Assembly (NCBI GenBank): GCA_028554795.2
Contig: CM068825.1
Location: 152,804,053-152,868,052 of the forward strand
Origin: Sinohyriopsis cumingii
Taxonomy: Eukaryota; Mollusca; Bivalvia; Unionida; Unionidae
Reading direction: 5' to 3'
Length of the DNA: 64,000 bases
Shown here: positions 1 to 64,000 of the stretch, one piece after another
How the letters are laid out: each line of letters begins with the position of its first letter
Position numbering within the stretch: the first letter of the stretch is position 1
The notes under the pieces: model-generated
The model's database searches: none
The model's input: only the letters and a program-made list of their open reading frames with translations
What the model was told of the DNA's origin: nothing
Made by a program: the position numbers and the translations under genes

Positions 1-898
1 TACCCTTAATACTTATAACGTACCTATTTGATAACGCTTGTCTTCTCAAAGGCCAATCATCTGGTGCATAAGTAGTCTTCCAAAGCACTGACTTCATTTC
101 GTTTTACTACGAGTGTGCTTTAAAAATTAGATGCCGCAGAATTTGTCATTTTTTCTTTCGTATGTTCTGTACTCGAAATATAGTTAAACCGGAAAGAAAA
201 CCATGTAAGTACAGAATAGCTTCTACTTTCGAGAGCTTAAAAGTGGTGCTGATTTAATAGGGTAGTTTTTCTTACTGATATTGGACAGGGGACAAAAGCA
301 GGGTATCACACCTGAGGAACTGGTTTATTTACTGTTTTCAGGTGTAACAATTCATAATAGTTCAGATTTTTATTGTGCTTATGTATATTTAGCTACTGCG
401 GTAACTGTTCGCCATTTTTTGTCATGGTCAATTTTTTTATTTCTGTATGTACTTTACCGTTATGAAGGTTTTGTCGTTTTAGTCGTTCCTCTGCTGATGC
501 GCTTGTACTATGCGCCATGTTTGGGGTGGGAATTAACTGCCTTGATAGCCACTAAATGATCGAACGCCACATGATATCATAACTTATTGGATTTGATTTG
601 GATATCTTGGTTCTGGTCCGTGTCTTCCATATTACTGAATTGCGTGATGATTCCATTCTTCAGTTATAATTGGTTTCACTTCGATACGAATCGAAGTCAG
701 ACTGTAAACAACCTCACATATCGATTAATGATTGAGTTCAACGTTCTATATCATAGCCAGCATTTGTACGAATTTATTTGTCGAAAAGGTTGCAAGGTCT
801 AAAGCAAAATTACTAAATACGTTGATTTTACAGTAAAGTGTGAACATGTAGTTAAATTAGAATTTTCTGTTCTTTTTTATCTCGGCATTGTTTCATGC
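1..898. other. Host non-coding DNA upstream of P450 remnant
   Basis: AT-rich DNA without a convincing gene. Short open frames at 281-559 and 587-802 have no recognisable motif and look like chance. The segment ends in a pyrimidine-rich tract and an AG that resembles a splice acceptor just before the P450 exon remnant, so it may be intron or upstream flank. Confidence 0.5.
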
Positions 899-1372
899 TC
901 AGGAAAGTTGTGGAAAGAACATCGAAAATTTACTTTGACTACTTTGAGAATTTTGGACTTGTAAAAAGGAACCTGGAATGGGAGATCCAGAGAGTAGTGT
1001 GCATAATCTTATCCAAGATCGCGAAAAATAACAAGAAGCCATTCCGTATTCAACATCTAGTACAAGCTAGCGTGTCAAATGTCAGCAGTACTATGATATT
1101 TGGAGGACAAATTAAGCATGACGATCAAAGGTTTGCAAAAATGATGGCAGCAATAGATGAGATCATGGAAAATAATTGACTAAATGATGTAGTTTATTTC
1201 TTTACCTTCCTGCGACACGCATGGAAATGTCAATTTTGTATAATTATTTTTAGATAAACTCATCGACAAAATTTGAGATCTTTGACGAGAATAAACTAGA
1301 AGACTGTGTAAATACTTTCCTCCTGGAAATAAAGAACAACCATGATCAGGAAGAATAAACATTTACAATTAG
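899..1372 (+). pseudogene. Cytochrome P450 (CYP2-like) exon 3 remnant, copy 1
   Basis: The reading frame opens right after a CTCAG acceptor with the LWKEHRKF motif, the helix C region of CYP2-clan P450s. It continues with FRIQHLVQASVSNV and FGGQIKHDD, which match the better preserved exon at 10,284-10,816. The frame stops at 1177-1179, and the homology continues to a GGTAAAA-like donor near 1372 with further stops. P450s are ER-bound monooxygenases; this copy is degenerate. With the I-helix exon at 2,345 it forms a partial duplicate of the P450 downstream. The intron between them was invaded by a LINE. No haem-binding Cys region was found. Confidence 0.75.
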
Positions 1373-1513
1373 GTAAAACCACTTCCATTAGGTTCCTAAG
1401 TAAACAACTATTATTATCATCTATATAGGTAAGATGATCAGCTAGGAATTAATTACATATAATTGTCATCTATATGATCAGCTAGGCATTAATTACATAT
1501 AATTGTCATCTAT

Positions 1514-1996
1514 CTTGGCATCCGTCCGCCTACGAGAGACGATGGCATAGCTCCAAAGTACGCTTTTGCTTATCCTTCTTTTTAGCTCTCTTTTCAGCTT
1601 GCTTTATTCTTCTCTTTTCCTCTGCGTTTTGAACTCCCTGCCTGACAGCTAGACGCCAGCTGGAACGGTTGTTTGTACAGCTCTCCCAGTCGTTGACATT
1701 GATGTTTGCTGTCTTCATATCCTTCTTGCAAACATCTTTGTAGCTCAGATGTGGTCGTCCAGTTGGTCGTGCACCTTCTGCTAACTCCCCATATAACAGG
1801 TCCTTGGGAATGCGACCTGGGTCCATTCTCTTGACATGGCCGAGCCAGCGAAGGCGCCTCTCGCTGAGTATGGAGAATATGCTGTTCATGTTGGCGCGTT
1901 CTAGAACCTATGTGTTGGGTACTTTGTCCTGCCACTGGATGTGCAGAATGCGCCGCAGACATCTCAGGTGGAAGCTGTTGAGTTTCCTCTCGTGTC
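1514..1996 (-). mobile_element. 5'-truncated non-LTR retrotransposon fragment with target-site duplication
   Basis: On the minus strand the translation contains RRLRWLGHVKRMDPGRIPKD, then LLYGEL, GRP and KDVCKKDMK. These are typical of the C-terminus of LINE reverse-transcriptase polyproteins. Two overlapping frames share the match, so there is at least one frameshift. An 11-bp direct repeat, TTGTCATCTAT, flanks the piece at 1503-1513 and 1997-2007, which defines a LINE insertion. It interrupts an intron of P450 copy 1. Only the last ~120 codons remain, so it is a dead-on-arrival copy. Confidence 0.8.
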
Positions 1997-2344
1997 TTGT
2001 CATCTATATGATCAGCTAGGCAGTAATTATATATATCAGCTAGGAAACTATGATTACAGACATTTAATTTGTCTACGCATCACCGACGACCTTCTACCAA
2101 TCACAAACGAAAGCAAGTGATAAATGAGCTGATTAGATTAGGAATCGGATTGTCTGGTGATGAGTTCAGTAATAATGATAAAGTAATCTGGTTAACTTAC
2201 AAACCACCTTTTATCCGTTATTTTATTAACCGATTTGAAAAACAGTCAGAGGTTTTCTTCATCTATAGTAGGTAAACATGCCAAACCTTCTCCATCCTGG
2301 TGATAAAAAGTTATTTATTTTTCAAATATATTTTGTTTAAAAAA

Positions 2345-2750
2345 AACAACTGATAAAAAACAGTACAGGATTTGTTTGTCACCAGTATGGAAATTACAAC
2401 CACCAATATCACTTGGGCAGTTTTGTGCCTTGCAGCGAAAACAGATACCGAGGCAAGAGTTTTTCGTGACAATAACGAGATCGTTGGAACTGACCATCTG
2501 CCATATTTGCAGGATACACGGAATTTGGTCTACAAGAAGGTCTTCATCAAGTAAATTCTTAGAGTCTGTAACGTTGCTACCACGAGCATTCCTCACGCGT
2601 GCGCAGCTAAAACATAAATTTGGGACTTTGACATCCCTAAAGGAACAACTCTTCTTCCAGACATCGACTCCGTGCTTTGCAATCCTAAAATCTGGGGCGA
2701 CCCAGAGGAATTCTTGTTCTGGAGAGCAGATATATTTCATCTCATGTGTG
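2345..2750 (+). pseudogene. Cytochrome P450 I-helix to PERF-region remnant, copy 1
   Basis: The translation carries a damaged I-helix (ITTTNITWAV where intact P450s have AGTETT/S) followed by EARVFRDNNEIVGTDHLP. After a stop near 2552, another frame holds IPKGTTLLPDIDSVLCNP and WGDPEEF, the segment leading to the PERF motif. The order matches the K-helix/PERF part of CYP2 enzymes. Stops and frame changes show decay, and the Cys haem loop is not visible. It pairs with the remnant at 899-1372. Confidence 0.75.
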
Positions 2751-2849
2751 AAGTACTGGCACTGAACATACACAATGAAACATGGTATTAACTTTTGTAA
2801 GCAAATATCTATGTGATGATCAAATTGATACTTCAGTCTCTCTCCACAA

Positions 2850-3305
2850 TAAACAATGTTAATCCTGACCAACCCTGTCGTATTTGCCATTTTTCACATA
2901 GTCTGTACACCTTACTTATAGTGTGTGCAGTTCAATATTTCTTATATAACAATATGTTAACACATTATTTTATGTAATTCTGATTTGTCCAAATAAGCCT
3001 ATGAAATTCTTGCGGAGTATTTTCTTTATTGATTAGCTGCGATCACGCAAATTTTCCTTATCCCGCCTGCTGAAAATTCTTGTTTTTACTATTACTATCA
3101 AGATTTTGGCGGCCGTTCTTCGAATCTATTCCCCAAAGGGCATAAGGAAAAAACGTTCACGTGTGTCGGAATATGGCCAATTTATCCCACAGGGGCCCGT
3201 AACAAATAAATAAAATTAACGGTATCGGTCAACGGTGGGTGGAGGGAGAACACGTAATATGGACCCCAGTCTATGACAAACGTAATTTAAATGTTAACTT
3301 ACAGA
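2850..3305. repeat. Dispersed host repeat, copy 1
   Basis: The segment holding TTGGCGGCC, TACCCCACAGGGGC-like and GGTATCGGTCAA blocks recurs at about 48,985-49,885. There the second copy carries an extra ~475 bp in the middle. Nothing coding is visible. It could be part of an unclassified transposon. Confidence 0.6.
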
Positions 3306-3719
3306 AGCAAGTAACCTAATATCTCTTCGTACGACTCTTTGATCTTTAACTAAGTAACTGAAAGAAGAGAAACCAACAAGTTTTCTAATACTGATTAAAT
3401 AATTATTTGAATGATAAAATAACACTTTAAGAGGTACTTACAGTATTAAATCCAAAATAATCCAAAAATGTTATTATAAGTTCAAAATAATAGAGTGTTC
3501 CGAATCAATTCTAGGTCTGGAATGTGCTGATGTACCAATATCCTGGAATGTCCTGAAGTATCAACAGTCCTGGTCTATCACAATGACATTGTCCTTAACT
3601 CCTCTGAATAAATTCACAATAATCATAAAAAATGCTGTCAAAACAGTCATATGAACCCTTTATAATTCCAATAAAGATTGAATCAATTATTCCTCTCAAA
3701 TTAAATCAGTCAAAACTGA
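3306..3719. other. Host AT-rich non-coding DNA
   Basis: No gene seen. A stretch at about 3470-3590 with alternating GGAATGT and TGATGTACCAAT-like phrases is diverged but similar to 12,220-12,380, in the same relative position next to a SINE. It is probably an old repeated host segment. Confidence 0.4.
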
Positions 3720-4052
3720 CCGCTCCGGTGTCCTAGTGGTTAGATCGTCCGCATCGGATGCGGGAGGCCGTGGGTTTGTTCGCTGGCCGAGTCATACCTA
3801 AGACTTATTAAAATGGTACTAACAGCTGCCTCGCTTGGTACTCGTCGTTAAGAGGTTAGTGTTAGGACTGGTCGGTCTGGTTTCAAGATAATGTGACTGG
3901 GTGGGACATCATACTATATGTCTGCGGCATGATGCCCCAGTGCTAGACGTCACTATAAACTACGATACTGCAAACATCGCAACGATATGACTTAAAAAAA
4001 TTTAAAACTACGTTAAAAATCGAAAACTCTCTCTCTCACACACACACACACT
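3720..4052 (+). repeat. tRNA-derived SINE, copy 1
   Basis: The head contains an A-box-like TAGTGGTTAGA and a degenerate B box (GTGGGTTTGTTCGC). It is followed by a conserved body (TTAGTGTTAGGACTGGTCG, GTGACTGGGTGGG, ATGCCCCAGTGCTAGA). A second copy lies at 11,754-12,081 in the opposite orientation with the same order and a better B box (GGGTTCGATCCCC). The copy ends in CT/CA repeats. SINEs are transcribed by RNA polymerase III and moved by LINEs. The body resembles central domains known from mollusc SINEs, but the family name was not verified. Confidence 0.8.
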
Positions 4053-4456
4053 CAAATTAAATCTAAACACGTCATTAAATACATTCGCATGCTGAAAATA
4101 AACTAAAACAGTACTAAAAATAAGAACTAGGAATGAATTAATTTTTTCTCGTCTTCCTCCTTATACACATCTTCACTACTCAAATACGACTGTATGTCGC
4201 TATACCTCCCACGTGACTTCTGTCGGAACACGACCCACCTGACTTATGTCGCATCACAAGCCATTTCACTTATTCATCCAACTGGAAATTTATCCCAAAC
4301 TGCACACAGATCGATTACATAGAACGCGAACCTAAATAAACAACTTATTTATAGTTTATGAACTCAAAGTAGAATCTACACTCATAGACAAAAATTATCT
4401 ATGTAATATCTTGATTAAAGACCATCACTACAATCTATAATCAGGCACAAAACTTA

Positions 4457-5216
4457 AACACACACACACATACATACATACATACATACATACATACATA
4501 CATACATACATACACAAAAACACACACACGCACACACATATACATACGTACAAACACACACACATACATGCATACATACATACATACATACATACACACA
4601 CACAAACACACACACACGCACACACACATACATACATACACACACACAAACACATACATACATACATACATACATGCATGCATGCACGCATGCATACATA
4701 CATACATGCATACATACATACACACACGTACATACATACATACATACATACATACATGCACGCACGCACGCATGCATGCATATATACATACCATACATAC
4801 ATACAAACACACACACACACGCACGCACACACGTACATACATACATTCATGCATACACATACATACATACATGCATGCATGCATGCACGCACGCACGCAC
4901 GCACACATACATACATACATACATACATACAAACATACACACACGTACATACATACATACATACATACCATACATACATACATACAAACATACACACACG
5001 TACATACATACATACATACACGCACGCACGCACGCACGCATGCATGCATGCATGCATATATACATACCATACATACATACATACACGCACACACGCACCA
5101 CACACACACATACATACATATATACATACATACATACATACATACATACATACATACATACATACATACATACATACATACATACATACATACATACATA
5201 CATACATACATACATA
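4457..5216. repeat. Long (CATA)n/(CA)n compound microsatellite
   Basis: About 760 bp of CATA, CACA and CATG units without interruption. Every frame on both strands stays open (MYVCMYVC or HTYIHTYI strings), so the long apparent ORFs here are artefacts. It is typical host simple-sequence DNA. Confidence 0.97.
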
Positions 5217-5389
5217 ACACAACACTTTAGAGAAATTCAAGTCATATAAGAAATCTGGTCCTGAAGAAAGGAAGATGCAAGATAGATACAAGTTCAGAAT
5301 ATGAGAGGGAATGATATATACACTGATTGAGCAATCAATTAAGAGCCTCAGTTAGTGGTTTAAGGACTCTGTGAATAACAGTGAGAGTA

Positions 5390-6240
5390 TGATAGTGCGG
5401 CAGGCATGGAGCAACAAGCCAAAGAATGGATGGAAGCCATTTAAAAGAGTGGACTACCAGGGAAGTACAAGGCCTGGTGTTACGAGTTTCCTCTTCTACC
5501 AAGAATACTTTGGCAACTTCTAGTAGACTAAGTTCTATTGATGGCCGTAGAAGTAGTCGAAAGAATGTTCAATGAATATCTGCAATGATGGATGGGAATG
5601 CCAAAGATTTTCAGCAGTACAGACTTGTAGCAAGCTTCAGTTACCACTATCATCAGTGAGATAGGAGTTCTAGGTGACTAACGCCAGGCAGGTGATGATG
5701 TGGAAAGACAGTGCAGATGAGATGTATGGACAGGTAGAAAGTCGATGGCAGCAATGAAAGTTGAAGAGGCAGAATCCAGACTGAGACACAGCGACATGGG
5801 AGACATAGTAACAACAGGAAAGATGGAGTTGGGAAGTGCAAAGAAAAAACACACATGGCATGCAAAAAGCATTAAAGGGAAGAATGCAATGGTCCAGAAA
5901 GAACAACGTCTTGCACACGAGGAAAACAGGCAAGTCAAAGCTCTCGGCAGGGGTGAGACTATCATGGGAAGGAAAGTGTGAATGCATGGAAACGATCTTG
6001 GAGTGGCATCTGGAGAGTAGACAACCAGAAAATCAGCTTCCTCTTTGTTCTCCCTACAATAACAAAACTAAAGGCATGGAGACTAACCAATGGCCCAAAC
6101 TGCAACCTTTGTGGCAGAATTGCAAACTTAAAGCACGTGATATCATCATGTAATGTAGCTCTGACAGATGGTCGTTATCATTGGCGCCATGACCAAGTGC
6201 TTGCTGCGATTTGTGCCGCTTATCAGCACATATAATATTA
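5390..6240 (+). mobile_element. Degenerate LINE-type reverse transcriptase C-terminal fragment
   Basis: In frame 5978-6235 the translation has CNLCGRIANLKHVISSC followed by RYHWRHDQVLAAI. This Cys/His cluster and RYxWRHD tail are common at the C-terminus of invertebrate non-LTR retrotransposon polyproteins. Upstream frames (5745-5981) read through K/E-rich sequence in a different frame, so the copy is frameshifted and 5'-truncated. No target duplication was found. Confidence 0.6.
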
Positions 6241-6803
6241 TAGCATAAGAGTTCATTTCGGTTTCGACAATCCTTATCATATTTTTTAACCTAGGAATTT
6301 GTTCTAAAATGTATTATATTTCATTGGAAAATACTTAAAAACTGGAACAAATGAAAGGTTTGAATGCTTTGTTCTATAATAATTGTGATATAACAATAAC
6401 AATGATATCAACGATTTCGGATACATGCATACACATCCCTAACTGTTAACTTCTCTATATAGTAAACTATCATCATCAACAACAATCATACGTATTTCCT
6501 ACCCTTTGAATTATAAAAGACGTAAAAATATACAAATACTTAATTATATGTGTATAAGAATAAAACGATGGTCAAATTTCAATAACACGTGATAGTACGT
6601 TTGTGTGTGAACCAGCCCCCACCCCCCACCCACTTCCCGGCGCGGGCTGGGCAGGGGGTGTTCTTCGCTGGTGGTGTTATTTTTCTTTATGTCCATTGAT
6701 GTTTCTCATCGAATATGTTACTCTTTTTCAGATAATCAAGTTACCTTAGGTTTCTGTCTATCAAAGTTTGCTGGATAAGGAGCTTTCCATTTTATTGTCA
6801 ACA

Positions 6804-6876
<73 letters not shown>

Positions 6877-7408
6877 TAAAGGGTTATGTTCTGGTGACCA
6901 TTGTTATTACCATGGCCGCTAATTGTATCAGACAGTCAGGTGAAGTCTTATATGTTTCCGTTTGGAAGACTGAGAAGTATCATTGAAGAGCACCAACGTG
7001 TGCAGAACGATTTGATTCACTTTCAAATTTCCGAAATCTACATTTCCATTAGATAATTCAAAAAAGAGGTCACCAGAACTTCATCCCTAAGCGGGCGGGC
7101 GCTGTCAGGTCTTTACGTAGGACAGTGGTAATCTGATAACAGATCAGATAGGGAGTGCAAAATATATCCGCGCCGTACCTAATAGTCTACCAGACGTGAT
7201 TTATGTTTTAAATGCTTGAGTGTCTTTCACGCTAGAAACTGACCTAATTTCGTGGCTTTGAAATCGCGTACAAAAAAAAAACAGTCTCTCGCCTTATAGG
7301 CATGCAAAGTCCAGTCCACATTCGATAGGCAAAATATATCTACACAATTACATTGCTCGCTATCGTAAGACTGAACCCAGAAGCAGATTGTTGATCAAGT
7401 CAAGATAC
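6241..7408. other. Host intergenic DNA with (AT)n microsatellite
   Basis: No gene seen. A perfect (AT)n tract runs from about 6807 to 6874. The remainder is AT-rich single-copy DNA leading to the first exon of P450 copy 2. A short G/C-rich patch near 6615-6660 is unexplained. Confidence 0.5.
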
Positions 7409-10400
7409 ATGGAGCCTTCTCAACATGACTTGTATCGAAATCCGATTTCTGTCGGAATTTTATTGTTAGGGATATTGACACTATGGTTTTATAAGCGCCA
7501 GGGCGGAGCAAACCTTCCTCCTGGGCCCCAGCACATCCCTTTCATAGGGAACGCGTGGGAGCTGGAATTACATCACAATTAATACTTCCAGTTCAGTACC
7601 CACGAATGTAGTTCTAGTCTATTTTTAGAACATTTTTTCCTCTCTCATTTTGGTGGTGATAGAAGAGTTTTATTTACGCATTTTGGTAGGGATTTAAAGG
7701 TAACTGTTTATTCTTGATAATATGAGCTCAGGGTGTTGTTGTCTGTATGTATTTTGGCGACAGTGCACAGTGAGTAATAAGGCCTTGGTGATGATCCGGA
7801 AGTGAAATACGTGTTCTGGTTACATGCTGTTATGTTGACAGTCATTGATCTAAAAAAAGAGCAGGTCAACCTTTGACAAGAACTTCACCGTGAAGTCATC
7901 TTTGAAGGTATTTTAGATTAACATGATTTGCATTGATTGTCACACAGTGGAAAGGTCAGTACTGAGAAACAAATGTAGAGAACATATAGTAAAATTAATT
8001 GTGTACTATGTCCAGCTGACGGCAGATCCAGATTTGCGGAAATCACTCAGACGGTTGCATAAGCAATATGGTGACATCTACCGGCTGTATATGAGACCCA
8101 AACTTGCAGTGGTGATCAATGGGCACGAGACCATTAAAGAAGTTTTCGTAAAAAGTGTGCTAGATTTCTCTGACAGACCCGACTCCTTATTTACTAATCT
8201 CATTGGTGAAAAGCAAGGTAAGTGTAGAAGTGGGCGAAGAGGAAAGGGCCAGGGTCTTTTTTGTACGCCATTCACACAAAACAAAGCGAAATCAACGTCA
8301 AACCTGGGCTCGGTGCTAGGCTTGCTCAACTGGAAAAACATTTTTCATTTAATACTCACGTACGTATTACAAATATATTTTTTACTATACTGGAGAGGTA
8401 GGTGGGTTCCTGTCTTGTCACATTGGAAATATTATGCATTGTACACTATCTTGTAAAGACGTCATATTATTCTAGCTTCTCCAGTAAAGGTGCATGATTG
8501 GATGACTGTATAAGAGACCACAAATGATATAGTTATGGAACCATGATCTTTTTTACCATCCCTAAAGTTTTACGATTTCACAGGTCACTTCGAATATCTA
8601 CATTAAATAAATAAGAAAACTCTATCCGCTACAATTACTTGCCGTCGCATATAACCAAGACTTTTGCAGTATATTAAAAGCTCACCAAGCCAAGATTCAT
8701 ACACATTTGTTTAGACAGCTGGTCAGGGATCATACTACAAAATCAATGAATATATTTGATTTGTCTTTCTGCTATGACCTCAAATTGAAGTTTGGTTAGA
8801 AAATATTTTGAAAGTAGTTGAAATCAAAATTTCTGTACATTTGACCGTTGACTCCATCCCAGTGCTCTGTGAGACGTAGCAAAGGAATACACCCGTTCCT
8901 AATTAAAACTTTAGGGCGGATCCATTCTCCAAACACCAACAGTGTAACAGAATAGAAACCTAGTGGGTTTCGGATTAAATGAATAACGCAAACACAATGT
9001 GATTGACGATGGAAATTTATAAAATGAATAAACAAAAATGTATATATATTATAAATACAATGATTCTCTCATGCTCTCAACGTACGATTGATACAATCCC
9101 TCTACACAAGCATTCACAAGTTGAAAAACGAAAATATGATTCATGTAATCTTACGTATGGAAAGTGATATTCAAATAACCTCATGGACTGCAAATACGTT
9201 TCAATAATATTATCCAGTTTAAGAGATTCACATAATCTCACGCATGAAATACGATTAAGATTCAGATAATCTCAGGGAATTCAAATATGTTTCAGTTAAT
9301 ATTATGCACTGTAAGTGAGATTTACATAATCTCCTATATTATGCAATGTAAGAGAGATTTCACATAATCTCCTATAATACAAATAAGATTCAAAATAATA
9401 TCATGCAACTGAAATGTACTCAATTGAAACATCAGTTGGAACAAACATATGCCTCTTGACACTTGTACAGTCGTATGATTCATAAACTGATGAACCACAC
9501 AGTTTTACGGAGTCCTTGGGTTGGACCACACTTTTATCAGCCGCTCACACCCTTCACGGATCCACCACATGTACAGACATACGTATACACATATGTACAG
9601 ACAGCATACAGCACCTTTGTGTTGGCTACGTCTACATTCGTGGCTCCACCACGTGTACAGACACGTATAGACAGCACGCAGCATTAAACAGCTACAATTA
9701 TCCCTTTCACGGCTACAGTCAGCCCTAAACAGCTACCGTCAGCCCTAAATATCTTCAGTCAGCTCTAAACAGCCCTGTACATCTTCAGTCAGCTCTGAAC
9801 AGCCCTGAACATCCATATGGCTGGAGAACACAATGGAGAACGTTCACTCCTTGACAAGATACAAAACGACCAGTGTCGGTTAGAAACGGAATCTACCTTA
9901 AATCCATATGTGTGTTTCTCGCCGTAAGTAATTTTCGATCAGATACATGCTAGTACAGTCGCTTACCTGGGAAAAAAAATGATTCACCCTAGGTAACATT
10001 ATACGCATGTACAACGAAAAATGTTCACATCGTTCTAACGTAAAACCAAGTTATTTCTTGCCTTATTCTGTGACCTTAAGTACCTTAAGAGACCATTCAA
10101 ACTTTTCAAATGGTCCGGTTTGTATGTATTTTCCAATCAAATATAATAAATGTTCAAACCGATTCATCCGAAGAAAAAAAGATAGTAAGGCTTGTAGAAA
10201 ATCACAGTTAACTGATATGATATAATAGTATATGTATGGATAAACGGGTAACTGAGCACTTTATGTTTTGTTTAATGGTTTAGTGTCATCTTCTGGAGAA
10301 CTTTGGAAGGAACACCGAAAATTTACTCTTATAACACTGAGGAATTTTGGATTTGGAAAAACGAGCCTGGAAGGAAAATTCCATACGGAAGTGTCCATAC

Positions 10401-11355
10401 TCTTATCCGACATCGAGAAACAATACGAGAAACCATTCCGTATTCAGCATTTTGTACAAACTAGCGTGTCAAATGTCATCAATGCTATTGCATTTGGAGG
10501 GCATTTTAAGCATGGCGATCCAAGGTTTGAAAGAATTATGACAATGCTGGAAGAAAACTTGGAAAACAGTGGACCAAATAATGTAGTTGCTTTCTTTCCT
10601 TTCCTGCGATATCTGCCTGGGGACCTGTTTCATGTTAAAAAGACGCTGAGAAATGTGAAGTGTGTGGAAGAATTTTTAGGCGACCTTATAGACAAGCACA
10701 TATATAACTTCGACGATAACAAAATGGAAGACTTCATTGATGCTTTCCTGCTGGAAATGAAGAATAATCGATATCAGAAAGATTCTACGTTTACAAGTGT
10801 GAAAAACTAAGGTATTACGTTTCACACTCTGGAATTATAACTATTGTTCATTTTTACACAAAATCGTAAAGTTTTCCACATTATTGGTACAAGGTATCAC
10901 CTGAAAGAATTTCATTTACAAATCACTTTCTTTTTATTGAATCTTTTACTCAACGACTCATTTAAAGAATGCTTTGAATTGTATGATTGATTGATATTTA
11001 CGAAAGATATACATGAGCAAGTATAATGCGCTTTAAAGAGATCATTCTCTATTATTATGTGACATTAATTTTATTTTCTATTATGCCATCTTCTTGCTAA
11101 AAGTTTAGAATACATTTGTACAGCTCCTTTTATGTTGCAGAAAAACAGATCATAAAAACAGTATCGGATCTGTTTATAGCCGGTTCAGAAACAACGACTG
11201 CTATTACTTGGGCAGTTCTATACCTTGCTGCCAAACAAAATATCCAGGCACGAGTTTTTCGTGAGATAAACGAGATCGTTGGTACCGACCGCTTGCCACC
11301 TTTGCAGGATAAACGGAACTTGGTCTACACGGAGGCTTTCATCATGCAAATCAAA
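7409..11355 (+). pseudogene. Cytochrome P450 (CYP2-like) gene copy 2, incomplete
   Basis: Four exon-like blocks lie in CYP2 order. Exon 1 (7409-7582) has an N-terminal membrane anchor and the LPPGP hinge. Exon 2 (about 8016-8217) has the YGDIYRLY motif and ends in a perfect AAG/GTAAGT donor. Exon 3 (10,284-10,816) has LWKEHRKF and FLRYLPGD. Exon 4 (11,141-about 11,355) has the I-helix AGSETTTAITW. Exon 2 joins exon 3 in phase (G/TG, Val). Exon 3 has a TAA one codon before its phase-1 donor, exon 1 hits a TAA without a donor, and no K-helix or haem-Cys exon precedes element A at 12,874. A pseudogene, or a gene truncated on the 3' side, is most likely. Confidence 0.75.
8218..10283. other. P450 intron with diverged tandem repeats
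   Basis: Intron 2 of the P450 copy. It holds a loose tandem array at about 9060-9420 (units around TTCACATAATCTC, roughly 45-50 bp, strongly diverged) and a short CAGCCCTAAACAGCTAC array at about 9700-9815. The frames at 9463-9728 are low-complexity and not credible genes. Confidence 0.5.
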
Positions 11356-11753
11356 ATTGCAAATCACTAATCTCGAAACCCTGTTTTCAGATTTTTTCCT
11401 GCATTGCACATTCCTCGTTTACGCACATGAAGATAAGAAATATTTGCTCATAACTTTATGATACTGAGTGATATATTGTTTCCATTTGTTGAAAACTCTC
11501 GGTTAATTTTGTCTTGAAACGTTAAACGTTGTCCTTAATGAAAACCGTTCATGGTTCATGGTTTTTCTAATAAAGTCCACACAGTTAGTGAAATAAGGAC
11601 TACATTGTTTATATTGACCAATTTGTTTCCGAAAATAATAACACCATTCCTTAAGGAGAGTATTCATCATTAAAATTACAAGCGCCACCAACTAAATGAA
11701 ACCTTCAAACGAGCGAATATTGACGAAGAAAACAAATGCGATTAATTTGACCG

Positions 11754-12081
11754 TGTGTGTGTGTGCGTGATTTGGATTTTTAACGTAGCTTAACCATTTT
11801 TCAGTCATATCGCTACAATGTCTGCAGTGTGACAGTTTGTAGTGATGTCTAGCACTGGGGCATCATGCAGCAGACATGTAGCATGCTGTCCCACCCAGTC
11901 ACATTATCCGGACACCAGGTCGACCAGTCCTAACACTAACCTCTTAATGCTGAGCGCCAAGCGCCAAGCGCAGCATCTGTTAGTACCATTTTTGTAAGTC
12001 TTTGGTATGATTCGACCGGGGATCGAACCCACGACCTCCAGCATCCGAGGCGGACGCTCTAACCACTAGGCCACCGGCGCG
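11754..12081 (-). repeat. tRNA-derived SINE, copy 2
   Basis: Reverse-oriented copy of the SINE at 3720-4052. Read on the minus strand it starts GCGCCGGTGGCCTAGTGGTT, has the B box GGGTTCGATCCCC, shares the GTGACTGGGTGGGACA body and ends in a (CA)n-type tail. The tRNA-like head is better preserved than in copy 1. Confidence 0.85.
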
Positions 12082-12873
12082 ATTTTGACCTTTTGTAATG
12101 ACTCTATGATTATAAACTGGGAAGAGAAAGAAGCGAAACCATCAAAATTATTTAAATCAACAAAAGTTTTATTTTTCTAAATAACAAAGTGAAAAGTTAA
12201 GAAGAAGAACGTACAGTATTGTGAATTAAATGCCAGATAATCCTAAATGATCTAAACATGTCCAAAAGAATTGAATGTTCTGAATGAATTCCAAAAATCT
12301 TGAATGTGTTGATGTACTAATAGTCTTGAATGATCTGAAGTACCAAGAGTCTTCATGTGTCACAATGATATAATGCAGAATGTCTTTGAATGATTTATAA
12401 TAATCCCAAAAGTAATGTTTTTTCCCAGAATGTTGATGAGTACTTCGCAGTTTTAATGAATAATTTAAATAAATTATTCCTGTTAAATTATACATGAACA
12501 CACCAGTAAATTATTCCACAGTTTGAACTTAAAGGAGAAACAAAATAATATTGGTTAACTCAACCTTATATAAAAACATAAGACAATAAAATATGACCAT
12601 GATTAGGTCAAATGTTCGCTTCCTAAAATTTCTAAGTTTGTAAAGTACGCTAAGACTTGAGTTCAAATATCAGAAAACAACTTTTTTTTTTAAAAAAATG
12701 ACACAAGCTAGGTATGCCATTACTTCTCTACTTTCAATCAAGTACAAAGGTCAATCACACAACATAAATATAGATAACACATTTACAGAAAATAATTTTA
12801 GCATAATATTTTTAAAGCTATAACACCCAGCCACGTTGGGTCCATAGCCACTCCCAAAAAAATTCATAGCGCA
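12082..12873. other. Host flank left of element A
   Basis: AT-rich, no gene seen. It contains a segment (12,220-12,380) resembling 3470-3590. Element A starts directly after CATAGCGCA. Confidence 0.5.
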
Positions 12874-13121
12874 AGCAGCAGGGACGGCGAACCCTACAAA
12901 GTGTAGGAGGTTCCAAAGGTCGAAATAAACCCTCCAAAAAAAAGGATTTTAAATGGGAAATAAACTATCGACTACGTTTCAAGAGGAACTTTAGGAGGAA
13001 AAAAAAACCCAAGAGTTTCTCTCGAGTTAGTTTAAATATGATTTTTTGGTTGAAAAAAATTCATTCATGGCTTTTCGATTACGAAATGAACCCAAGTCGT
13101 TGTCGTCGCGTCCCTGCTGCT
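12874..13121. repeat. Left TIR of element A
   Basis: 248 bp that match the reverse complement of 45,376-45,626, with similarity continuing a few bases inward (TTAATTAAAA). The TIR has inverted ends of its own: AGCAGCAGGGACG outside and CGTCCCTGCTGCT at the inner edge. Confidence 0.95.
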
Positions 13122-13148
13122 GTTAATTAAAAATTGTTATATCAAATA

Positions 13149-14492
13149 ATGGTACACTCGGAATCTTACACAGCTAGACTAGCTAGAGAGCGAGAAGAAG
13201 CACTTAAGAAATATATTCCTGTAAAAGAGCATTTTTAAAAAAATGTGCAATCGCGACAGGAAGCTCAAGTTGAATATGCAGCGGAAACGGAACAATTGTT
13301 TAAACCTATTACCGCGGTGACTGGAGATGTTTTAACTGCTATCAGTGGACCTAAAAAAGAACCAGGTGAGAAACAAGAAAGTCTTATTCAAGTATTAAAA
13401 GAAACTGTTGAAAAAATGGATGCGGTTCAGCCTCAACTTGAAGGCGCTGTTAAAGAACCAGGAAAAGGAAAAAGGGGAGTTGATTTTAGGGATAAATTTA
13501 CTGAATTGGGTATAGCAACAATAGAGATGAACTAATCGAGTTTGGTAAGTTTGCTACTGCTAGTTATAATTTAAAAAAAGATTTTTTAAAACCCGACTAT
13601 GCTAAAAATGTGAGTAATAATGTATGGAGAGAGTGGGTATTTAAGGTAAGGAAAGATATTAATCAGTTAAATAAAGCAAGTGCACCTTATCAGATATATT
13701 TATCAGGAGTGGGCGAATATAATAGAATAATGCAGGATAAAAAAAAAACAAGAAGAGAAAGAGAGAATACTAGAACGACAGAGAAAAAAACAAGAAAAAC
13801 AAGAAGCAGAAGAACAAAGGAGGAAAGAAAGGAAGGGGAAAAAAAAACAGTTTCGTGCTGATATTCTGGATAGTGAGTATTTTCCACATGAAGAAGAAGT
13901 AGAAGAAGAAAGTGAGAGAAGACAGGAGGAAGATTCCTCCTATCGACTTCCTCGGCCATTGCAGCAAATAGAGCGAGAACAACAACGAGTTTGGCCTGAA
14001 ATACCAGAGAATCCCGCAGATATGTTTAACGAAGATTTTATAAGAAAAATTCGAAAACATTTAGACACTTCTTTAACCTGGGTTGCTTTGAGATATGAAG
14101 ATCGTGATAAATATTTAAGACTTGAATATTTGAAACTAGTAACGCGTGAGCAGTGGCCTACTGTAGTATATTTTACCGCTAAAAACTTACCTATTGACCT
14201 AGCTAATCCTAAATACGTGACATTTATGGAGAAAGTCAGAACACTTCAATATTCTCCAAGAAGACCACCTCCTATTGGTAGTGGATTGGGAAATATTCCT
14301 TGTCCTGATAGTATTTTTAATGATGTTTCGCGATTAGAAATTCTCACAGGAGGAAAACGAGCTGGAAATAATTCACCAGAAATAATTAATGAAGCAGCTG
14401 ATATTTGTCGGCGATTATTTCAAGGTGGTGTTATGGATGCTGGTATTTACCGAGAACTCGTTGATGAACTCGTTGATGATTACAGCGATTAA
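13149..14492 (+). pseudogene. Large structural protein of element A, frameshifted
   Basis: Three consecutive frame segments form one former gene of about 440 codons. The start is an ATG at 13,149. An in-frame TAA follows near 13,239, frame changes occur near 13,530 and 13,830, and the last segment (13,959-14,492) is open to its stop. The middle is a K/E/R-rich coiled coil. The C-terminal ~170 residues are globular, with WPEIPENPADMF and Pro-rich PRRPPPIGSG segments. It is the first gene inside the left TIR and precedes the core and capsid genes, so a virion or scaffold role is plausible. I do not recognise the family. Confidence 0.6.
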
Positions 14493-14513
14493 ACAATAGT
14501 AAAATAGCATAAC

Positions 14514-14948
14514 ATGGTTATATATAACAGACATACACCTGTGCAGATCAGAGCAGTAAACTCACGATTACCTATTTATAGAGCAGCTTACGGAGACGGA
14601 CTTGGTGATGTAACTCAACGATTATTTGCAGGGTTAGCACCAAAATTGGGTCCTCTTGTAAAACAGTTATCGATGAAAGCTATTAATGTGGTTAGTTATA
14701 AAGCTCCTGATGCAATTGTTAGCGCTGCTGGTAAAGCTCTCTCGGCGATCAAAGAAAGACTAGCACGATTAATAAGACGAAAATCAGCACCGGTGAAATT
14801 ACCGAGTACCGAAATTATGCCTGCGGAGGTCAGTAAGGTGATAAATCAAGCTGCAAATCAGAGACTAGCAGCGTTAGAATCTGAAGCACAAAAAAATATA
14901 ACAGCGAATTTAATAGCAGGAAGTAGACTTCGTGTTCGACGAAGATAA
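14514..14948 (+). CDS. Small basic virion core-like protein of element A
   Basis: 144 codons, intact. The N-terminus has YGDGLGDVTQRLF. An amphipathic, Ala/Lys-rich middle and an Arg-rich tail (SRLRVRRR) follow. The GxGLGDxx motif near the start, then a hydrophobic/basic helix, is shared with the 138-aa proteins of B and C (GHGLGDML), which also lie next to the major capsid gene. By position and composition it is probably a DNA-binding or membrane-active minor virion protein analogous to adenoviral core proteins. That role is inferred. Confidence 0.65.
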   Translation: MVIYNRHTPVQIRAVNSRLPIYRAAYGDGLGDVTQRLFAGLAPKLGPLVKQLSMKAINVVSYKAPDAIVSAAGKALSAIKERLARLIRRKSAPVKLPSTEIMPAEVSKVINQAANQRLAALESEAQKNITANLIAGSRLRVRRR

Positions 14949-14980
14949 TCACTATTTGGAAATACACGTACTAGTATAAA

Positions 14981-16000
14981 ATGTTCAAATGCATTTCTGA
15001 CACAGCATTTAACATGGATGAACCGGTCTCTAAAGATAACTCAGTGTGTGATTATCAATTTTATTCCTATGATGCAAAAACCCCAAATCAACGAGGGCGT
15101 ATCGAACTTCAAGTTCATGATACACGTAGATATTTTCTGCCCTGTGAGGCGTTTATTGAAGTCGAAGGTAAACTTGTAAGAACAGATAATAATAACTACG
15201 GTATCAATGACCGAGTTGGTTTTGTCAACAACGAGATCATGGCATTGTTTAATAGCGCCACCTACATGATTGATGGAAAAAATATTGAATCGATTCAGAA
15301 TGATGTCGATGTTGCTACAACAATAATTGGTCTAGCAAGATACTCTGATGATTTTATAAAATCAGCTGGTCCATCAATGATGTTTACTAAAGATATCACC
15401 GACAACGCTGATCATATTAAGTATATTAAGTTGCGAACACCACTAAATTCTGCAAGCAATCCACAACCAGTTGATTTTGAACATGAAGTTAGACCAGGTG
15501 GTGATTTTGATGTTATAAAAGATACTAGCCGGACTTACAACGTCGGATTTGCAACACGCCAATTAATGTTGTCAGGAAATAATAGAAGTTTTTCGTGCGC
15601 GATTCCACTCTCTCACATCTTCGGATTTTGCAGGGATGTTAGAAAGGTCATTTTTGGAGTTAAACACACAGTTGTGCTCGTAAGAAAAAACGACGATAAT
15701 GATGCGATTTGGCGAAGAGGTATCATTCATGTCGGCAAGGTAGAAATAACGAAACTCTCGCTGTGGATGCCGGTATTAACTCCATCAGTCACGGAAGAGC
15801 CACGATTACTTTCTTTTATGAATCAAGGTGGTAAATTATTGCTATCGTGGTTAACAGTAACCACAGACGCCATCCAAAGTTCCGTCAGAGATATATTTAC
15901 TTGGCATATAGCATCACAGCAGGGTTTTTCTGCGCCACGACATAGTTTTATTGCGTTGCAAGATATGCGTCGAGTGAATAATCAAGAACAATCTCACATG
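14981..16000 (+). pseudogene. Major capsid protein of element A, 5' part (split by element B)
   Basis: The frame starts at ATG 14,981 and encodes a protein with YDAKTPNQRGRIEL, RYFLPCEAFIEVEGKL and ATYMIDGKNIES. This layout resembles the double-jelly-roll major capsid proteins of one group of Polinton-like elements. The gene is cut at CACATG (15,995-16,000) by element B. The rest follows after the duplicated hexamer at 32,726. The last codons of the apparent ORF (to 16,039) come from B's TIR and are not part of the gene. Confidence 0.75.
15995..16000. other. Target-site duplication of element B, left copy (CACATG)
   Basis: CACATG directly precedes B's TIR (AGTAGTAAATGG) and recurs exactly at 32,726-32,731 after the right TIR. 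A 6-bp duplication is the Polinton standard. Confidence 0.97.
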
Positions 16001-16020
16001 AGTAGTAAATGGGGGCACTT

Positions 16021-16197
16021 TACCGTCAATGGGAATTAGCATTACAGAGACCCCTGGGTCAGATTAGCGTCAAGGGAAATTTAACATGGAGAAAAATCGT
16101 GGGTCAGATTAGCGTCAAGGGAAATTAACATGGAGAAAAATCGTGGGACGGTTTAGCGTCAAAGGAATTTAAACAGGGTGGGACTTTATAGCGTCAA
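16021..16197. repeat. Five TIR iterons of element B
   Basis: Core TAGCGTCAA (first copy TACCGTCAA) starts at 16,021, 16,065, 16,110, 16,154 and 16,189. The first four are spaced 44-45 bp and the last 35 bp. Each is followed by GGGAAATT(T)AACATGG-like sequence. The complementary set is in the right TIR. They could bind integrase or a replication initiator. Confidence 0.85.
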
Positions 16198-16289
16198 GGG
16201 AAATTGAACATGGGATTTTTTATTTTTAAAAATTTTTTTAAAAAAGGGGTAGGCAATGGAAAGACTATCTCTTTTCGAGAAATATGGCT

Positions 16290-16305
16290 GGCCCTGAAAA
16301 GGGCC
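16290..16305 (-). terminator. Histone-type 3' stem-loop, left TIR of B
   Basis: The minus strand reads GGCCCTTTTCAGGGCC, a 6-bp stem with a TTTC loop that fits the metazoan histone mRNA stem-loop. It is preceded by CCAAA and followed by AGCCA and, about 12 nt on, CGAAAAGAGA. It lies 25 nt after the stop of the TIR ORF. Confidence 0.9.
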
Positions 16306-16329
16306 TTTGGGTTTATGTTAATATTAATA

Positions 16330-16553
16330 TTAACATAGATGGCATCTGTCACATATTCTTCTTCTTCTTCTTAAACTCCTTCTAACTGCCGGTCCATACA
16401 CAAGTACCCTCTTGAGACATCCTTGTCTTTCTATGTAAACTCTCCTCATCCATTGACTAGTATCTGTCCTATCAACAACAGTCCACTTGTACCTGACATA
16501 CATGAGCATGTCCGTCCTAAACATCATGGAAGACACAAGGGTGGATGACTCAA
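16330..16553 (-). pseudogene. Small Arg-rich TIR protein, 5'-truncated left copy
   Basis: Same sequence as the C-terminal ~70 residues of the ORF at 32,168-32,398, including WMRRVYIERQGCLKR and the CxxCxxC end (CDRCHLC). It has two extra codons in the Arg run. Upstream of 16,553 the frame continues only into CA-rich repeats, so the native start and TATA box are missing. Confidence 0.8.
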
Positions 16554-16559
16554 TGAGCG

Positions 16560-17100
16560 GGTACAAACACAAACACACAAACACAAACACACAAACACAA
16601 ACACACAAACACATACGCTAAGAAACAATAAACAAAATCCATAATCTACTATCCACACAATCGTACGTGAGCGGTTACAAAACCCAAACTATACTCTCCA
16701 CATACGCTAAGAAACAATAAACAAACCCATAATCTACTATCCACACAATCGTACGTGAGCGGGTACAAACACAAACACACAAACACAAACACACAAACAC
16801 ATACGCTAAGAAACAATAAACAAAATCCATAATCTAATATCCACACAATCGTACGTGAGCGCTTACAGAACCCTAACTATACTCTTCACATACGCTAAGA
16901 AACAATAAACAAAATCCATAATCTACTATCCACACAATCGTACGTGAGCACTAACAGAACCCTAACTATACTCTTCACCTACGCTAAGAAACAATAAAGA
17001 AACCCATAATCTACTATTCACACAAACATACCTTAGCTCTTACAAGCACCAACACACAAACACATACCCGCACACTATCTTAAAAAAGAGTTAGTGTTTA
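16560..17100. repeat. Tandem repeats of ~90-99 bp with CA-rich spacer, element B
   Basis: The phrase ACGCTAAGAAACAATAAA followed by CATAATCTACTATCCACACA recurs at about 16,613, 16,702, 16,803, 16,890 and 16,980. Units are separated by CAAACACA-rich DNA and CGTACGTGAGCG. Related single units occur in C near 52,840. There is no coding capacity. Confidence 0.8.
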
Positions 17101-17164
17101 TATTCACACTACTCTACCTACACATTGGCAAATTGATGGTTATTTCTTTTCTAGAGTATTGGGT

Positions 17165-17180
17165 AGCCCTGAAAAGGGCT
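17165..17180 (-). terminator. Histone-type 3' stem-loop after the 124-aa gene
   Basis: The minus strand reads AGCCCTTTTCAGGGCT, then ACCCA exactly as in histone mRNAs, then TAGAAAAGAAATAA as a U7-like purine element. It lies 33 nt after the stop at 17,213. Confidence 0.9.
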
Positions 17181-17212
17181 GTTCTTTTGTTTGGAACTTC
17201 ATGGACACCTGG

Positions 17213-17587
17213 TTAATGGTGGCACCTTCCAGGCCTGGCGCCGCATACACATCTTATCCCCCAATTACATTTTACCTTTTGGGGGGAGAGAGCAGAGGCA
17301 GGATATGTCGCTTCAGAATCCCAATTTTCGCTCTCTGGGATTCTGAAATTTCTTCTTCTTCTCTCCTTTTCCTCCTCCTCCTCTTCTTTGTATCTTCTCT
17401 CCTCCTCTTTGTATCTTCTTTCCTCTTCTTTATATCTTCTCTCCTCCTCTTCTTTGTTTCTTCTTTCCTCCTCCTCTCTTATCCTTCCCTCCTCCACAAT
17501 GGCTTCCGCGGCCAGTTCATTTAATATGCGCCTGGCATATTCCAGATGCACATGAAGTTCCAACAGTTTCTCCAGTCTCGTGTTCAT
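17213..17587 (-). CDS. Small coiled-coil protein (end-gene family), element B
   Basis: 124 codons from ATG 17,587. The N-terminal ~35 residues form a heptad-like helix with HLEYARRILNELAAEAIVEE. The middle is a long run of E/R/K-rich repeats, EERRYKEEE, predicted as a single charged helix. It ends with RCVCGARPGRCHH. The protein at 53,053-53,481 in C shares both ends (HLEYARYLLNELTAEA and RCVCGARPGRCHH), so it is a diverged orthologue. A TATA box (17,640-17,646) and a shared upstream box precede it, and a histone-type stem-loop follows. Function unknown; the Cys/His tail could bind metal. Confidence 0.75.
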   Translation of the reverse strand: MNTRLEKLLELHVHLEYARRILNELAAEAIVEEGRIREEEERRNKEEEERRYKEEERRYKEEERRYKEEEEEEKERRRRNFRIPESENWDSEATYPASALSPQKVKCNWGIRCVCGARPGRCHH

Positions 17588-17639
17588 TTTTGATCTTGAT
17601 CAATCAACAAAGGTAGCTGGACTGCCGAACGAGTTTCAA

Positions 17640-17677
17640 TTTATAGTGAAAGCGCGGACGTGAACGAAAACATCCCC
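17640..17677 (-). promoter_or_regulatory. End-gene promoter: TATA plus conserved upstream box
   Basis: The minus strand reads GGGGATGTTTTCGTTCACG, continues TCCGCGCT, then CTATAAA about 55 nt before the ATG. The same box occurs before the other left-end genes at 18,507, 52,697, 53,545 and 54,416. Confidence 0.75.
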
Positions 17678-18037
17678 TAAAAACATAAAATTGATCTTAC
17701 CTAGATCATGACCATAAAACAACGCGCCGACCTAAAAGAAACACTCACTCACTTTTTTATGCTACCCATCACTATTTTAAAATTTTTTTATAAATCACTT
17801 CAATAGACTATCCACATACGCAAAGCAATCCAATCTAACTCCAAATATACACCTCAAACACCAAAAAGACATCATTTTAATCTACTATCCATACCAACTT
17901 ACTTAACCACTTACAAACACAAACACACAAACACATACCCTCACATTTTTTTAAAAAAGAGTTAGTGTTTATTTTCACACTACTCTACCTACACACATTG
18001 GCAAATCGATTGTTATTTCTTTTCTAGAGTATTGGGT
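17678..18037. other. Spacer between end-gene modules of B
   Basis: AT- and CA-rich non-coding DNA. At 17,955-18,030 it repeats the 3' flank seen after other stem-loops (TTAGTGTTTATTTTCACAC, TTGGCAAATCGA). That flank includes a minus-strand AATAAA, which may be a backup poly(A) signal. Confidence 0.6.
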
Positions 18038-18053
18038 AGCCCTGAAAAGGGCT
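18038..18053 (-). terminator. Histone-type 3' stem-loop after the Gln-rich gene of B
   Basis: AGCCCTTTTCAGGGCT on the minus strand, followed by ACCCA and TAGAAAAGAAATAA. It lies 33 nt downstream of the stop at 18,086. Confidence 0.9.
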
Positions 18054-18085
18054 GTTTTTTTTTTTTGTTTGCTATGGCATTCTTT

Positions 18086-18442
18086 TTAGTTTCTAAGAAT
18101 GCGATGTCCTCTGAGGATAGACTTTCTGGCGATAGGTCTGCTTCTTCGAAAAGAGAAGAAGAACTCTTTGGTGTCGATACGACAATCGACAAAGCCTCTG
18201 TCAGCTTCAGGTTGCTGCTGCTGCTCTTGTTGTTGTTGTTGCTGCTGTCTCTGAAGTCTGTACTTCTCTGTCCATTCTTCTTTTTCCCTGTTCATTTCTT
18301 CTCTGAAGAGCTCTTCTATCAGGTCTTCAGTGATTTTTAACATTCTCACATTCTCTATTTCTTCTGGCTTCGGTATCAGACTGTGTCTGACCCTATGCAA
18401 ATTCACGTAGGCTTCGTTGAGTTTAGCTAGTTTGGAGCACAT
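18086..18442 (-). CDS. Small Gln-rich helical protein (end-gene family), element B
   Basis: 118 codons from ATG 18,442; the longer open frame begins only with TTG. It begins MCSKLAKLNEAYVNLHRV, has an acidic helix (EDLIEELFREEMNREKEEW), a polyglutamine tract of about 12 residues and a charged C-terminus. The C copy at 53,992-54,351 is nearly identical apart from polyQ length, so the gene is under constraint or very recently shared. It has the shared end-gene promoter and a histone-type 3' end. Function unknown. Confidence 0.75.
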   Translation of the reverse strand: MCSKLAKLNEAYVNLHRVRHSLIPKPEEIENVRMLKITEDLIEELFREEMNREKEEWTEKYRLQRQQQQQQQEQQQQPEADRGFVDCRIDTKEFFFSFRRSRPIARKSILRGHRILRN

Positions 18443-18506
18443 CTTCTTAGGAGGATGAGTCGACAATGGATGGTTAGACTGGAAACAACCCGGTTCTTAA
18501 AGTCAA

Positions 18507-18534
18507 AGCGCGGACGTGAAGGAAAACATCCCCC
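18507..18534 (-). promoter_or_regulatory. Conserved end-gene upstream box
   Basis: Minus strand GGGGGATGTTTTCCTTCACG then TCCGCGCT, with a TATA-like CTTTAAGAA at about 18,495-18,504. Identical in form to the box at 54,416-54,443 in C. Confidence 0.7.
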
Positions 18535-18873
18535 ACACGGTTTTTGAGTCGCAACGTTTAGTGAGTGTCATGAGAGGGATAGTAAGAAATGAAAGAGCAT
18601 CAATCCAACATTCTTATAGCTAAACAAAAGACAAAGGCATTTTTTTCAAAACACAACATTTTTTATTCAAAAATCACTTAACACTAAACAACAACTCTAA
18701 CATTTTTAACAATAATCCAACAATATAACATCAAACAATTTTTTCAAAACACAACATTTTTTATTCAAAAATCACTTAACACTAAACAACAACAACTCTA
18801 ACATTTTTTAACAATAATCCAACACTAAAAGTTTCTCCACTAGGTAAAGAGGGATAACAGTCTTCCATGGTTT
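18535..18873 (-). other. 3' flank of the B virion block; deletion scar with duplicated poly(A) signals
   Basis: Two tandem copies of a ~95-bp segment each carry a minus-strand AATAAA (18,662-18,667 and 18,760-18,765), the likely poly(A) signals of the late block. Next to the capsid stop, about 40 bp (18,830-18,869) match the first codons of the Cys-rich gene at 55,736 of C. Thus ~1.1 kb with most of that gene and the whole protease gene is missing from B. Confidence 0.8.
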
Positions 18874-20187
18874 CTAGTAATCTAAGATGACTTCTCTCAA
18901 ACTGTTGATTTCTATGGTATTATCGAATTCTGCATACAGGATGACGTTCACCGTTTCATCAGGGTCTCGGTTTGCAAACTGAATTTCCACACGAATCTGG
19001 CCGGATTTTATAGGGTGGAAATGTCCCTCGTCGCTGCCTTGGTCTGGAGTGAAATCGAAAGCCCACAAAGCGTAGCCTCCTGCATAATCCTCGTACGTAA
19101 TACCGTGACTGGTATTGGTTCCTAACTGTCCGGTGGCTTCGTACAGGGACAAGTACGATCTCAAGTAATTCTTCTTGGTAAAGTCAGGTTCGAAAGGTCG
19201 GGTACACAAGGTCTTGCCATCGCGACTGACTTCGATTTTGGACACGCCAAAGTGTTGAAAGTAGAAAGGATTTTTTTCGGCAGCTCCGTTGAAGGCTGTA
19301 TTCTCGACGATACCAACGATCAAACGTTTGGGTAACTGTCCTTGGAACAGATGATCTTCGATCATGGATCGCTGTCCCTTGGGAATGGTGAAGGTTTTCA
19401 CTTCCACGCGTCGTATGGGATACTTGGCAGTCGTTCTGCTCAACGTCTGACTGATGTCGTTTCCCACTTTAGGTAACACTTCCACACGGCGTACGTAGAG
19501 TCTGGCTTCTAGGATTTTGGTTTTGTAACCGTCACTATGTGCCATCAAATGGAAAGCGGCACTGCTACGATTCAGTCTCAGGCGGACATCCACCCCGTTC
19601 AGCAAATACTTTTCTTGCAACCACATGTCCAAATGCAAACGATCCATCAGTTCTAAACTTGTGTCGGCTCCCGTGATTCTCTTTCTTCGTTCTACAAATC
19701 CATCATTGTTGTCTTTCTTTTCATCAGTTTCCAATATTTCAAACTTGGTAGGTTCGTCAGCTTCCCATACCACACAGGCATTGAGATGAGTGTTCTTGGC
19801 ATCTATTCCGTACGTCAAGAGATTTTCCAGGTAGGCACGATAAGGGTAAGTATCCATGCTGCTACTGACCAGTTTGTTATTCAAGTACAAGTCCACTCCA
19901 CTGAACAAGGAATGCATGAAATTGTTGACGGGAGCAACTGCTTCATCGTCTATAGCACCTCCAGTCTTATCCAGAATTTTGACTTTCAGGTACAAGTAAC
20001 TGCTATTCAGATCGATGTAATCTTCGGGCTGTCCTTTGATTTCAAACTCGATGGGAGCGGAATCGGTCAATGAGGAGACGGGGTGAAATTCCACCCACTG
20101 GGATTCTTGCATCGTCATCATCGTGGGGGGCATGGCAAACAGATCCAGTTCCGTCTTGGAACAAGCGCAAGATTCTCGGTGCATCAT
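18874..20187 (-). CDS. Major capsid protein (double jelly-roll hexon), element B
   Basis: 437 codons. It begins MMHRESCACSKTELDLFAMP and contains WVEFHPVSSLTDSAPIEFEI, DYIDLNSSYLYLKVK and PVNNFMHSLFSGVDLYLNNK. These are the signature segments of Polinton/adintovirus hexon proteins, often database-labelled F54H12.2-like. Trimers of this protein build icosahedral capsids. The ends are almost identical to the C protein, while two internal stretches (about residues 70-80 and 135-165) differ strongly. It lies last in the minus-strand virion block, with poly(A) signals beyond. Intact. Confidence 0.92.
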   Translation of the reverse strand: MMHRESCACSKTELDLFAMPPTMMTMQESQWVEFHPVSSLTDSAPIEFEIKGQPEDYIDLNSSYLYLKVKILDKTGGAIDDEAVAPVNNFMHSLFSGVDLYLNNKLVSSSMDTYPYRAYLENLLTYGIDAKNTHLNACVVWEADEPTKFEILETDEKKDNNDGFVERRKRITGADTSLELMDRLHLDMWLQEKYLLNGVDVRLRLNRSSAAFHLMAHSDGYKTKILEARLYVRRVEVLPKVGNDISQTLSRTTAKYPIRRVEVKTFTIPKGQRSMIEDHLFQGQLPKRLIVGIVENTAFNGAAEKNPFYFQHFGVSKIEVSRDGKTLCTRPFEPDFTKKNYLRSYLSLYEATGQLGTNTSHGITYEDYAGGYALWAFDFTPDQGSDEGHFHPIKSGQIRVEIQFANRDPDETVNVILYAEFDNTIEINSLREVILDY

Positions 20188-20203
20188 TTTTTTGTCTCTT
20201 TTC

Positions 20204-20620
20204 TCAATAATCGAAAACGTCTAAGTCTCGAACGGTTCTTCTTTTCTTGGCCTTTCTCGCTTGAAGTCTGGTGAAAGGGTGTTTTCTTCGTCGTCTCTTT
20301 CTGCCTTGTCCTTGCTGAATGCCTGACTCGGTAGCGTGCAGGGCATTTATAGGTGTTTCTCGGTGACCCAAAATGTCTTTGCCCGTTTGCAGCAAGACAT
20401 TTTTGCCTGCCCTCATGAAGGCTTCTTTAGGGTTTTGTTTGTCGATGATGACATTTTGGAGAAATTCTTTGCCTTGCGTCAGTGCCGCATCTTTCAAGGC
20501 GTGCAATCCGCGTGTCACCATCGGTTTCAACACCGGGGCCACCGAACGAAAGGCCGATTTTAACATATCTCCTAAACCGTGTCCTCGCTGTCGAGCAACC
20601 CCTCGGTACACTGGATACAT
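20204..20620 (-). CDS. Basic core / minor virion protein, element B
   Basis: 138 codons. The N-terminus has RGHGLGDMLKSAFRSVAP, an amphipathic stretch follows, and the last third is very basic (GRKRRRRKHPF, ARKAKKRRTVRDLD). Such a protein next to the hexon gene is typical of Polintons and recalls adenoviral core or cement proteins (pX, pVI). DNA condensation or membrane activity is inferred. It sits 16 nt upstream of the capsid start and 3 nt after the penton stop. The C copy is over 95% identical. Confidence 0.75.
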   Translation of the reverse strand: MYPVYRGVARQRGHGLGDMLKSAFRSVAPVLKPMVTRGLHALKDAALTQGKEFLQNVIIDKQNPKEAFMRAGKNVLLQTGKDILGHRETPINALHATESGIQQGQGRKRRRRKHPFTRLQARKAKKRRTVRDLDVFDY

Positions 20621-20623
20621 GAC

Positions 20624-21547
20624 TTACGAATCGTGAGAAAACCGTTTTCGAAAATGGAGTTTCACCGTGACTTTTCCTTTGGTGAATGGAATATTTTGTC
20701 CCAAATCTCCTTTTATAGTAATGTTGACCGTGTCCAAATACGACTTACTGACAGGCAAATAGTGAGGATGTACAAATTCGCGGTGGACGTGGTAAGTGTT
20801 TCCACCTTCCTCGTCAGTGTTCGTGCCAGAATCCACTTTGAAAGGAATGACACGCAGTAACGGTACGGAGGTGTGTCCCACCACGTTATACTCCACCACA
20901 TCGGAGTACACAAACATCAAATTCAGTCCTTGGTTCAGTTCTACCGGGGCACGAAATAACTTGCTAAAAGACTCGTTGTCGTAAACGATGGGTAATTCGC
21001 TTTTCTTCATCATGCTCATTCTCAGGTTCATGTCTCCGCCCAACATGTCATACAATTCAGGACAAAATAAAATGGACATGATTTTACTCCGTTCAAATTT
21101 CATCAAGAAGCGACGAGCTGTTTTGTGGTACTCCATGGTGACACTTTTGTTAACATGCTCCAAAGCTTTCAGAAACACGGCATTAAACCTGGAGGCTATG
21201 GTGCTGACCAAATGTTGACCACTAAAATAATAGCCTGGGGAAATGAACAAGTGATAGGTGGTGTACTTATGTGTACGGGTTTTCTTGTCATATTTGACAT
21301 TGCTATCCATCCACTGTTGCAATTGTTCGTCATGAACTTCCACATCAAAAAAATTTTGATTGGGAAGGACATTGAGGACTTGGGTCGGGTGAATCATTTC
21401 TACTAAAGCCACTTCCCAATGGGATTCGTGATCTAAGGGCATGGCTTGAGGTAATTTGGCCGTGTAACAGCACAACGTGTTCTTGGGAAACACCTCCATG
21501 GAACTGTCACTGGGTAAGGTTAAGTAAAATTGGTTTTGGTGACTCAT
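20624..21547 (-). CDS. Penton-like minor capsid protein, element B
   Basis: 307 codons. The N-terminus has FYLTLPSDSSMEVFPKNTL, then YTAKLPQ and HWEVALVEMIHP, the signature of the Polinton minor capsid protein proposed to form a single-jelly-roll penton. N- and C-termini match the C copy closely, while the middle (about residues 55-195) is strongly diverged. Its start overlaps the stop of the preceding membrane-protein gene as ATGA. Confidence 0.8.
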   Translation of the reverse strand: MSHQNQFYLTLPSDSSMEVFPKNTLCCYTAKLPQAMPLDHESHWEVALVEMIHPTQVLNVLPNQNFFDVEVHDEQLQQWMDSNVKYDKKTRTHKYTTYHLFISPGYYFSGQHLVSTIASRFNAVFLKALEHVNKSVTMEYHKTARRFLMKFERSKIMSILFCPELYDMLGGDMNLRMSMMKKSELPIVYDNESFSKLFRAPVELNQGLNLMFVYSDVVEYNVVGHTSVPLLRVIPFKVDSGTNTDEEGGNTYHVHREFVHPHYLPVSKSYLDTVNITIKGDLGQNIPFTKGKVTVKLHFRKRFSHDS

Positions 21548-21966
21548 AATTCCAGAGTTCTGTGGCTGTCTGAGGGGTTACTGAACGTCAGAGGCGTGTC
21601 TCCGCCCAAAATGGGGTTCTGGTTGTGGTTGGAGTGGTGACTGGCACTGGCACTGGACACAAGGTTCCCGTGGTTCCCGTTGGAGGTGAATTTCAGGGAG
21701 GGATTAGGAAGCAGGTAACCGATGCAACTGCTCAATAAAATGGTCCACAATTGTTTGTCTCCTTGTTGCAAACTCAAATTGGCGATGGCTGCCCCGATGA
21801 CACAATACACCACGAAGATTTGGCAGAAAAAGACGATTTGCGTTTTAGGCACACGTTCTCCACACCACACCCACAAGGGTTGTTTTTGTAAATCTTGCAC
21901 AGAAGAACTGGGTGAAGGAGGAGTGGTCGACGTAGCTGCGTCTGTGTGAAAAGGCATGATGGTCAC
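21544..21966 (-). CDS. Membrane protein with two hydrophobic segments, element B
   Basis: 140 codons. Ser/Thr/Pro-rich N-terminus, then LWVWCGERVPKTQIVFFCQI and a hydrophobic segment, a short NLSLQQGDKQLW linker, a second hydrophobic stretch and GYLLPNPSLKF. The CGERVPKTQ...LLSSCxGYLLPNP pattern recurs widely between integrase and penton genes of Polintons. The function is unknown, possibly a virion membrane component. It overlaps both neighbours by 4 bp (ATGA). Confidence 0.7.
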   Translation of the reverse strand: MTIMPFHTDAATSTTPPSPSSSVQDLQKQPLWVWCGERVPKTQIVFFCQIFVVYCVIGAAIANLSLQQGDKQLWTILLSSCIGYLLPNPSLKFTSNGNHGNLVSSASASHHSNHNQNPILGGDTPLTFSNPSDSHRTLEL

Positions 21967-23072
21967 TTCTTTTTATAGTCGATGACTTGCGAAGCGTCGA
22001 TCCAAGAATCAAAACTGGGTGGATATCCTTTCCAACGTACTTTGACTTCTTTGACACGTCGTTTGCCCACTTTACGGGTTCTGCGTTCGAGAATGCCTTC
22101 GATGTCGTACACGTCGTCTTCTTTTTTGGTGACACGTTGTAACTCAGGCCAATAAAACGTTCCTTTGAGCACTTCCCCGTTCATGTCTTCCAATTTATAG
22201 ACGGCAGGATGACGGCCATGCACTCGTCCAGTGACGCGAAACAATTCGGTCGTCCAGTTAGGTAAGTAACCTTTGTCGAAAGTGCGTTTGGTTTTGCCAA
22301 TGCGCACCCAATCTCCTACGGCCAACATTCCACTTTTCTCGGGGACAGCCCTCGTCAGGGACGTACCAAACAGACGCTCAAACACCAACACTTCGTTGTC
22401 GGGAGTCACGTCTTGCGGTGCACGTCCGATGCTTCGATGGTAAGATTGGTTGTACGCTTGCACCAGGTGCGGTAAGATGTCGATGTACTTCAGAGTGTGG
22501 TGATGCGTAAAATATTTCCACATGCGTTCTTTCAAAGTGCGTTGAAAACGTTCCACGATGCTGGCTTTGGTTTCGGGATTCTCGGTGGTAAAAAAATGAA
22601 TGTCACGTTTCTTTAATTCTTTTTGGAAAGCTTGGTTCAGAAATTCGGTGCCTTTGTCCGTTTGCCATCGAAGAGGGTGACGACCGCTTTGTTTCAACAC
22701 CCGTTGCAGGGCTCGCACTAACTCGCTGATCGATTTGGAAGTCAAGGGCACGACCCAGGCAAATTTGGAAAAGACGTCGATGACACAAAACAAATATTTG
22801 TAGCCACGATTGTAGCTGGCCAAATGAGAGACATCGGCTAAATCGGCTTGCCATTGATGATCGATGCCTTCCACTCGGGTGCGACTTCTGGCAAACTTGC
22901 GTCGAATGGGTTTGTGTAAAGTGTAGGTAGCTTGTTCTTGTAACCATCGTTGCACTTGAGGTAAACGGAGACTTTTCAGTCGCGTTTTGGCAGCACGATA
23001 CAATTTTTGAACTCCTGCGTAACCTGCAGGATGGGAGGGATCGTAGTAAATGCTGGCTAAGACTTTTTCCAT
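21963..23072 (-). CDS. Retroviral-type DDE integrase with chromodomain, element B
   Basis: 369 codons counting from ATG 23,072; the longer frame starts only with GTG inside the upstream gene. The RVE core shows D77 (QADLADV), D139 (QTDKGTEF) and E174 (SIVERFQRTL), a D,D-34-E spacing. A C-terminal chromodomain (about 310-365) has DVYDIEGILERRTRK and VRWKGYPPSFDSWID. It inserts the element into host DNA with 6-bp duplications, and the chromodomain may steer it to methylated histone tails. Intact and close to the C copy. Confidence 0.95.
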   Translation of the reverse strand: MEKVLASIYYDPSHPAGYAGVQKLYRAAKTRLKSLRLPQVQRWLQEQATYTLHKPIRRKFARSRTRVEGIDHQWQADLADVSHLASYNRGYKYLFCVIDVFSKFAWVVPLTSKSISELVRALQRVLKQSGRHPLRWQTDKGTEFLNQAFQKELKKRDIHFFTTENPETKASIVERFQRTLKERMWKYFTHHHTLKYIDILPHLVQAYNQSYHRSIGRAPQDVTPDNEVLVFERLFGTSLTRAVPEKSGMLAVGDWVRIGKTKRTFDKGYLPNWTTELFRVTGRVHGRHPAVYKLEDMNGEVLKGTFYWPELQRVTKKEDDVYDIEGILERRTRKVGKRRVKEVKVRWKGYPPSFDSWIDASQVIDYKKK

Positions 23073-23092
23073 TTTTTGTGTTGGTTGGTGTG

Positions 23093-23740
23093 TTAATAAG
23101 ACACCCACTCTTGGAGGATGCTACTCTTTTTCTCTTGGGGTATTTTCTTGGATTGCAATGCTTTGCGTGTGCGGCCAGCAATAGGTGTCGAAAAGGAGAA
23201 GGATGTCTGAGCGGGGGATATCGGTTCTTGTTTCACTTCTGTCTTCACTTCTGTCTTCACTTTCTTTTTCTCTTGTGAGGAAGAAGGGGTGGCCATCATC
23301 TTTTTAATCCATCCAATTCTGGAGGTAGGTGGTGTTGTTCACTTGCGTACTTTTTCTGGTGGAGTTTGAAACCCTTCCTCTTCTTCTTCTCCTTTTTCTG
23401 TCTTGGTCACTGGTGCTGGTGGTACTGGTACTGGTACTGGTACTGGTGATGGTGCTGGACTTTTCATCAAGGTCTTAAAATCTTTCAGAGTGGGTAGAGC
23501 TGTTTCGTCTAAAGCTTTCTGGTGAAAGAGTTGCAGTCGTTGCAAGAGTTGACCGTACTTTTGCGATTTTTCTGTTTCGGACAAATCTTGGCGATCCATC
23601 AAGGACTGCAATTCGTGTTGTAACTGGGACATCTCGCTCAAATGGGGATTGGGAGGTAAATGCGGGGTGTGTTGTTCTTGCCACCGATGGTATTCCATCC
23701 ATCGTTTGTAAGGCACTAAAGCTAGTTTTCGTCCTTCCAT
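23093..23740 (-). pseudogene. Pro/Lys-rich virion-associated protein, interrupted by TGA, element B
   Basis: The C copy (59,972-60,688) is one 238-codon frame. B has the first 133 codons (MEGRKLALVPYKRWMEYHRW...), a TGA at 23,339-23,341, then the same frame continues to EWVSY at 23,093. An internal stretch is also shorter than in C. The N-terminus carries an LxLVPYxxW motif seen in other Polintons, followed by a Gln-rich coiled coil and Pro repeats. A weak TATA (GATAAAAA, 23,786-23,793) lies about 50 nt upstream. Function unknown; a scaffold role is possible. Confidence 0.7.
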
Positions 23741-23788
23741 GGGGTTGTCAGGGGTCGATTCTGAGATCTTGGAACTTCCGAGGCCTTT

Positions 23789-24175
23789 TTATCTTGCTCC
23801 CACCAGTCCTCCCAACATGGTTCCCAAGACTCCTTTCAGTATGGGGCCTAACAAGAGAGGTAAAATACCTCCACGTTGCACTAACATCTTCTTTTTTTGA
23901 CGAAGGGGAATTTTCTTTTGAACCATTTGGCGAAGAACGTGACGATGTTTGCCTAAGCATTGTTTCTGGTGTTTGGACAAAGGGATCGTGCCTTTCAAAA
24001 CGTTCAAACAACATTCGCACACGGTATCGATGACCTCTTTGGAGGCCGTTTGAATGAGTTTTTTTCGTAGGGGTGGAGAAGCTTTGGACAGGACAGATAA
24101 CATGTCCCCATGTTTGGCTAAACGTGGTGGCAGTCCTTTCCTTTTCTTTCCTTGGGGTTTTCTGGAGGGTGACAT
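23789..24175 (-). CDS. Basic protein with hydrophobic Gly-rich tail, element B
   Basis: 128 codons from ATG 24,175 (MSPSRKPQGKKRKG). This start was chosen because TATAAAAAAGG lies ~60 nt upstream, and the earlier ATG would fall at the cap. The middle has EVIDTVCECCLNVLKGTIPL, then KKKMLVQRGGILPLLLGPIL and GTMLGGLVGAR. Such small proteins are common in Polintons. The tail looks membrane-active, like adenoviral pVI, but this is inferred. The helical region and GG motif resemble the neighbour at 24,234-25,154. Confidence 0.7.
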   Translation of the reverse strand: MSPSRKPQGKKRKGLPPRLAKHGDMLSVLSKASPPLRKKLIQTASKEVIDTVCECCLNVLKGTIPLSKHQKQCLGKHRHVLRQMVQKKIPLRQKKKMLVQRGGILPLLLGPILKGVLGTMLGGLVGAR

Positions 24176-24233
24176 CTTTGAGTCTTCAGGAGCACCAAAA
24201 AACACTGATACCCGACTTGGTCACAGGCCTTTT

Positions 24234-25154
24234 TTATACTGGAACGCGTCGCCACTGATTGTCTTTACGTCGTATTAGTTTGAGGACAGGCATGACACGT
24301 CGTGCAGGGGTACGTAACGGACTAAAACGAGCCAGTTCTTGCTTGGACAAATCCAGTAAACTTTGTAACATGCCCGATCTTTCTTGAACTTTGATTTTGG
24401 GAGACGGTACTTTGTGAGCAGCAGCCACTGCCACTAAATTGGAAGGTCATGCCACTGGGGAAGTTCTTTTGGGGGTCATCAACGAAGAAGTTCTTGGTGT
24501 GATCAACGTCTCCAAGTACTCTTCAGTTCTGGGTGTCATTAACGGAGAAGTGGACAAACGTGAGGCTGCCGGAGACGCAGTCACCGCCGTGGCAGGTCGT
24601 GGTTTGCGAGTGTAAGGTTGCGTCCTGGCCGAAGTGCCTCTCTTGCGACTAGTTTTCTGTGGACTTTTCTTTTTCTGGGGGTTTCTTTTCTTTTTCCGGG
24701 GTGGTGGTGGTGTCTGGTCAGAGGAGGGTCCTGCCACTGGAGAAGTTCTCCTTGGGGACCTGGTCTTTTTCTTCTTGGGGCTTCGTTGGACTTTTGTCTT
24801 GGGTATAACTTTGGGGGCATTAGGATCCCATCTTAAGAGTGAGCGAATGATGACCCCTCCTAGAGTACCGCTCCCTCCAGGTTTCAAAATGATTTGTTTT
24901 TTGGTTTGAGTGTCGATGCGGGGATCGGCCAGTTGGACCAAAGCGACTTTGTTTCGATCGAAAAAGCGTTTGGCTTGATGAGGAATCTGAATGATTCCTT
25001 GGAGTAATTGACGTGCCGTCACCGTGAACCATCGTAAGACTTCTTTGAGACTAGCTTCTAAGACACGAGCTCGTGTTTGTGGATCTTTTTCTCGACTGAT
25101 GCCATACAAGGCACGAATCAATTTGACGGGAAGATGCGGCTGAAGGGACGTCAT
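24234..25154 (-). pseudogene. Basic Ser/Pro/Lys-rich protein, interrupted by TGA, element B
   Basis: In C this is one gene (61,183-62,130). B has 235 codons, then TGA at 24,447-24,449 where C has GGA. The frame continues to 24,234 with VRKVMPVLKLIRRK-like ending. The N-terminal ~110 residues are helical (LIRALYGISREKDPQTRARV) with KQIILKPGGSGTLGG. A long KKKxxSP-rich region follows, probably DNA-binding. TATAAAAA at 25,194-25,202 lies ~45 nt before the start. The start MTSLQ is supported by this TATA. Confidence 0.75.
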
Positions 25155-25208
25155 GTTCGCACTGGAGTGAGACAGACGAAAAAGGGTCTGAGGTTTTTAT
25201 AGATTTTT

Positions 25209-25952
25209 TTATGGGGAGTGAAATGAAGTCGAGGACGGAGACGTGTACAGGACAGGCCCTCCGTCTTGGCACCAGTGGTGAAACAAGTGGGTACGAAATC
25301 GCAAATCCTCGGGGGTCGTAGGTTTCCAATCGACGAGTAAATAGGCATGTGGAGTTTGAGTGGCATCGTCGTACGCCTGAGTCAGCCAAGGCGTTCCTAA
25401 CTGTTTGGCTAAGACTTGCACTTGCGATTTATCTCGAGGGCTTTTAAACAAGACCACGTAATGCGCATTGAGACTGATGGTGCGATGGGCTTTACTTTGT
25501 TGAAACAAATTTTGGGTGATGTAAACGACACTGGCATTACGGTGATGCCCTTTGCGCGTGAACCACAGTTTAATTTCTTCTTCGTCTTCTCCTAACAGGT
25601 CGTCGAAAATGACCAAATGGGTTTGACGGGAGTCAGAGACGATGCCGTCGTCTTCTTTAGGAATGCCTTCCACAAACACGATGGAATTGCCTTGACTTTC
25701 TCGCAAGAGGCTGTAAGCCGATTGCCACTCTTTGTAACACCACACGATTCGTTGAGGGGGTCGATCGATCAAATGATGTTTATGTTCGATCAAACGTTTG
25801 ACGAATTCGGTTTTGCCTGAACCGCTAGGTCCAGCAATGAGCATGTTAAAGGGATGGCGAAGATACAAAGCCTCCCAACTGCCACGATCTAAGTGTTCGT
25901 CGATGACTTTGACAGTAGAGGAAGAGGGAGCAGAGACAGCAGAGGTAGCCAT
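25209..25952 (-). CDS. DNA-packaging ATPase (FtsK/HerA, A32-like), element B
   Basis: 247 codons from ATG 25,952, placed ~50 nt after a TATATAAA box (26,000-26,007); the longer frame begins too near that box. Walker A GPSGSGKT is at 41-48, Walker B HLVIFDD at 112-118, and SVVYITQN at about 141-148 is the motif-III Gln/Asn. This is the genome-packaging ATPase of adeno-like double-jelly-roll viruses and Polintons. Nearly identical in C. Confidence 0.93.
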   Translation of the reverse strand: MATSAVSAPSSSTVKVIDEHLDRGSWEALYLRHPFNMLIAGPSGSGKTEFVKRLIEHKHHLIDRPPQRIVWCYKEWQSAYSLLRESQGNSIVFVEGIPKEDDGIVSDSRQTHLVIFDDLLGEDEEEIKLWFTRKGHHRNASVVYITQNLFQQSKAHRTISLNAHYVVLFKSPRDKSQVQVLAKQLGTPWLTQAYDDATQTPHAYLLVDWKPTTPEDLRFRTHLFHHWCQDGGPVLYTSPSSTSFHSP

Positions 25953-26035
25953 GGTGTGAGAAATGTCACTTGTGACACGAAAAACAAACAAGACAAGAGT
26001 TTATATACTTTTTCAGAACACGTTTATTGAATGTT

Positions 26036-26323
26036 TCAAACATGAATACGAAAGGCAAAAATACATAAAAGCCAAAGGCTTAAGTACAAGAATAAAAGGC
26101 ACATGATAACCATGAACGTGGAATAAACACAAGTGTCTGTACAACATGTTTTGGGTAAAGTTCTAACCAGTTCTATAGTAGGGGGTAAGGTCACACAAGT
26201 GTCCTCCCGAAAGGGTCTTTCAGGCCTGTCCACGACAGTCCTGTCCTGGGTGACGGGTTCTTCTGGCACCGTCACTACCACAGGTTGAAAAGTAACTTTT
26301 TTCCTTGAATAACTCTCGTGCAT
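26036..26323 (-). CDS. Small protein with C-terminal transmembrane segment, element B
   Basis: 95 codons from ATG 26,323, the start conserved with C (MHxSxSRKKVTFQP). An open frame continues to ATG 26,443, but that N-terminal part has no match in C. PEEPVT and FREDTCV segments are followed by a Cys-rich KTCCTDTC and a hydrophobic anchor (about 25 residues), ending RIHV. A minus-strand AATAAA follows at 26,023-26,028. Likely a membrane protein of unknown role. B seems to lack upstream genes that C has here. Confidence 0.6.
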   Translation of the reverse strand: MHESYSRKKVTFQPVVVTVPEEPVTQDRTVVDRPERPFREDTCVTLPPTIELVRTLPKTCCTDTCVYSTFMVIMCLLFLYLSLWLLCIFAFRIHV

Positions 26324-26447
26324 ACTGGGCCACCTCTTGTGTCCAAGCCTCAGAACCCTGGTCTCGGTGATGTCCAACATTTGACTCCTAACCAATCTGG
26401 TTTCTTCTTCGTCAACGACATGGTAAGTTACTTCAATGAACAATGAA

Positions 26448-29400
26448 CTATCGATCTTGCCGAGGTTTCCATTTTATATACAGACCAATACCGACGTGAC
26501 CGTACGGTAAGGTGAAGTGATTGGGAAGTCGCACTCGCTTCTGGTATACAATTTGATAGACTTTTTCCAAGGGTCGACTGACGATGTGGTGAGTGGGTAA
26601 ACGTACAATCTTGTTCGGTTGATAGGTGGTCACTTTAAAGTTTCCATCCTCTCCCGATTGCAAGGCATCTTTTAATACCCCACAGTTGACCACTCGACTG
26701 GTACGATGATTCAGAATCAGTCCTTTCACTTTGCACGTCGTGTGCACTTCTCCTTGTTTGTCCCGGTATTCGTAACCGTAATTTTTGGGACCACCACTGA
26801 CGAAACTTAAAATCTTGTCGTCGGGATGCTCGTCTGTCCAGGCTCCTAAACGGTCTCCTTCGATGTCAGAGTGCTGTTGAATCGGGTGATGGATGTAAAT
26901 GCAACTGTCCGTGTCAAAGTACAGGACGCGTTCTTCTAACAGTTCTAAAGCTTCGTACAATTTTAAGCGAGCATGAGCTGTCACGTAAGCCGCAATGATG
27001 ACATTTCCAAAAGGGTCCTCTTGTACAAAGTCCAGATCTTCTTCGTAATTGACCAAGATCAAATCCTCTCGAACGACGTCCACGTGTTTCATGTATTTGG
27101 TTTTGTCGTGAATCATCTGGAAGTAGCGTGAAGGTTCTGTCAAATATTCCGTCTTGGGTAAACACGGTCGTTGTGCCATTTTACCCCACAAGCAATTTAA
27201 CATCACTTTGGCAAACGATCGCCTGCCTTCGTTTTTCTCGATGTGGTCTAAAGAGATGCCTTCTTGTGCATAGTATTTCTCTTTGAATTGTATTTGGTCT
27301 TCGGGAGTGTGACACCAGGAAGGATAGCCGCTGGCTTCTTGTCTCAGTTTCAAAAAGGCATCCACGTAGTCGGCGAAAATGCCTTTCTGAGTAGGGTCAC
27401 CCTTGTGGTACTGTTGTGTCTTGGGAAAGTGGCAAATTTCGTACACTTCTAACAGTTGGTATCCCATGTCCAGAGCTTTGAACAATTCTACGCTGACCCA
27501 GGTTCCCGTCAAGGCACGTTCTTCCTGGCTGTGATGGCAAGGTTGGTCCTGGTTGCACGTTTCGGCACAAGTACGGCACAAGGGAAACATCAGTTTGCCT
27601 TGACAATGGTGAGGTAAGACGGGATGGTATAGGTTCGTGGGAGGCAAAACTTTACACTTGATCAAGCCTTCGTATTGTCGAATGTTGACCAGGTCGATGT
27701 GTTCCGTCAACAATTGCGGGTGCCCTACGGGAAAGCGACAATATTTGCACACGTAGGGATACAGCGAACACATGTCCAAGTATTTGATTTCTTCTCCTTT
27801 CTCTTCGTCGGCTTGGTACAGCAAACAGGTGGCATTGGTCCTTCCTCCGTACAAACTATCCCTCGGGTTCAACGGGTCCATGAACTGGTAACTTTCCACG
27901 AGGCGTTTAAACTCGGGATCGGTTTTCAAACGGTGATCGTACTCGTGTTCCCACATTTCCACCACTTGGTATCCTTGCTGTTCTAACTTTAGGCGTCGCT
28001 GACAAGTGTCCTGGTACAAGTCTTCCATGGTTCGTTGCAAAAACTGATTTTTAGTGTCACGGTCAGGGTAACAGACGGGACATCCGTGAAATAAGCAACC
28101 GTTAAACTCGTACACGATCTTGGGGTTTTCCAAGTCCCAGCCATCTACCGAATACGTTCCGATGGTCTTTTCGCCTCCTCCGTTGCGGACATGCTGAATC
28201 CATTTGTCTTCCTTGTCGCACAAGTAATGTAACCAACGTAGGGCTTTGACCGAATATTGACGCTTGACATAGTGGGTCGTTTGAGGACTGATGACAGCCA
28301 CGGTGTTTTCAGGCATGAATCTTTGGCGGTACACTAAGGAACACGCTTTGGCAATGGTGCAAGCTTCTTTCAAAGGATCGACCCCTCCGTGTTCCATGAA
28401 CAGTTCTCGAAATTTTCCACAGCAACGTCGTAAAATGTCCACGTCGGAACGACAATACTTTAACATTTCTTCCTGAAAGTCGAAGGGGTCAGAGGCATGA
28501 GCCTGGTACCAAGCGTAGAAAGCTTCTCGTTGTTCGGTACGCATGTTGTCGGGGTCGTAATAGTGAGCCTCAGATGAATGGGGTAGAACGGCATGTTGAT
28601 TGGCTTCCGTATTGAAAAAGTGTGGAAAGTACCCTTTAGCCATTTCTGTCATTCCAAACGCTTTAGGCATTCGACTCAAAGGCATGGCCAAGTAACTCAT
28701 CGAATCTTTAAACTGTACTTGTCCCACTTGCATGAAAATGATTTTGGCTCCGTTCAAAGTGACTTTAGGACGTTCGGTGCCTTGTTCCGTATAGTATCTG
28801 AGAAGAAACTGTCCATCGTATCCGGAGAAATTGTGAGTCATCACCGTGGCATGACGATGACAATCTCCGTAACGTTCGATGTCCTCTTGGCTCCACGTCT
28901 TGTCGATGGGATCTAAGATCCATTGGGCAAAATCGGCTAACGTGTTCGGTCCTCGAAAGATTTTTTCACGCCCTCCAGGAATCTTGCTGCAGTGAGGGCA
29001 ATGACTGAAGATAGGTTCTCGAATGCACTTCTCGCACGCTCGATGAGCCACGCAGAAATTAGGAATGTGAATGCCAGTCTCTTGCATGCATTCGAAATCG
29101 AAAAAGATGAAATTGCCTTTCTTCTTGTGACCGTCCTCTTTCTCTGGTGGGGGTTGGTATTTTTGCACGTAGCATTCGTGTTTCAAGTCCACGATGTGGT
29201 GACAAATGTGACATTTTTTCTTTCCTGAACATACGTGTGCCTTGGCATTATTGGTACGTAGGCCTTGTCGACACGTAGGGCACAGTCTCAGCAGTTGACA
29301 AGCACATTTCTGCTGTGAACCTTGCGTCTTCAGATGTTGTTGGTAACAGGCAGGGCTGACAAACGTGCGCAGACAAGCAGGACAATGTACTCTTTCTTGT

Positions 29401-30521
29401 CCTTCGCTCAGACAGGGTGGAGAGGCCAAACATCCTGGGCATTTCCATCCGCAATGTTTGTGTTGCTCTCGATTGTTATAACCATAGTCACATTTCTCAC
29501 AATAATAACTGTATCCCAGGAATCCAGTGATACTGGTAATGGTATCGAAATGGTTATCGTGATGATAGACATGAATGTATTTTCCGTCCTTAAAATCTTG
29601 GCCTCGAAACAACAGAGTTCCACGCATTTCTTGAGGGTGCACTTTCAAGGTGTAGCGTGGAGCTAGGGCATCTTGCAATTTTTGCATCTCAGGAATGCCA
29701 CAGGGTGTGTCTTTGGACAGTCCGGCTTGTTGTAACAGGAGTTCTGCTTCATTTCGTTGTTTGGCTCAGTCGGATTGTTGCATAGTGTTCCAGGTTCTTT
29801 TCCATTCTACCGTGTCGTTCTTGTTGGCATAGGTTCGTCCCACCACGATGGCACGGGCTAAACACATCTGGTCTTGAGGGTTGTTAATTCGGACGAGACT
29901 CTTTTTGGTGTTGCGAAGGTCGTCCACCAATAACATCTTTTTGCGTCCTGTCCCTTGAGGAGGAGAGACGTGGGCCATTTTCAGTGTGGCTTTACCATCG
30001 GTGATGTCAAACTGGTCATTAGATTGTTGTACGTGTTGTATCTTGTCCATGACTTTGGAAGGGGTCAGTTCTGCGGGTCTGCTAAACTCGATCCAAACAG
30101 GGGATTTCAAACCGTCGTGATCTATGGATAGTGTCAAGCGATCGTCTTCTTTGGCTTGACATTGTCGCTTGAGTGCGGTGAGCAAAGAATCCCACATCTC
30201 GGTGATAAACCCTTCTGCTTTCTCCAAGGGTACGTCGGCCTTGAAATCTTTAAACTTCACCGTGTAGGTGTAAGCCGTGGTTCTAAATTTTCTAGAGGAG
30301 CCCTTTTCCGTTTCTCGAATGGAATAGTACTTTTCAGGGTTGACTAAGGGTGGTGAACTTGGTTTAGAGGGTTCGGATTCTGGTTCACTCATGTCCTCTT
30401 CAAAATCACTGGCATGAATTTGTGCCAAGATTTCAGCCCTGATACGAGGCGATAGATCACGTTTCTGCCTCTTACTTTCTTCTTCTTCTTCTTTCTTCTC
30501 GAATGAATAGGATCGTTTCAT
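26448..30521 (-). pseudogene. Protein-primed-type DNA polymerase B, interrupted by TGA, element B
   Basis: Two frames in the same phase (30,521-29,766 and on to 26,448) make one former gene of about 1,357 codons, with TGA at 29,766-29,768. The N-terminal part has a Lys/Glu-rich start, SLVRINNPQDQMCLARAIVV typical of Polinton polymerases, then zinc-finger-like Cys clusters. ExoI FFDFECMQ, ExoII HNFSGYDGQF, motif A YLDMCSLYPYV, motif B MLNCLWGKMAQR and motif C YFDTDSC are all present. It would replicate the element by terminal-protein priming. TATA (CTATAAA, 30,570-30,576) lies ~50 nt upstream, and the gene is divergent from the zinc-knuckle gene. Confidence 0.88.
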
Positions 30522-30569
30522 CTTGAGTGCAAAACGTCAAATGGCTCAAGTTTAAACACCATAGACTAA

Positions 30570-30600
30570 TTTATAGTCTTGGCAAACCAGCGTATATATT
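30570..30600. promoter_or_regulatory. Divergent core promoters of polymerase and zinc-knuckle genes
   Basis: Minus-strand CTATAAA (30,570-30,576) faces the polymerase start. Plus-strand GTATATATT (about 30,592-30,600) lies ~30 nt before the other start. The two TATA boxes are ~20 bp apart. Confidence 0.65.
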
Positions 30601-30627
30601 CATTTCACTCTCAAGCCGAGCACAACG

Positions 30628-31098
30628 ATGGAAGAGACTAACCAGATGGAACGTTTCGTCAGAGCTTTGCGAGGGGTCATTAGAAAATTCTCTTCAGACC
30701 AGCCGACGGACTACTCTCCTTCCTTTCGAGATAAAAGTCAAGATACTTGCTATATCTGTCAGAAGAAAGGGCATTGGTCTTCAGAGTGTCCAGACCGTCA
30801 AAAAAGAAAAAAAACAGGGGCTAAAAAAGACAAAAGTCAAGATACCTGTTATTGTTGTAAAGAAAAAGGACATTGGTCTCCAGATTGCCCAAAAAAGAAA
30901 CAAGAGGAGTCAGAAGAAAAGAAGAATTCTTCAGAAGAAGAGAGGGATTCTTCGAAAGAAGAGAGGGATTCTTCGGAGGAAGAAGAGGAAGAAAGAAGAC
31001 AATTCTATTTAAAAGAGGCAAAGAAACAGGAGAAGAAAAGAAGAAGGGAAGAAAATGAGGAAAAAACGGTGAAGAAATTCAAAAAACAGAGAGACTAA
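30628..31098 (+). CDS. Double CCHC zinc-knuckle protein, element B
   Basis: 156 codons. Two retroviral-type knuckles, CYICQKKGHWSSEC and CYCCKEKGHWSPDC, are 23 residues apart, each preceded by DKSQDT. An acidic Ser/Glu repeat (SSEEERD, SSKEERD) and a Lys/Arg tail follow. Such knuckles bind single-stranded nucleic acid. Being divergent from the polymerase gene, it may act in replication; that is inferred. C's equivalent region is beyond the window. Confidence 0.8.
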   Translation: MEETNQMERFVRALRGVIRKFSSDQPTDYSPSFRDKSQDTCYICQKKGHWSSECPDRQKRKKTGAKKDKSQDTCYCCKEKGHWSPDCPKKKQEESEEKKNSSEEERDSSKEERDSSEEEEEERRQFYLKEAKKQEKKRRREENEEKTVKKFKKQRD

Positions 31099-31101
31099 AT
31101 A

Positions 31102-31203
31102 ATGAGAAAGAAGAAGTGTACGAACTTTTTAAAGTGTTCTGTGGTGAATTGTGAATTGGATTGTAAAAAATGGATAAAAGAATACATGAATGATATAAGG
31201 TAA
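31102..31203 (+). CDS. Possible 33-aa Cys-rich ORF
   Basis: ATG 31,102 to TAA 31,201-31,203, three bases after the zinc-knuckle stop. It has four Cys in a K-rich peptide. AGGTAAGT at its end also looks like a splice donor, so the stretch may instead be 3' UTR or an exon edge. Weak support. Confidence 0.25.
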   Translation: MRKKKCTNFLKCSVVNCELDCKKWIKEYMNDIR

Positions 31204-31345
31204 GTGTCTTTGAGTTTTGATTTTAAAATAAGAAGCTACACTCAAGCACTCATACACAGACACTTACTATAAAGGTAAAATGGGTGGGGTTTATTTTTGA
31301 GTTATTGGCAAATTGAAATTGTATTTCTTTTCGAGAAATGTGGGT

Positions 31346-31361
31346 GGCCCTGAAAAGGGCC
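31346..31361 (-). terminator. Histone-type 3' stem-loop after the right-end Gln-rich gene
   Basis: Minus strand GGCCCTTTTCAGGGCC followed by ACCCA and CTCGAAAAGAAATA. This is the best match to the full histone 3' signal in the window. It lies 28 nt after the TAA at 31,389-31,391. Confidence 0.92.
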
Positions 31362-31388
31362 TTTTTTCTTTATGGTGTAGGAGTGAGT

Positions 31389-31948
31389 TTAACCAATCAA
31401 CTTTAACTGCCTTAAGCCTTTGCCACGGCCAAGGCCTACTTCTGATGATTGGGTTGAAATCACTAAGGGTGGTAGGACAGGCTTAGTCACAGGGTTGGCG
31501 TGTTTAGCTCGGGAAGGTCGTATTCTCTTCGGTCGTGATAAAGAAGTCTGATACATTTGTTTCAGACTTCTTAACTCCGCATAATGTCCAACAGTACCGT
31601 AGCCGTTTGATTTTCACCCTCTTGTTTCTTTGCTGCTACTTCTTCTTGCTGTTGTTGCTGTTGTTTTTTTCTTACCTCTTCTTGTTGCTGTTGTTGTTGC
31701 TGTAGGAGAAAAGCTTGTTCCGCTTCCTTTTGTCGTTGCATAAATTTCTCCAATTCTTCTTTCTGTCTCTGTCTAAAATTCTCCACTTGCGATAATGAAG
31801 AAGGTAACGAAGGTTCCGGAACAAATTCTTGCGAGGTAAGAAAATCCACAAAATCCCAATGTACCTCTTCTGAAAGTAAGTCCGGGTTCCCTTGGGCAGT
31901 CTCCCCTGCTGGTGCACCCCAATGGATCGTTTTCTGAGTTTCCGTCAT
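31389..31948 (-). pseudogene. Gln-rich coiled-coil end gene, probably frameshifted, element B
   Basis: From ATG 31,948 a frame of 125 codons encodes an acidic N-terminus, a coiled coil (NFRQRQKEELEKFMQRQKEA) and two polyQ blocks, stopping at 31,571. Another frame opens just before that stop and runs to TAA at 31,389-31,391 with a basic Arg/Pro/Lys-rich tail. Only this second stop sits at the 25-35 nt distance from the stem-loop kept by all the sister genes, which suggests one gene with a frameshift near 31,600. TATA-like CTATATAGA at about 31,996-32,004. Function unknown. Confidence 0.6.
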
Positions 31949-31989
31949 GTTGAATCACTGTCGCATAGACTGACTGCACACAAGCGCTA

Positions 31990-32125
31990 ACGAATCTATA
32001 TAGACCACGTGACGTCACAGACTGCTCTCTTCGGATTGGATGCGAGCTGACTGAATTCTGTAACGCGTGTTCGGATTGGTGAATGAATTCAATCCGTTTC
32101 AATCCTACCTGTACCTATAAATAAG
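31990..32125. promoter_or_regulatory. Bidirectional promoter with CACGTG and TGACGTCA
   Basis: It lies between divergent end genes. TATA boxes are at ~31,996 (minus) and 32,115-32,121 (plus, CTATAAATAAG). An E-box CACGTG (32,006-32,011) overlaps a perfect CRE, TGACGTCA (32,010-32,017). Host bZIP/CREB-ATF and bHLH factors bind such sites. Confidence 0.6.
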
Positions 32126-32167
32126 CGCAGTTCACTGCATTGATTCACCTATTCTCGTCGCTTCAAG

Positions 32168-32398
32168 ATGTGGACCACAGTTGAGTCATCCACCCTTGTG
32201 TCTTCCATGATGTTTAGGACGGACATGCTCATGTATGTCAGGTACAAGTGGACTGTTGTTGATAGGACAGATACTAGTCAATGGATGAGGAGAGTTTACA
32301 TAGAAAGACAAGGATGTCTCAAGAGGGTACTTGTGTATGGACCGGCAGTTAGAAGGAGTTTAAGAAGAAGAAGATGTGACAGATGCCATCTATGTTAA
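32168..32398 (+). CDS. Small Arg-rich TIR protein, complete right copy, element B
   Basis: 76 codons, starting MWTTVESSTLVSSM. TATA (32,115-32,121) lies ~50 nt upstream. The protein is Arg-rich in its C-terminal half and ends RRSLRRRRCDRCHLC, a possible metal-binding CxxCxxC. All but the first codons lie inside the TIR, so the body is duplicated at the left end. A histone-type stem-loop follows 25 nt after the stop. A small nuclear, nucleic-acid-binding protein is plausible but unproven. Confidence 0.65.
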   Translation: MWTTVESSTLVSSMMFRTDMLMYVRYKWTVVDRTDTSQWMRRVYIERQGCLKRVLVYGPAVRRSLRRRRCDRCHLC

Positions 32399-32725
32399 TA
32401 TTAATATTAACATAAACCCAAAGGCCCTTTTCAGGGCCAGCCATATTTCTCGAAAAGAGATAGTCTTTCCATTGCCTACCCCTTTTTTAAAAAAATTTAA
32501 AAAAAAAAAATCCCATGTTCAATTTCCCTTGACGCTATAAAGTCCCACCCTGTTTAAATTCCTTTGACGCTTAACCGTCCCACGATTTTTCTCCATGTTA
32601 ATTTCCCTTGACGCTAATCTGACCCACGATTTTTCTCCATGTTAAATTTCCCTTGACGCTAATCTGACCCAGGGGTCTCTGTAATGCTAATTCCCATTGA
32701 CGGTAAAGTGCCCCCATTTACTACT
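32181..32725. repeat. Right TIR of element B
   Basis: Reverse complement of 16,001-16,553. It includes the TIR gene body, the stem-loop and five iterons, and ends CCCCCATTTACTACT before the duplicated CACATG. Confidence 0.95.
32423..32438 (+). terminator. Histone-type 3' stem-loop, right TIR of B
   Basis: CCCAAA then GGCCCTTTTCAGGGCC then AGCCA, and CTCGAAAAGAGATAG as purine downstream element. It lies 25 nt after the TIR gene stop. Confidence 0.9.
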
Positions 32726-33149
32726 CACATGATATTTGACAAATTTGACGTTACCGAGGTGTCGTTGAGAATAAACGGGCAACAAGAACCGTCTGAGGAT
32801 ATATTATTAAATTTTGAACAAAATCATGTAGCGCGCATATCATCGCTGGTTGACATTCTTGGCGCGTAATATAAATATAGATACTGGGACTCAAATCTCA
32901 CAGTATGATTTTATAAATCTGTATCCGATTTATTACTTTTCGCTGGAGCATCTTGATTTATCCATGCAGTCTGTTGTTGATATTCACTTCCGAGCTCGTG
33001 TCGGTACTCCACCAATACTTGCGGCTGGTCCGCCAATTGTGTATGGTTCTTACAGAGCAATTGCTGTTTTACTTAGTGATGAAGCAATGCTACTTGAAGG
33101 TATTAGTGGCCGAATGAGACTCGTTGATGCACCAGTAGAAAACATGTAG
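32726..33149 (+). pseudogene. Major capsid protein of element A, 3' part
   Basis: Starts at the duplicated CACATG (32,726-32,731), in frame with the 5' part at 14,981-16,000. It then shifts frame near 32,850 and ends at 33,149. The last segment (LVDAPVENM end, FSLEHLDLSMQSVVDIHFRA) has the hydrophobic alternation of jelly-roll strands. The frameshift is separate damage from the insertion of B. Confidence 0.75.
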
Positions 33150-33177
33150 ACAATTAAATTAATTATATCATTATAAA

Positions 33178-33657
33178 ATGTCATACAGTTACGTTAATGT
33201 TACTCTGACTTCTGGTCAGATAAAGAAATTACAATCGAAAAATGCAAAAGTATGTGGGGTGGCGATAACACTAAAAAACGATCAAATCTCTGGCGGTGGT
33301 CCAAATAAACTGTCATTAACTAAAACTCAACTAAAACGTTTCAATAAAGCAAAACAAGCAAAAACCGGAGTTCAACTTGATTTCGCTCCCAAAGCTATCA
33401 AAGATATGATTAAATCAGGTGGTATATTTCCACTTCTCGCGGCAATACCAGCACTGATAGCTGCTGCTGCCCCAGCTGTCGCTAAAGCCGCCGCGTTGGG
33501 AGCTGTTGGAACAGCTGCCGGAATGGCATTAAAGAAAGCCACTGGAAAAGGATACCAAAAAAAAAAGGACGAGGTCTCAGACTTCCAGGAATTCCGCCAT
33601 CATGGTACCCAAAACGGTTCTAAAAATACGAAGTATTTCACCGATGTCCAATTTTGA
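33178..33657 (+). CDS. Minor virion protein with Ala-rich hydrophobic segment, element A
   Basis: 159 codons. It begins MSYSYVNVTLTSGQIKKL, has GGGPNKLSLTKTQLKRFNKA, an internal KSGGIFPLLAAIPALIAAAA hydrophobic stretch and a Lys-rich end. This N-terminal TxGQxKKL/LTKxQ pattern and GGxxPLL segment recur in small Polinton capsid-module proteins. A membrane-lytic role like adenoviral pVI is only inferred. The 3' end overlaps the protease gene and may be shifted. Confidence 0.6.
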   Translation: MSYSYVNVTLTSGQIKKLQSKNAKVCGVAITLKNDQISGGGPNKLSLTKTQLKRFNKAKQAKTGVQLDFAPKAIKDMIKSGGIFPLLAAIPALIAAAAPAVAKAAALGAVGTAAGMALKKATGKGYQKKKDEVSDFQEFRHHGTQNGSKNTKYFTDVQF

Positions 33658-34036
33658 TTTGCTCGATGCTGCTAAACAATTAAATATAAAACATTTTAAA
33701 GGTGTCTTTATGCGAGACCAATTACCACAACAACCAAATAATCCAGAAACCGGACTTATTAATCTCGATAATAATAACGGTCCAGGAACTCACTGGGTTG
33801 CTTACGCAATCGATCCACGTGGAATTATCTATTTCGATTCGTATGGGTTAGCTCCGCCAGTAGAATTCCTGAAATATGTGCAAAGTATTCCAACTCCAGT
33901 CTGGTATTCAACGTTACCCACACAAACACTGACCGATCCACCGATATGTGGTCGTGAAGTATTAAATGTTCTCACTGCGATATCAAAATCAACCAAACCG
34001 CCTCATAAAGTCGTGCATGAGTATACCTCGAGTTGA
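33644..34036 (+). CDS. Adenain-like cysteine protease, element A
   Basis: 130 codons from the internal ATG 33,644 (MSNFDLLDAAKQL). The putative triad is H50 (GTHWVAYAI), D65 (IYFDSYGLAPP) and C102 (PPICG), with Q94 upstream as an oxyanion candidate. This order matches adenovirus-type maturation proteases, which process capsid precursors. The C-terminal part after the Cys is short compared with the C enzyme, so it may be truncated or inactive. Confidence 0.75.
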   Translation: MSNFDLLDAAKQLNIKHFKGVFMRDQLPQQPNNPETGLINLDNNNGPGTHWVAYAIDPRGIIYFDSYGLAPPVEFLKYVQSIPTPVWYSTLPTQTLTDPPICGREVLNVLTAISKSTKPPHKVVHEYTSS

Positions 34037-34098
34037 TTTAAATAATCCTTAAGAGAATAACGGTAGATATTTACGGAAGATCTCTTCTCAACAGAAAA

Positions 34099-35103
34099 AT
34101 GAAACTCACTGATATAGATTTATCAAAATATGCAACCAAAGATGAAATTGATAATCTTTTATCGTTAACCGGGATAGACCCAGATGAGGTTGTTATTTTT
34201 CAGGACCGATACAGAAAAATAAAAACCAGTAATATCAAATGGAATGATATAGTTCGCAGGGTTCTTGGCGCTACCCCGGATAACATCCCTGTGTTTACTG
34301 ACAGTGGAAAAATCAGAGACTCAAGTATATCGTTTACAACGATCAGAGATCAAATCTCAGCAAGTGTAATTAACCGCTTAAAAAATACCGGTGACACAAT
34401 GACAGGCGAACTCAACACGAACGGGATGAAAATAGTAGCTGTAACAACCCCAAAATTTGACAACGATGCCGCAAACAAACTATATGTTGACAACGTAGAC
34501 AGTAAATTATCCACACTGCGGGCTGAGTATGACGTTCACGTGGGCGCTTTTGGAAGATTTCGCAGAAACCATCAAAAAATCGCAGAAGAATTCTTCGGTT
34601 CTCCGTACACTGTTGACATAAAACTTTCTGATATCAAAACCAACACTGACATGATCAAAAAAAGACAGCAAGGTATCAAAACCAACATTAACACGATTGA
34701 AAAAACACAACAAGATATCGTAAGTGGAATTCCTGATATCGTTAACAAAACCAATTTGATTAAATTCCCACCTGGGGTTACTCCTGGTCATTTTAATAAC
34801 ATAGTATACACGATATCATCTGGATTTGCAACATGGTCTAAACAAAATAATGCTGTCAAATACACTGCAACAGTCACTGGTGTGCACAAGTTTTCTGTGT
34901 TCAGTGCTGCAAAATTTGAGATATTTACAAAATATTCCTGGCAATATTCCACTGATAAGTTTTCCGGGGTTGTGACTGTCATATTAAACAAGGGAACCGA
35001 AGAGGAATTCATACTAGAAGCAGCCGATAAGACATTAAACGCAACTTCTTACTGGTGGTGTTTGGAATTCGTAGCTGAAACACCTGAATTGGTTACTGCG
35101 TAA
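34099..35103 (+). CDS. Fibre/spike-like protein with phage-tail-fibre-type repeat, element A
   Basis: 334 codons, intact. Residues ~96-130 hold NTGDTMTGELNTNG and NDAANKLYVD, the GDTMTGxLxMNG...DAAxKxYVD motif of trimeric phage tail fibres. The middle has helical repeats (KTNTDMIKKRQQGIKTN). The C-terminal ~130 residues look globular and Trp/Tyr-rich, like a head domain. A virion attachment fibre is the simplest reading, from motif and position after the protease. No homology search was run. Confidence 0.65.
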   Translation: MKLTDIDLSKYATKDEIDNLLSLTGIDPDEVVIFQDRYRKIKTSNIKWNDIVRRVLGATPDNIPVFTDSGKIRDSSISFTTIRDQISASVINRLKNTGDTMTGELNTNGMKIVAVTTPKFDNDAANKLYVDNVDSKLSTLRAEYDVHVGAFGRFRRNHQKIAEEFFGSPYTVDIKLSDIKTNTDMIKKRQQGIKTNINTIEKTQQDIVSGIPDIVNKTNLIKFPPGVTPGHFNNIVYTISSGFATWSKQNNAVKYTATVTGVHKFSVFSAAKFEIFTKYSWQYSTDKFSGVVTVILNKGTEEEFILEAADKTLNATSYWWCLEFVAETPELVTA

Positions 35104-35111
35104 GATAATAA

Positions 35112-35681
35112 ATGACGTCCTTAACAGCATCAACGACAACATTAGATGCGCAACAATATAGATACAATCAAGTGCGCGAATGGCAATCAGAGTTAAAAAC
35201 CCTCATCGATAAATATAACCTAAAAGTAAAAAAATATAAACGACGAGCGGTTATCCTGGATGCGTTAGTATACTCGGTATCCGCGTTAGTTGCATCTACC
35301 GGAGTAGTATTATCAACACTAACACCAGTAACAATCGTAGTAACAATTGTCTCTTCATAAACTGCCATCGCAGGGGTTTTTAATATAATCGCGAAAAAAA
35401 TATCCTCGTGCACGAGCACAAAATACCACGAGTATGTCATGCAACTAAACACAGTCACAACCGCATACTCAAAATTGTCGTCGTTGATATCGTCAAGCAT
35501 CGATGATACAACAATATCAGATTCCGAATTCGCATTAATGGTTAAGATATACGAAGACTGCACTCGCTATTTAAAAACAACCAAGAACAATAATGACGGA
35601 ATTACTTCATCGAGCTCTGCTCGACATAGTCGAAAATACAAAACCCGAGAGAATTTCGATGATAACGGTAAGTTCGACTAA
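35112..35681 (+). pseudogene. Membrane-plus-coiled-coil protein, one stop, element A
   Basis: The frame from ATG 35,112 has a basic helix, two hydrophobic segments (ALVYSVSALVASTGVVLS and one after the stop) and a TAA at 35,358-35,360. It then continues in the same frame with YHEYVMQLNTVTTAYSKL and ISDSEFALMVKIYED. This layout, two membrane spans followed by KHExxxxLAxxKxNxxxxxISxxxxDxxISDxEFxL, is frequent in one Polinton group; function unknown. A single nonsense change appears to have split it. Confidence 0.65.
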
Positions 35682-37006
35682 CCCTGAATTTAGTATTAAT
35701 TTTCCAACTGCAATTCCCGTAAAAGAAATCGCACTAGCACAATTACGAGCATATCACAGTTGGCCCAATATCAGATCAAAATCATTCGGTGGATTACCAG
35801 CGAATAATTCGTTCGTGTTTGCACATAAAAATAAACCCGATGGTACTCCCGACTGGGATGTCATTGGAATACCAACGGGGTCTTATCAAATCGAAGAAAT
35901 CAATGAGGAATTACAACGTCGAATAAAAAATATCACAGGAAAAGAATCCAAGATTAAAATAACTGTTCATGAACCAACCCTGTCTTCTGCCATCGAAATA
36001 AGCACCCAGACTACGCTGTGGATATGTATCAGAGTTCGATCAGAACAGTGTTAGGATGGCCTGAAATCCCACCACCAGCACCACCAATACCACCAGAACC
36101 GAAAAAGTATAATTATGTCACTGACGCACAGTCATACCACGAAATTGAACCATCGTACAAACAACATCTACTTGATATAAAAAATTCAAGTTTGGCCGGT
36201 CGTTTTGAATTCAACGATAAGGACCGGATGTTTTGGTATTTTAATCCTGTAATAATTCCCACAGAAAGAAGATATTTGTCTATTTTAGATATGAACGAAA
36301 TGACTAACTACTTTAAAATCATTAATCAAGAACATAAAACACAACTACAACGACTACGGCAAAGTTTACAAGAACATCTTTTTGATATAACAAGTTCACG
36401 CGAATAGAAATATTAAATCAGCTCGTATCCGACATGATTTTTTTTCATCGGCGAGTAATTCTGGCGATAAAGGATCATACTGAAAACGATTCTAAACAAA
36501 GATTTTTGGAAGCATACTCACTGACAGAAGCTACGCTGCTAGATTTTAAATTTCCCGGGTATAACGCAGATGAATTAAAAAAATCAGTCAGTGATGTCAT
36601 TGATGAATATTTTCCTGACATACTTGCACAGTACAAAAAAAAACCGCTACCATCAACTATTCTCCGACACAATAATGACTCCGAAGGGACAGGCCGGCAT
36701 GTATCTCCGGGTATCGTAAACATAACCGAAGTGGTCGCGGTCAGTCTTGTGTGTGATGTCATTGATGGCAGTTACAGCACGGATACCACAGTATCAAATC
36801 AAGCTCAGCAGGGATTTATTCTTTATTCATTTACTCCGAAAGACCCACCTGGATATTTGATTGTGCAAGAGCCGATTAATCAGGTTTATTTGCAGTGTCA
36901 TAATCCACTGTTATCAAGAATCAATTTCAAACTAACAGACCAATCTAATCATCTTCTGGATTTAAGAATTGAAACTCTGCATATTAATCTGCTTGTGAAA
37001 TCTTAA
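35593..37006 (+). pseudogene. Penton-like minor capsid protein, frameshifted, element A
   Basis: Three frame segments (35,593-36,054, 36,018-36,407, 36,434-37,006) read as one former gene of ~470 codons. The N-terminal INFPTAIPVKEIALAQLRAY and IPTGSYQIEEINEEL match the start of minor capsid proteins of this Polinton group. The C-terminal end (IVNITEVVAVSLVCDVIDGS, PPGYLIVQEP, LTDQSNHLLDLRIETL) matches their end. It parallels the B/C penton-like gene in role, not in close sequence. Confidence 0.7.
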
Positions 37007-37090
37007 GTATTTTTAATCTTAAAGATTTCAATCTTAAAACATTTTCACATAAAAATCCTGACAGTGTTATAAGAAATTTATTTTTTTACT

Positions 37091-37620
37091 GAAAAATTAT
37101 TAAATTTCTCTATTCTGTAGGGTAAATACCCCAGTATGGTTATAAAAATTAATAAATTTCTCTATTCCGAAGGGTAAAATACCTATCAAAATCATGAAAA
37201 TTTTCAAATTTCTCCATTCCGTAGGGTAATATACCTATCAAAATCATGAAAATTATTAATTTTCTCCATTCCGAAGGGCAAATACCCCAGTATAGTCATG
37301 GAAATTATTAATTTTCCATAAAACATAAAATTTCATATAATAAAAAAAAACTTTGATCATGTTAATTATAAGAAATTTATATTTACTGAAAAATTGTTCA
37401 ATTTCTCAATTCCGTAGGGCAATATACCTATCAAAATCATGAAAATTGTCCAATTTCTCCATTCTGTAGGGTAATATACCTATCAAAATCATGAAAATCG
37501 TCAAATTTCTCAATTCCGTAGGGTAATATACCTATCAAAATCATAAAAATTGTCCAATTTCTCCATTCCGTAGGGTAATATGCCTATCAATATCATGAAA
37601 ATTATCCGATTTGCTAATTC
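37091..37620. repeat. 52-bp tandem repeat array, element A
   Basis: Eight units with the core TTCCGTAGGGTAATATACC and a TCAAAATCATGAAAATT spacer. GGTA/GGCA cores lie at about 37,121, 37,173, 37,224, 37,277, 37,418, 37,469, 37,522 and 37,574. There are two blocks of four units separated by ~140 bp. GGTA-ATA-TACC is a small inverted repeat in each unit. There is no coding capacity. Confidence 0.9.
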
Positions 37621-37699
37621 TACACAAATTCAGTATATAAAAAAATACCTGTAAAGAATTCCTGACAGACTTTTTTAATTAATCAAACGAGTATCATAT

Positions 37700-38026
37700 A
37701 TGTACCGGCATATGAAGGTTTTTATTCACGACAAGGAAGCCCTTCAAAAATATATCAAGGAGGTGTTTATGCAATTTCAGGTGAGCACGGTTGATTTGGT
37801 TATTGATATATTCGGTAATGAAGATTTTTTATTAACGCAGGAACAGTTGGATGAACTACAGCAAAAACGTATTTGTATAATCACATGTGATAGAGATCAA
37901 ATTTTAAATTACGCGCATTCGTGTATTACACTTAATCAACTTAAAGAACTTTTATTTAACCCTGTAGATGAAATTAATCCAAATCCCGATGCAGAGGATA
38001 CAAGTGAAGATAACCTATCGAATTGA
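37700..38026 (+). CDS. Unknown 108-aa protein, element A
   Basis: Open frame from ATG 37,700, starting MYRHMKVFIHDKEALQKY and with an acidic, Asp/Asn-rich end (PNPDAEDTSEDN). A mixed alpha/beta composition with DLVIDIFGNEDF and ICIITCDRD looks like a real globular protein. I do not recognise it. It follows the tandem array and stands alone. Confidence 0.45.
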   Translation: MYRHMKVFIHDKEALQKYIKEVFMQFQVSTVDLVIDIFGNEDFLLTQEQLDELQQKRICIITCDRDQILNYAHSCITLNQLKELLFNPVDEINPNPDAEDTSEDNLSN

Positions 38027-39433
38027 TGCAGGTCAGATTAATATAGGTAAAAAAAATGCGAGTAAAACAATTTTATTTTTTTTGGGTCAGTACGAGACCA
38101 ACTTCTACTTTCGATTTCATTTCCATGTACCAGGCCTACTTTCCATTTCATTTCTCAATAATTTCATTCTTGAGTTCATCAAAGGAATTTAATACACGAT
38201 CTGACATAATTTTTTTCAACTGCCTATTATTTTTTAGCCCTGGAAATTAAATCCTGGGGTGACAAAACGTCACCCCACGATTTAACGTGAGGTGGATATG
38301 TACATGAGGGCCCTTTTTGGGTCCCCCCCCCCAATCTTATAAAAAAAACCATCATGATCGGTCCCGTCGAACCAATTGTCCGTGACGAGATTCGATCCGA
38401 AGACAGTGATAAGTCACAGAGACGAAAGTCAAGTGAACTAACCACTGCGCCACGGTCGCAATCTGAAGATATAAGATTTAATAAACATCATATAGGTAAC
38501 TTGACAGAGCTTGGCAACTGTTCTAAGCTAAATTTTAAATTCTGAACTAGATTTTAAGTTCTGATTTTATGAAAATAACGTTTATTTGTACTGACAATCA
38601 AACGCGGAGGTACCGCTAGCTAGTGTGTATACAATTACAAATGGCCGCATACAGTTCTGCCCGCCGCTGGATAATACACCTTTACAGGTGTTGTGCAATC
38701 ATCTGAATCATTTTACCTGGATTGAAACGCAAGGTGAAAATAGACTGCTGTTACAATTGGCTGTGTAAAAAAAAATACTTTTATATACAGTTCTACTCGC
38801 TAGATTTACAGGTAATGACCTTGATTCAGGATAACTGCGTCATTGACTTTTACACAGCCGCTACAGAATTATTTGCATCTGCATAACGAAATGAAATCCA
38901 GCTATTAAATTTGTATGAAAAAGTTGATTTGATTATCTCATCTGCAACAAATTTAACTGACATCCGATAAATACCGAAATATTTGCTAGCTGTATACATC
39001 GAACAAAATATTTTTTTCTTCACCTGTGTTTATGTTGAGAGATCTGACAACCCTGGGAATTTGTACAAATTTACCAGTACCTCCTCATGCAGAATTTTCA
39101 CTCTGTGAGATGGCTTGTAAATTTTGAAGAGAGTTATTAAGTTTATTATTATCTATATGATCGATCACAAGTCCATCTTCGATCACTCCATGATAAACCT
39201 CGAATACAAATCGATGATTATAATATTTTTTTTCCAACACCAAACATCATATAACCAGAATTACTAACAACACCAACTGTTTTTTTTAATCTGCAATGCC
39301 TAATTGTGCCATCGCGTGACGCTTCGTAATTTTTGATGATAGGATGTCGGACAAATTCTTGGTTCATTATAATAATGTCATTTGTCTAATTTATATTTGT
39401 CTGAAAACTTAGTTATATAATCACGCTCGCATT
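38027..39433. other. Non-coding spacer of element A
   Basis: No gene recognised. It holds a perfect hairpin at 38,255-38,275 (GGGGTGAC, loop AAAAC, GTCACCCC), a poly(C) run at 38,324-38,333 and a degenerate tRNA-like stretch at 38,363-38,465 on the minus strand. Beyond 38,640 there is AT-rich DNA with no open frame of note. It may contain decayed genes. Confidence 0.5.
38255..38275. other. Perfect 8-bp stem hairpin
   Basis: GGGGTGAC-AAAAC-GTCACCCC. It resembles a terminator or protein-binding palindrome; no role is established. Confidence 0.6.
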
Positions 39434-39673
39434 TCAATATATCATTTTTATTTTTTTTTTGTTATAATATCTTTTAAGTTCGCGGTATCGTTTACCCCCA
39501 CAATTTGCACATAATTGTGTTTTAACTCTGACCCCAATACCACATTTCAGACATGGTATTGGTCCTGACTTTCCTTTTTTGATACTTTGGAAATGCTCTC
39601 CGCAGAATTCTTTATTGCATGGTTTGTTACAGACAGTCACAGATCCCACTCTGAGCCACATGCAATGGTTCAT
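39434..39673 (-). CDS. Small Cys-rich zinc-binding-like protein, element A
   Basis: 79 codons from ATG 39,673 (MNHCMWLRVGSVTVCNKPCN). Cys pairs CNKPCNKEFC, PCLKCG and LCANCGGKR suggest two zinc sites, with a basic tail. Similar small proteins with WxRVGSxTVCxKxC and CxxCGxGVR occur in related elements. It lies divergent to the polymerase gene. Nucleic-acid binding is inferred. Confidence 0.6.
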   Translation of the reverse strand: MNHCMWLRVGSVTVCNKPCNKEFCGEHFQSIKKGKSGPIPCLKCGIGVRVKTQLCANCGGKRYRELKRYYNKKKIKMIY

Positions 39674-39768
39674 TATATGTATAGATTCATATTTAAATGT
39701 TTGCCTTAAATATAATATGGAGGAGTTTGAGAGATTATCTGTAATCAAGCTCAGAAAAGCTTCTAGAT

Positions 39769-42700
39769 TTGATTTTGAGACTAACCCCTGATTCGCGAAG
39801 ACGAGCATTAACTGATCTGTTAGATATTATCAGAGATGCCAAAAACGAATTTCGTAAAGATGGAGCATCTCACGTGTGGTCCACATTTAAAATTATACCC
39901 AACACTGATGAAGTCAATATCGACGAAATCAAAGACGCTATAATGAATGATGCACGAGCAAATACAATCATCGATTACCTTGATATTCATCAAGACAACC
40001 AGAAATACTATTTCAGAATAAAGTTTATTGTGCGCACGGATGATGATACTTGGATTATTCGTGACAAACGTGACCCTGTCCTTGCGAGTGGAAAAACCGC
40101 TCTGTTAAGTAAAGATTCCAAACCAGGAATACTGACCGGGATTGACAAACCATATTACACTCGAGCGTATCCTGTAACAGCGGTCATTTATGGAATTTAT
40201 CCGATAAAAAAACCTAACAAAAATAAACTTACTCCAATGAGATTTTCATCCCTGACTTTAAATTGTGTAGCCGAGCGAGTAATAGAACATTTTGAAAATG
40301 CGAAGCGTGGATGCGGCTTAACTGATCTGCGACATGAAAAAATAAACAAATGGGCTGAATCAGTTAAGGATACAGGAGTTTCAATAAACGATGTTGCTGA
40401 GTTAGAAAAAATACTAAGATTTCCAATGATAATAAAAACATTAACGGGAGAGATTTTATACACATCAAAATATAATCGAAATGGAGCGCCAATTGAAATT
40501 ATTGACCATAATTCTCACGCTTGGACTAATGCAGTCCCAATATTTCCACGAAATCGTGTTGTGAGATATTACTCGTCAGATAGTTTTTGGGGTGGACTAT
40601 TTGAGGTTAGTGTGGTTATTTAAAAGTTCTGAAGAAGGTGAGTACGATCAATTTGTAAGACCTAACGGTGAATTATATCGTAAAGAATCTCTCCACGAAG
40701 AAATGAGAAAACTCGCACAGAAATATTCAGACAATACTGAGCAGTTATTAATTGTTTTACAGTTCCGTCAGCTGCTGCCCATGCCGCTCGAGAAAGAAAT
40801 TTATGGAGACCAACACACGCTGAGTTTCTTGAAGATATCAAGAATAGTTGTATCGAATACGGACACGGCGGTTTGTGGAACACCCAGTATAATATCAGAG
40901 AGATGATTTCTGTAGACATGACCGCGTGTTATCCTGGAAGTTTTCTTGGGATGGGCGAGAGTGCTGGATATTTTACGAGGTTTGGTCATCCTTGTCATGA
41001 GATGGTCAGAGTATCAATTAATGGTCCATTACCTGATTTTGATCTGACAGGATTTACTCGTGTAACGTCGTTTGAATTCACTATAAATCTTCATCCGATT
41101 TGTTATGTTTGGTTTGGCAGACACTTCTCGGAGAAACGTTGGGCACCAATAGTATTATTACGATATATGCTTGATAGTAAAATACTGATATCGTTGACGG
41201 TTAGTGAAGCAATTATATCATACCGAAAACAAACTTCGGTTTGGTTACCAACACCGGAGTGTATCAGTCTCGAAGACTGCAGACAGGAATATCCAAATTT
41301 ATCTGAGGATATTATAGTTCATATTCTTAAATTTAAACTCAACCACAGTGAAAAAATAGCAAAAGATCTTGGGAGAAGAATAATCGGTAAATTTACTCAA
41401 GGTGGTGCATATGATCATAAACGACATCACTCATGATTGATTATGGATGAGGCTGAATTGGATTTTATAATTGCTGATACCACTACGAGAGATATACTTT
41501 GTAATCGAGAAGATGCTTACTTATCTGACGGAACAAAATTGGGTACTATTGTTAGTTATATCGAAGGAGAATCCCCTCAGTATACTCATTTAAGATCTTC
41601 GATGCTCGCTTATGTTTCTATAAATTTACTATCGATGATAAATAGATTTCCTGATACTGCAGTTAGAATCGCTACGGATTCATTTTATATCGATAAAAAA
41701 CATTCAGAATTACTAGTTCATTTCATAAGCAATGATGAATCATGGAGTTCATGGAGAATAAAAAAAGAAATGTTACACTGCTATTGTGAATCCGCAGATG
41801 TTGAGATTAAAGATAGTTATTATAAATCAGAATTATCAGAAATGTCGAGTGCACCAACTGTGTATGATTCCGTATCCAGACATAAAACCGTTTATTTAAA
41901 CGGAGCGGGGGGGGGTCTGGTAAGACCACTCGAGTAATCGAATTATTTCGACAGAATTCAGATATGATTGTGCTAACACCAACACACAGACTTGCCAGGG
42001 AGATGAAACAACGAAGAGTTAATTCTAGTACTTATCATAGTTTTTTCAAATACAGCGGTGGTGTGTAGACTCCAGATCGAATAGGGGAGAAATATATTCC
42101 AAAAATTATTATTTGGGATGAAATATGTACGGTACCGTTAGAAACATTACAAATATTTCTCGATTGGTTATTAACAAAAAATACAGCTGTGATTATGTGC
42201 GGCGATCACGGTCAACCACCTCCGTTTGTTGGACCATCTCCACACGACTGGTTGAAGAATTTTGTTGATTATTACGAAATAGTAACTGATGATCATAGAT
42301 CTCTCGATGCAGAATTAAAAGAATTTAAAACATTAATCAGACTACAACCGAATAAAATTCAGTGTGAAATTATGCGCGAGGTGATTTCAGAAACTTTCTT
42401 GAACGACTTTTGGAAAACATGGAAACCAAACGATTTGATAGTGGCAAGTAGAAAGATAGTCAGAGACACACTTCAACGGCAGTTATTTCAATTACACAAA
42501 GAGAAATTCCCAACACTGCCAGTGCCATTGTGTTATAGACCAGGTGATACGCGGTTACAGAATACTGACATTGATATACCAGGACAGACCGAGAAACAGA
42601 ATTTAATATTAAATGATGTTGTTACAGTGGATGTCAATGTTGTTGAAGATGCATTAAAAATGAACAAATTCCCGTGGACGCTAGGATACGCAATGACAAT

Positions 42701-42929
42701 TCATTCATCTCAAGGATTAACTATTTCTGATACAGTTGTTTGGATCGTTGATGATCGTATCGAGTGGTCAAATTTAGTTTATTTGGCTGTGTCCAGAGTC
42801 AGAAGAATATCTCAACTGCGAAGGATTATCTTGGATGAGTCAATAGCTGATGAAATTAATAATGAAAACAACAGTGATATCATCAGAAAAAAATTAGCTG
42901 GTTACAAACAGAGTGACAAAACAAAATAA
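39769..42929 (+). pseudogene. DNA polymerase B joined to an SF1 helicase, multiply frameshifted, element A
   Basis: Segments in changing frames follow one order. The N-terminal part is 39,769-40,623. The next, 40,873-41,436, has polymerase motif A MISVDMTACYPGSFLGMG and a motif-B-like IGKFTQGG. A TGA at 41,434 is read past in frame to motif C VRIATDSFYI (about 41,665). A helicase follows: Walker A YLNGAGG broken at a G9 run (~41,905), Walker B IIIWDEICT, CGDHGQPPP, TIHSSQGLT and LAVSRVRR. The missing separator suggests one polymerase-helicase polyprotein. The start is uncertain and the gene is dead. Confidence 0.8.
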
Positions 42930-43134
42930 TCGCAATTTTGACCTTGATGTTGAATTTATCATGACACTGAAACAACAGCAGAATAATCACTGTAATTGTA
43001 TGATGTTATGGCAGTATTCGGATAAACATCCAAAACATTTTACTGTAGATAGAAAAGATAATCGTCTTGGTCATACACGAGAGAATGTGATGCTGACCTG
43101 TCTTGAGTGTAATCGAAGTCGAGGTGCTAGTTAA
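42913..43134 (+). CDS. HNH-type nuclease domain following the helicase, element A
   Basis: Frame with FTVDRKDNRLGHTRENVM and LTCLECNRSRGAS, the VDRxDxxxGHxxxNVxLxCxxCNxxR pattern of HNH endonucleases. An upstream Cys pair (CNCM) may complete a zinc site. It overlaps the helicase end by 17 bp in another frame, so it was probably the C-terminal domain of the same polyprotein. It is convergent with the integrase. Confidence 0.7.
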   Translation: MTKQNNRNFDLDVEFIMTLKQQQNNHCNCMMLWQYSDKHPKHFTVDRKDNRLGHTRENVMLTCLECNRSRGAS

Positions 43135-44090
43135 GTGATTTAGGCGGTAATTTTGTATCCTCGGGAATTACTTGTAATTGTTCACGTGTAAATCCACGTT
43201 GAGGAGCAGTTGAATCCAACCTGTAGATTGCTGGTCTACCAGTAGATCTAGTTATATTAGCTATCTTGTGTGTAGTGATACTCCAGATAGGATCAGTCGC
43301 TCTTTTTTTTACCCTTTTCAAGTTCATCTGGTTCATATAAATATCTCACAGTAACATCACTCAGTATTGGTTGTGCTGAAAAATCACGTCGTATGGGTAT
43401 ATGATTTTTGGTAATTGCATTAATAGGTTTTATGTTGGTTGTTCGAGTTATATTATTATTTAATGCAGCTATCACACCTGGTAATCTTGCAACCCATTCG
43501 CGTGATCTTTTATCTTGAATGAATTCCTTCGCGTATTGATATCCAGATAACCGCTCAGCAAGTGTTCGATTAAATCGCTCAACAATTGCCTGATCACGAT
43601 GAATTTCAGTATGCCCTCGTCTGATGGTGACGTTATGTTGTTTCATCACTGATGATACTGCACCCTGAAATTCCCTGCCAGGATCAACTTGTAATAGATT
43701 TGGCCATCGTAGACCACCTCGTTGATAAATTCGTTCAAAAGCACTGGCTACTTCAAATGCTGTTTTAGTCGCTAAAGGCTCAGCATTTTTGTATCTACTT
43801 GCAACATCAACTACAGTTAACGCGTACTTGTATGTGTTTTGACGTCTTCGGATTTTAATAGTATCGTGTGGCAGAAATAATATATCAGCTTGATGAACTT
43901 CATTTGGCACACTAACATTAAAATGTGCAAAGTGAATTTGTTTAGGCGGTGGTAGATAAATTTGCCATATTGCCTGTTTAGATAACCAATTTTTAGCAGT
44001 ATCGCGCGTAACTTTTGCTGCTTCAGCGAGTTTACTAATTGCTGCGCTACATCTCCAATATCCTCTTGGGGAATAATAAATCGACTCCAT
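43127..44090 (-). pseudogene. DDE (RVE) integrase, C-terminal frameshift, element A
   Basis: From ATG 44,090: D69 (VHQADILFL), D136 (LLQVDPGREF) and E171 (QAIVERFNRTLAERL), a D,D-34-E spacing. An N-terminal helical region ends KNWLSKQAIWQIYLP. The frame changes at an A7 run near 43,306, after which the C-terminal domain continues to 43,127 (ITRSTGRPAIYRL, RGFTREQLQVIP). No chromodomain is seen, unlike B and C. It mobilised element A. Confidence 0.85.
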
Positions 44091-44096
44091 TTATAA

Positions 44097-44682
44097 TTAA
44101 TTACCAGCACCTAGCGCTAATTTACCTTTCATCGCGGATTTTATTAACCAGCTAGCTAATTTTTCCTTGAGAGATTTATCAGTGATGGAATTTAACGCGT
44201 GAATTAATTTTACATCTGCTAGATGCCTATCTTGTAGATTTTTACTTTTATAAGCTACATCATGAACATGACACGCTTTATCAATAGCGTTCATCGTATA
44301 CTCACCTGGTTTTGGTTGATCCTGGTCATCAAGTCGGATATCAAGTCGGGTTCCAGGGCCGCAGTAACTATATCCTGGAAGATGTTTTTCTCCTGGGTAT
44401 TTAGCCCACGGAGTCCCAGGTAGTTTTGTTAATTTTGCTGCAATATCACCCCCGTGTTGCTTTTTTTTTTTTACTTGATTTTGACCTTGGTTTTGACTTT
44501 GGTTTTGACTTTGGTTTTGGTTTTGGTTTTTCACCTGACTTGCCAGTGGAGATAAATTTAAATTTCTTTGTACCGCATCGTTCACACTTACTCGTAACCG
44601 CAGATCTTTTATTTTTGGTTGTAATGGTTGTTAGATCACTTGTCGGTGTGCGCGCCCTACATTTCACACAATATAAATCCAT
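44097..44682 (-). pseudogene. Zinc-ribbon plus phospholipase-A2 virion protein, frameshifted, element A
   Basis: ATG 44,682 opens with MDLYCVKCRARTPTSDL and CERCGTKKF, a DUF5679-like zinc ribbon, then a KPKSKPK linker. At an A11 run (~44,460) the other frame takes over with LPGYSYCGPGTRLDIRLDD and DKACHVHDVAYKSK: the Ca-binding YCGPGT loop and the HDxxY catalytic pair of parvovirus VP1-type PLA2. Such enzymes breach endosomal membranes during entry. The gene is broken by the frame change, shown here only as a description. Confidence 0.82.
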
Positions 44683-44704
44683 ATTCTTTTTATATAGTAT
44701 TCTA

Positions 44705-45370
44705 ATGGAAAGCACTGACTTTTCTGCAACAAAACGACGAGAACCAGTTAAGCATCACGCAGCGCTACCAAATTCTGTTCGTATGATTATTATAGGTCCA
44801 TCTGGAAGTGGCAAAACACAGTTGCTACTTAATTTAATAATGAAATGGATGAAGTGGGATAAATTATATTTGGTAGCACCATCTGTAGACGATCAACGTT
44901 GTTATGATGTAATAAAAGATTATAATGAAAGTGCAAATTGGTAAGTGAAGATGGAGATGATGTTGTTGAGTTTATTACCGACATTAATGAAGCACCAAGT
45001 ATCGATTCTATTGACGGATCAATAAACAATTTAGTTGTGTACGATTATATTATGCTGGATAAACAATCAAATCCTGCCAGGATATTTTCCAGAGGTAGAC
45101 ACAAAAACACGGATGTCATTTATGTAACCCAGCGATACACACAAATTCCTAAAGTAATCAGGGGATAACTGCAATATCTTGGCTGTTTTTAACGGAGTGG
45201 ATACACATACACTGAGAAATATACATCAGACTTGGTGTAGCGGTGATATGGACATAAATAAATTTAAAAATTTCTTTAGTGGTGCTAAAATAACTCCGCA
45301 CGGATTTGTAACTATAAGTTTACATGATCCTCGAACACGGTATAGAATTGGGTTAGATAAAATGTTTTAA
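44705..45370 (+). pseudogene. Packaging ATPase (FtsK/HerA type), two frameshifts, element A
   Basis: From ATG 44,705: Walker A IIIGPSGSGKTQLLLNLI near residues 28-45, then a stop at ~44,942. Another frame (44,938-45,168) has Walker B-like NLVVYDYIML and the sensor VIYVTQRYTQ. A third (45,179-45,370) has the C-terminus with ITPHGFVTISLHDP. It is divergent from the PLA2 gene, with TATATA between them at ~44,690. Dead copy of the packaging motor. Confidence 0.82.
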
Positions 45371-45375
45371 TTAAC

Positions 45376-45626
45376 AGCAGCAGGGACGCGACGACAACGA
45401 CTTGGGTTCATTTCGTAATCGAAAAGCCATGAATGAATTTTTTTCAACCAAAAAATCATATTTAAACTAACTCGAGAGAAACTCTTGGGGTTTTCTTTTC
45501 CTCCTAAAGTTCCTCTTGAAACGTAGTCGATAGTTTATTTCCCATTTAAAATCCTTATTTTTTTGGAGGGTTTATTTCGACCTTTGGAACCTCCTACATT
45601 TTGTAGGGTTCGCCGTCCCTGCTGCT
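45376..45626. repeat. Right TIR of element A
   Basis: Inverted match of 12,874-13,121, with the same self-inverted ends (AGCAGCAGGGACG inside, CGTCCCTGCTGCT outside). Confidence 0.95.
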
Positions 45627-45699
45627 GTGCAATACTTTTTCAAAGCCTATTGAAATTAAAACTCCCAGCCAGATCAAGCCAGTTCTCCCTCAAGCTAAT

Positions 45700-46435
45700 G
45701 TACCCGTGACATTAATAGTTCCACGTATACAATGAAGCACTCGTCAATGCCGCCCATCACGTATCCGTGACATTAATAGTTCGAAGGATACAATGAAGCA
45801 CTCGTCAATGACGCCCATCACGTATCCGGGACATTAATAGTTCGAAGGATACAATGAAGCATTCGCCAATGACGCCCAACATGTACACTTGACAAATAGT
45901 TCCAATGATACAATGAAGCATTCGTCAATGAAGCCCAACATGTACCCGTGACGTTAGTTCTAGGGATATAATGAAGTACTTGTCAATGACGCCCAACATG
46001 TACCAGTGACGTTAATAGTTCCAAGGATTGAATGAAGCACTCGTCAATGAAGCCCAGATGTACCCGTGACGTTAGTAGTTACAAGGACACAATGAAGCGC
46101 TCGTCAATGACGACCAACATGTACCAGGTAACGTTAAATGTTCCAAGGATAAAATGAAGCACTCGTCAATGAAGCCCAGATGTACCCGTGACGTTAGTAG
46201 TTACAAGGACACAATGAAGCACTCGTCAATGACGACCAACATGTACCAGGTGACGTTAAATGTTCCAAGGATAAAGTGAAGCACTCGTCAATGAAGCCCA
46301 GATGTACCCGTGACGTTAGTAGTTACAAGGACACAATGAAGCACTCGTCAATGACGACCAACATGTACCAGGTGACGTTAAATGTTCCAAGGATAAAATG
46401 AAGCACTCGTCAATGAAGCCCAACATGACATCATT
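45700..46435. repeat. 61-bp minisatellite next to element A
   Basis: Twelve units around AATGAAGCACTCGTCAATG, period about 61 bp. In the later half two alternating unit types form a ~122-bp higher-order repeat (one with AAGGACACAATG, the other with AAGGATAAAATG). Non-coding host DNA. Confidence 0.92.
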
Positions 46436-46779
46436 CGCTGTCGCTCGTGAATATAACTATTAAAACAATATGTTGTCTTTCTACTTTACACCACCACCAC
46501 CCTTTTTCAGGTTCTTAATGGGCGTGGTTAGAAGACAGCCGAGCCGCTCAGCTCATAAACATGTATGAACGTCATCCTGTTGAAATCTTGATTAAATTAT
46601 AATGGTCATGCAATCAAGACTTCGAAAGATCTACGAGTGTTGCATTGTAAATTTGCAACCACCTGTTCTAGAGTAACTTAGGTAAACAATGCCACTACCT
46701 GCACAGATTCATGATGAAGGGATAGTCTTGCTGTGAGTTTCCATTTCAGTCATTTATTGCGTTGAAATTTGGCGAAAAC

Positions 46780-46849
<70 letters not shown>

Positions 46850-48984
46850 TACATAAGTATAATCATGTTGTGAAAGAAGTTTGGCTGTTTTGAATTTATT
46901 AAGACCTTACACGATAAAATAAATTGGCATGGTTACACTAACCACGCCGAGTCCGCCATGACAGATAACGTGACACTCTCGCCGTGACCTTTTTCTATGT
47001 AAGACTTCCCAGACCATATTTGGATATTCTACGCTATTTTATTATCAATCAAGTGGCGAATAATGGCTTCTTGGTGGAATTTCAAAGTTGCCGATAATCT
47101 GTATTTACTTTTAATGCGCAGAATTTCTGACTCAAACCGCGCCATATTTTACTTCGATTTGTTTACGTTTCCAAATAAGGCCTCACTGTCCTTATGTGGC
47201 ACACAAATAAACGAGACTGAGAACGGAAGTAATCATTATCTGAACTAATATGGCGGACTATCTAAACGAAAATATCGGATACAAAAGGTAAACGAGATTT
47301 TACAACTATTTCTGCAATGATTTGCAATACTTCCGGTATTAAATAAGAGGACTTCTCAGCTTATTACATTATTGCATTACATGCAAGGAATATGTTCAAA
47401 TTGTTGATATTAGGCTAAAAGAGCGCCGAGTGTGAATCACACCTGGCTTGCTCCATTGACACGTATATACTCGTGTTAGTACCCCGTCCACGAGGTAGGA
47501 GTAGGGGTACTAATATTAGTACTCTCTCTCTCTCTCCCTCTCTCTCTTTCTCTCGTCGGGGACCTTCATGGCAAGATACTAGCGAAAATCTTTTCTTTTT
47601 TTTTTAAACCAGAACAACAACAACAAAAACAACAAAATCACAAATAGAATTTATTAGCTCAAATAATTCGGAAGAATAAAATATCAGTAAAACCCTAATT
47701 TACTTCATGCTGGGCAGTGAGTTACTAGATTTTCGATGAGAAATAATTTTGATAGTTCACTGGAGAGGATATTTTTTCACTGTTCCGGCAATAAATATCG
47801 ATAACATCATGGCCAAGAACGTTTCTACTTTTAGACGTCCGCTTGGACTGGGATAAGTTTGACCGCCTCTTATGCAGACAAATTTCAAAATCATGCTATA
47901 TGCATATCCTTTTTTCATCATTTTTAGTATGCGTTGTATTACATTGAATTTGGAAGGATAATTACTACTAATATTTTCTGTATAAATTTACATAAAACAC
48001 AGCAGAACATAAACGGTAAACCGCTGACATAATCGCGCGGGATACAGACCGAAATCTGCTATTTCAATTTGTTAACATATTGCTAACCAATAAGCCTGAG
48101 CATAAAATTAAAACAAATGTGATTGCTCTGGATAACTCTATATGTCATCACCTGTGTAAAAAAAACAGTATTAGTACTGGGTTTTCCATCCACTCAGTTA
48201 AACATGTTATTCACTCGTTTTAATGAAATATCTTATGTTATGTATATTTAATTTGTTTTTATTATTAGTTCACACACACACACACACACACACGATTATA
48301 TGTTATGTATAATTGTATTTTGGATTTTTTTTGTTGACATTGTCCAAAATCAAGTTCATACTGTACCTGATCAGTATCATCTGTTTTGTGGACAACAAAA
48401 CACATAGGTAATATTTTTCCTATGACCTGTGATTGTACAATAAATATTCAGATTATTATATATGTAAACATGTTTATCTTTGTCAGAGTCTGGAACATTG
48501 GAATCCCCCCCCCCCCGAATATCCTTGTATACCTGATTTTCACCACATTCTTTATTATAATTTAAGTAACAGAATTTATTTTGTTAACAACTCAGTGTTA
48601 CAGAATGAAAAATTCCATCAAGTGACAGAGTATTTCCAGAAAATGGCAACTGCGGCCTATGTCAATTAGAGGGGTTTATAACCGTGTTTACTTGAGAAAT
48701 TACTTAATCTTGCATTAACATCTTTGGCAGAATCATTCTTATGGTTGTGTTCAGTATTTGATTTGAGTGAAATTATTTATTCAAAGTAGTACTCTGTGGA
48801 ATTAGAAACTGCTCACTTATATTCTTGGACAGAAATATTAATTTGGATTTATAGTGAGTTCAGATAAGGATATATTGGATTCTATTATTATGATTAATTG
48901 GAAGATTGTTAGCACGTCATCACTCAGGTCACTAGTACACTAGTACATTCACTGAAATCTTCCCCTCTCTCTTTCTCTCTGAAT
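46436..48984. other. Host intergenic DNA
   Basis: No gene recognised. It contains (TA)n at about 46,782-46,848, (TC)n at ~47,522-47,560, (CA)n near 48,270 and a poly(C) run near 48,510. Frames at 47,063 and 48,433 lack motifs and are probably chance. Confidence 0.5.
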
Positions 48985-49885
48985 AAGCAATGTTTTTCCT
49001 GACCAGCCATGTATTATTTGCCATTTGTCACATAGTCTGTAAACTTTACATATAGTGTGCATGTTAGCATATCACTTTATATTGTGATTCTGATTGGTCC
49101 GATTAAGCCCATGAAATTCTTGGGCAGTATTCTGTTCACTGATTGGCTGCGTGTGGAATGTTCCGTTATCCAGCCGGCTGGAACTTTTTGTTCTTACTAT
49201 TAGGAGTCACGGTACTAATTCAATTCCCATAGTACACATATGGAAACACCATTATATTCAAAATTCAATAACTTAACATTTCTGGGTGCTGATGATCACT
49301 TATATTTCTCCATGCACACCTATCCTTGGTGCAAGCTTTTGTGCGGAGAACATCATAAGACCCTAGGCATTTTTTTAATCTACATGTGCATAAAACACAT
49401 GTTATTGATTCTGCACCAGATGAATCAGGTGCTACTTTAATTATTGAGTACTCCTAAATCAAGCCTGTAAAAATACTAAAATTGCATTAATAGAATTTTG
49501 TCTATATTTTTTTTAAAATTACAGATAGGATAAGCTCTCAAAAGATTTTTTACTAAAATTTTAATTTTCAATACTAAGCAATTATGCACCACCAAACCCG
49601 TATATACTCTATTATTTGTTCACCCATTTCTAGACTGGTTCACAGTTTTTCCGTATAATTAGTACCGTGTTTCCTATTATTATCAACATATTGGCGGCCA
49701 TTTTTCGAATCGATTGCCCAAATGGGTGCCGGGAAATAAAGATCACGTCTTTTGAAATATGATCAACTTACCCCACAGGGGCTCATTGCAAATAAAATTA
49801 GTGGTATCGGTCAATGGACAGATGGTGAAGGACCCGAAACATTGACCTGGTCAATGACAGGCGTGATTTAAACGTTAACTTACAG
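48985..49885. repeat. Dispersed host repeat, copy 2 with internal extra segment
   Basis: Its ends match 2850-3305 in the same order. About 49,207-49,683 has no counterpart in copy 1, so it was gained here or lost there. Confidence 0.55.
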
Positions 49886-50143
49886 TAGTATATAAACTCA
49901 CTTATACTTACAGAAGAATGTGGACATTTGAAGGAGTCCCAACTGACAAATAGTTCTCCAATCATAGCATTTTTTTCGTGCAGTAAGATAGCTCCACAGA
50001 GTTAATGTTTCTTGATATGTGATGCAGTTCCGACTCTAAACAAAAATTGGCCAAGCCTATGTCTGCAATACTGTTCCAAATTAAATAATACAAATATCCG
50101 GTCACAAATCTGGAATGTCTGCATCCAGTAATCATCCCTTTAT

Positions 50144-50258
50144 ATTCATTGGTATTACAAAGTGTTCATTAATACTTTCGGACTAAATCACTATTTGGGA
50201 TCATCGTGAATTTATATAGAGACATTTTGGATTCTATCATTGTGATATATCAAAACTG
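50144..50258. repeat. 115-bp direct repeat, first copy
   Basis: Identical by eye to 51,134-51,248 at an offset of 990 bp. It looks like a recent local duplication or a shared transposon end. Confidence 0.85.
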
Positions 50259-51133
50259 ATATAAATTTCGGAACTACTTTCTTTTTCCATTTTTGAAGTA
50301 TATCTCCCCTTGCATTTCCATATTTAGGCCTTTTGTATTTTGTTTTCTTAACTTGGCTTTATATAAGATCCCTCCTCTCTCCCCACCAGAATCAACAGAA
50401 CCTAAAACATGCCATCACTGTTGACCCTCTAATTTACGTTTATGTAATCAAAGAAAACGTGCCGTCAAGACTGCGTAAAAGGGAACCTCGAACAAACAAG
50501 TGCAGGTGTTAAGTAATAACATTTTTTAATCAGTTTTCCATACGAGTCATGCAAATTGTCAATATTGCTATTCGGTATTTTGTATCACCCATACAGTATC
50601 ATACCTGTCACATACATATTTAACTCTTGATCACAAATGGTGATAACATTGTTTAAGTAGCGCTTTTAATTGTCACCACAATCACAGACATATCTGAAAA
50701 TGATGGCGAAATCAGACATTGTTCAAGGTCGTTTTTAAACTGAAATTAAGTGACAAATATTATGTATATTTAGTTTGTATTGTGTTGCCTTTTGTCCATA
50801 TTATAGATTGTACGGGTTATTTTGAAAACAACGTATTACATAGCCAATTTTTGTCTATAATTGTAGATTAAATTTTAACATATTTATTACCTGTTTACTG
50901 CCTGATGTTTGCCATGTTCTATACAAAAAATTTAGCAAAATAACCGACCATCTTTACAACTTATAATTTTTTGTAAATGAACATTTGATCCTCATCCTGG
51001 TCCTCATATTCTGTCAAAGTCTTTCATATAAACGTTGTTTACATTAAAATTATTTTTACCTGTTTTAACATCTTTAGTGGAATCAGTCTTTTTGTTGTGT
51101 TTCAGTTAATATTTGAGAAGATTTATTTAAATT

Positions 51134-51248
51134 ATTCATTGGTATTACAAAGTGTTCATTAATACTTTCGGACTAAATCACTATTTGGGATCATCGTGAA
51201 TTTATATAGAGACATTTTGGATTCTATCATTGTGATATATCAAAACTG
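51134..51248. repeat. 115-bp direct repeat, second copy
   Basis: Identical by eye to 50,144-50,258. Confidence 0.85.
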
Positions 51249-51933
51249 TTAGCACATCAACACTATTCCTGGCTTTCTGGCACATCAACACATTCAGTAC
51301 TGGAATGAATTCGGAACACCACTGGGATTCATTCGGAATAATCTATAATTTTGAACTTGTAACATAACTCTTAGGACTATTTGGGATTTAATACACAATA
51401 CTGCAAGATCGAAATTTTCACTTTGTATTAAAAGAAAATGAATTATTTTTTTAATTTTACAAAACTTGTTGGTTGTCGCTCTTTACCGTTACTCAGATTA
51501 AGACCACAGATTCGTAACACAATCGAAATTAGTGTACAGGATTAGTTACCGAAATAGACTGCAAGTCTGCCAACATATAAAAACTCACGTCTGAATACAG
51601 AAATCAATACTAGTAATCCTTAAAAATATAAACTCGCAATCAGTAAAATCTGTTGCTTAATGATGTTACGCTCTGAATACCGCTGGAACGTTCTGTCATA
51701 TTGTATAGTACCCCCACCCCAGCAATGTTCAATATACTCATCCGCACATAAAATGTGTTAATAAAAATAAAATCTCATTTTCGCATGAAAATTCGCAATT
51801 TTAAATTTGTAAAATGTCGCTGTCCTAAAACTATTAAAGAAACAACTCTAAGCATATGGAAGGTTTTTGCTTTACAAAAAATATTTAATAAAAAGAAAAT
51901 CTACGTTGATGTTAGTAGTGAAGTGGGATACTT

Positions 51934-52121
51934 TACGGACAATGGGAATTAGCATTACAGAGACCCCTGGGACACTTTACGGACAATGGAAATTTAACAT
52001 GGCGAAAAATCGTGGGACACTTTACGGACAAGGGGAATTAACATGGGGAATAAATCGTGGGACACTCTACGGACAAGGGGAATTTAACATGGGAATAAAT
52101 CGTGGGACAATCTACGGACAA
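51934..52121. repeat. Five TIR iterons of element C
   Basis: Core TACGGACAA starts at 51,934, 51,978, 52,023, 52,068 and 52,113, a regular 44-45-bp period. All five share this core, while B uses TAGCGTCAA at the same places. Confidence 0.9.
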
Positions 52122-52211
52122 GGGGAATTTAACATGGGATTTTTTTTTTTAAAAATTTTTTTAAAAAAGGGTAGGCAATGGAAAGGCTATCTCTTTTCGA
52201 GAAATATGGCT

Positions 52212-52227
52212 GGCCCTGAAAAGGGCC
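52212..52227 (-). terminator. Histone-type 3' stem-loop, left end of C
   Basis: Minus strand GGCCCTTTTCAGGGCC followed by AGCCA and CGAAAAGAGATAG; 29 nt after the stop at 52,256. Confidence 0.9.
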
Positions 52228-52255
52228 TTTGGTTTTTCTTCTTCTTCTTCTTCTT

Positions 52256-52636
52256 CTAATTTCTTCTTTTCCTCCACCAACTTCTTATTTTATCTCCAAC
52301 ACTCTTTCTCTTCTTTTTTTTCTCCTTCTCTTCTTTCTTCTCTTCCTCCTCTTCTTCTTTCTTCCTCTTCTCATTTTCCTCTTCTTTTTCAATTTTTTCG
52401 TTCCATGTTCTTATTCTTATCTTTTCCTCTTCATCCTCCTTCTCCTCCTTGATCTCTTTCATGACACCACTAATCTTGTCCTTTGCTTTCCTTAAATTGT
52501 TAATTTCCATCTTTACACGATGGGGACTATAGGAATAATGGTCTTCAACGAGTCTTATTAGCATCTGTTCCATTATTCCTAAGTTGTCTAAAACGTCTTG
52601 CAAGGTTTGTAATTTGTCCATTTGGTTTGACGCCAT
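52256..52636 (-). CDS. Small coiled-coil protein next to the TIR, element C
   Basis: 126 codons from ATG 52,636 (MASNQMDKLQTLQDVLDNLG). A heptad-like N-terminal helix is followed by a very long E/K-rich helix and a basic end (SWWRKRRN). It takes the place that the Arg-rich TIR gene holds in B, so the TIR-adjacent gene has been exchanged while the stem-loop stayed. Two upstream boxes lie at 52,697 and 52,768. Function unknown. Confidence 0.7.
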   Translation of the reverse strand: MASNQMDKLQTLQDVLDNLGIMEQMLIRLVEDHYSYSPHRVKMEINNLRKAKDKISGVMKEIKEEKEDEEEKIRIRTWNEKIEKEEENEKRKKEEEEEEKKEEKEKKKKRKSVGDKIRSWWRKRRN

Positions 52637-52696
52637 CTTCTTTTTATTCTTTGCAGAATGGTTTGAACGACCAACACTGTGGGTTCTTATACGAAA

Positions 52697-52796
52697 AGCG
52701 CGAACGTGAAGGAAAACATCCCCCTAAAAAACATAAAATTGATCTTACCTAGATCATGACCCAACAACGCGCGTACGTGAAGGAAAACATCCCCCT
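52697..52796 (-). promoter_or_regulatory. Duplicated end-gene upstream boxes, element C
   Basis: Two copies of GGGGGATGTTTTCCTTCACG with GCGC-type ends at 52,697-52,724 and 52,768-52,796, separated by a conserved ATCTAGGTAAGATCAAT-like spacer also seen near 17,700 and 53,590. Confidence 0.7.
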
Positions 52797-53010
52797 ACTT
52801 TTTTCATATAATAAAACCCTAACTATACTCTTCACATACGCTAAGAAACCCATAATCTACTATTCACACCAACATACCTCAGCTCTTACTAACACAATCA
52901 CACTAACACATACCCTCACATTTTTAAGAAAGAGTTAGTGTTTATATTCACACTACTCTACCTACACACATTGGCAAATTGATGGTTATTTCTTTTCTTG
53001 AGTATTGGGT

Positions 53011-53026
53011 AGCCCTGAAAAGGGCT
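53011..53026 (-). terminator. Histone-type 3' stem-loop after the 142-aa gene
   Basis: AGCCCTTTTCAGGGCT, then ACCCA and AAGAAAAGAAATAA on the minus strand; 27 nt after the stop at 53,053. Confidence 0.9.
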
Positions 53027-53052
53027 GTTTTTTTAAACTTCAGAGGCCTTGG

Positions 53053-53481
53053 TTAATGGTGGCACCTTCCGGGTCTGGCACCACAGACACAACGTCTACT
53101 CCAATCATTAGTCCAATTCACATGACTTGTTTGAAGAGCAGACGGTGGGTGAGTGGCTTCACTATCCCACTCCTCCGTTTGCGGAATAGTGAACACTTCT
53201 TCCCTCTGTCTTCTTTGTCTTTGTCTTCGTTGTGATTGTGGTTCAGCTACAGGCTGGCAAGATGTCCTTGCCTCAGGTATCACCTTGCACACAGGGTTCA
53301 TCATAGGGTGACACCTGATCTCTCTCTTTCTTTCATTCTCTTCTTTCATTTTTCTCTCCTCCTCCTCCTGTTCTATTCTCACTTCTTCCACAAGGGCCTC
53401 CGCAGTCAGCTCGTTCAGTAGGTATCTGGCATACTCCAGATGCATCTGAAGTTCCATCAATTTAGTCAGTCTGTTGCTCAT
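53053..53481 (-). CDS. Small coiled-coil protein (end-gene family), element C
   Basis: 142 codons from ATG 53,481. N-terminal HLEYARYLLNELTAEALVEE and the C-terminal RCVCGARPGRCHH are shared with the B protein at 17,213-17,587, while the centre is different (charged helix plus Gln/Arg-rich part). TATA at 53,535-53,541 and the shared box at 53,545-53,573. Function unknown. Confidence 0.75.
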   Translation of the reverse strand: MSNRLTKLMELQMHLEYARYLLNELTAEALVEEVRIEQEEEERKMKEENERKREIRCHPMMNPVCKVIPEARTSCQPVAEPQSQRRQRQRRQREEVFTIPQTEEWDSEATHPPSALQTSHVNWTNDWSRRCVCGARPGRCHH

Positions 53482-53534
53482 TTTTTACTGTTGATCAATC
53501 AACAAGGGTAGCTAGACTGCCCAGCGAGTTTCAA

Positions 53535-53573
53535 TTTATAGTGAAAGCGCGGACGTGATGGAAAACATCCCCC
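53535..53573 (-). promoter_or_regulatory. End-gene promoter: TATA plus conserved box
   Basis: CTATAAA (minus strand) ~55 nt before the ATG, with GGGGGATGTTTTCCATCACG and CCGCGCT directly upstream, the same spacing as at 17,640-17,677. Confidence 0.75.
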
Positions 53574-53946
53574 TAATAACATGAAATTGATCTTACCTCG
53601 ATCATGACCAAAATCAACATCAACGCGCGGACCTAAAAGAAACACTCGCTCACTTTTTTATGCTACCCATTACTATTTTAAAATTTTTTTATAAATCACT
53701 TCAATTGACTATCCACATACGCAAAGCAATCCAATTCAATCTAACCTAAAATATATACCTCTAACAGCCAAAAAACTAACATCATTTTAATCTACTATCC
53801 ACACCAACCTATTTTATCACTTTCAAACTCACAAACACACAAACTCATACCCTCACATTTTTTAAGAAAGAGTTAGTGTTTATTTTCACACTACTTTACC
53901 TACACATTGGCAAATTAATAGTTATTTCTTTTCTAGAGTATTGGGT

Positions 53947-53962
53947 AGCCCTGAAAAGGGCT
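53947..53962 (-). terminator. Histone-type 3' stem-loop after the Gln-rich gene of C
   Basis: AGCCCTTTTCAGGGCT followed by ACCCA and TAGAAAAGAAATAA; 30 nt after the stop at 53,992. A minus-strand AATAAA lies ~75 nt further on. Confidence 0.9.
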
Positions 53963-53991
53963 GTTTTTTTGTTTTGCTATGGCATTCTTTT

Positions 53992-54351
53992 TTAGTTTCT
54001 AAGAATGCGATGTCCTCTGAGGATAGACTTTCTGGCAATAGGTCTGCTTCTTCGGAAAGAGAAGAAGAATTCTTTGGTGTCGATACGACAATCGACAAAG
54101 CCTCTGTCAGCTTCAGGTTGCTGCTGCTGTTGCTGTTGTTGCTGCTGTTGCTGCTGTCTCTGAAGTCTGTACTTCTCTGTCCATTCTTCTTTCTCCCTGT
54201 TCATTTCTTCTCTGAAGAGCTCTTCTATCAGGTCTTCAGTGATTTTTAACATTCTCACATTCTCTATTTCTTCTGGCTTCGGTATCAGACTGTGTCTGAC
54301 CCTATGCAAATTCACGTAGGCTTCGTTGAGCTTAGCTAGTTTGGAGCACAT
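53992..54351 (-). CDS. Small Gln-rich helical protein (end-gene family), element C
   Basis: 119 codons from ATG 54,351. Nearly identical to the B protein at 18,086-18,442 except for an uninterrupted, slightly longer polyQ run. Upstream box at 54,416-54,443. The strong conservation contrasts with the divergence of the neighbouring end gene. Confidence 0.75.
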   Translation of the reverse strand: MCSKLAKLNEAYVNLHRVRHSLIPKPEEIENVRMLKITEDLIEELFREEMNREKEEWTEKYRLQRQQQQQQQQQQQQQPEADRGFVDCRIDTKEFFFSFRRSRPIARKSILRGHRILRN

Positions 54352-54415
54352 CTTCTTAGGAGGATGAGTCGACAATGGATGGCTAGACTGGGAACAACCC
54401 GGTTCTTAAAGTTAA

Positions 54416-54443
54416 AGCGCGGACGTGAAGGAAAACATCCCCA
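54416..54443 (-). promoter_or_regulatory. Conserved end-gene upstream box
   Basis: GGGGATGTTTTCCTTCACG then TCCGCGCT on the minus strand, with a TATA-like CTTTAAGAA just downstream. Same as 18,507-18,534. Confidence 0.7.
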
Positions 54444-54559
54444 CACGGTTTTCGAGCCACAACGTTCATGAGAGGGATAGTAAGAAATGAAAGAGCATCA
54501 ATCCAACATTCTTCTAGCTAAACAAAAGACAAAGGCATTTTTTTCTAAACACAACATTT

Positions 54560-54565
54560 TTTATT
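54560..54565 (-). terminator. Poly(A) signal AATAAA at the end of the C virion block
   Basis: Minus-strand AATAAA about 100 nt after the protease stop. The virion block therefore uses ordinary polyadenylation, unlike the end genes. Confidence 0.65.
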
Positions 54566-54665
54566 CAAAAATCACTTAACACTAAACATCAACATTTTTA
54601 ACAATAATATAACACTATAACATCAAACAATTTTTTTCTAATCACATACAATTTTTTCTCAATTC

Positions 54666-55232
54666 TCAATCTACTTTGAACAGGGATTGACAACGTTGTG
54701 AATGAAATTGTGATTTCCACTGTTGGAAATCATTAGGCCATTGATGGACACTACGTTTCCTAGCTTGAGACAAAAGATAAGCATAATGGTCACAAAACCA
54801 TCGATCTACTTTCACATCGTTTCTAGCAGAAGAACGAGGATCGAAATGAGTCACTAAATGTTCTAAGGAATAGCCCAGGCTGCGATGATGCAGAAAATAC
54901 ACACAGTATTGTCCACACACCAAGGAATCTGTGCCTTGTAATTTCACGTTATTGAATCGGGTGGTTTGAGCATTTCTTCTCATAAAGTCGATGATATCGT
55001 CTTCCAAAGGAGGCAATCCGTACGAATCGAAATATTCCACACAGCCTTCTTGAGGAAAGTAGACGGCTACCCAGTGGGTTCCTGGGAGATGACTGTCGTC
55101 CGTGTTGATCACGTAAGCTTGATGGTCTTGAGGTTTGCGATGAGGGAGTTCATCTTTAGCACAGACGACAGGATTCCAAGAAGCCGTATACGAACTGTGG
55201 TTCAAAAGGTAATAAAGTTCCCAGGTATCCAT
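54666..55232 (-). CDS. Adenain-like maturation cysteine protease, element C
   Basis: 188 codons. The putative triad is H53 (GTHWVAVYF), D69 (VEYFDSYGLPP) and C106 (SLVCGQYCVYFL), with Q99 seven residues before the Cys as in adenovirus protease. Length is close to the ~200 aa of adenain. It would cleave capsid and core precursors. Absent from B because of a deletion. Confidence 0.9.
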   Translation of the reverse strand: MDTWELYYLLNHSSYTASWNPVVCAKDELPHRKPQDHQAYVINTDDSHLPGTHWVAVYFPQEGCVEYFDSYGLPPLEDDIIDFMRRNAQTTRFNNVKLQGTDSLVCGQYCVYFLHHRSLGYSLEHLVTHFDPRSSARNDVKVDRWFCDHYAYLLSQARKRSVHQWPNDFQQWKSQFHSQRCQSLFKVD

Positions 55233-55253
55233 TGTTTTGTGTTTTCTTCTTCT

Positions 55254-55736
55254 TCACAGGTAATAATAAGTCGTCAATTCGATCCTGACTTTTTGCTTGA
55301 AAATGTCTGACGAATAAACGGTTATTCGTTCTGTTTCCTCACTCTGATTCAGGAGAGCTTCGATACGATGGATCTCTTGAGTGGTTAATGGTGGACAAGA
55401 ATGTTCACGCAAGTCTTTATACCACTGGTGCAACACGTCTTTGTTCGAGATGAGACTCCAAGCTTCGTCCAGATACTCGTCCAATTTTTCTTCTTGACTT
55501 AACATTAGGCATTTATCGTGTTGAATTTGACTGGGATGATCGTTTTGACATCCATAGCAATTTTTCTTGATCAATTCCGTCATTTTATCGACCAAGTGTT
55601 TGGCAAAACAGGAGACTAAATGGGCTTCTTGTTCTGGCCATCTCGACTTCATTATGATTACTTCTTCTTCCACAGTCTCCTCACATTTCATGTCCAAAGT
55701 TTCTCCACTAGGTAAAGAGGGATAACAGTCTTCCAT
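55254..55736 (-). CDS. Cys-rich Polinton protein of unknown function, element C
   Basis: 160 codons, starting MEDCYPSLPSGETLDM. The central NCYGCQNDHPSQIQHDKCLM motif recurs as a hallmark of a widespread, uncharacterised Polinton protein. The remainder is helical. B keeps only the first ~13 codons at 18,830-18,869. It lies between the capsid and protease genes, so a virion-assembly role is possible. Confidence 0.7.
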   Translation of the reverse strand: MEDCYPSLPSGETLDMKCEETVEEEVIIMKSRWPEQEAHLVSCFAKHLVDKMTELIKKNCYGCQNDHPSQIQHDKCLMLSQEEKLDEYLDEAWSLISNKDVLHQWYKDLREHSCPPLTTQEIHRIEALLNQSEETERITVYSSDIFKQKVRIELTTYYYL

Positions 55737-55741
55737 GACTT

Positions 55742-57061
55742 CTAGTAATCTAGAATGACTTCTCTCAAACTGTTGATTTCTATGGTATTGTCAAATTCTG
55801 CATACAGGATTACGTTCACCGTTACATCAGGGGGTGGGTTTGCAAACTGAATTTCCACACGAATCTGGCCTGATTTTATAGGGTGGAAATGTCCCTCGTC
55901 GCTGCCTTGGTCTGGAGTGAAATCGAAAGCCCACAAAGCATAGCCTCCTGCATAATCCTCGTACGTAATGCCGTGACTGGTGTTGGTTCCTAACTGTCCG
56001 GTGGCTTCGTACAGGGACAAGTACGATCTCAAGTAATTCTTCTCGGGGTCAAATTTAGGCTCGAAAGGTCGGGTACACAAGGTCTTGCCATCGCGACTGA
56101 CTTCGATCTTGGACACGCCAAAGTGTCGAAAGTTGAAAGGATTTTTATCGACAGTTCCGTTGAAGGCTGTATTCTCGACGATACCAAGGATCAAACGTTT
56201 GGGTAGCTGTCCTTGGAACAGATGATCTTCAATCATGGATCGCTGTCCCCTAGGAATGGTGAAGGTTTTCACTTCCACTCGTCGGATCGGATACTTGGCG
56301 GTCGTTCTGCTCAACGTCTGACTGATGTCGTTACCTACTTTAGGTAACACTTCCACACGTCGCACGTAGAGTCTGGCTTCTTGGATGACAGTTTTGTAAT
56401 CGTTAGTATTAGACAACAGATGGAAAGCGGCACTGCTGCGATTCAGTCTCAAGCGGACATCCACTCCGTTCAGCAAATATTTCTCTTGCAACCACATGTC
56501 CAAATGTAAACGATCCATCAGTTCTAAACTACGACTTAGTGCAATTTTCTTTCTTCGTTCTATAAATCCCGATAAATTTTGAGCATCCCCATCAATTGTA
56601 GTGCTGTCGAACTTTGCACCTAATGCGTCAGGCTTCCATACCACGCAAGCATCCAGATGAGTGTTTTTGGCTTCTTTTCCGTACGTCAAGAGATTTTCCA
56701 GGTACGCTCGGTAAGGGTAAGTATCCATGCTGCTGCTGACAAGTTTGTTGTTCAAGTACAAGTCCACTCCACTGAACAAGGAATGCATGAAATTGTTGAC
56801 GGGAGCTACTCTGGACGTATCAATGAGAGGGTCACCGTCCACTTCGGTTACTTTGACTTTCAAGTACAAATAACTGCTATTCAGATCGATGTAATCTTCG
56901 GGCTGTCCTTTGATTTCAAACTCGATGGGAGCGGAATCGGTCAATGAGGAGACGGGATGAAATTCCACCCACTGGGATTCTTGCATGGTCATCATGGTGG
57001 GGGGCATGGCAAACAGGTCCAGTTCCGTCTTGGAACAAGCGCAAGACTCTCGGTGCATCAT
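55742..57061 (-). CDS. Major capsid protein (double jelly-roll hexon), element C
   Basis: 439 codons from ATG 57,061; the longer frame begins with TTG. Same landmarks as the B hexon (CACSKTELDLFAMPP, WVEFHPVSSLTD, NNFMHSLFSGVDLYLNNK). Differences cluster in the segment after YLYLKVK and around residues 140-170. Intact. Confidence 0.92.
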   Translation of the reverse strand: MMHRESCACSKTELDLFAMPPTMMTMQESQWVEFHPVSSLTDSAPIEFEIKGQPEDYIDLNSSYLYLKVKVTEVDGDPLIDTSRVAPVNNFMHSLFSGVDLYLNNKLVSSSMDTYPYRAYLENLLTYGKEAKNTHLDACVVWKPDALGAKFDSTTIDGDAQNLSGFIERRKKIALSRSLELMDRLHLDMWLQEKYLLNGVDVRLRLNRSSAAFHLLSNTNDYKTVIQEARLYVRRVEVLPKVGNDISQTLSRTTAKYPIRRVEVKTFTIPRGQRSMIEDHLFQGQLPKRLILGIVENTAFNGTVDKNPFNFRHFGVSKIEVSRDGKTLCTRPFEPKFDPEKNYLRSYLSLYEATGQLGTNTSHGITYEDYAGGYALWAFDFTPDQGSDEGHFHPIKSGQIRVEIQFANPPPDVTVNVILYAEFDNTIEINSLREVILDY

Positions 57062-57078
57062 TTTTTTGTTGCTGTGTC

Positions 57079-57495
57079 TCAATAATCGAAAACGTCTAAG
57101 TCTCGAACGGTTCTTCTTTTCTTGGCCTTTCTAGCTTGAAGTCTGGTGAAAGGGTGTTTTCTTCGTCGTCTCTTTCTGCCTTGTCCTTGCTGAATGCCTG
57201 ATTCGGTAGCGTGCAGGGCATTTATAGGTGTGTCTCGTCGGCCCAAAATGTCTTTGCCCGTTTGCAGCAAGACATTTTTGCCTGCCCTCATGAAGGCTTC
57301 TTTAGGGTTTTGTTTGTCGATGATGACATTTTGGAGAAATTCTTTGCCTTGCGTCAGTGCCGCATCTTTCAAGGCGTGCAATCCGCGTGTCACCATCGGT
57401 TTCAACACCGGGGCCACCGAACGAAAGGCCGATTTTAACATGTCTCCTAAACCGTGTCCTCGCTGTCGTGCCACCCCTTGGTACACTGGATACAT
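57079..57495 (-). CDS. Basic core / minor virion protein, element C
   Basis: 138 codons, over 95% identical to 20,204-20,620. GHGLGDML N-terminal motif and a highly basic tail (GRKRRRRKHPF). Located between penton and hexon genes. Confidence 0.75.
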   Translation of the reverse strand: MYPVYQGVARQRGHGLGDMLKSAFRSVAPVLKPMVTRGLHALKDAALTQGKEFLQNVIIDKQNPKEAFMRAGKNVLLQTGKDILGRRDTPINALHATESGIQQGQGRKRRRRKHPFTRLQARKAKKRRTVRDLDVFDY

Positions 57496-57502
57496 GACTT
57501 AC

Positions 57503-58420
57503 TTACGAATCGTGAGAAAACCGTTTTCGAAAATGGAGTTTCACCGTGACTTTTCCTTTGGTGAATGAAATATTTTGTCCCAAATCTCCTTTTATAGCAA
57601 TGTTGACCGTGTCCAAATACGACTTGCTGACGGGTAAATAATGAGGATGGACAAATTCGCGGTGGACGTGGTAAGTGTTTCCACCTTCCTGGTCACTGGT
57701 CGTGGTACTATCCACTTTGAAAGGAATGACACGCAGTAATGGCACAGAGGTGTGTCCCACTACGTTGTATTCCACCACATCGGAGTACACAAACATCAAA
57801 TTCAGTCCTTGGTTCAGTTCTACCGGTTTTCCAAAAGCTCTGTAAAAATCCATATTATTGTTGATCTTGGGGCTCCAATTGTTTGCGACCATTGTTGGAT
57901 GTCCACCCAAAATTTCAAACAAACTACCATTGAACCTGAAGGACAACAGTTGAGTATCCTGAAATTTCATCAGTAAGCGACGAGCCACTTTATGGTACTC
58001 CAGGGTGACACTTTTTTTGACTCTGTTCAGGGCTTTGCCAAAGGCCAACTCGAACCTGTCCTCAATAGTGTCCACCAAATGTTCACCACTAAAATAATAA
58101 CCTGAAGGAATTTTCAAGGTGTAGATAATGAAGGCTGGATTGCTGGCTGCTCTTGTGTCCCCTGAAAACCCGATGTCATTCATGTAGTTTTGTAATTGTT
58201 CGTTCAGGATTTCCACCTCAAAATAGTTTTGCTTTTCGGTGATGTTTTGGATTTGTGTAGGGTGAATCATTTCTACTAAAGCCACTTCCCAATGGGCTTC
58301 GTGATCTAAGGGGATGGCTTGAGGTAATTTGGCCGTGTAACAGCACAACGTGTTGTTGGGAAACACCTCCATGGAACTATCACTGGGTAAGGTTAAGTAA
58401 AATTGGTTTTCGTGACTCAT
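57503..58420 (-). CDS. Penton-like minor capsid protein, element C
   Basis: 305 codons. Its first ~50 and last ~110 residues match the B protein almost exactly. The middle (about 55-195) is different in sequence but has the same length and keeps SGYYFSGEHLV and YHKVARRLLMKF. The start overlaps the membrane-protein stop as ATGA. Confidence 0.8.
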   Translation of the reverse strand: MSHENQFYLTLPSDSSMEVFPNNTLCCYTAKLPQAIPLDHEAHWEVALVEMIHPTQIQNITEKQNYFEVEILNEQLQNYMNDIGFSGDTRAASNPAFIIYTLKIPSGYYFSGEHLVDTIEDRFELAFGKALNRVKKSVTLEYHKVARRLLMKFQDTQLLSFRFNGSLFEILGGHPTMVANNWSPKINNNMDFYRAFGKPVELNQGLNLMFVYSDVVEYNVVGHTSVPLLRVIPFKVDSTTTSDQEGGNTYHVHREFVHPHYLPVSKSYLDTVNIAIKGDLGQNISFTKGKVTVKLHFRKRFSHDS

Positions 58421-58842
58421 AATTCCAGAGTTCTGTGGCTGTCCGAGGGGATATTACTGGATGTCAGAGGCGTGTCTCCGCCCAAAATGGGGTTCTGGTT
58501 GTGGTTGTTGGAGTGGTGACTGGCACTGACACTGGACACAACGTTCCCGTTCGAGGAGAATTTCAGGGAGGGATTGGGAAGCAGGTAACCGATGCAACTG
58601 CTCAATAAAATGGTCCACAATTGTTTGTCTCCTTGTTGCAAACTCAAATTGGCGATGGCTGCCCCGATGACACAATACACCACGAAGATTTGGCAGAAAA
58701 AGACGATTTGCGTTTTAGGCACACGTTCTCCACACCACACCCACAAGGGTTGTTTTTGTAAATCTTGCACAGAAGAACTAGGGGAAGAAGGAGTGGTCGA
58801 CGTAGCTGCGTCTGTTGCTGTGTGAAAGGGCATGATGGTCAC
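58417..58842 (-). CDS. Membrane protein with two hydrophobic segments, element C
   Basis: 141 codons. Same CGERVPKTQIVFFCQ and LLSSCIGYLLPNP landmarks as the B copy, with small indels only in the Ser/Asn-rich ends. Overlaps both neighbours by 4 bp. Confidence 0.7.
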   Translation of the reverse strand: MTIMPFHTATDAATSTTPSSPSSSVQDLQKQPLWVWCGERVPKTQIVFFCQIFVVYCVIGAAIANLSLQQGDKQLWTILLSSCIGYLLPNPSLKFSSNGNVVSSVSASHHSNNHNQNPILGGDTPLTSSNIPSDSHRTLEL

Positions 58843-59951
58843 TTCTTCTTTTTATAGTCGATGACTTGCGAAGCGTCGATCCAAGAATCGAAACTGGGTG
58901 GATATCCTTTCCAACGCACTTTGACTTCTTTGACACGTCGTTTGCCCACTTTACGGGTTCTGCGTTCGAGAATGCTTTCGATGTCGTACACGTCGTCTTC
59001 TTTTTTGGTGACACGTTGTAACTCGGGCAAATAAAACGTTCCTTTGAGTACTTCTCCGTTCATGTCTTCCAATTTATAGACGGCAGGATGACGGCCATGT
59101 ACTCGTCCAGTGACGCGAAACAATTCGGTCGTCCAGTTAGGTAAGTAACCTTTGTCGAAAGTGCGTTTGGTTTTGCCAATGCGCACCCAATCTCCTACGG
59201 CCAACTCTCCACTTTTCTTGGGGACAGCCCTCGTCGGGGACGTACCGAACAGGCGCTCGAACACCAGCACTTCGTTGTCGGGAGTCACGTCTTGCGGGGC
59301 ACGTCCGATGCTTCGATGGTAAGATTGGTTGTACGCTTGCACCAGGTGCGGTAAGATGTCGATGTACTTCAGAGTGTGGTGATGCGTAAAATATTTCCAC
59401 ATGCGTTCTTTCAAAGTGCGTTGAAAACGTTCCACGATGCTGGCTTTGGTTTCGGGATTCTCGGTGGTAAAAAAATGAATGTCACGTTTCTTTAATTCTT
59501 TTTGGAAAGCTTGGTTCAGAAATTCGGTACCTTTGTCCGTTTGCCATCGAAGAGGGTGACGACCACTTTGTTTCAACACCCGTTGCAGGGCTCGCACTAA
59601 CTCGCTGCTCGATTTGGAAGTCAAGGGCACGACCCAGGCAAATTTGGAAAAGACGTCGATGACACAAAACAAATATTTGTAGCCACGATTGTAGCTGGCC
59701 AAATGAGAGACATCGGCTAAATCGGCTTGCCATTGATGATCGATGCCGTCCACTCGGGTGCGACTTCTGGCAAACTTGCGTCGAATGGGTTTGTGTAAAG
59801 TGTAGGTAGCTTGTTCTTGTAACCATCGTTGCACTTGAGGTAAACGGAGACTTTTCAGTCGCGTTTTGGCAGCACGATACAATTTTTGAACTCCTGCGTA
59901 ACCTGCAGGATGCGAGGGATCGTAGTAAATGCTGGCTAAGACTTTTTCCAT
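58839..59951 (-). CDS. Retroviral-type DDE integrase with chromodomain, element C
   Basis: 370 codons from ATG 59,951. D77, D139 and E174 are kept with the D,D-34-E spacing, and the chromodomain (DVYDIESILERRTRK, VRWKGYPPSFDSWID) is intact. Only scattered differences from B. Confidence 0.95.
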   Translation of the reverse strand: MEKVLASIYYDPSHPAGYAGVQKLYRAAKTRLKSLRLPQVQRWLQEQATYTLHKPIRRKFARSRTRVDGIDHQWQADLADVSHLASYNRGYKYLFCVIDVFSKFAWVVPLTSKSSSELVRALQRVLKQSGRHPLRWQTDKGTEFLNQAFQKELKKRDIHFFTTENPETKASIVERFQRTLKERMWKYFTHHHTLKYIDILPHLVQAYNQSYHRSIGRAPQDVTPDNEVLVFERLFGTSPTRAVPKKSGELAVGDWVRIGKTKRTFDKGYLPNWTTELFRVTGRVHGRHPAVYKLEDMNGEVLKGTFYLPELQRVTKKEDDVYDIESILERRTRKVGKRRVKEVKVRWKGYPPSFDSWIDASQVIDYKKKK

Positions 59952-59971
59952 TTTTTGTGTTGGTTGGTGTG

Positions 59972-60688
59972 TTAATAAGTCACCCACTCTTCGGTGATGC
60001 TACTTTGGGTGGGTCGAAATGGTGGTTTGGAAACGGATTTACGTGTCCGATGGGCTACGGGAGTAGAAGTCGAAGGTAGTGGTGGTGGTGGTGGTGGAGG
60101 TGGCAATGGAATGGCTTTGGTTTTCTTTTCTTTTTTCGCTTCTGGTTTCCCTTCTTTCTTTTTCACTTCTGTCGAAGGAGGCGTGGACATCATCTTTTTA
60201 ACCCAAGCTTTCATTTCTTCTCGTTGGGGTGTGGGGGACGGGGTCAACAAGGATGCTGCAATCTTACTCGAAATGGGAGCTGCTGACGGTGTTTGAAACA
60301 CTTCGCGCGTCTCTTCTTCCTCAGGTCTTTGTGGGGTAGCATCTCTGGTGACGGTTGGGGATGACAGTAGTGGTGGTGGTGGTGGTAATGATGATGATGG
60401 TGCTGGACTTTTCATCAAGGTCTTAAAATCTTTTAGAGTGGGTAAAGCTGTTTCGTCTAAAGCTTTCTGGTGAAAGAGTTGCAGTCTTTGCAAGAGTTGA
60501 CCGTACTTTTGCGATTTTTCTGTTTCGGACAAATCTTGGCGATCCATCAAGGATTGCAATTCGTGTTGTAACTGGGACATCTCGCTCAAATTGGGATTGG
60601 GAGGTAAATGCGGGGTGCGTTGTTCTTGCCACCGATGGTATTCCATCCATCGTTTGTAAGGCACTAAAGCTAGTTTTCGTCCTTCCAT
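59972..60688 (-). CDS. Pro/Lys-rich virion-associated protein, element C
   Basis: 238 codons, uninterrupted. MEGRKLALVPYKRWMEYHRW start, Gln-rich coiled coil to about residue 95, then Pro-rich, Lys/Glu-rich and polyproline parts, ending ITEEWVTY. It shows that the B copy has lost part of the Pro region and gained a TGA. Function unknown. Confidence 0.7.
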   Translation of the reverse strand: MEGRKLALVPYKRWMEYHRWQEQRTPHLPPNPNLSEMSQLQHELQSLMDRQDLSETEKSQKYGQLLQRLQLFHQKALDETALPTLKDFKTLMKSPAPSSSLPPPPPLLSSPTVTRDATPQRPEEEETREVFQTPSAAPISSKIAASLLTPSPTPQREEMKAWVKKMMSTPPSTEVKKKEGKPEAKKEKKTKAIPLPPPPPPPPLPSTSTPVAHRTRKSVSKPPFRPTQSSITEEWVTY

Positions 60689-60736
60689 GGGTTGTCAGGG
60701 GTCGATTCTGAGATCTTGGGACTTCCGAGGGTCTTT

Positions 60737-61123
60737 TTATCTTGCTCCCACCAGTCCTCCCAACATGGTTCCCAAGACTCCTTTCAGTATGGGGCCTAAC
60801 AAGAGAGGTAAAATACCTCCACGTTGGACCAACATCTTCTTTTTTTGACGAATGGGAATTTTCTTTTGAACCATTTTCCGAAGAACGTGACGATGTTTGC
60901 CTAAGCATTGTTTCTGGTGTTTGGACAAAGGGATCGTGCCTTTCAAGACGTTCAAACAACATTCGCACACGGTATCGATGACCTCTTTGGAGGCCGTTTG
61001 AATGAGTTTTTTTCGTAGGGGTGGAGAAGCTTTGGACAGGACAGATAACATGTCCCCATGTTTGGCTAAACGTGGTGGCAGTCCTTTCCTTTTCTTTCCT
61101 TGGGGTTTTCTGGAGGGTGACAT
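60737..61123 (-). CDS. Basic protein with hydrophobic Gly-rich tail, element C
   Basis: 128 codons from ATG 61,123; an in-frame ATG at 61,204 overlaps the upstream gene and lies at the TATA box (about 61,184-61,194), so it is unlikely to be used. Same VCECCLNVLKGTIPL and RGGILPLLLGPIL segments as in B. Confidence 0.7.
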   Translation of the reverse strand: MSPSRKPQGKKRKGLPPRLAKHGDMLSVLSKASPPLRKKLIQTASKEVIDTVCECCLNVLKGTIPLSKHQKQCLGKHRHVLRKMVQKKIPIRQKKKMLVQRGGILPLLLGPILKGVLGTMLGGLVGAR

Positions 61124-61182
61124 CTTTGAGTCTTTAGGAGCACCAAAAAAACACTGATATCCTACTTGGTCACAGGCCTTTT

Positions 61183-62130
61183 TTATACTGGAACGCGTCG
61201 CCATTGATTGTCTTTACGTCGTATCAGTTTGAGGACAGGCATGACACGTCGTGCAGGGGTACGTAACGGACTAAATCGAGCCAGTTCTTGCTTGGACAAA
61301 TCCAGTAAACTTTGTAACATGCCCGATCTTTCATGGACTTTGATTTTGGGAGAAGGTACTTTGTGAGCAGCAGCCACTGCCGCTAAATGGGAAGGTCCTG
61401 CCACTGGGGAAGTTCTTTTGGGGGTCATCAACGGAGAAGTTCTTGGTGTAATCAACGTCTCCAAGTACTCTTCAGTTCCTGGTGACATCAACGGAGAAGT
61501 GGACAAACGTGAGGCTGCCGGAGACGCTGTGGCAGGTCGTGGTTTGCGAGTGTAAGGCTGCGTCCTGGCCGAAGTGCCTCTCTTGCGACTAGTTTTCTTC
61601 TGTGGACTTTTCTTTTTCTGAGGACTTTTTCTCTGTTTCTTTTTCTGGGGGCTTCTTTTCTTTTTCCGGGGTGATGGTGGTGGTGTCTGGTAAGAGGAGG
61701 GTCCCGCCACTGGAGAAGTTCTTCTCTTTGGGGACCTGGTCTTTTTCTTCTTGGGGCTTCGTTGAACTTTTGTCTTAGGGATAACTTTGGGGGCATTAGG
61801 ATCCCATCTTAAGAGTGAGCGAATGATGACCCCTCCTAGAGTACCGCTCCCTCCAGGTTTCAAAATGATTTGTTTTTTGGTTTGAGTGTCGATGCGGGGA
61901 TCGGCCAGTTGGACCAAAGCGACTTTGTTTCGATCGAAAAAGCGTTGGGTTTGATGAGGAATCTGAATGATTCCTTGGAGTAATTGACGTGCCGTCACCG
62001 TGAACCATCGTAAGACTTCTTTGAGGCTAGCTTCTAAGACACGAGCTCGTGTTTGTGGATCTTTTTCTCGACTGATGCCATACAAGGCACGAATCAATTT
62101 GACGGGAAGATGCGACTGAAGGGACGTCAT
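61183..62130 (-). CDS. Basic Ser/Pro/Lys-rich protein, element C
   Basis: 315 codons from ATG 62,130 (MTSLQSHLPVKLIRALYG), placed ~45 nt after TATAAAAA; the longer frame to 62,367 is the shadow of the ATPase gene. N-terminal helical domain with GGSGTLGG, then repeated KKKRSPQKKK and TPRTSPLMTPKR stretches and a helical C-terminus (LQSLLDLSKQELARFSPLRT). Probably DNA-binding; role unproven. Confidence 0.75.
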   Translation of the reverse strand: MTSLQSHLPVKLIRALYGISREKDPQTRARVLEASLKEVLRWFTVTARQLLQGIIQIPHQTQRFFDRNKVALVQLADPRIDTQTKKQIILKPGGSGTLGGVIIRSLLRWDPNAPKVIPKTKVQRSPKKKKTRSPKRRTSPVAGPSSYQTPPPSPRKKKRSPQKKKQRKSPQKKKSPQKKTSRKRGTSARTQPYTRKPRPATASPAASRLSTSPLMSPGTEEYLETLITPRTSPLMTPKRTSPVAGPSHLAAVAAAHKVPSPKIKVHERSGMLQSLLDLSKQELARFSPLRTPARRVMPVLKLIRRKDNQWRRVPV

Positions 62131-62186
62131 GTTCGCACTGAGTGTGAGACAGACGAAAAAGGGTCTGAGGTTTTTATAGATTTTTT

Positions 62187-62930
62187 TCATGGGGAGTGAA
62201 ATGAAGTCGAGGACGGAGACGTGTACAGGACAGGCCCTCCGTCTTGGCACCAGTGGTGAAACAAGTGGGTACGAAATCGCAAATCCTCGGGAGTGGTAGG
62301 TTTCAAATCGACGAGTAAATAGGCGTGTGGCGTTTGAGTGGCATCGTCGTACGCCTGAGTCAGCCAAGGCGTTCCTAACTGTTTGGCTAAGACTTGCACT
62401 TGCGATTTATCTCGAGGGCTTTTAAACAAGACCACGTAATGCGCATTGAGACTGATGGTGCGATGGGCTTTACTTTGTTGAAACAAATTTTGGGTGATGT
62501 AAACGACACTGGCATTACGGTGATGCCCTTTGCGCGTGAACCACAATTTAATTTCTTCTTCGTCTTCTCCTAACATGTCGTCGAAAATGACCAAATGGGT
62601 TAAACGGGAGTCAGAGACGATGCCGTCGTCTTCTTTAGGAATGCCTTCCACAAACACGATGGAATCGCCTTGACTTTCTCGCAAAAGGCTGTACGCCGAT
62701 TGCCACTCTTTGTAACACCACACGATCCGTTGAGGGGGCCGATCGATCAAATGATGTTTATGCTCGATCAAACGTTTGACGAATTCGGTTTTGCCTGAAC
62801 CGCTAGGTCCAGCAATGAGCATGTTAAAGGGATGGCGAAGATACAAAGCCTCCCAACTGGCACGATCTAAGTGTTCGTCGATGACTTTGACAGTAGAGGA
62901 AGAGGGAGCAGAGACAGCAGAGGTAGCCAT
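62187..62930 (-). CDS. DNA-packaging ATPase (FtsK/HerA, A32-like), element C
   Basis: 247 codons from ATG 62,930. GPSGSGKT (41-48), HLVIFDD (112-118) and VVYITQN are kept, with very few differences from B. A TATATAAA box lies ~50 nt upstream, directly beside the AATAAA (63,002-63,007) of the preceding gene. Confidence 0.93.
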   Translation of the reverse strand: MATSAVSAPSSSTVKVIDEHLDRASWEALYLRHPFNMLIAGPSGSGKTEFVKRLIEHKHHLIDRPPQRIVWCYKEWQSAYSLLRESQGDSIVFVEGIPKEDDGIVSDSRLTHLVIFDDMLGEDEEEIKLWFTRKGHHRNASVVYITQNLFQQSKAHRTISLNAHYVVLFKSPRDKSQVQVLAKQLGTPWLTQAYDDATQTPHAYLLVDLKPTTPEDLRFRTHLFHHWCQDGGPVLYTSPSSTSFHSP

Positions 62931-63014
62931 GGTGTGAAAAATGTCACTTGTGACACGAAAAACAAACAAGACAAGAGTTTATATACTTTTTTCAGAACAC
63001 GTTTATTGAATGTT

Positions 63015-63344
63015 TCAAATATGAACACGAAAGACAAAAATACATACAACCCAAATAGTGATGTACAGGAATATAAAACACAGCAAAGCGATCAAAGTGG
63101 AATATAAACAAGTGTCTGTACAACATGTTTTGGTTAACCAAGATGTCCTAGGGACAGTGTGTAATGTTCTTACAGTCTCTACATGAGGTATTGTCACACA
63201 AGTGTCCTCCCGGAATGACCTTTCAGGAATGTCCATGACAGTCCTGTCCTGAAGCGAGTGGTTGTTCTCGGTGACGGGTTCTTCTGGCACCGTCACTAAC
63301 ACAGGTTGAAAAGTAACTTTTTTCCTTGAACAACTCTTGTGCAT
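63015..63344 (-). CDS. Small protein with C-terminal transmembrane segment, element C
   Basis: 109 codons from ATG 63,344 (MHKSCSRKKVTFQP). PEEPVT, FREDTCVT and KTCCTDTC landmarks match B, followed by a hydrophobic anchor and a short FRVHI end. Its first ~120 nt overlap the next gene in another frame. Confidence 0.6.
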   Translation of the reverse strand: MHKSCSRKKVTFQPVLVTVPEEPVTENNHSLQDRTVMDIPERSFREDTCVTIPHVETVRTLHTVPRTSWLTKTCCTDTCLYSTLIALLCFIFLYITIWVVCIFVFRVHI

Positions 63345-63564
63345 ACTGGGCCACTTCTTGGGTCCAAGCCTCAAAACCCCCCTTTTTCCAGTCACGAACA
63401 TCTGTCCAATGAGGGTGTAAGTCACAAGCTACACACACATCGTCATACACGTCTTGGGTAGCTAAAAGTTGACGAATCTTTTTTTCCTGTTGAGGTCGAG
63501 AAGTATCCAGATGAAACCGCAAGGCTTTGAGCAAAAGGAGTTTTTCGTGACCATTTAAGGCCAT
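63223..63564 (-). CDS. Unknown helical protein overlapping the membrane-protein gene, element C
   Basis: 113 codons from ATG 63,564 (MALNGHEKLLLLKALRFHLD). It has two short Cys pairs (VCVACDLHPHW) and FEAWTQEVAQYAQELFKE. B retains only the C-terminal overlap region, so the gene is lost there. I do not recognise it. Confidence 0.5.
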   Translation of the reverse strand: MALNGHEKLLLLKALRFHLDTSRPQQEKKIRQLLATQDVYDDVCVACDLHPHWTDVRDWKKGGFEAWTQEVAQYAQELFKEKSYFSTCVSDGARRTRHREQPLASGQDCHGHS

Positions 63565-63779
63565 GGAGGTGGTAAGTACTGATCGTAAAGAGTCCACAAA
63601 GAATCGGCTGGTAAACGAAATCCCAAAAAACAAGTCACTAAGACACACACCACTTGTCGTCCCAAATTGAATAGATACAGTTCTTGTAATAATCGATGGT
63701 AATGATCCACGGTTTGAATATGGTCATTGAGTTCCTTCCACGGAATCTGTTGGATGACATGTGACATAAGTCGTGGCAT
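63555..63779 (-). CDS. Unknown small protein, element C
   Basis: 74 codons from ATG 63,779; MSHVIQQIPWKEL at 63,767 is the alternative start because CTATAAAAA lies at about 63,791-63,799. A hydrophobic VVCVLVTCFLGF segment is present. It overlaps both neighbours slightly. Not seen in B. Confidence 0.45.
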   Translation of the reverse strand: MPRLMSHVIQQIPWKELNDHIQTVDHYHRLLQELYLFNLGRQVVCVLVTCFLGFRLPADSLWTLYDQYLPPPWP

Positions 63780-64000
63780 GGCAGCCTGTTTTTATAGTCT
63801 CTTTGTTTCGGAAACAATACACGTACTTTCTAGCCAGAGATCTTCGTTCTCCAGTAGGGAATCTAAATCTTGCATACTGTAACCGAAACTTCAGAGTTCG
63901 TTTAGAAGTTTCCTCTTCCTCTAAGTAGATTCCACGTAAAATATGTTGATAATCCTTTAACTTGTCTTCCTCAATGTATTGCTGTAGGTGAATCTCGAAG
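63724..64000 (-). CDS. 3' end of a gene running off the window, element C
   Basis: An open frame enters at the right edge and ends at TGA 63,724-63,726, over 90 codons without a visible start. It includes HILRGIYLEEEETSKRTLKF and FPTGERRSLARKYVYCF and is basic. B has nothing similar between its membrane-protein and polymerase genes. Not recognised. Confidence 0.5.
   Translation of the reverse strand, partial: FEIHLQQYIEEDKLKDYQHILRGIYLEEEETSKRTLKFRLQYARFRFPTGERRSLARKYVYCFRNKETIKTGCHATTYVTCHPTDSVEGTQ

Follow-up and report, generated by a model that had tools for sequence, protein, structure and literature searches.

Polinton elements and their core genes

The window, meaning the whole 64-kb stretch of DNA analysed, contains two Polintons. 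Element 1 (16001 to 32725; 16,725 bp) is bounded by terminal inverted repeats (TIRs), a pair of about 0.55 kb with 97.7% identity, and is flanked by the 6-bp target duplication CACATG (15995-16000 and 32726-32731). Besides the TIRs and the duplication, it has the viral/organellar type B DNA polymerase, rve integrase with chromodomain and packaging ATPase of a Polinton. Element 2 (51914 to 64000) starts with AGTAGT, as element 1 does, continues past the window end and is 89.4% identical to element 1 at the DNA level over 7.7 kb. Another virus-like element in the window, at about 12.9 to 45.6 kb and split by element 1, has no match to the Rfam histone hairpin model RF00032.

The core genes of element 1 are on the minus strand and none carries the hairpin described below. 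They encode a DNA polymerase (PolB) of 1079 amino acids (26448-29687; PF03175, E 6.4e-41, 141 bits), an A32-like packaging ATPase (25209-25952; PF04665, E 1.1e-7, over its cut-off), the integrase with chromodomain (21963-23072; PF00665, PF00385) and, judging from size and gene order, a probable major capsid protein (18874-20187), with AATAAA 109 nt past its stop codon. An open reading frame (ORF) of element 2 (54666-55232) is a candidate cysteine protease; its match to the adenovirus endoprotease family PF00770 scores 16.3 bits and so falls short of the cut-off of 21.3. No such ORF was found in element 1. The PolB protein has 975 relatives, and the names among the best 120 include bivalves, other animals and a coral adintovirus. 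Polinton/Maverick elements and adintoviruses have in common with these elements PolB, the integrase with chromodomain, the A32-type ATPase, TIRs and the 6-bp duplication; the probable capsid and the candidate protease would be further genes in common. A PolB with an N-terminal OTU-like domain is part of the adintovirus definition in the available text of PMC11071296.

End genes and their shared upstream motif

Seven further ORFs lie toward the element ends, all on the minus strand, and no histone domain was detected in any of them with Pfam. Those of element 1 are the TIR end gene (16330-16614, 94 amino acids as listed), a shorter within-TIR part of which recurs on the plus strand at 32180-32395; an ORF of 124 amino acids (17213-17587) with no Pfam family over cut-off; one of 118 amino acids (18086-18442) with nine relatives in public protein sets; and the first ORF of the right end gene (31571-31948, 125 amino acids), followed by a second frame (31389-31613) that stops 27 nt before a hairpin. 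Element 2 has ORFs of 126 (52256-52636), 142 (53053-53481) and 119 (53992-54351) amino acids, the first two with no Pfam family over cut-off.

Five of the seven end genes are preceded, 59-63 bp before the start codon, by the motif GGGGATGTTTTCNTTCACGTCCGCGCTTT. Allowing up to three mismatches, it occurs six times in the window against an expectation of 0.00. These matches are on the minus strand at 17649-17677, 18505-18533, 53544-53572 and 54414-54442, and as two copies within 52695-52794 (52695-52723 and 52766-52794). The shared motif may have a promoter role and could add transcriptional co-regulation.

Histone-type 3' signals behind the end genes

The 16-nt hairpin RGCCCTTTTCAGGGCY has eight matches in the 64-kb window when up to two mismatches are allowed. 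All are exact, and they are the eight hairpins, with the same coordinates and strands, that an earlier note on this DNA had reported. Each lies downstream of an ORF and in its orientation, again as the note had it, 24-32 nt past the stop codon (the note gave 25-33). The predicted fold, ((((((....)))))), is a 6-bp stem with a 4-nt loop, at -9.9 kcal/mol in one hairpin type and -8.2 kcal/mol in the other. All eight match RF00032 (Histone3), and no further match at E<=1 occurs in the 64 kb. The gathering score of the model is 34 bits. Four hairpins exceed it (41.2, 35.6, 35.6 and 35.6 bits); the other four, in which the outer pair is A-U, lie below it at 28.4-31.3 bits (E 4.7e-5 to 5.7e-4).

Downstream of every stem, GAAAAGA(A/G)AT begins at 13 nt, and the stem is followed by ACCCA in five copies and by AGCCA in three, which bears out the arrangement proposed earlier. 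Element 1 contains five of these signals, clustered near both ends, with two inside the TIRs and three outside. On the minus strand they are the signal of the TIR gene (16265-16310; hairpin 16290-16305, box GAAAAGAGAT at 16267-16276; 35.6 bits), those at 17140-17185 (hairpin 17165-17180, box GAAAAGAAAT at 17142-17151; 28.4 bits, E 5.7e-4, below cut-off) and 18013-18058 (hairpin 18038-18053, box 18015-18024; 31.0 bits, E 6.4e-5, below cut-off), and that of the right end gene (31322-31366; hairpin 31346-31361, box 31323-31332; 41.2 bits, E 9.6e-9). The right TIR copy is on the plus strand (32418-32463; hairpin 32423-32438, box 32452-32461; 35.6 bits). Element 2 has three signals, all on the minus strand, at 52187-52232 (hairpin 52212-52227, box 52189-52198; 35.6 bits), 52986-53031 (hairpin 53011-53026, box 52988-52997; 31.3 bits, E 4.7e-5, below cut-off) and 53922-53967 (hairpin 53947-53962, box 53924-53933; 31.0 bits, E 6.4e-5, below cut-off).

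The core gene blocks have AATAAA 101-109 nt past the last stop codon and lack the hairpin. The division between hairpin and AATAAA drawn in the earlier note holds for the core blocks, but this poly(A)-type signal also stands behind end genes, 51-66 nt past the stem in four of the eight copies (16290, 18038, 31346 and 53947). In three others the nearest AATAAA or ATTAAA is at least 323 nt away, and the copy at 17165 has neither within 400 nt.

Host histone genes and processing factors

The tandem histone genes of the host carry the same type of signal. Each of the two repeat units fetched has five RF00032 matches over the cut-off, and the H3, H4, H2B and H2A genes have GGCCCTTTTNAGGGCC 27-35 nt past the stop codon, followed by GAAAAG at 13, 13, 13 and 14 nt past the stem, respectively. 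The stem of the Polinton hairpins is that of host H2B, H2A, H3 and H4. Further features shared with the 3' ends of replication-dependent histone mRNAs (RF00032; SLBP and U7 snRNP) are the 6-bp stem, the 4-nt loop, the ACCCA-type tail, the purine box from 13 nt past the stem and the closeness to the stop codon. Unlike replication-dependent histone genes, the end genes encode no histone domain and belong to a transposon.

Genome searches found neither processing factor. A Pfam profile search for SLBP, exon by exon, had no match and was equally silent for its controls, and an exon-by-exon query with an approximate human domain reached a best E of 2. The Rfam search for U7 was likewise without a match, as it was for its controls. 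A U7 pattern search returned 69 genome matches versus 87 for the reversed control, and none of 15 candidate stretches from the 69 matched Rfam.

Abundance and conservation of the signal in the genome

The 2.9-Gb genome contains 56,197 copies of the hairpin, and 51,498 sites combine it with GAAAAGA at the spacing seen in the window; the reversed-pattern controls gave 0 in both cases. Together with the eight hairpins of the window, for which 100 dinucleotide shuffles give an expectation of 0.04, these counts refute a chance or low-complexity similarity, for which the short length of the hairpin alone speaks and which has a negligible probability.

Relatives of the end genes of the window were present in all 40 end regions fetched, and non-histone genes precede the hairpin wherever this was checked (40/40 regions). 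The regions were picked by exact hairpins, so hairpin identity within them is biased upward; the box was not a criterion. Of their 94 hairpins, 86 have the box at +13, four have it at +14 and four lack it, against a background density of 0.98 per kb and strand. In a sample anchored on the upstream motif, the exact hairpin and the box were found at all eight sites fetched (20 planned). Among 100 listed of the 56,197 hairpins, the outer pair is kept in 97 (62 G-C, 35 A-U), with three A-C and no G-U; this covariation tracks gene type and may reflect few events.

The block from the hairpin to just past the box is better conserved than the DNA after it. In the right end gene, this 45-nt block has identities of 0.87 and 0.76 to those of two other end-gene types, versus raw identities of 0.41-0.50 for the coding DNA and 0.44-0.49 for the next 65 nt. 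Across five gene clusters, mean identity is 0.98-1.0 for the hairpin, 0.79-0.95 from stem to box, 0.42-0.85 from +60 to +120 and 0.63-0.94 for the upstream coding DNA; in one cluster, the coding DNA just upstream equals the hairpin-to-box stretch in conservation (0.943 versus 0.954).

Distant Polintons and published descriptions

The hairpin is not confined to the elements of the window, as a scan of other Polintons with RF00032 showed. One distant Polinton (L003; PolB 37% and integrase 35-38% identity) has a match of 35.8 bits, above the cut-off, 28 nt past a small C2H2 zinc-finger ORF that lies between the integrase and the end repeats. It was the only one of six distant PolB loci with an RF00032 hairpin at E<=1, on contigs of 3.6-18 kb that are mostly partial. 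The probable capsid protein is 32% identical over 427 columns to a protein in a like position in L003, and no Pfam match for a candidate double-jelly-roll capsid was obtained in either element or in L003. Two hairpin patterns searched in viral_contigs had no matches there.

Mimivirus and its virophages also mark message ends by a hairpin past the stop codon; there, poly(A) is added at the hairpin, and the messages are not known to use a histone box. The literature searched, in its accessible text, held no description of histone-type 3' signals on Polinton or adintovirus end genes. A cmscan survey of Polinton-like viruses and virophages counted six histone 3'UTR stem-loops in 8,300 genomes (PMC12220804). 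In the available text this is a bare count that names neither carrier genes nor hosts and offers no comment on the hairpins, the discussion being of other RNAs. The earlier remark that no such description for Polintons was known is nearly right: six had been counted, and that text discusses none of them.

Proposed origin and use of the 3' signals

The end genes of these Polintons probably use the host histone pre-mRNA 3'-end pathway. That they carry its signal is strongly supported by Rfam, the host histone genes, the 51,498 genome sites and the distant Polinton. With a histone-type signal behind the end genes, their messages are likely cut past the hairpin by the host SLBP/U7 machinery. A missing poly(A) tail and S-phase timing are likely, and SLBP binding is predicted, judging from the sequence.

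Poly(A) ends may occur at the end genes, given the AATAAA 51-66 nt past the stem in half of the copies. In histone genes of C. elegans, however, such a signal directly past the box does not block hairpin ends (PMC1924863, in its available text). One way in which such sites could matter is that messages have two forms, one from hairpin processing in S phase and one from a backup poly(A) site used otherwise. Drosophila histone genes offer a precedent, since their downstream poly(A) signals are used without SLBP (PMC1924863, in its available text). However, the other half of the copies lack AATAAA near the box, and the two copies of the TIR gene disagree, one having it and the other not; dual ends seem a possible but rather unlikely arrangement.

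A host histone terminator, captured a single time by an ancestral Polinton, could instead hitch-hike, duplicated with the end genes, while the messages are really polyadenylated downstream. The near-identical blocks across end-gene types and the downstream AATAAA agree with this, as does the DNA past the box, which resembles host H2A at three of eight sites tested (17165, 53011 and 31346; seven from the window and one from L003), with shuffle fractions of 0.01, 0.004 and 0.022, respectively, uncorrected for 40 comparisons. Against it, the block is conserved where the following DNA has diverged (five gene clusters), the box keeps its spacing in 90 of 94 hairpins, and the signal also occurs in L003, whose PolB is 37% identical. 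Capture with no present use is improbable. Even less credible is a hairpin that acts in DNA or packaging, for example by marking sites for replication or encapsidation, and has no role in RNA: hairpins do lie near both ends, two of them within TIRs, but three of five in element 1 are outside, and a DNA mark needs neither an orientation that follows the gene, nor the gap of 24-32 nt to the stop codon, nor histone-type flanks and box.

If end-gene messages do use the histone signal, host SLBP and U7 would act on them, and cleavage past the hairpin would leave them tailless and linked to S phase. A transposon with its own PolB could then make a few proteins only in DNA-replicating cells, with no need for a cell-cycle sensor gene. 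It is about an even proposition that, across distant animal Polinton lineages, a dedicated gene class is wired to the histone mRNA pathway with the hairpin as S-phase sensor, so that its proteins are made just when the cell has nucleotides and replication factors at hand, and that tens of thousands of non-histone hairpin messages, where transcribed, could compete for SLBP and U7.

Among the known protein-coding messages of animals, those of replication-dependent histones have been described as the only ones with a 3' hairpin in place of poly(A) (PMC6303110, available text). If the Polinton signals work, with about 50,000 of them in one genome, this histone-only rule would fall. End genes could have escaped poly(A)-selected RNA-seq, and RF00032 matches adjoining Polinton ends may aid their annotation. 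The question is also raised of how host histone supply is kept up despite so many possible competing sites. If the proposed use is true, it would show how RNA processing can let an integrating virus-like element follow the timing of DNA replication in its host.

Histone-type hairpins on Polinton end genes

All eight hairpins of the earlier note (16290, 17165, 18038, 31346, 32423, 52212, 53011 and 53947) were recovered at exactly the reported coordinates and strands, where shuffling predicts 0.04. The Rfam histone 3' model RF00032 matches each of them, half scoring above the curated cut-off and the other four below (E 4.7e-5 to 5.7e-4), and gives no further match in the 64-kb window at E up to 1. 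The stem follows the stop codon by 24-32 nt in these copies. The purine box GAAAAGA(A/G)AT, also reported earlier, starts 13 nt past the stem at all eight sites; the versions relevant to U7 pairing are CTAGAAAAGA and CTCGAAAAGA.

The hairpins belong to small end genes of two Polintons. Element 1 (16001-32725) has AGTAGT... inverted repeats at its ends, is flanked by a 6-bp duplication (CACATG) and codes for PolB, an rve integrase with a chromodomain, and an A32-type ATPase. Its 437-aa ORF (18874-20187) is a probable capsid protein, judging from size and gene order alone; Pfam returned no match for this ORF, its counterpart in element 2 or its relative in L003, a distant Polinton contig. A PDB search with the window PolB yielded 0 matches, and searches of viral_contigs for relatives by PolB, hairpin patterns and end protein gave nothing usable. 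Element 2 starts at 51914 and runs out of the window. The two elements share 89.4% identity across a 7.7 kb core, and divergence is much greater in some end genes: the coding parts of the 17165/53011 pair are 0.55 identical, versus 0.98 for the hairpin-to-box block, while those of the 18038/53947 pair reach 0.95. Element 2 carries two ORFs between its probable capsid gene and its end genes (54666-55736), one of them protease-like; element 1 has neither at 18768-18874.

Pfam assigned only sub-threshold matches to the end genes, and the LXCXE motif is found in none of their eight frames. In the right end gene (31389-31948), two overlapping frames precede a single hairpin, and GTAAGA near 31675 resembles a splice donor; the gene may therefore be spliced. 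Replication-dependent histone genes are unspliced. A CRE site (TGACGTCA) occurs once in the window, ahead of the right end gene, at chance level (1.09 expected); L003 has four versus 0.10 expected, three of them ahead of its hairpin gene, and the association with hairpin genes is a lead only.

Element 1 appears to be inserted into a third, different virus-like element (12874-45626). The latter is suggested by inverted repeats (12874-13140 and 45357-45626; 270 bp, 97%), an ORF with a double-jelly-roll domain (14981-16039; PF21738) and, on the minus strand, an rve match below threshold (43293-44090). No histone-type hairpin was found in it. Elsewhere in the window, an ACAT tandem array (4458-5225) draws many sub-threshold microRNA-family matches, and the Rfam matches to mir-297, mir-5014 and similar families at 4.5-5.2 kb were rejected as this array.

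Comparison with host histone genes

In the host, histone genes are arranged in tandem units roughly 8.3 kb long; 150 matches among 662 candidates were scored, which sets a lower bound on the number of histone genes. Two units were fetched, and each contains five RF00032 matches, all above the cut-off; a third region, where C2 has an isolated histone match, gave no RF00032 match. H3, H4, H2B and H2A carry GGCCCTTTT(T/T/C/A)AGGGCC at 28, 27, 34 and 35 nt 3' of the stop, followed by GAAAAG 13, 13, 13 and 14 nt past the stem, respectively. The H1 hairpin is a compensated variant, GGTCCTTTTCAGGACC. In stem, loop, box and spacing the Polinton signal equals that of the host histone genes; by sequence it is of the host-histone type. 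Its derivation from host H2A is suggestive at the sequence level, in 40 comparisons without correction.

Retention of the signal

From 100 listed hairpin places, 40 end regions were drawn, a choice biased toward the hairpin in which the box was not a criterion. Relatives of the window end genes are present in all 40, by protein and by DNA. These regions hold 95 hairpins at one mismatch or fewer, 86 of them exact, and no degenerate hairpin (2-4 mismatches) with a box. Excluding one hairpin too close to a region end, GAAAAGA lies at +13 in 86 of 94, at +14 in four, and is absent in four. Mean pairwise identity, taken over five gene clusters, is 0.98-1.0 in the hairpin and 0.79-0.95 from stem to box, versus 0.42-0.85 at +60 to +120. 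The coding DNA directly upstream scores 0.63-0.94, and in one cluster its conservation equals that of the box stretch. Where the motif upstream of the end genes served as anchor instead, at places beyond the hairpin list, 8/8 have an exact hairpin and box. The outer stem pair, counted by hand at the 100 listed places, is G-C in 62, A-U in 35, A-C in three and G-U in none. The hairpin signal is thus real, conserved and repeated many times over. On the 3' side of the purine box there is a third block of conserved, TTTGCC-like sequence, at +44 to +55 counted from the start of the stem and shared across gene types (94 copies); examples are the window sites 31346 and 17165. Similar sequence also stands behind the H2A box of the host.

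A distant Polinton with the same signal

A PolB profile search of prokaryote genome records returned six loci. One of these, L003, is related to the window element in PolB (37%), integrase (35-38%; rve with a weak chromodomain match) and putative capsid (32%), which identifies it as a distant Polinton. Between its integrase and end repeats sits a C2H2 zinc-finger ORF (PF00096), followed after 28 nt by GGCCCTTATCAGGGCC-ACCCC and then AAAAAAGAGAT; the hairpin scores 35.8 bits with RF00032 (E 8e-7). Some adintoviruses have been reported with zinc-finger genes (PMC11071296). The other five loci have no RF00032 match at E up to 1, which is weak evidence against the signal because L004 consists of nothing but PolB, the relationship of L006 is weak (25%) and the remaining loci are partial. 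L003 (CALIZB010000033.1) is filed in a bacterial metagenome-assembled genome (MAG), yet is an animal-type Polinton; it, at least, is evidently stray eukaryote DNA, making MAG contamination a source of Polinton DNA.

Predicted processing of the transcripts

In histone pre-mRNA, the hairpin is described as bound by SLBP and the downstream box as paired with U7 (PMC1924863), and cleavage has been reported 5 or 7 nt past the stem (PMC6303110). Because the end genes have the same layout, histone-like processing is the likeliest for them: SLBP would bind the hairpin and U7 the box. It is very likely, from sequence, that the signal is used at the RNA level. A backup polyadenylated message beside the hairpin ends is a fair rival. 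According to the earlier note, the virion blocks have AATAAA and lack the hairpin. This is half right: the core blocks do carry it, 101-109 nt past the last stop and without a hairpin, but AATAAA also lies 51-66 nt 3' of the stem at four of the eight hairpin sites. Nearby AATAAA is compatible with hairpin processing, since C. elegans histone genes are described with AATAAA close behind the box, and yet for most of their messages the 3' end lies three to six nt past the hairpin (PMC1924863). Apart from a tally of six RF00032 hits in PMC12220804, the open-licence literature searched yielded no account of Polinton genes with histone-type 3' ends.

Searches of the host genome found neither an SLBP gene nor a U7 gene; their absence from the host does not follow, because control genomes were also silent in the Pfam (SLBP) and Rfam (U7) searches. 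Of the loci cut from 69 U7 pattern matches, 27 were folded, and one (L100) has a 7-bp hairpin; it was rejected as proof of U7, the pattern being not above its control rate. By established SLBP biology, histone-like processing would link the end-gene messages to S phase.

Abundance in the host genome

The host assembly spans 2.9 Gb in 1,138 contigs. Among named animals, bivalves supply the best relatives of both its histone H1 and the window PolB, so that a mollusc host is likely. Genome-wide, RGCCCTTTTCAGGGCY occurs 56,197 times (reversed control 0), and GCCCTTTTCAGGGC followed by GAAAAGA after 14-15 bases occurs 51,498 times (control 0), so that about nine in ten hairpins have a box, with the two patterns not strictly nested. 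Histone genes make up part of the 56,197, because H2B has exactly the G-C hairpin found in the Polintons. The upstream motif of the end genes is present 14,520 times (control 0). Among the first 100 places of each pattern, for which positions are known and which all lie on one contig, several groups of hairpin places comprise five hairpins ordered and oriented as in element 1. Division of the hairpin count by five suggests about 11,000 element equivalents in the host, many of the copies possibly partial. This suggests a Polinton expansion on the order of ten thousand equivalents within one 2.9-Gb animal genome.
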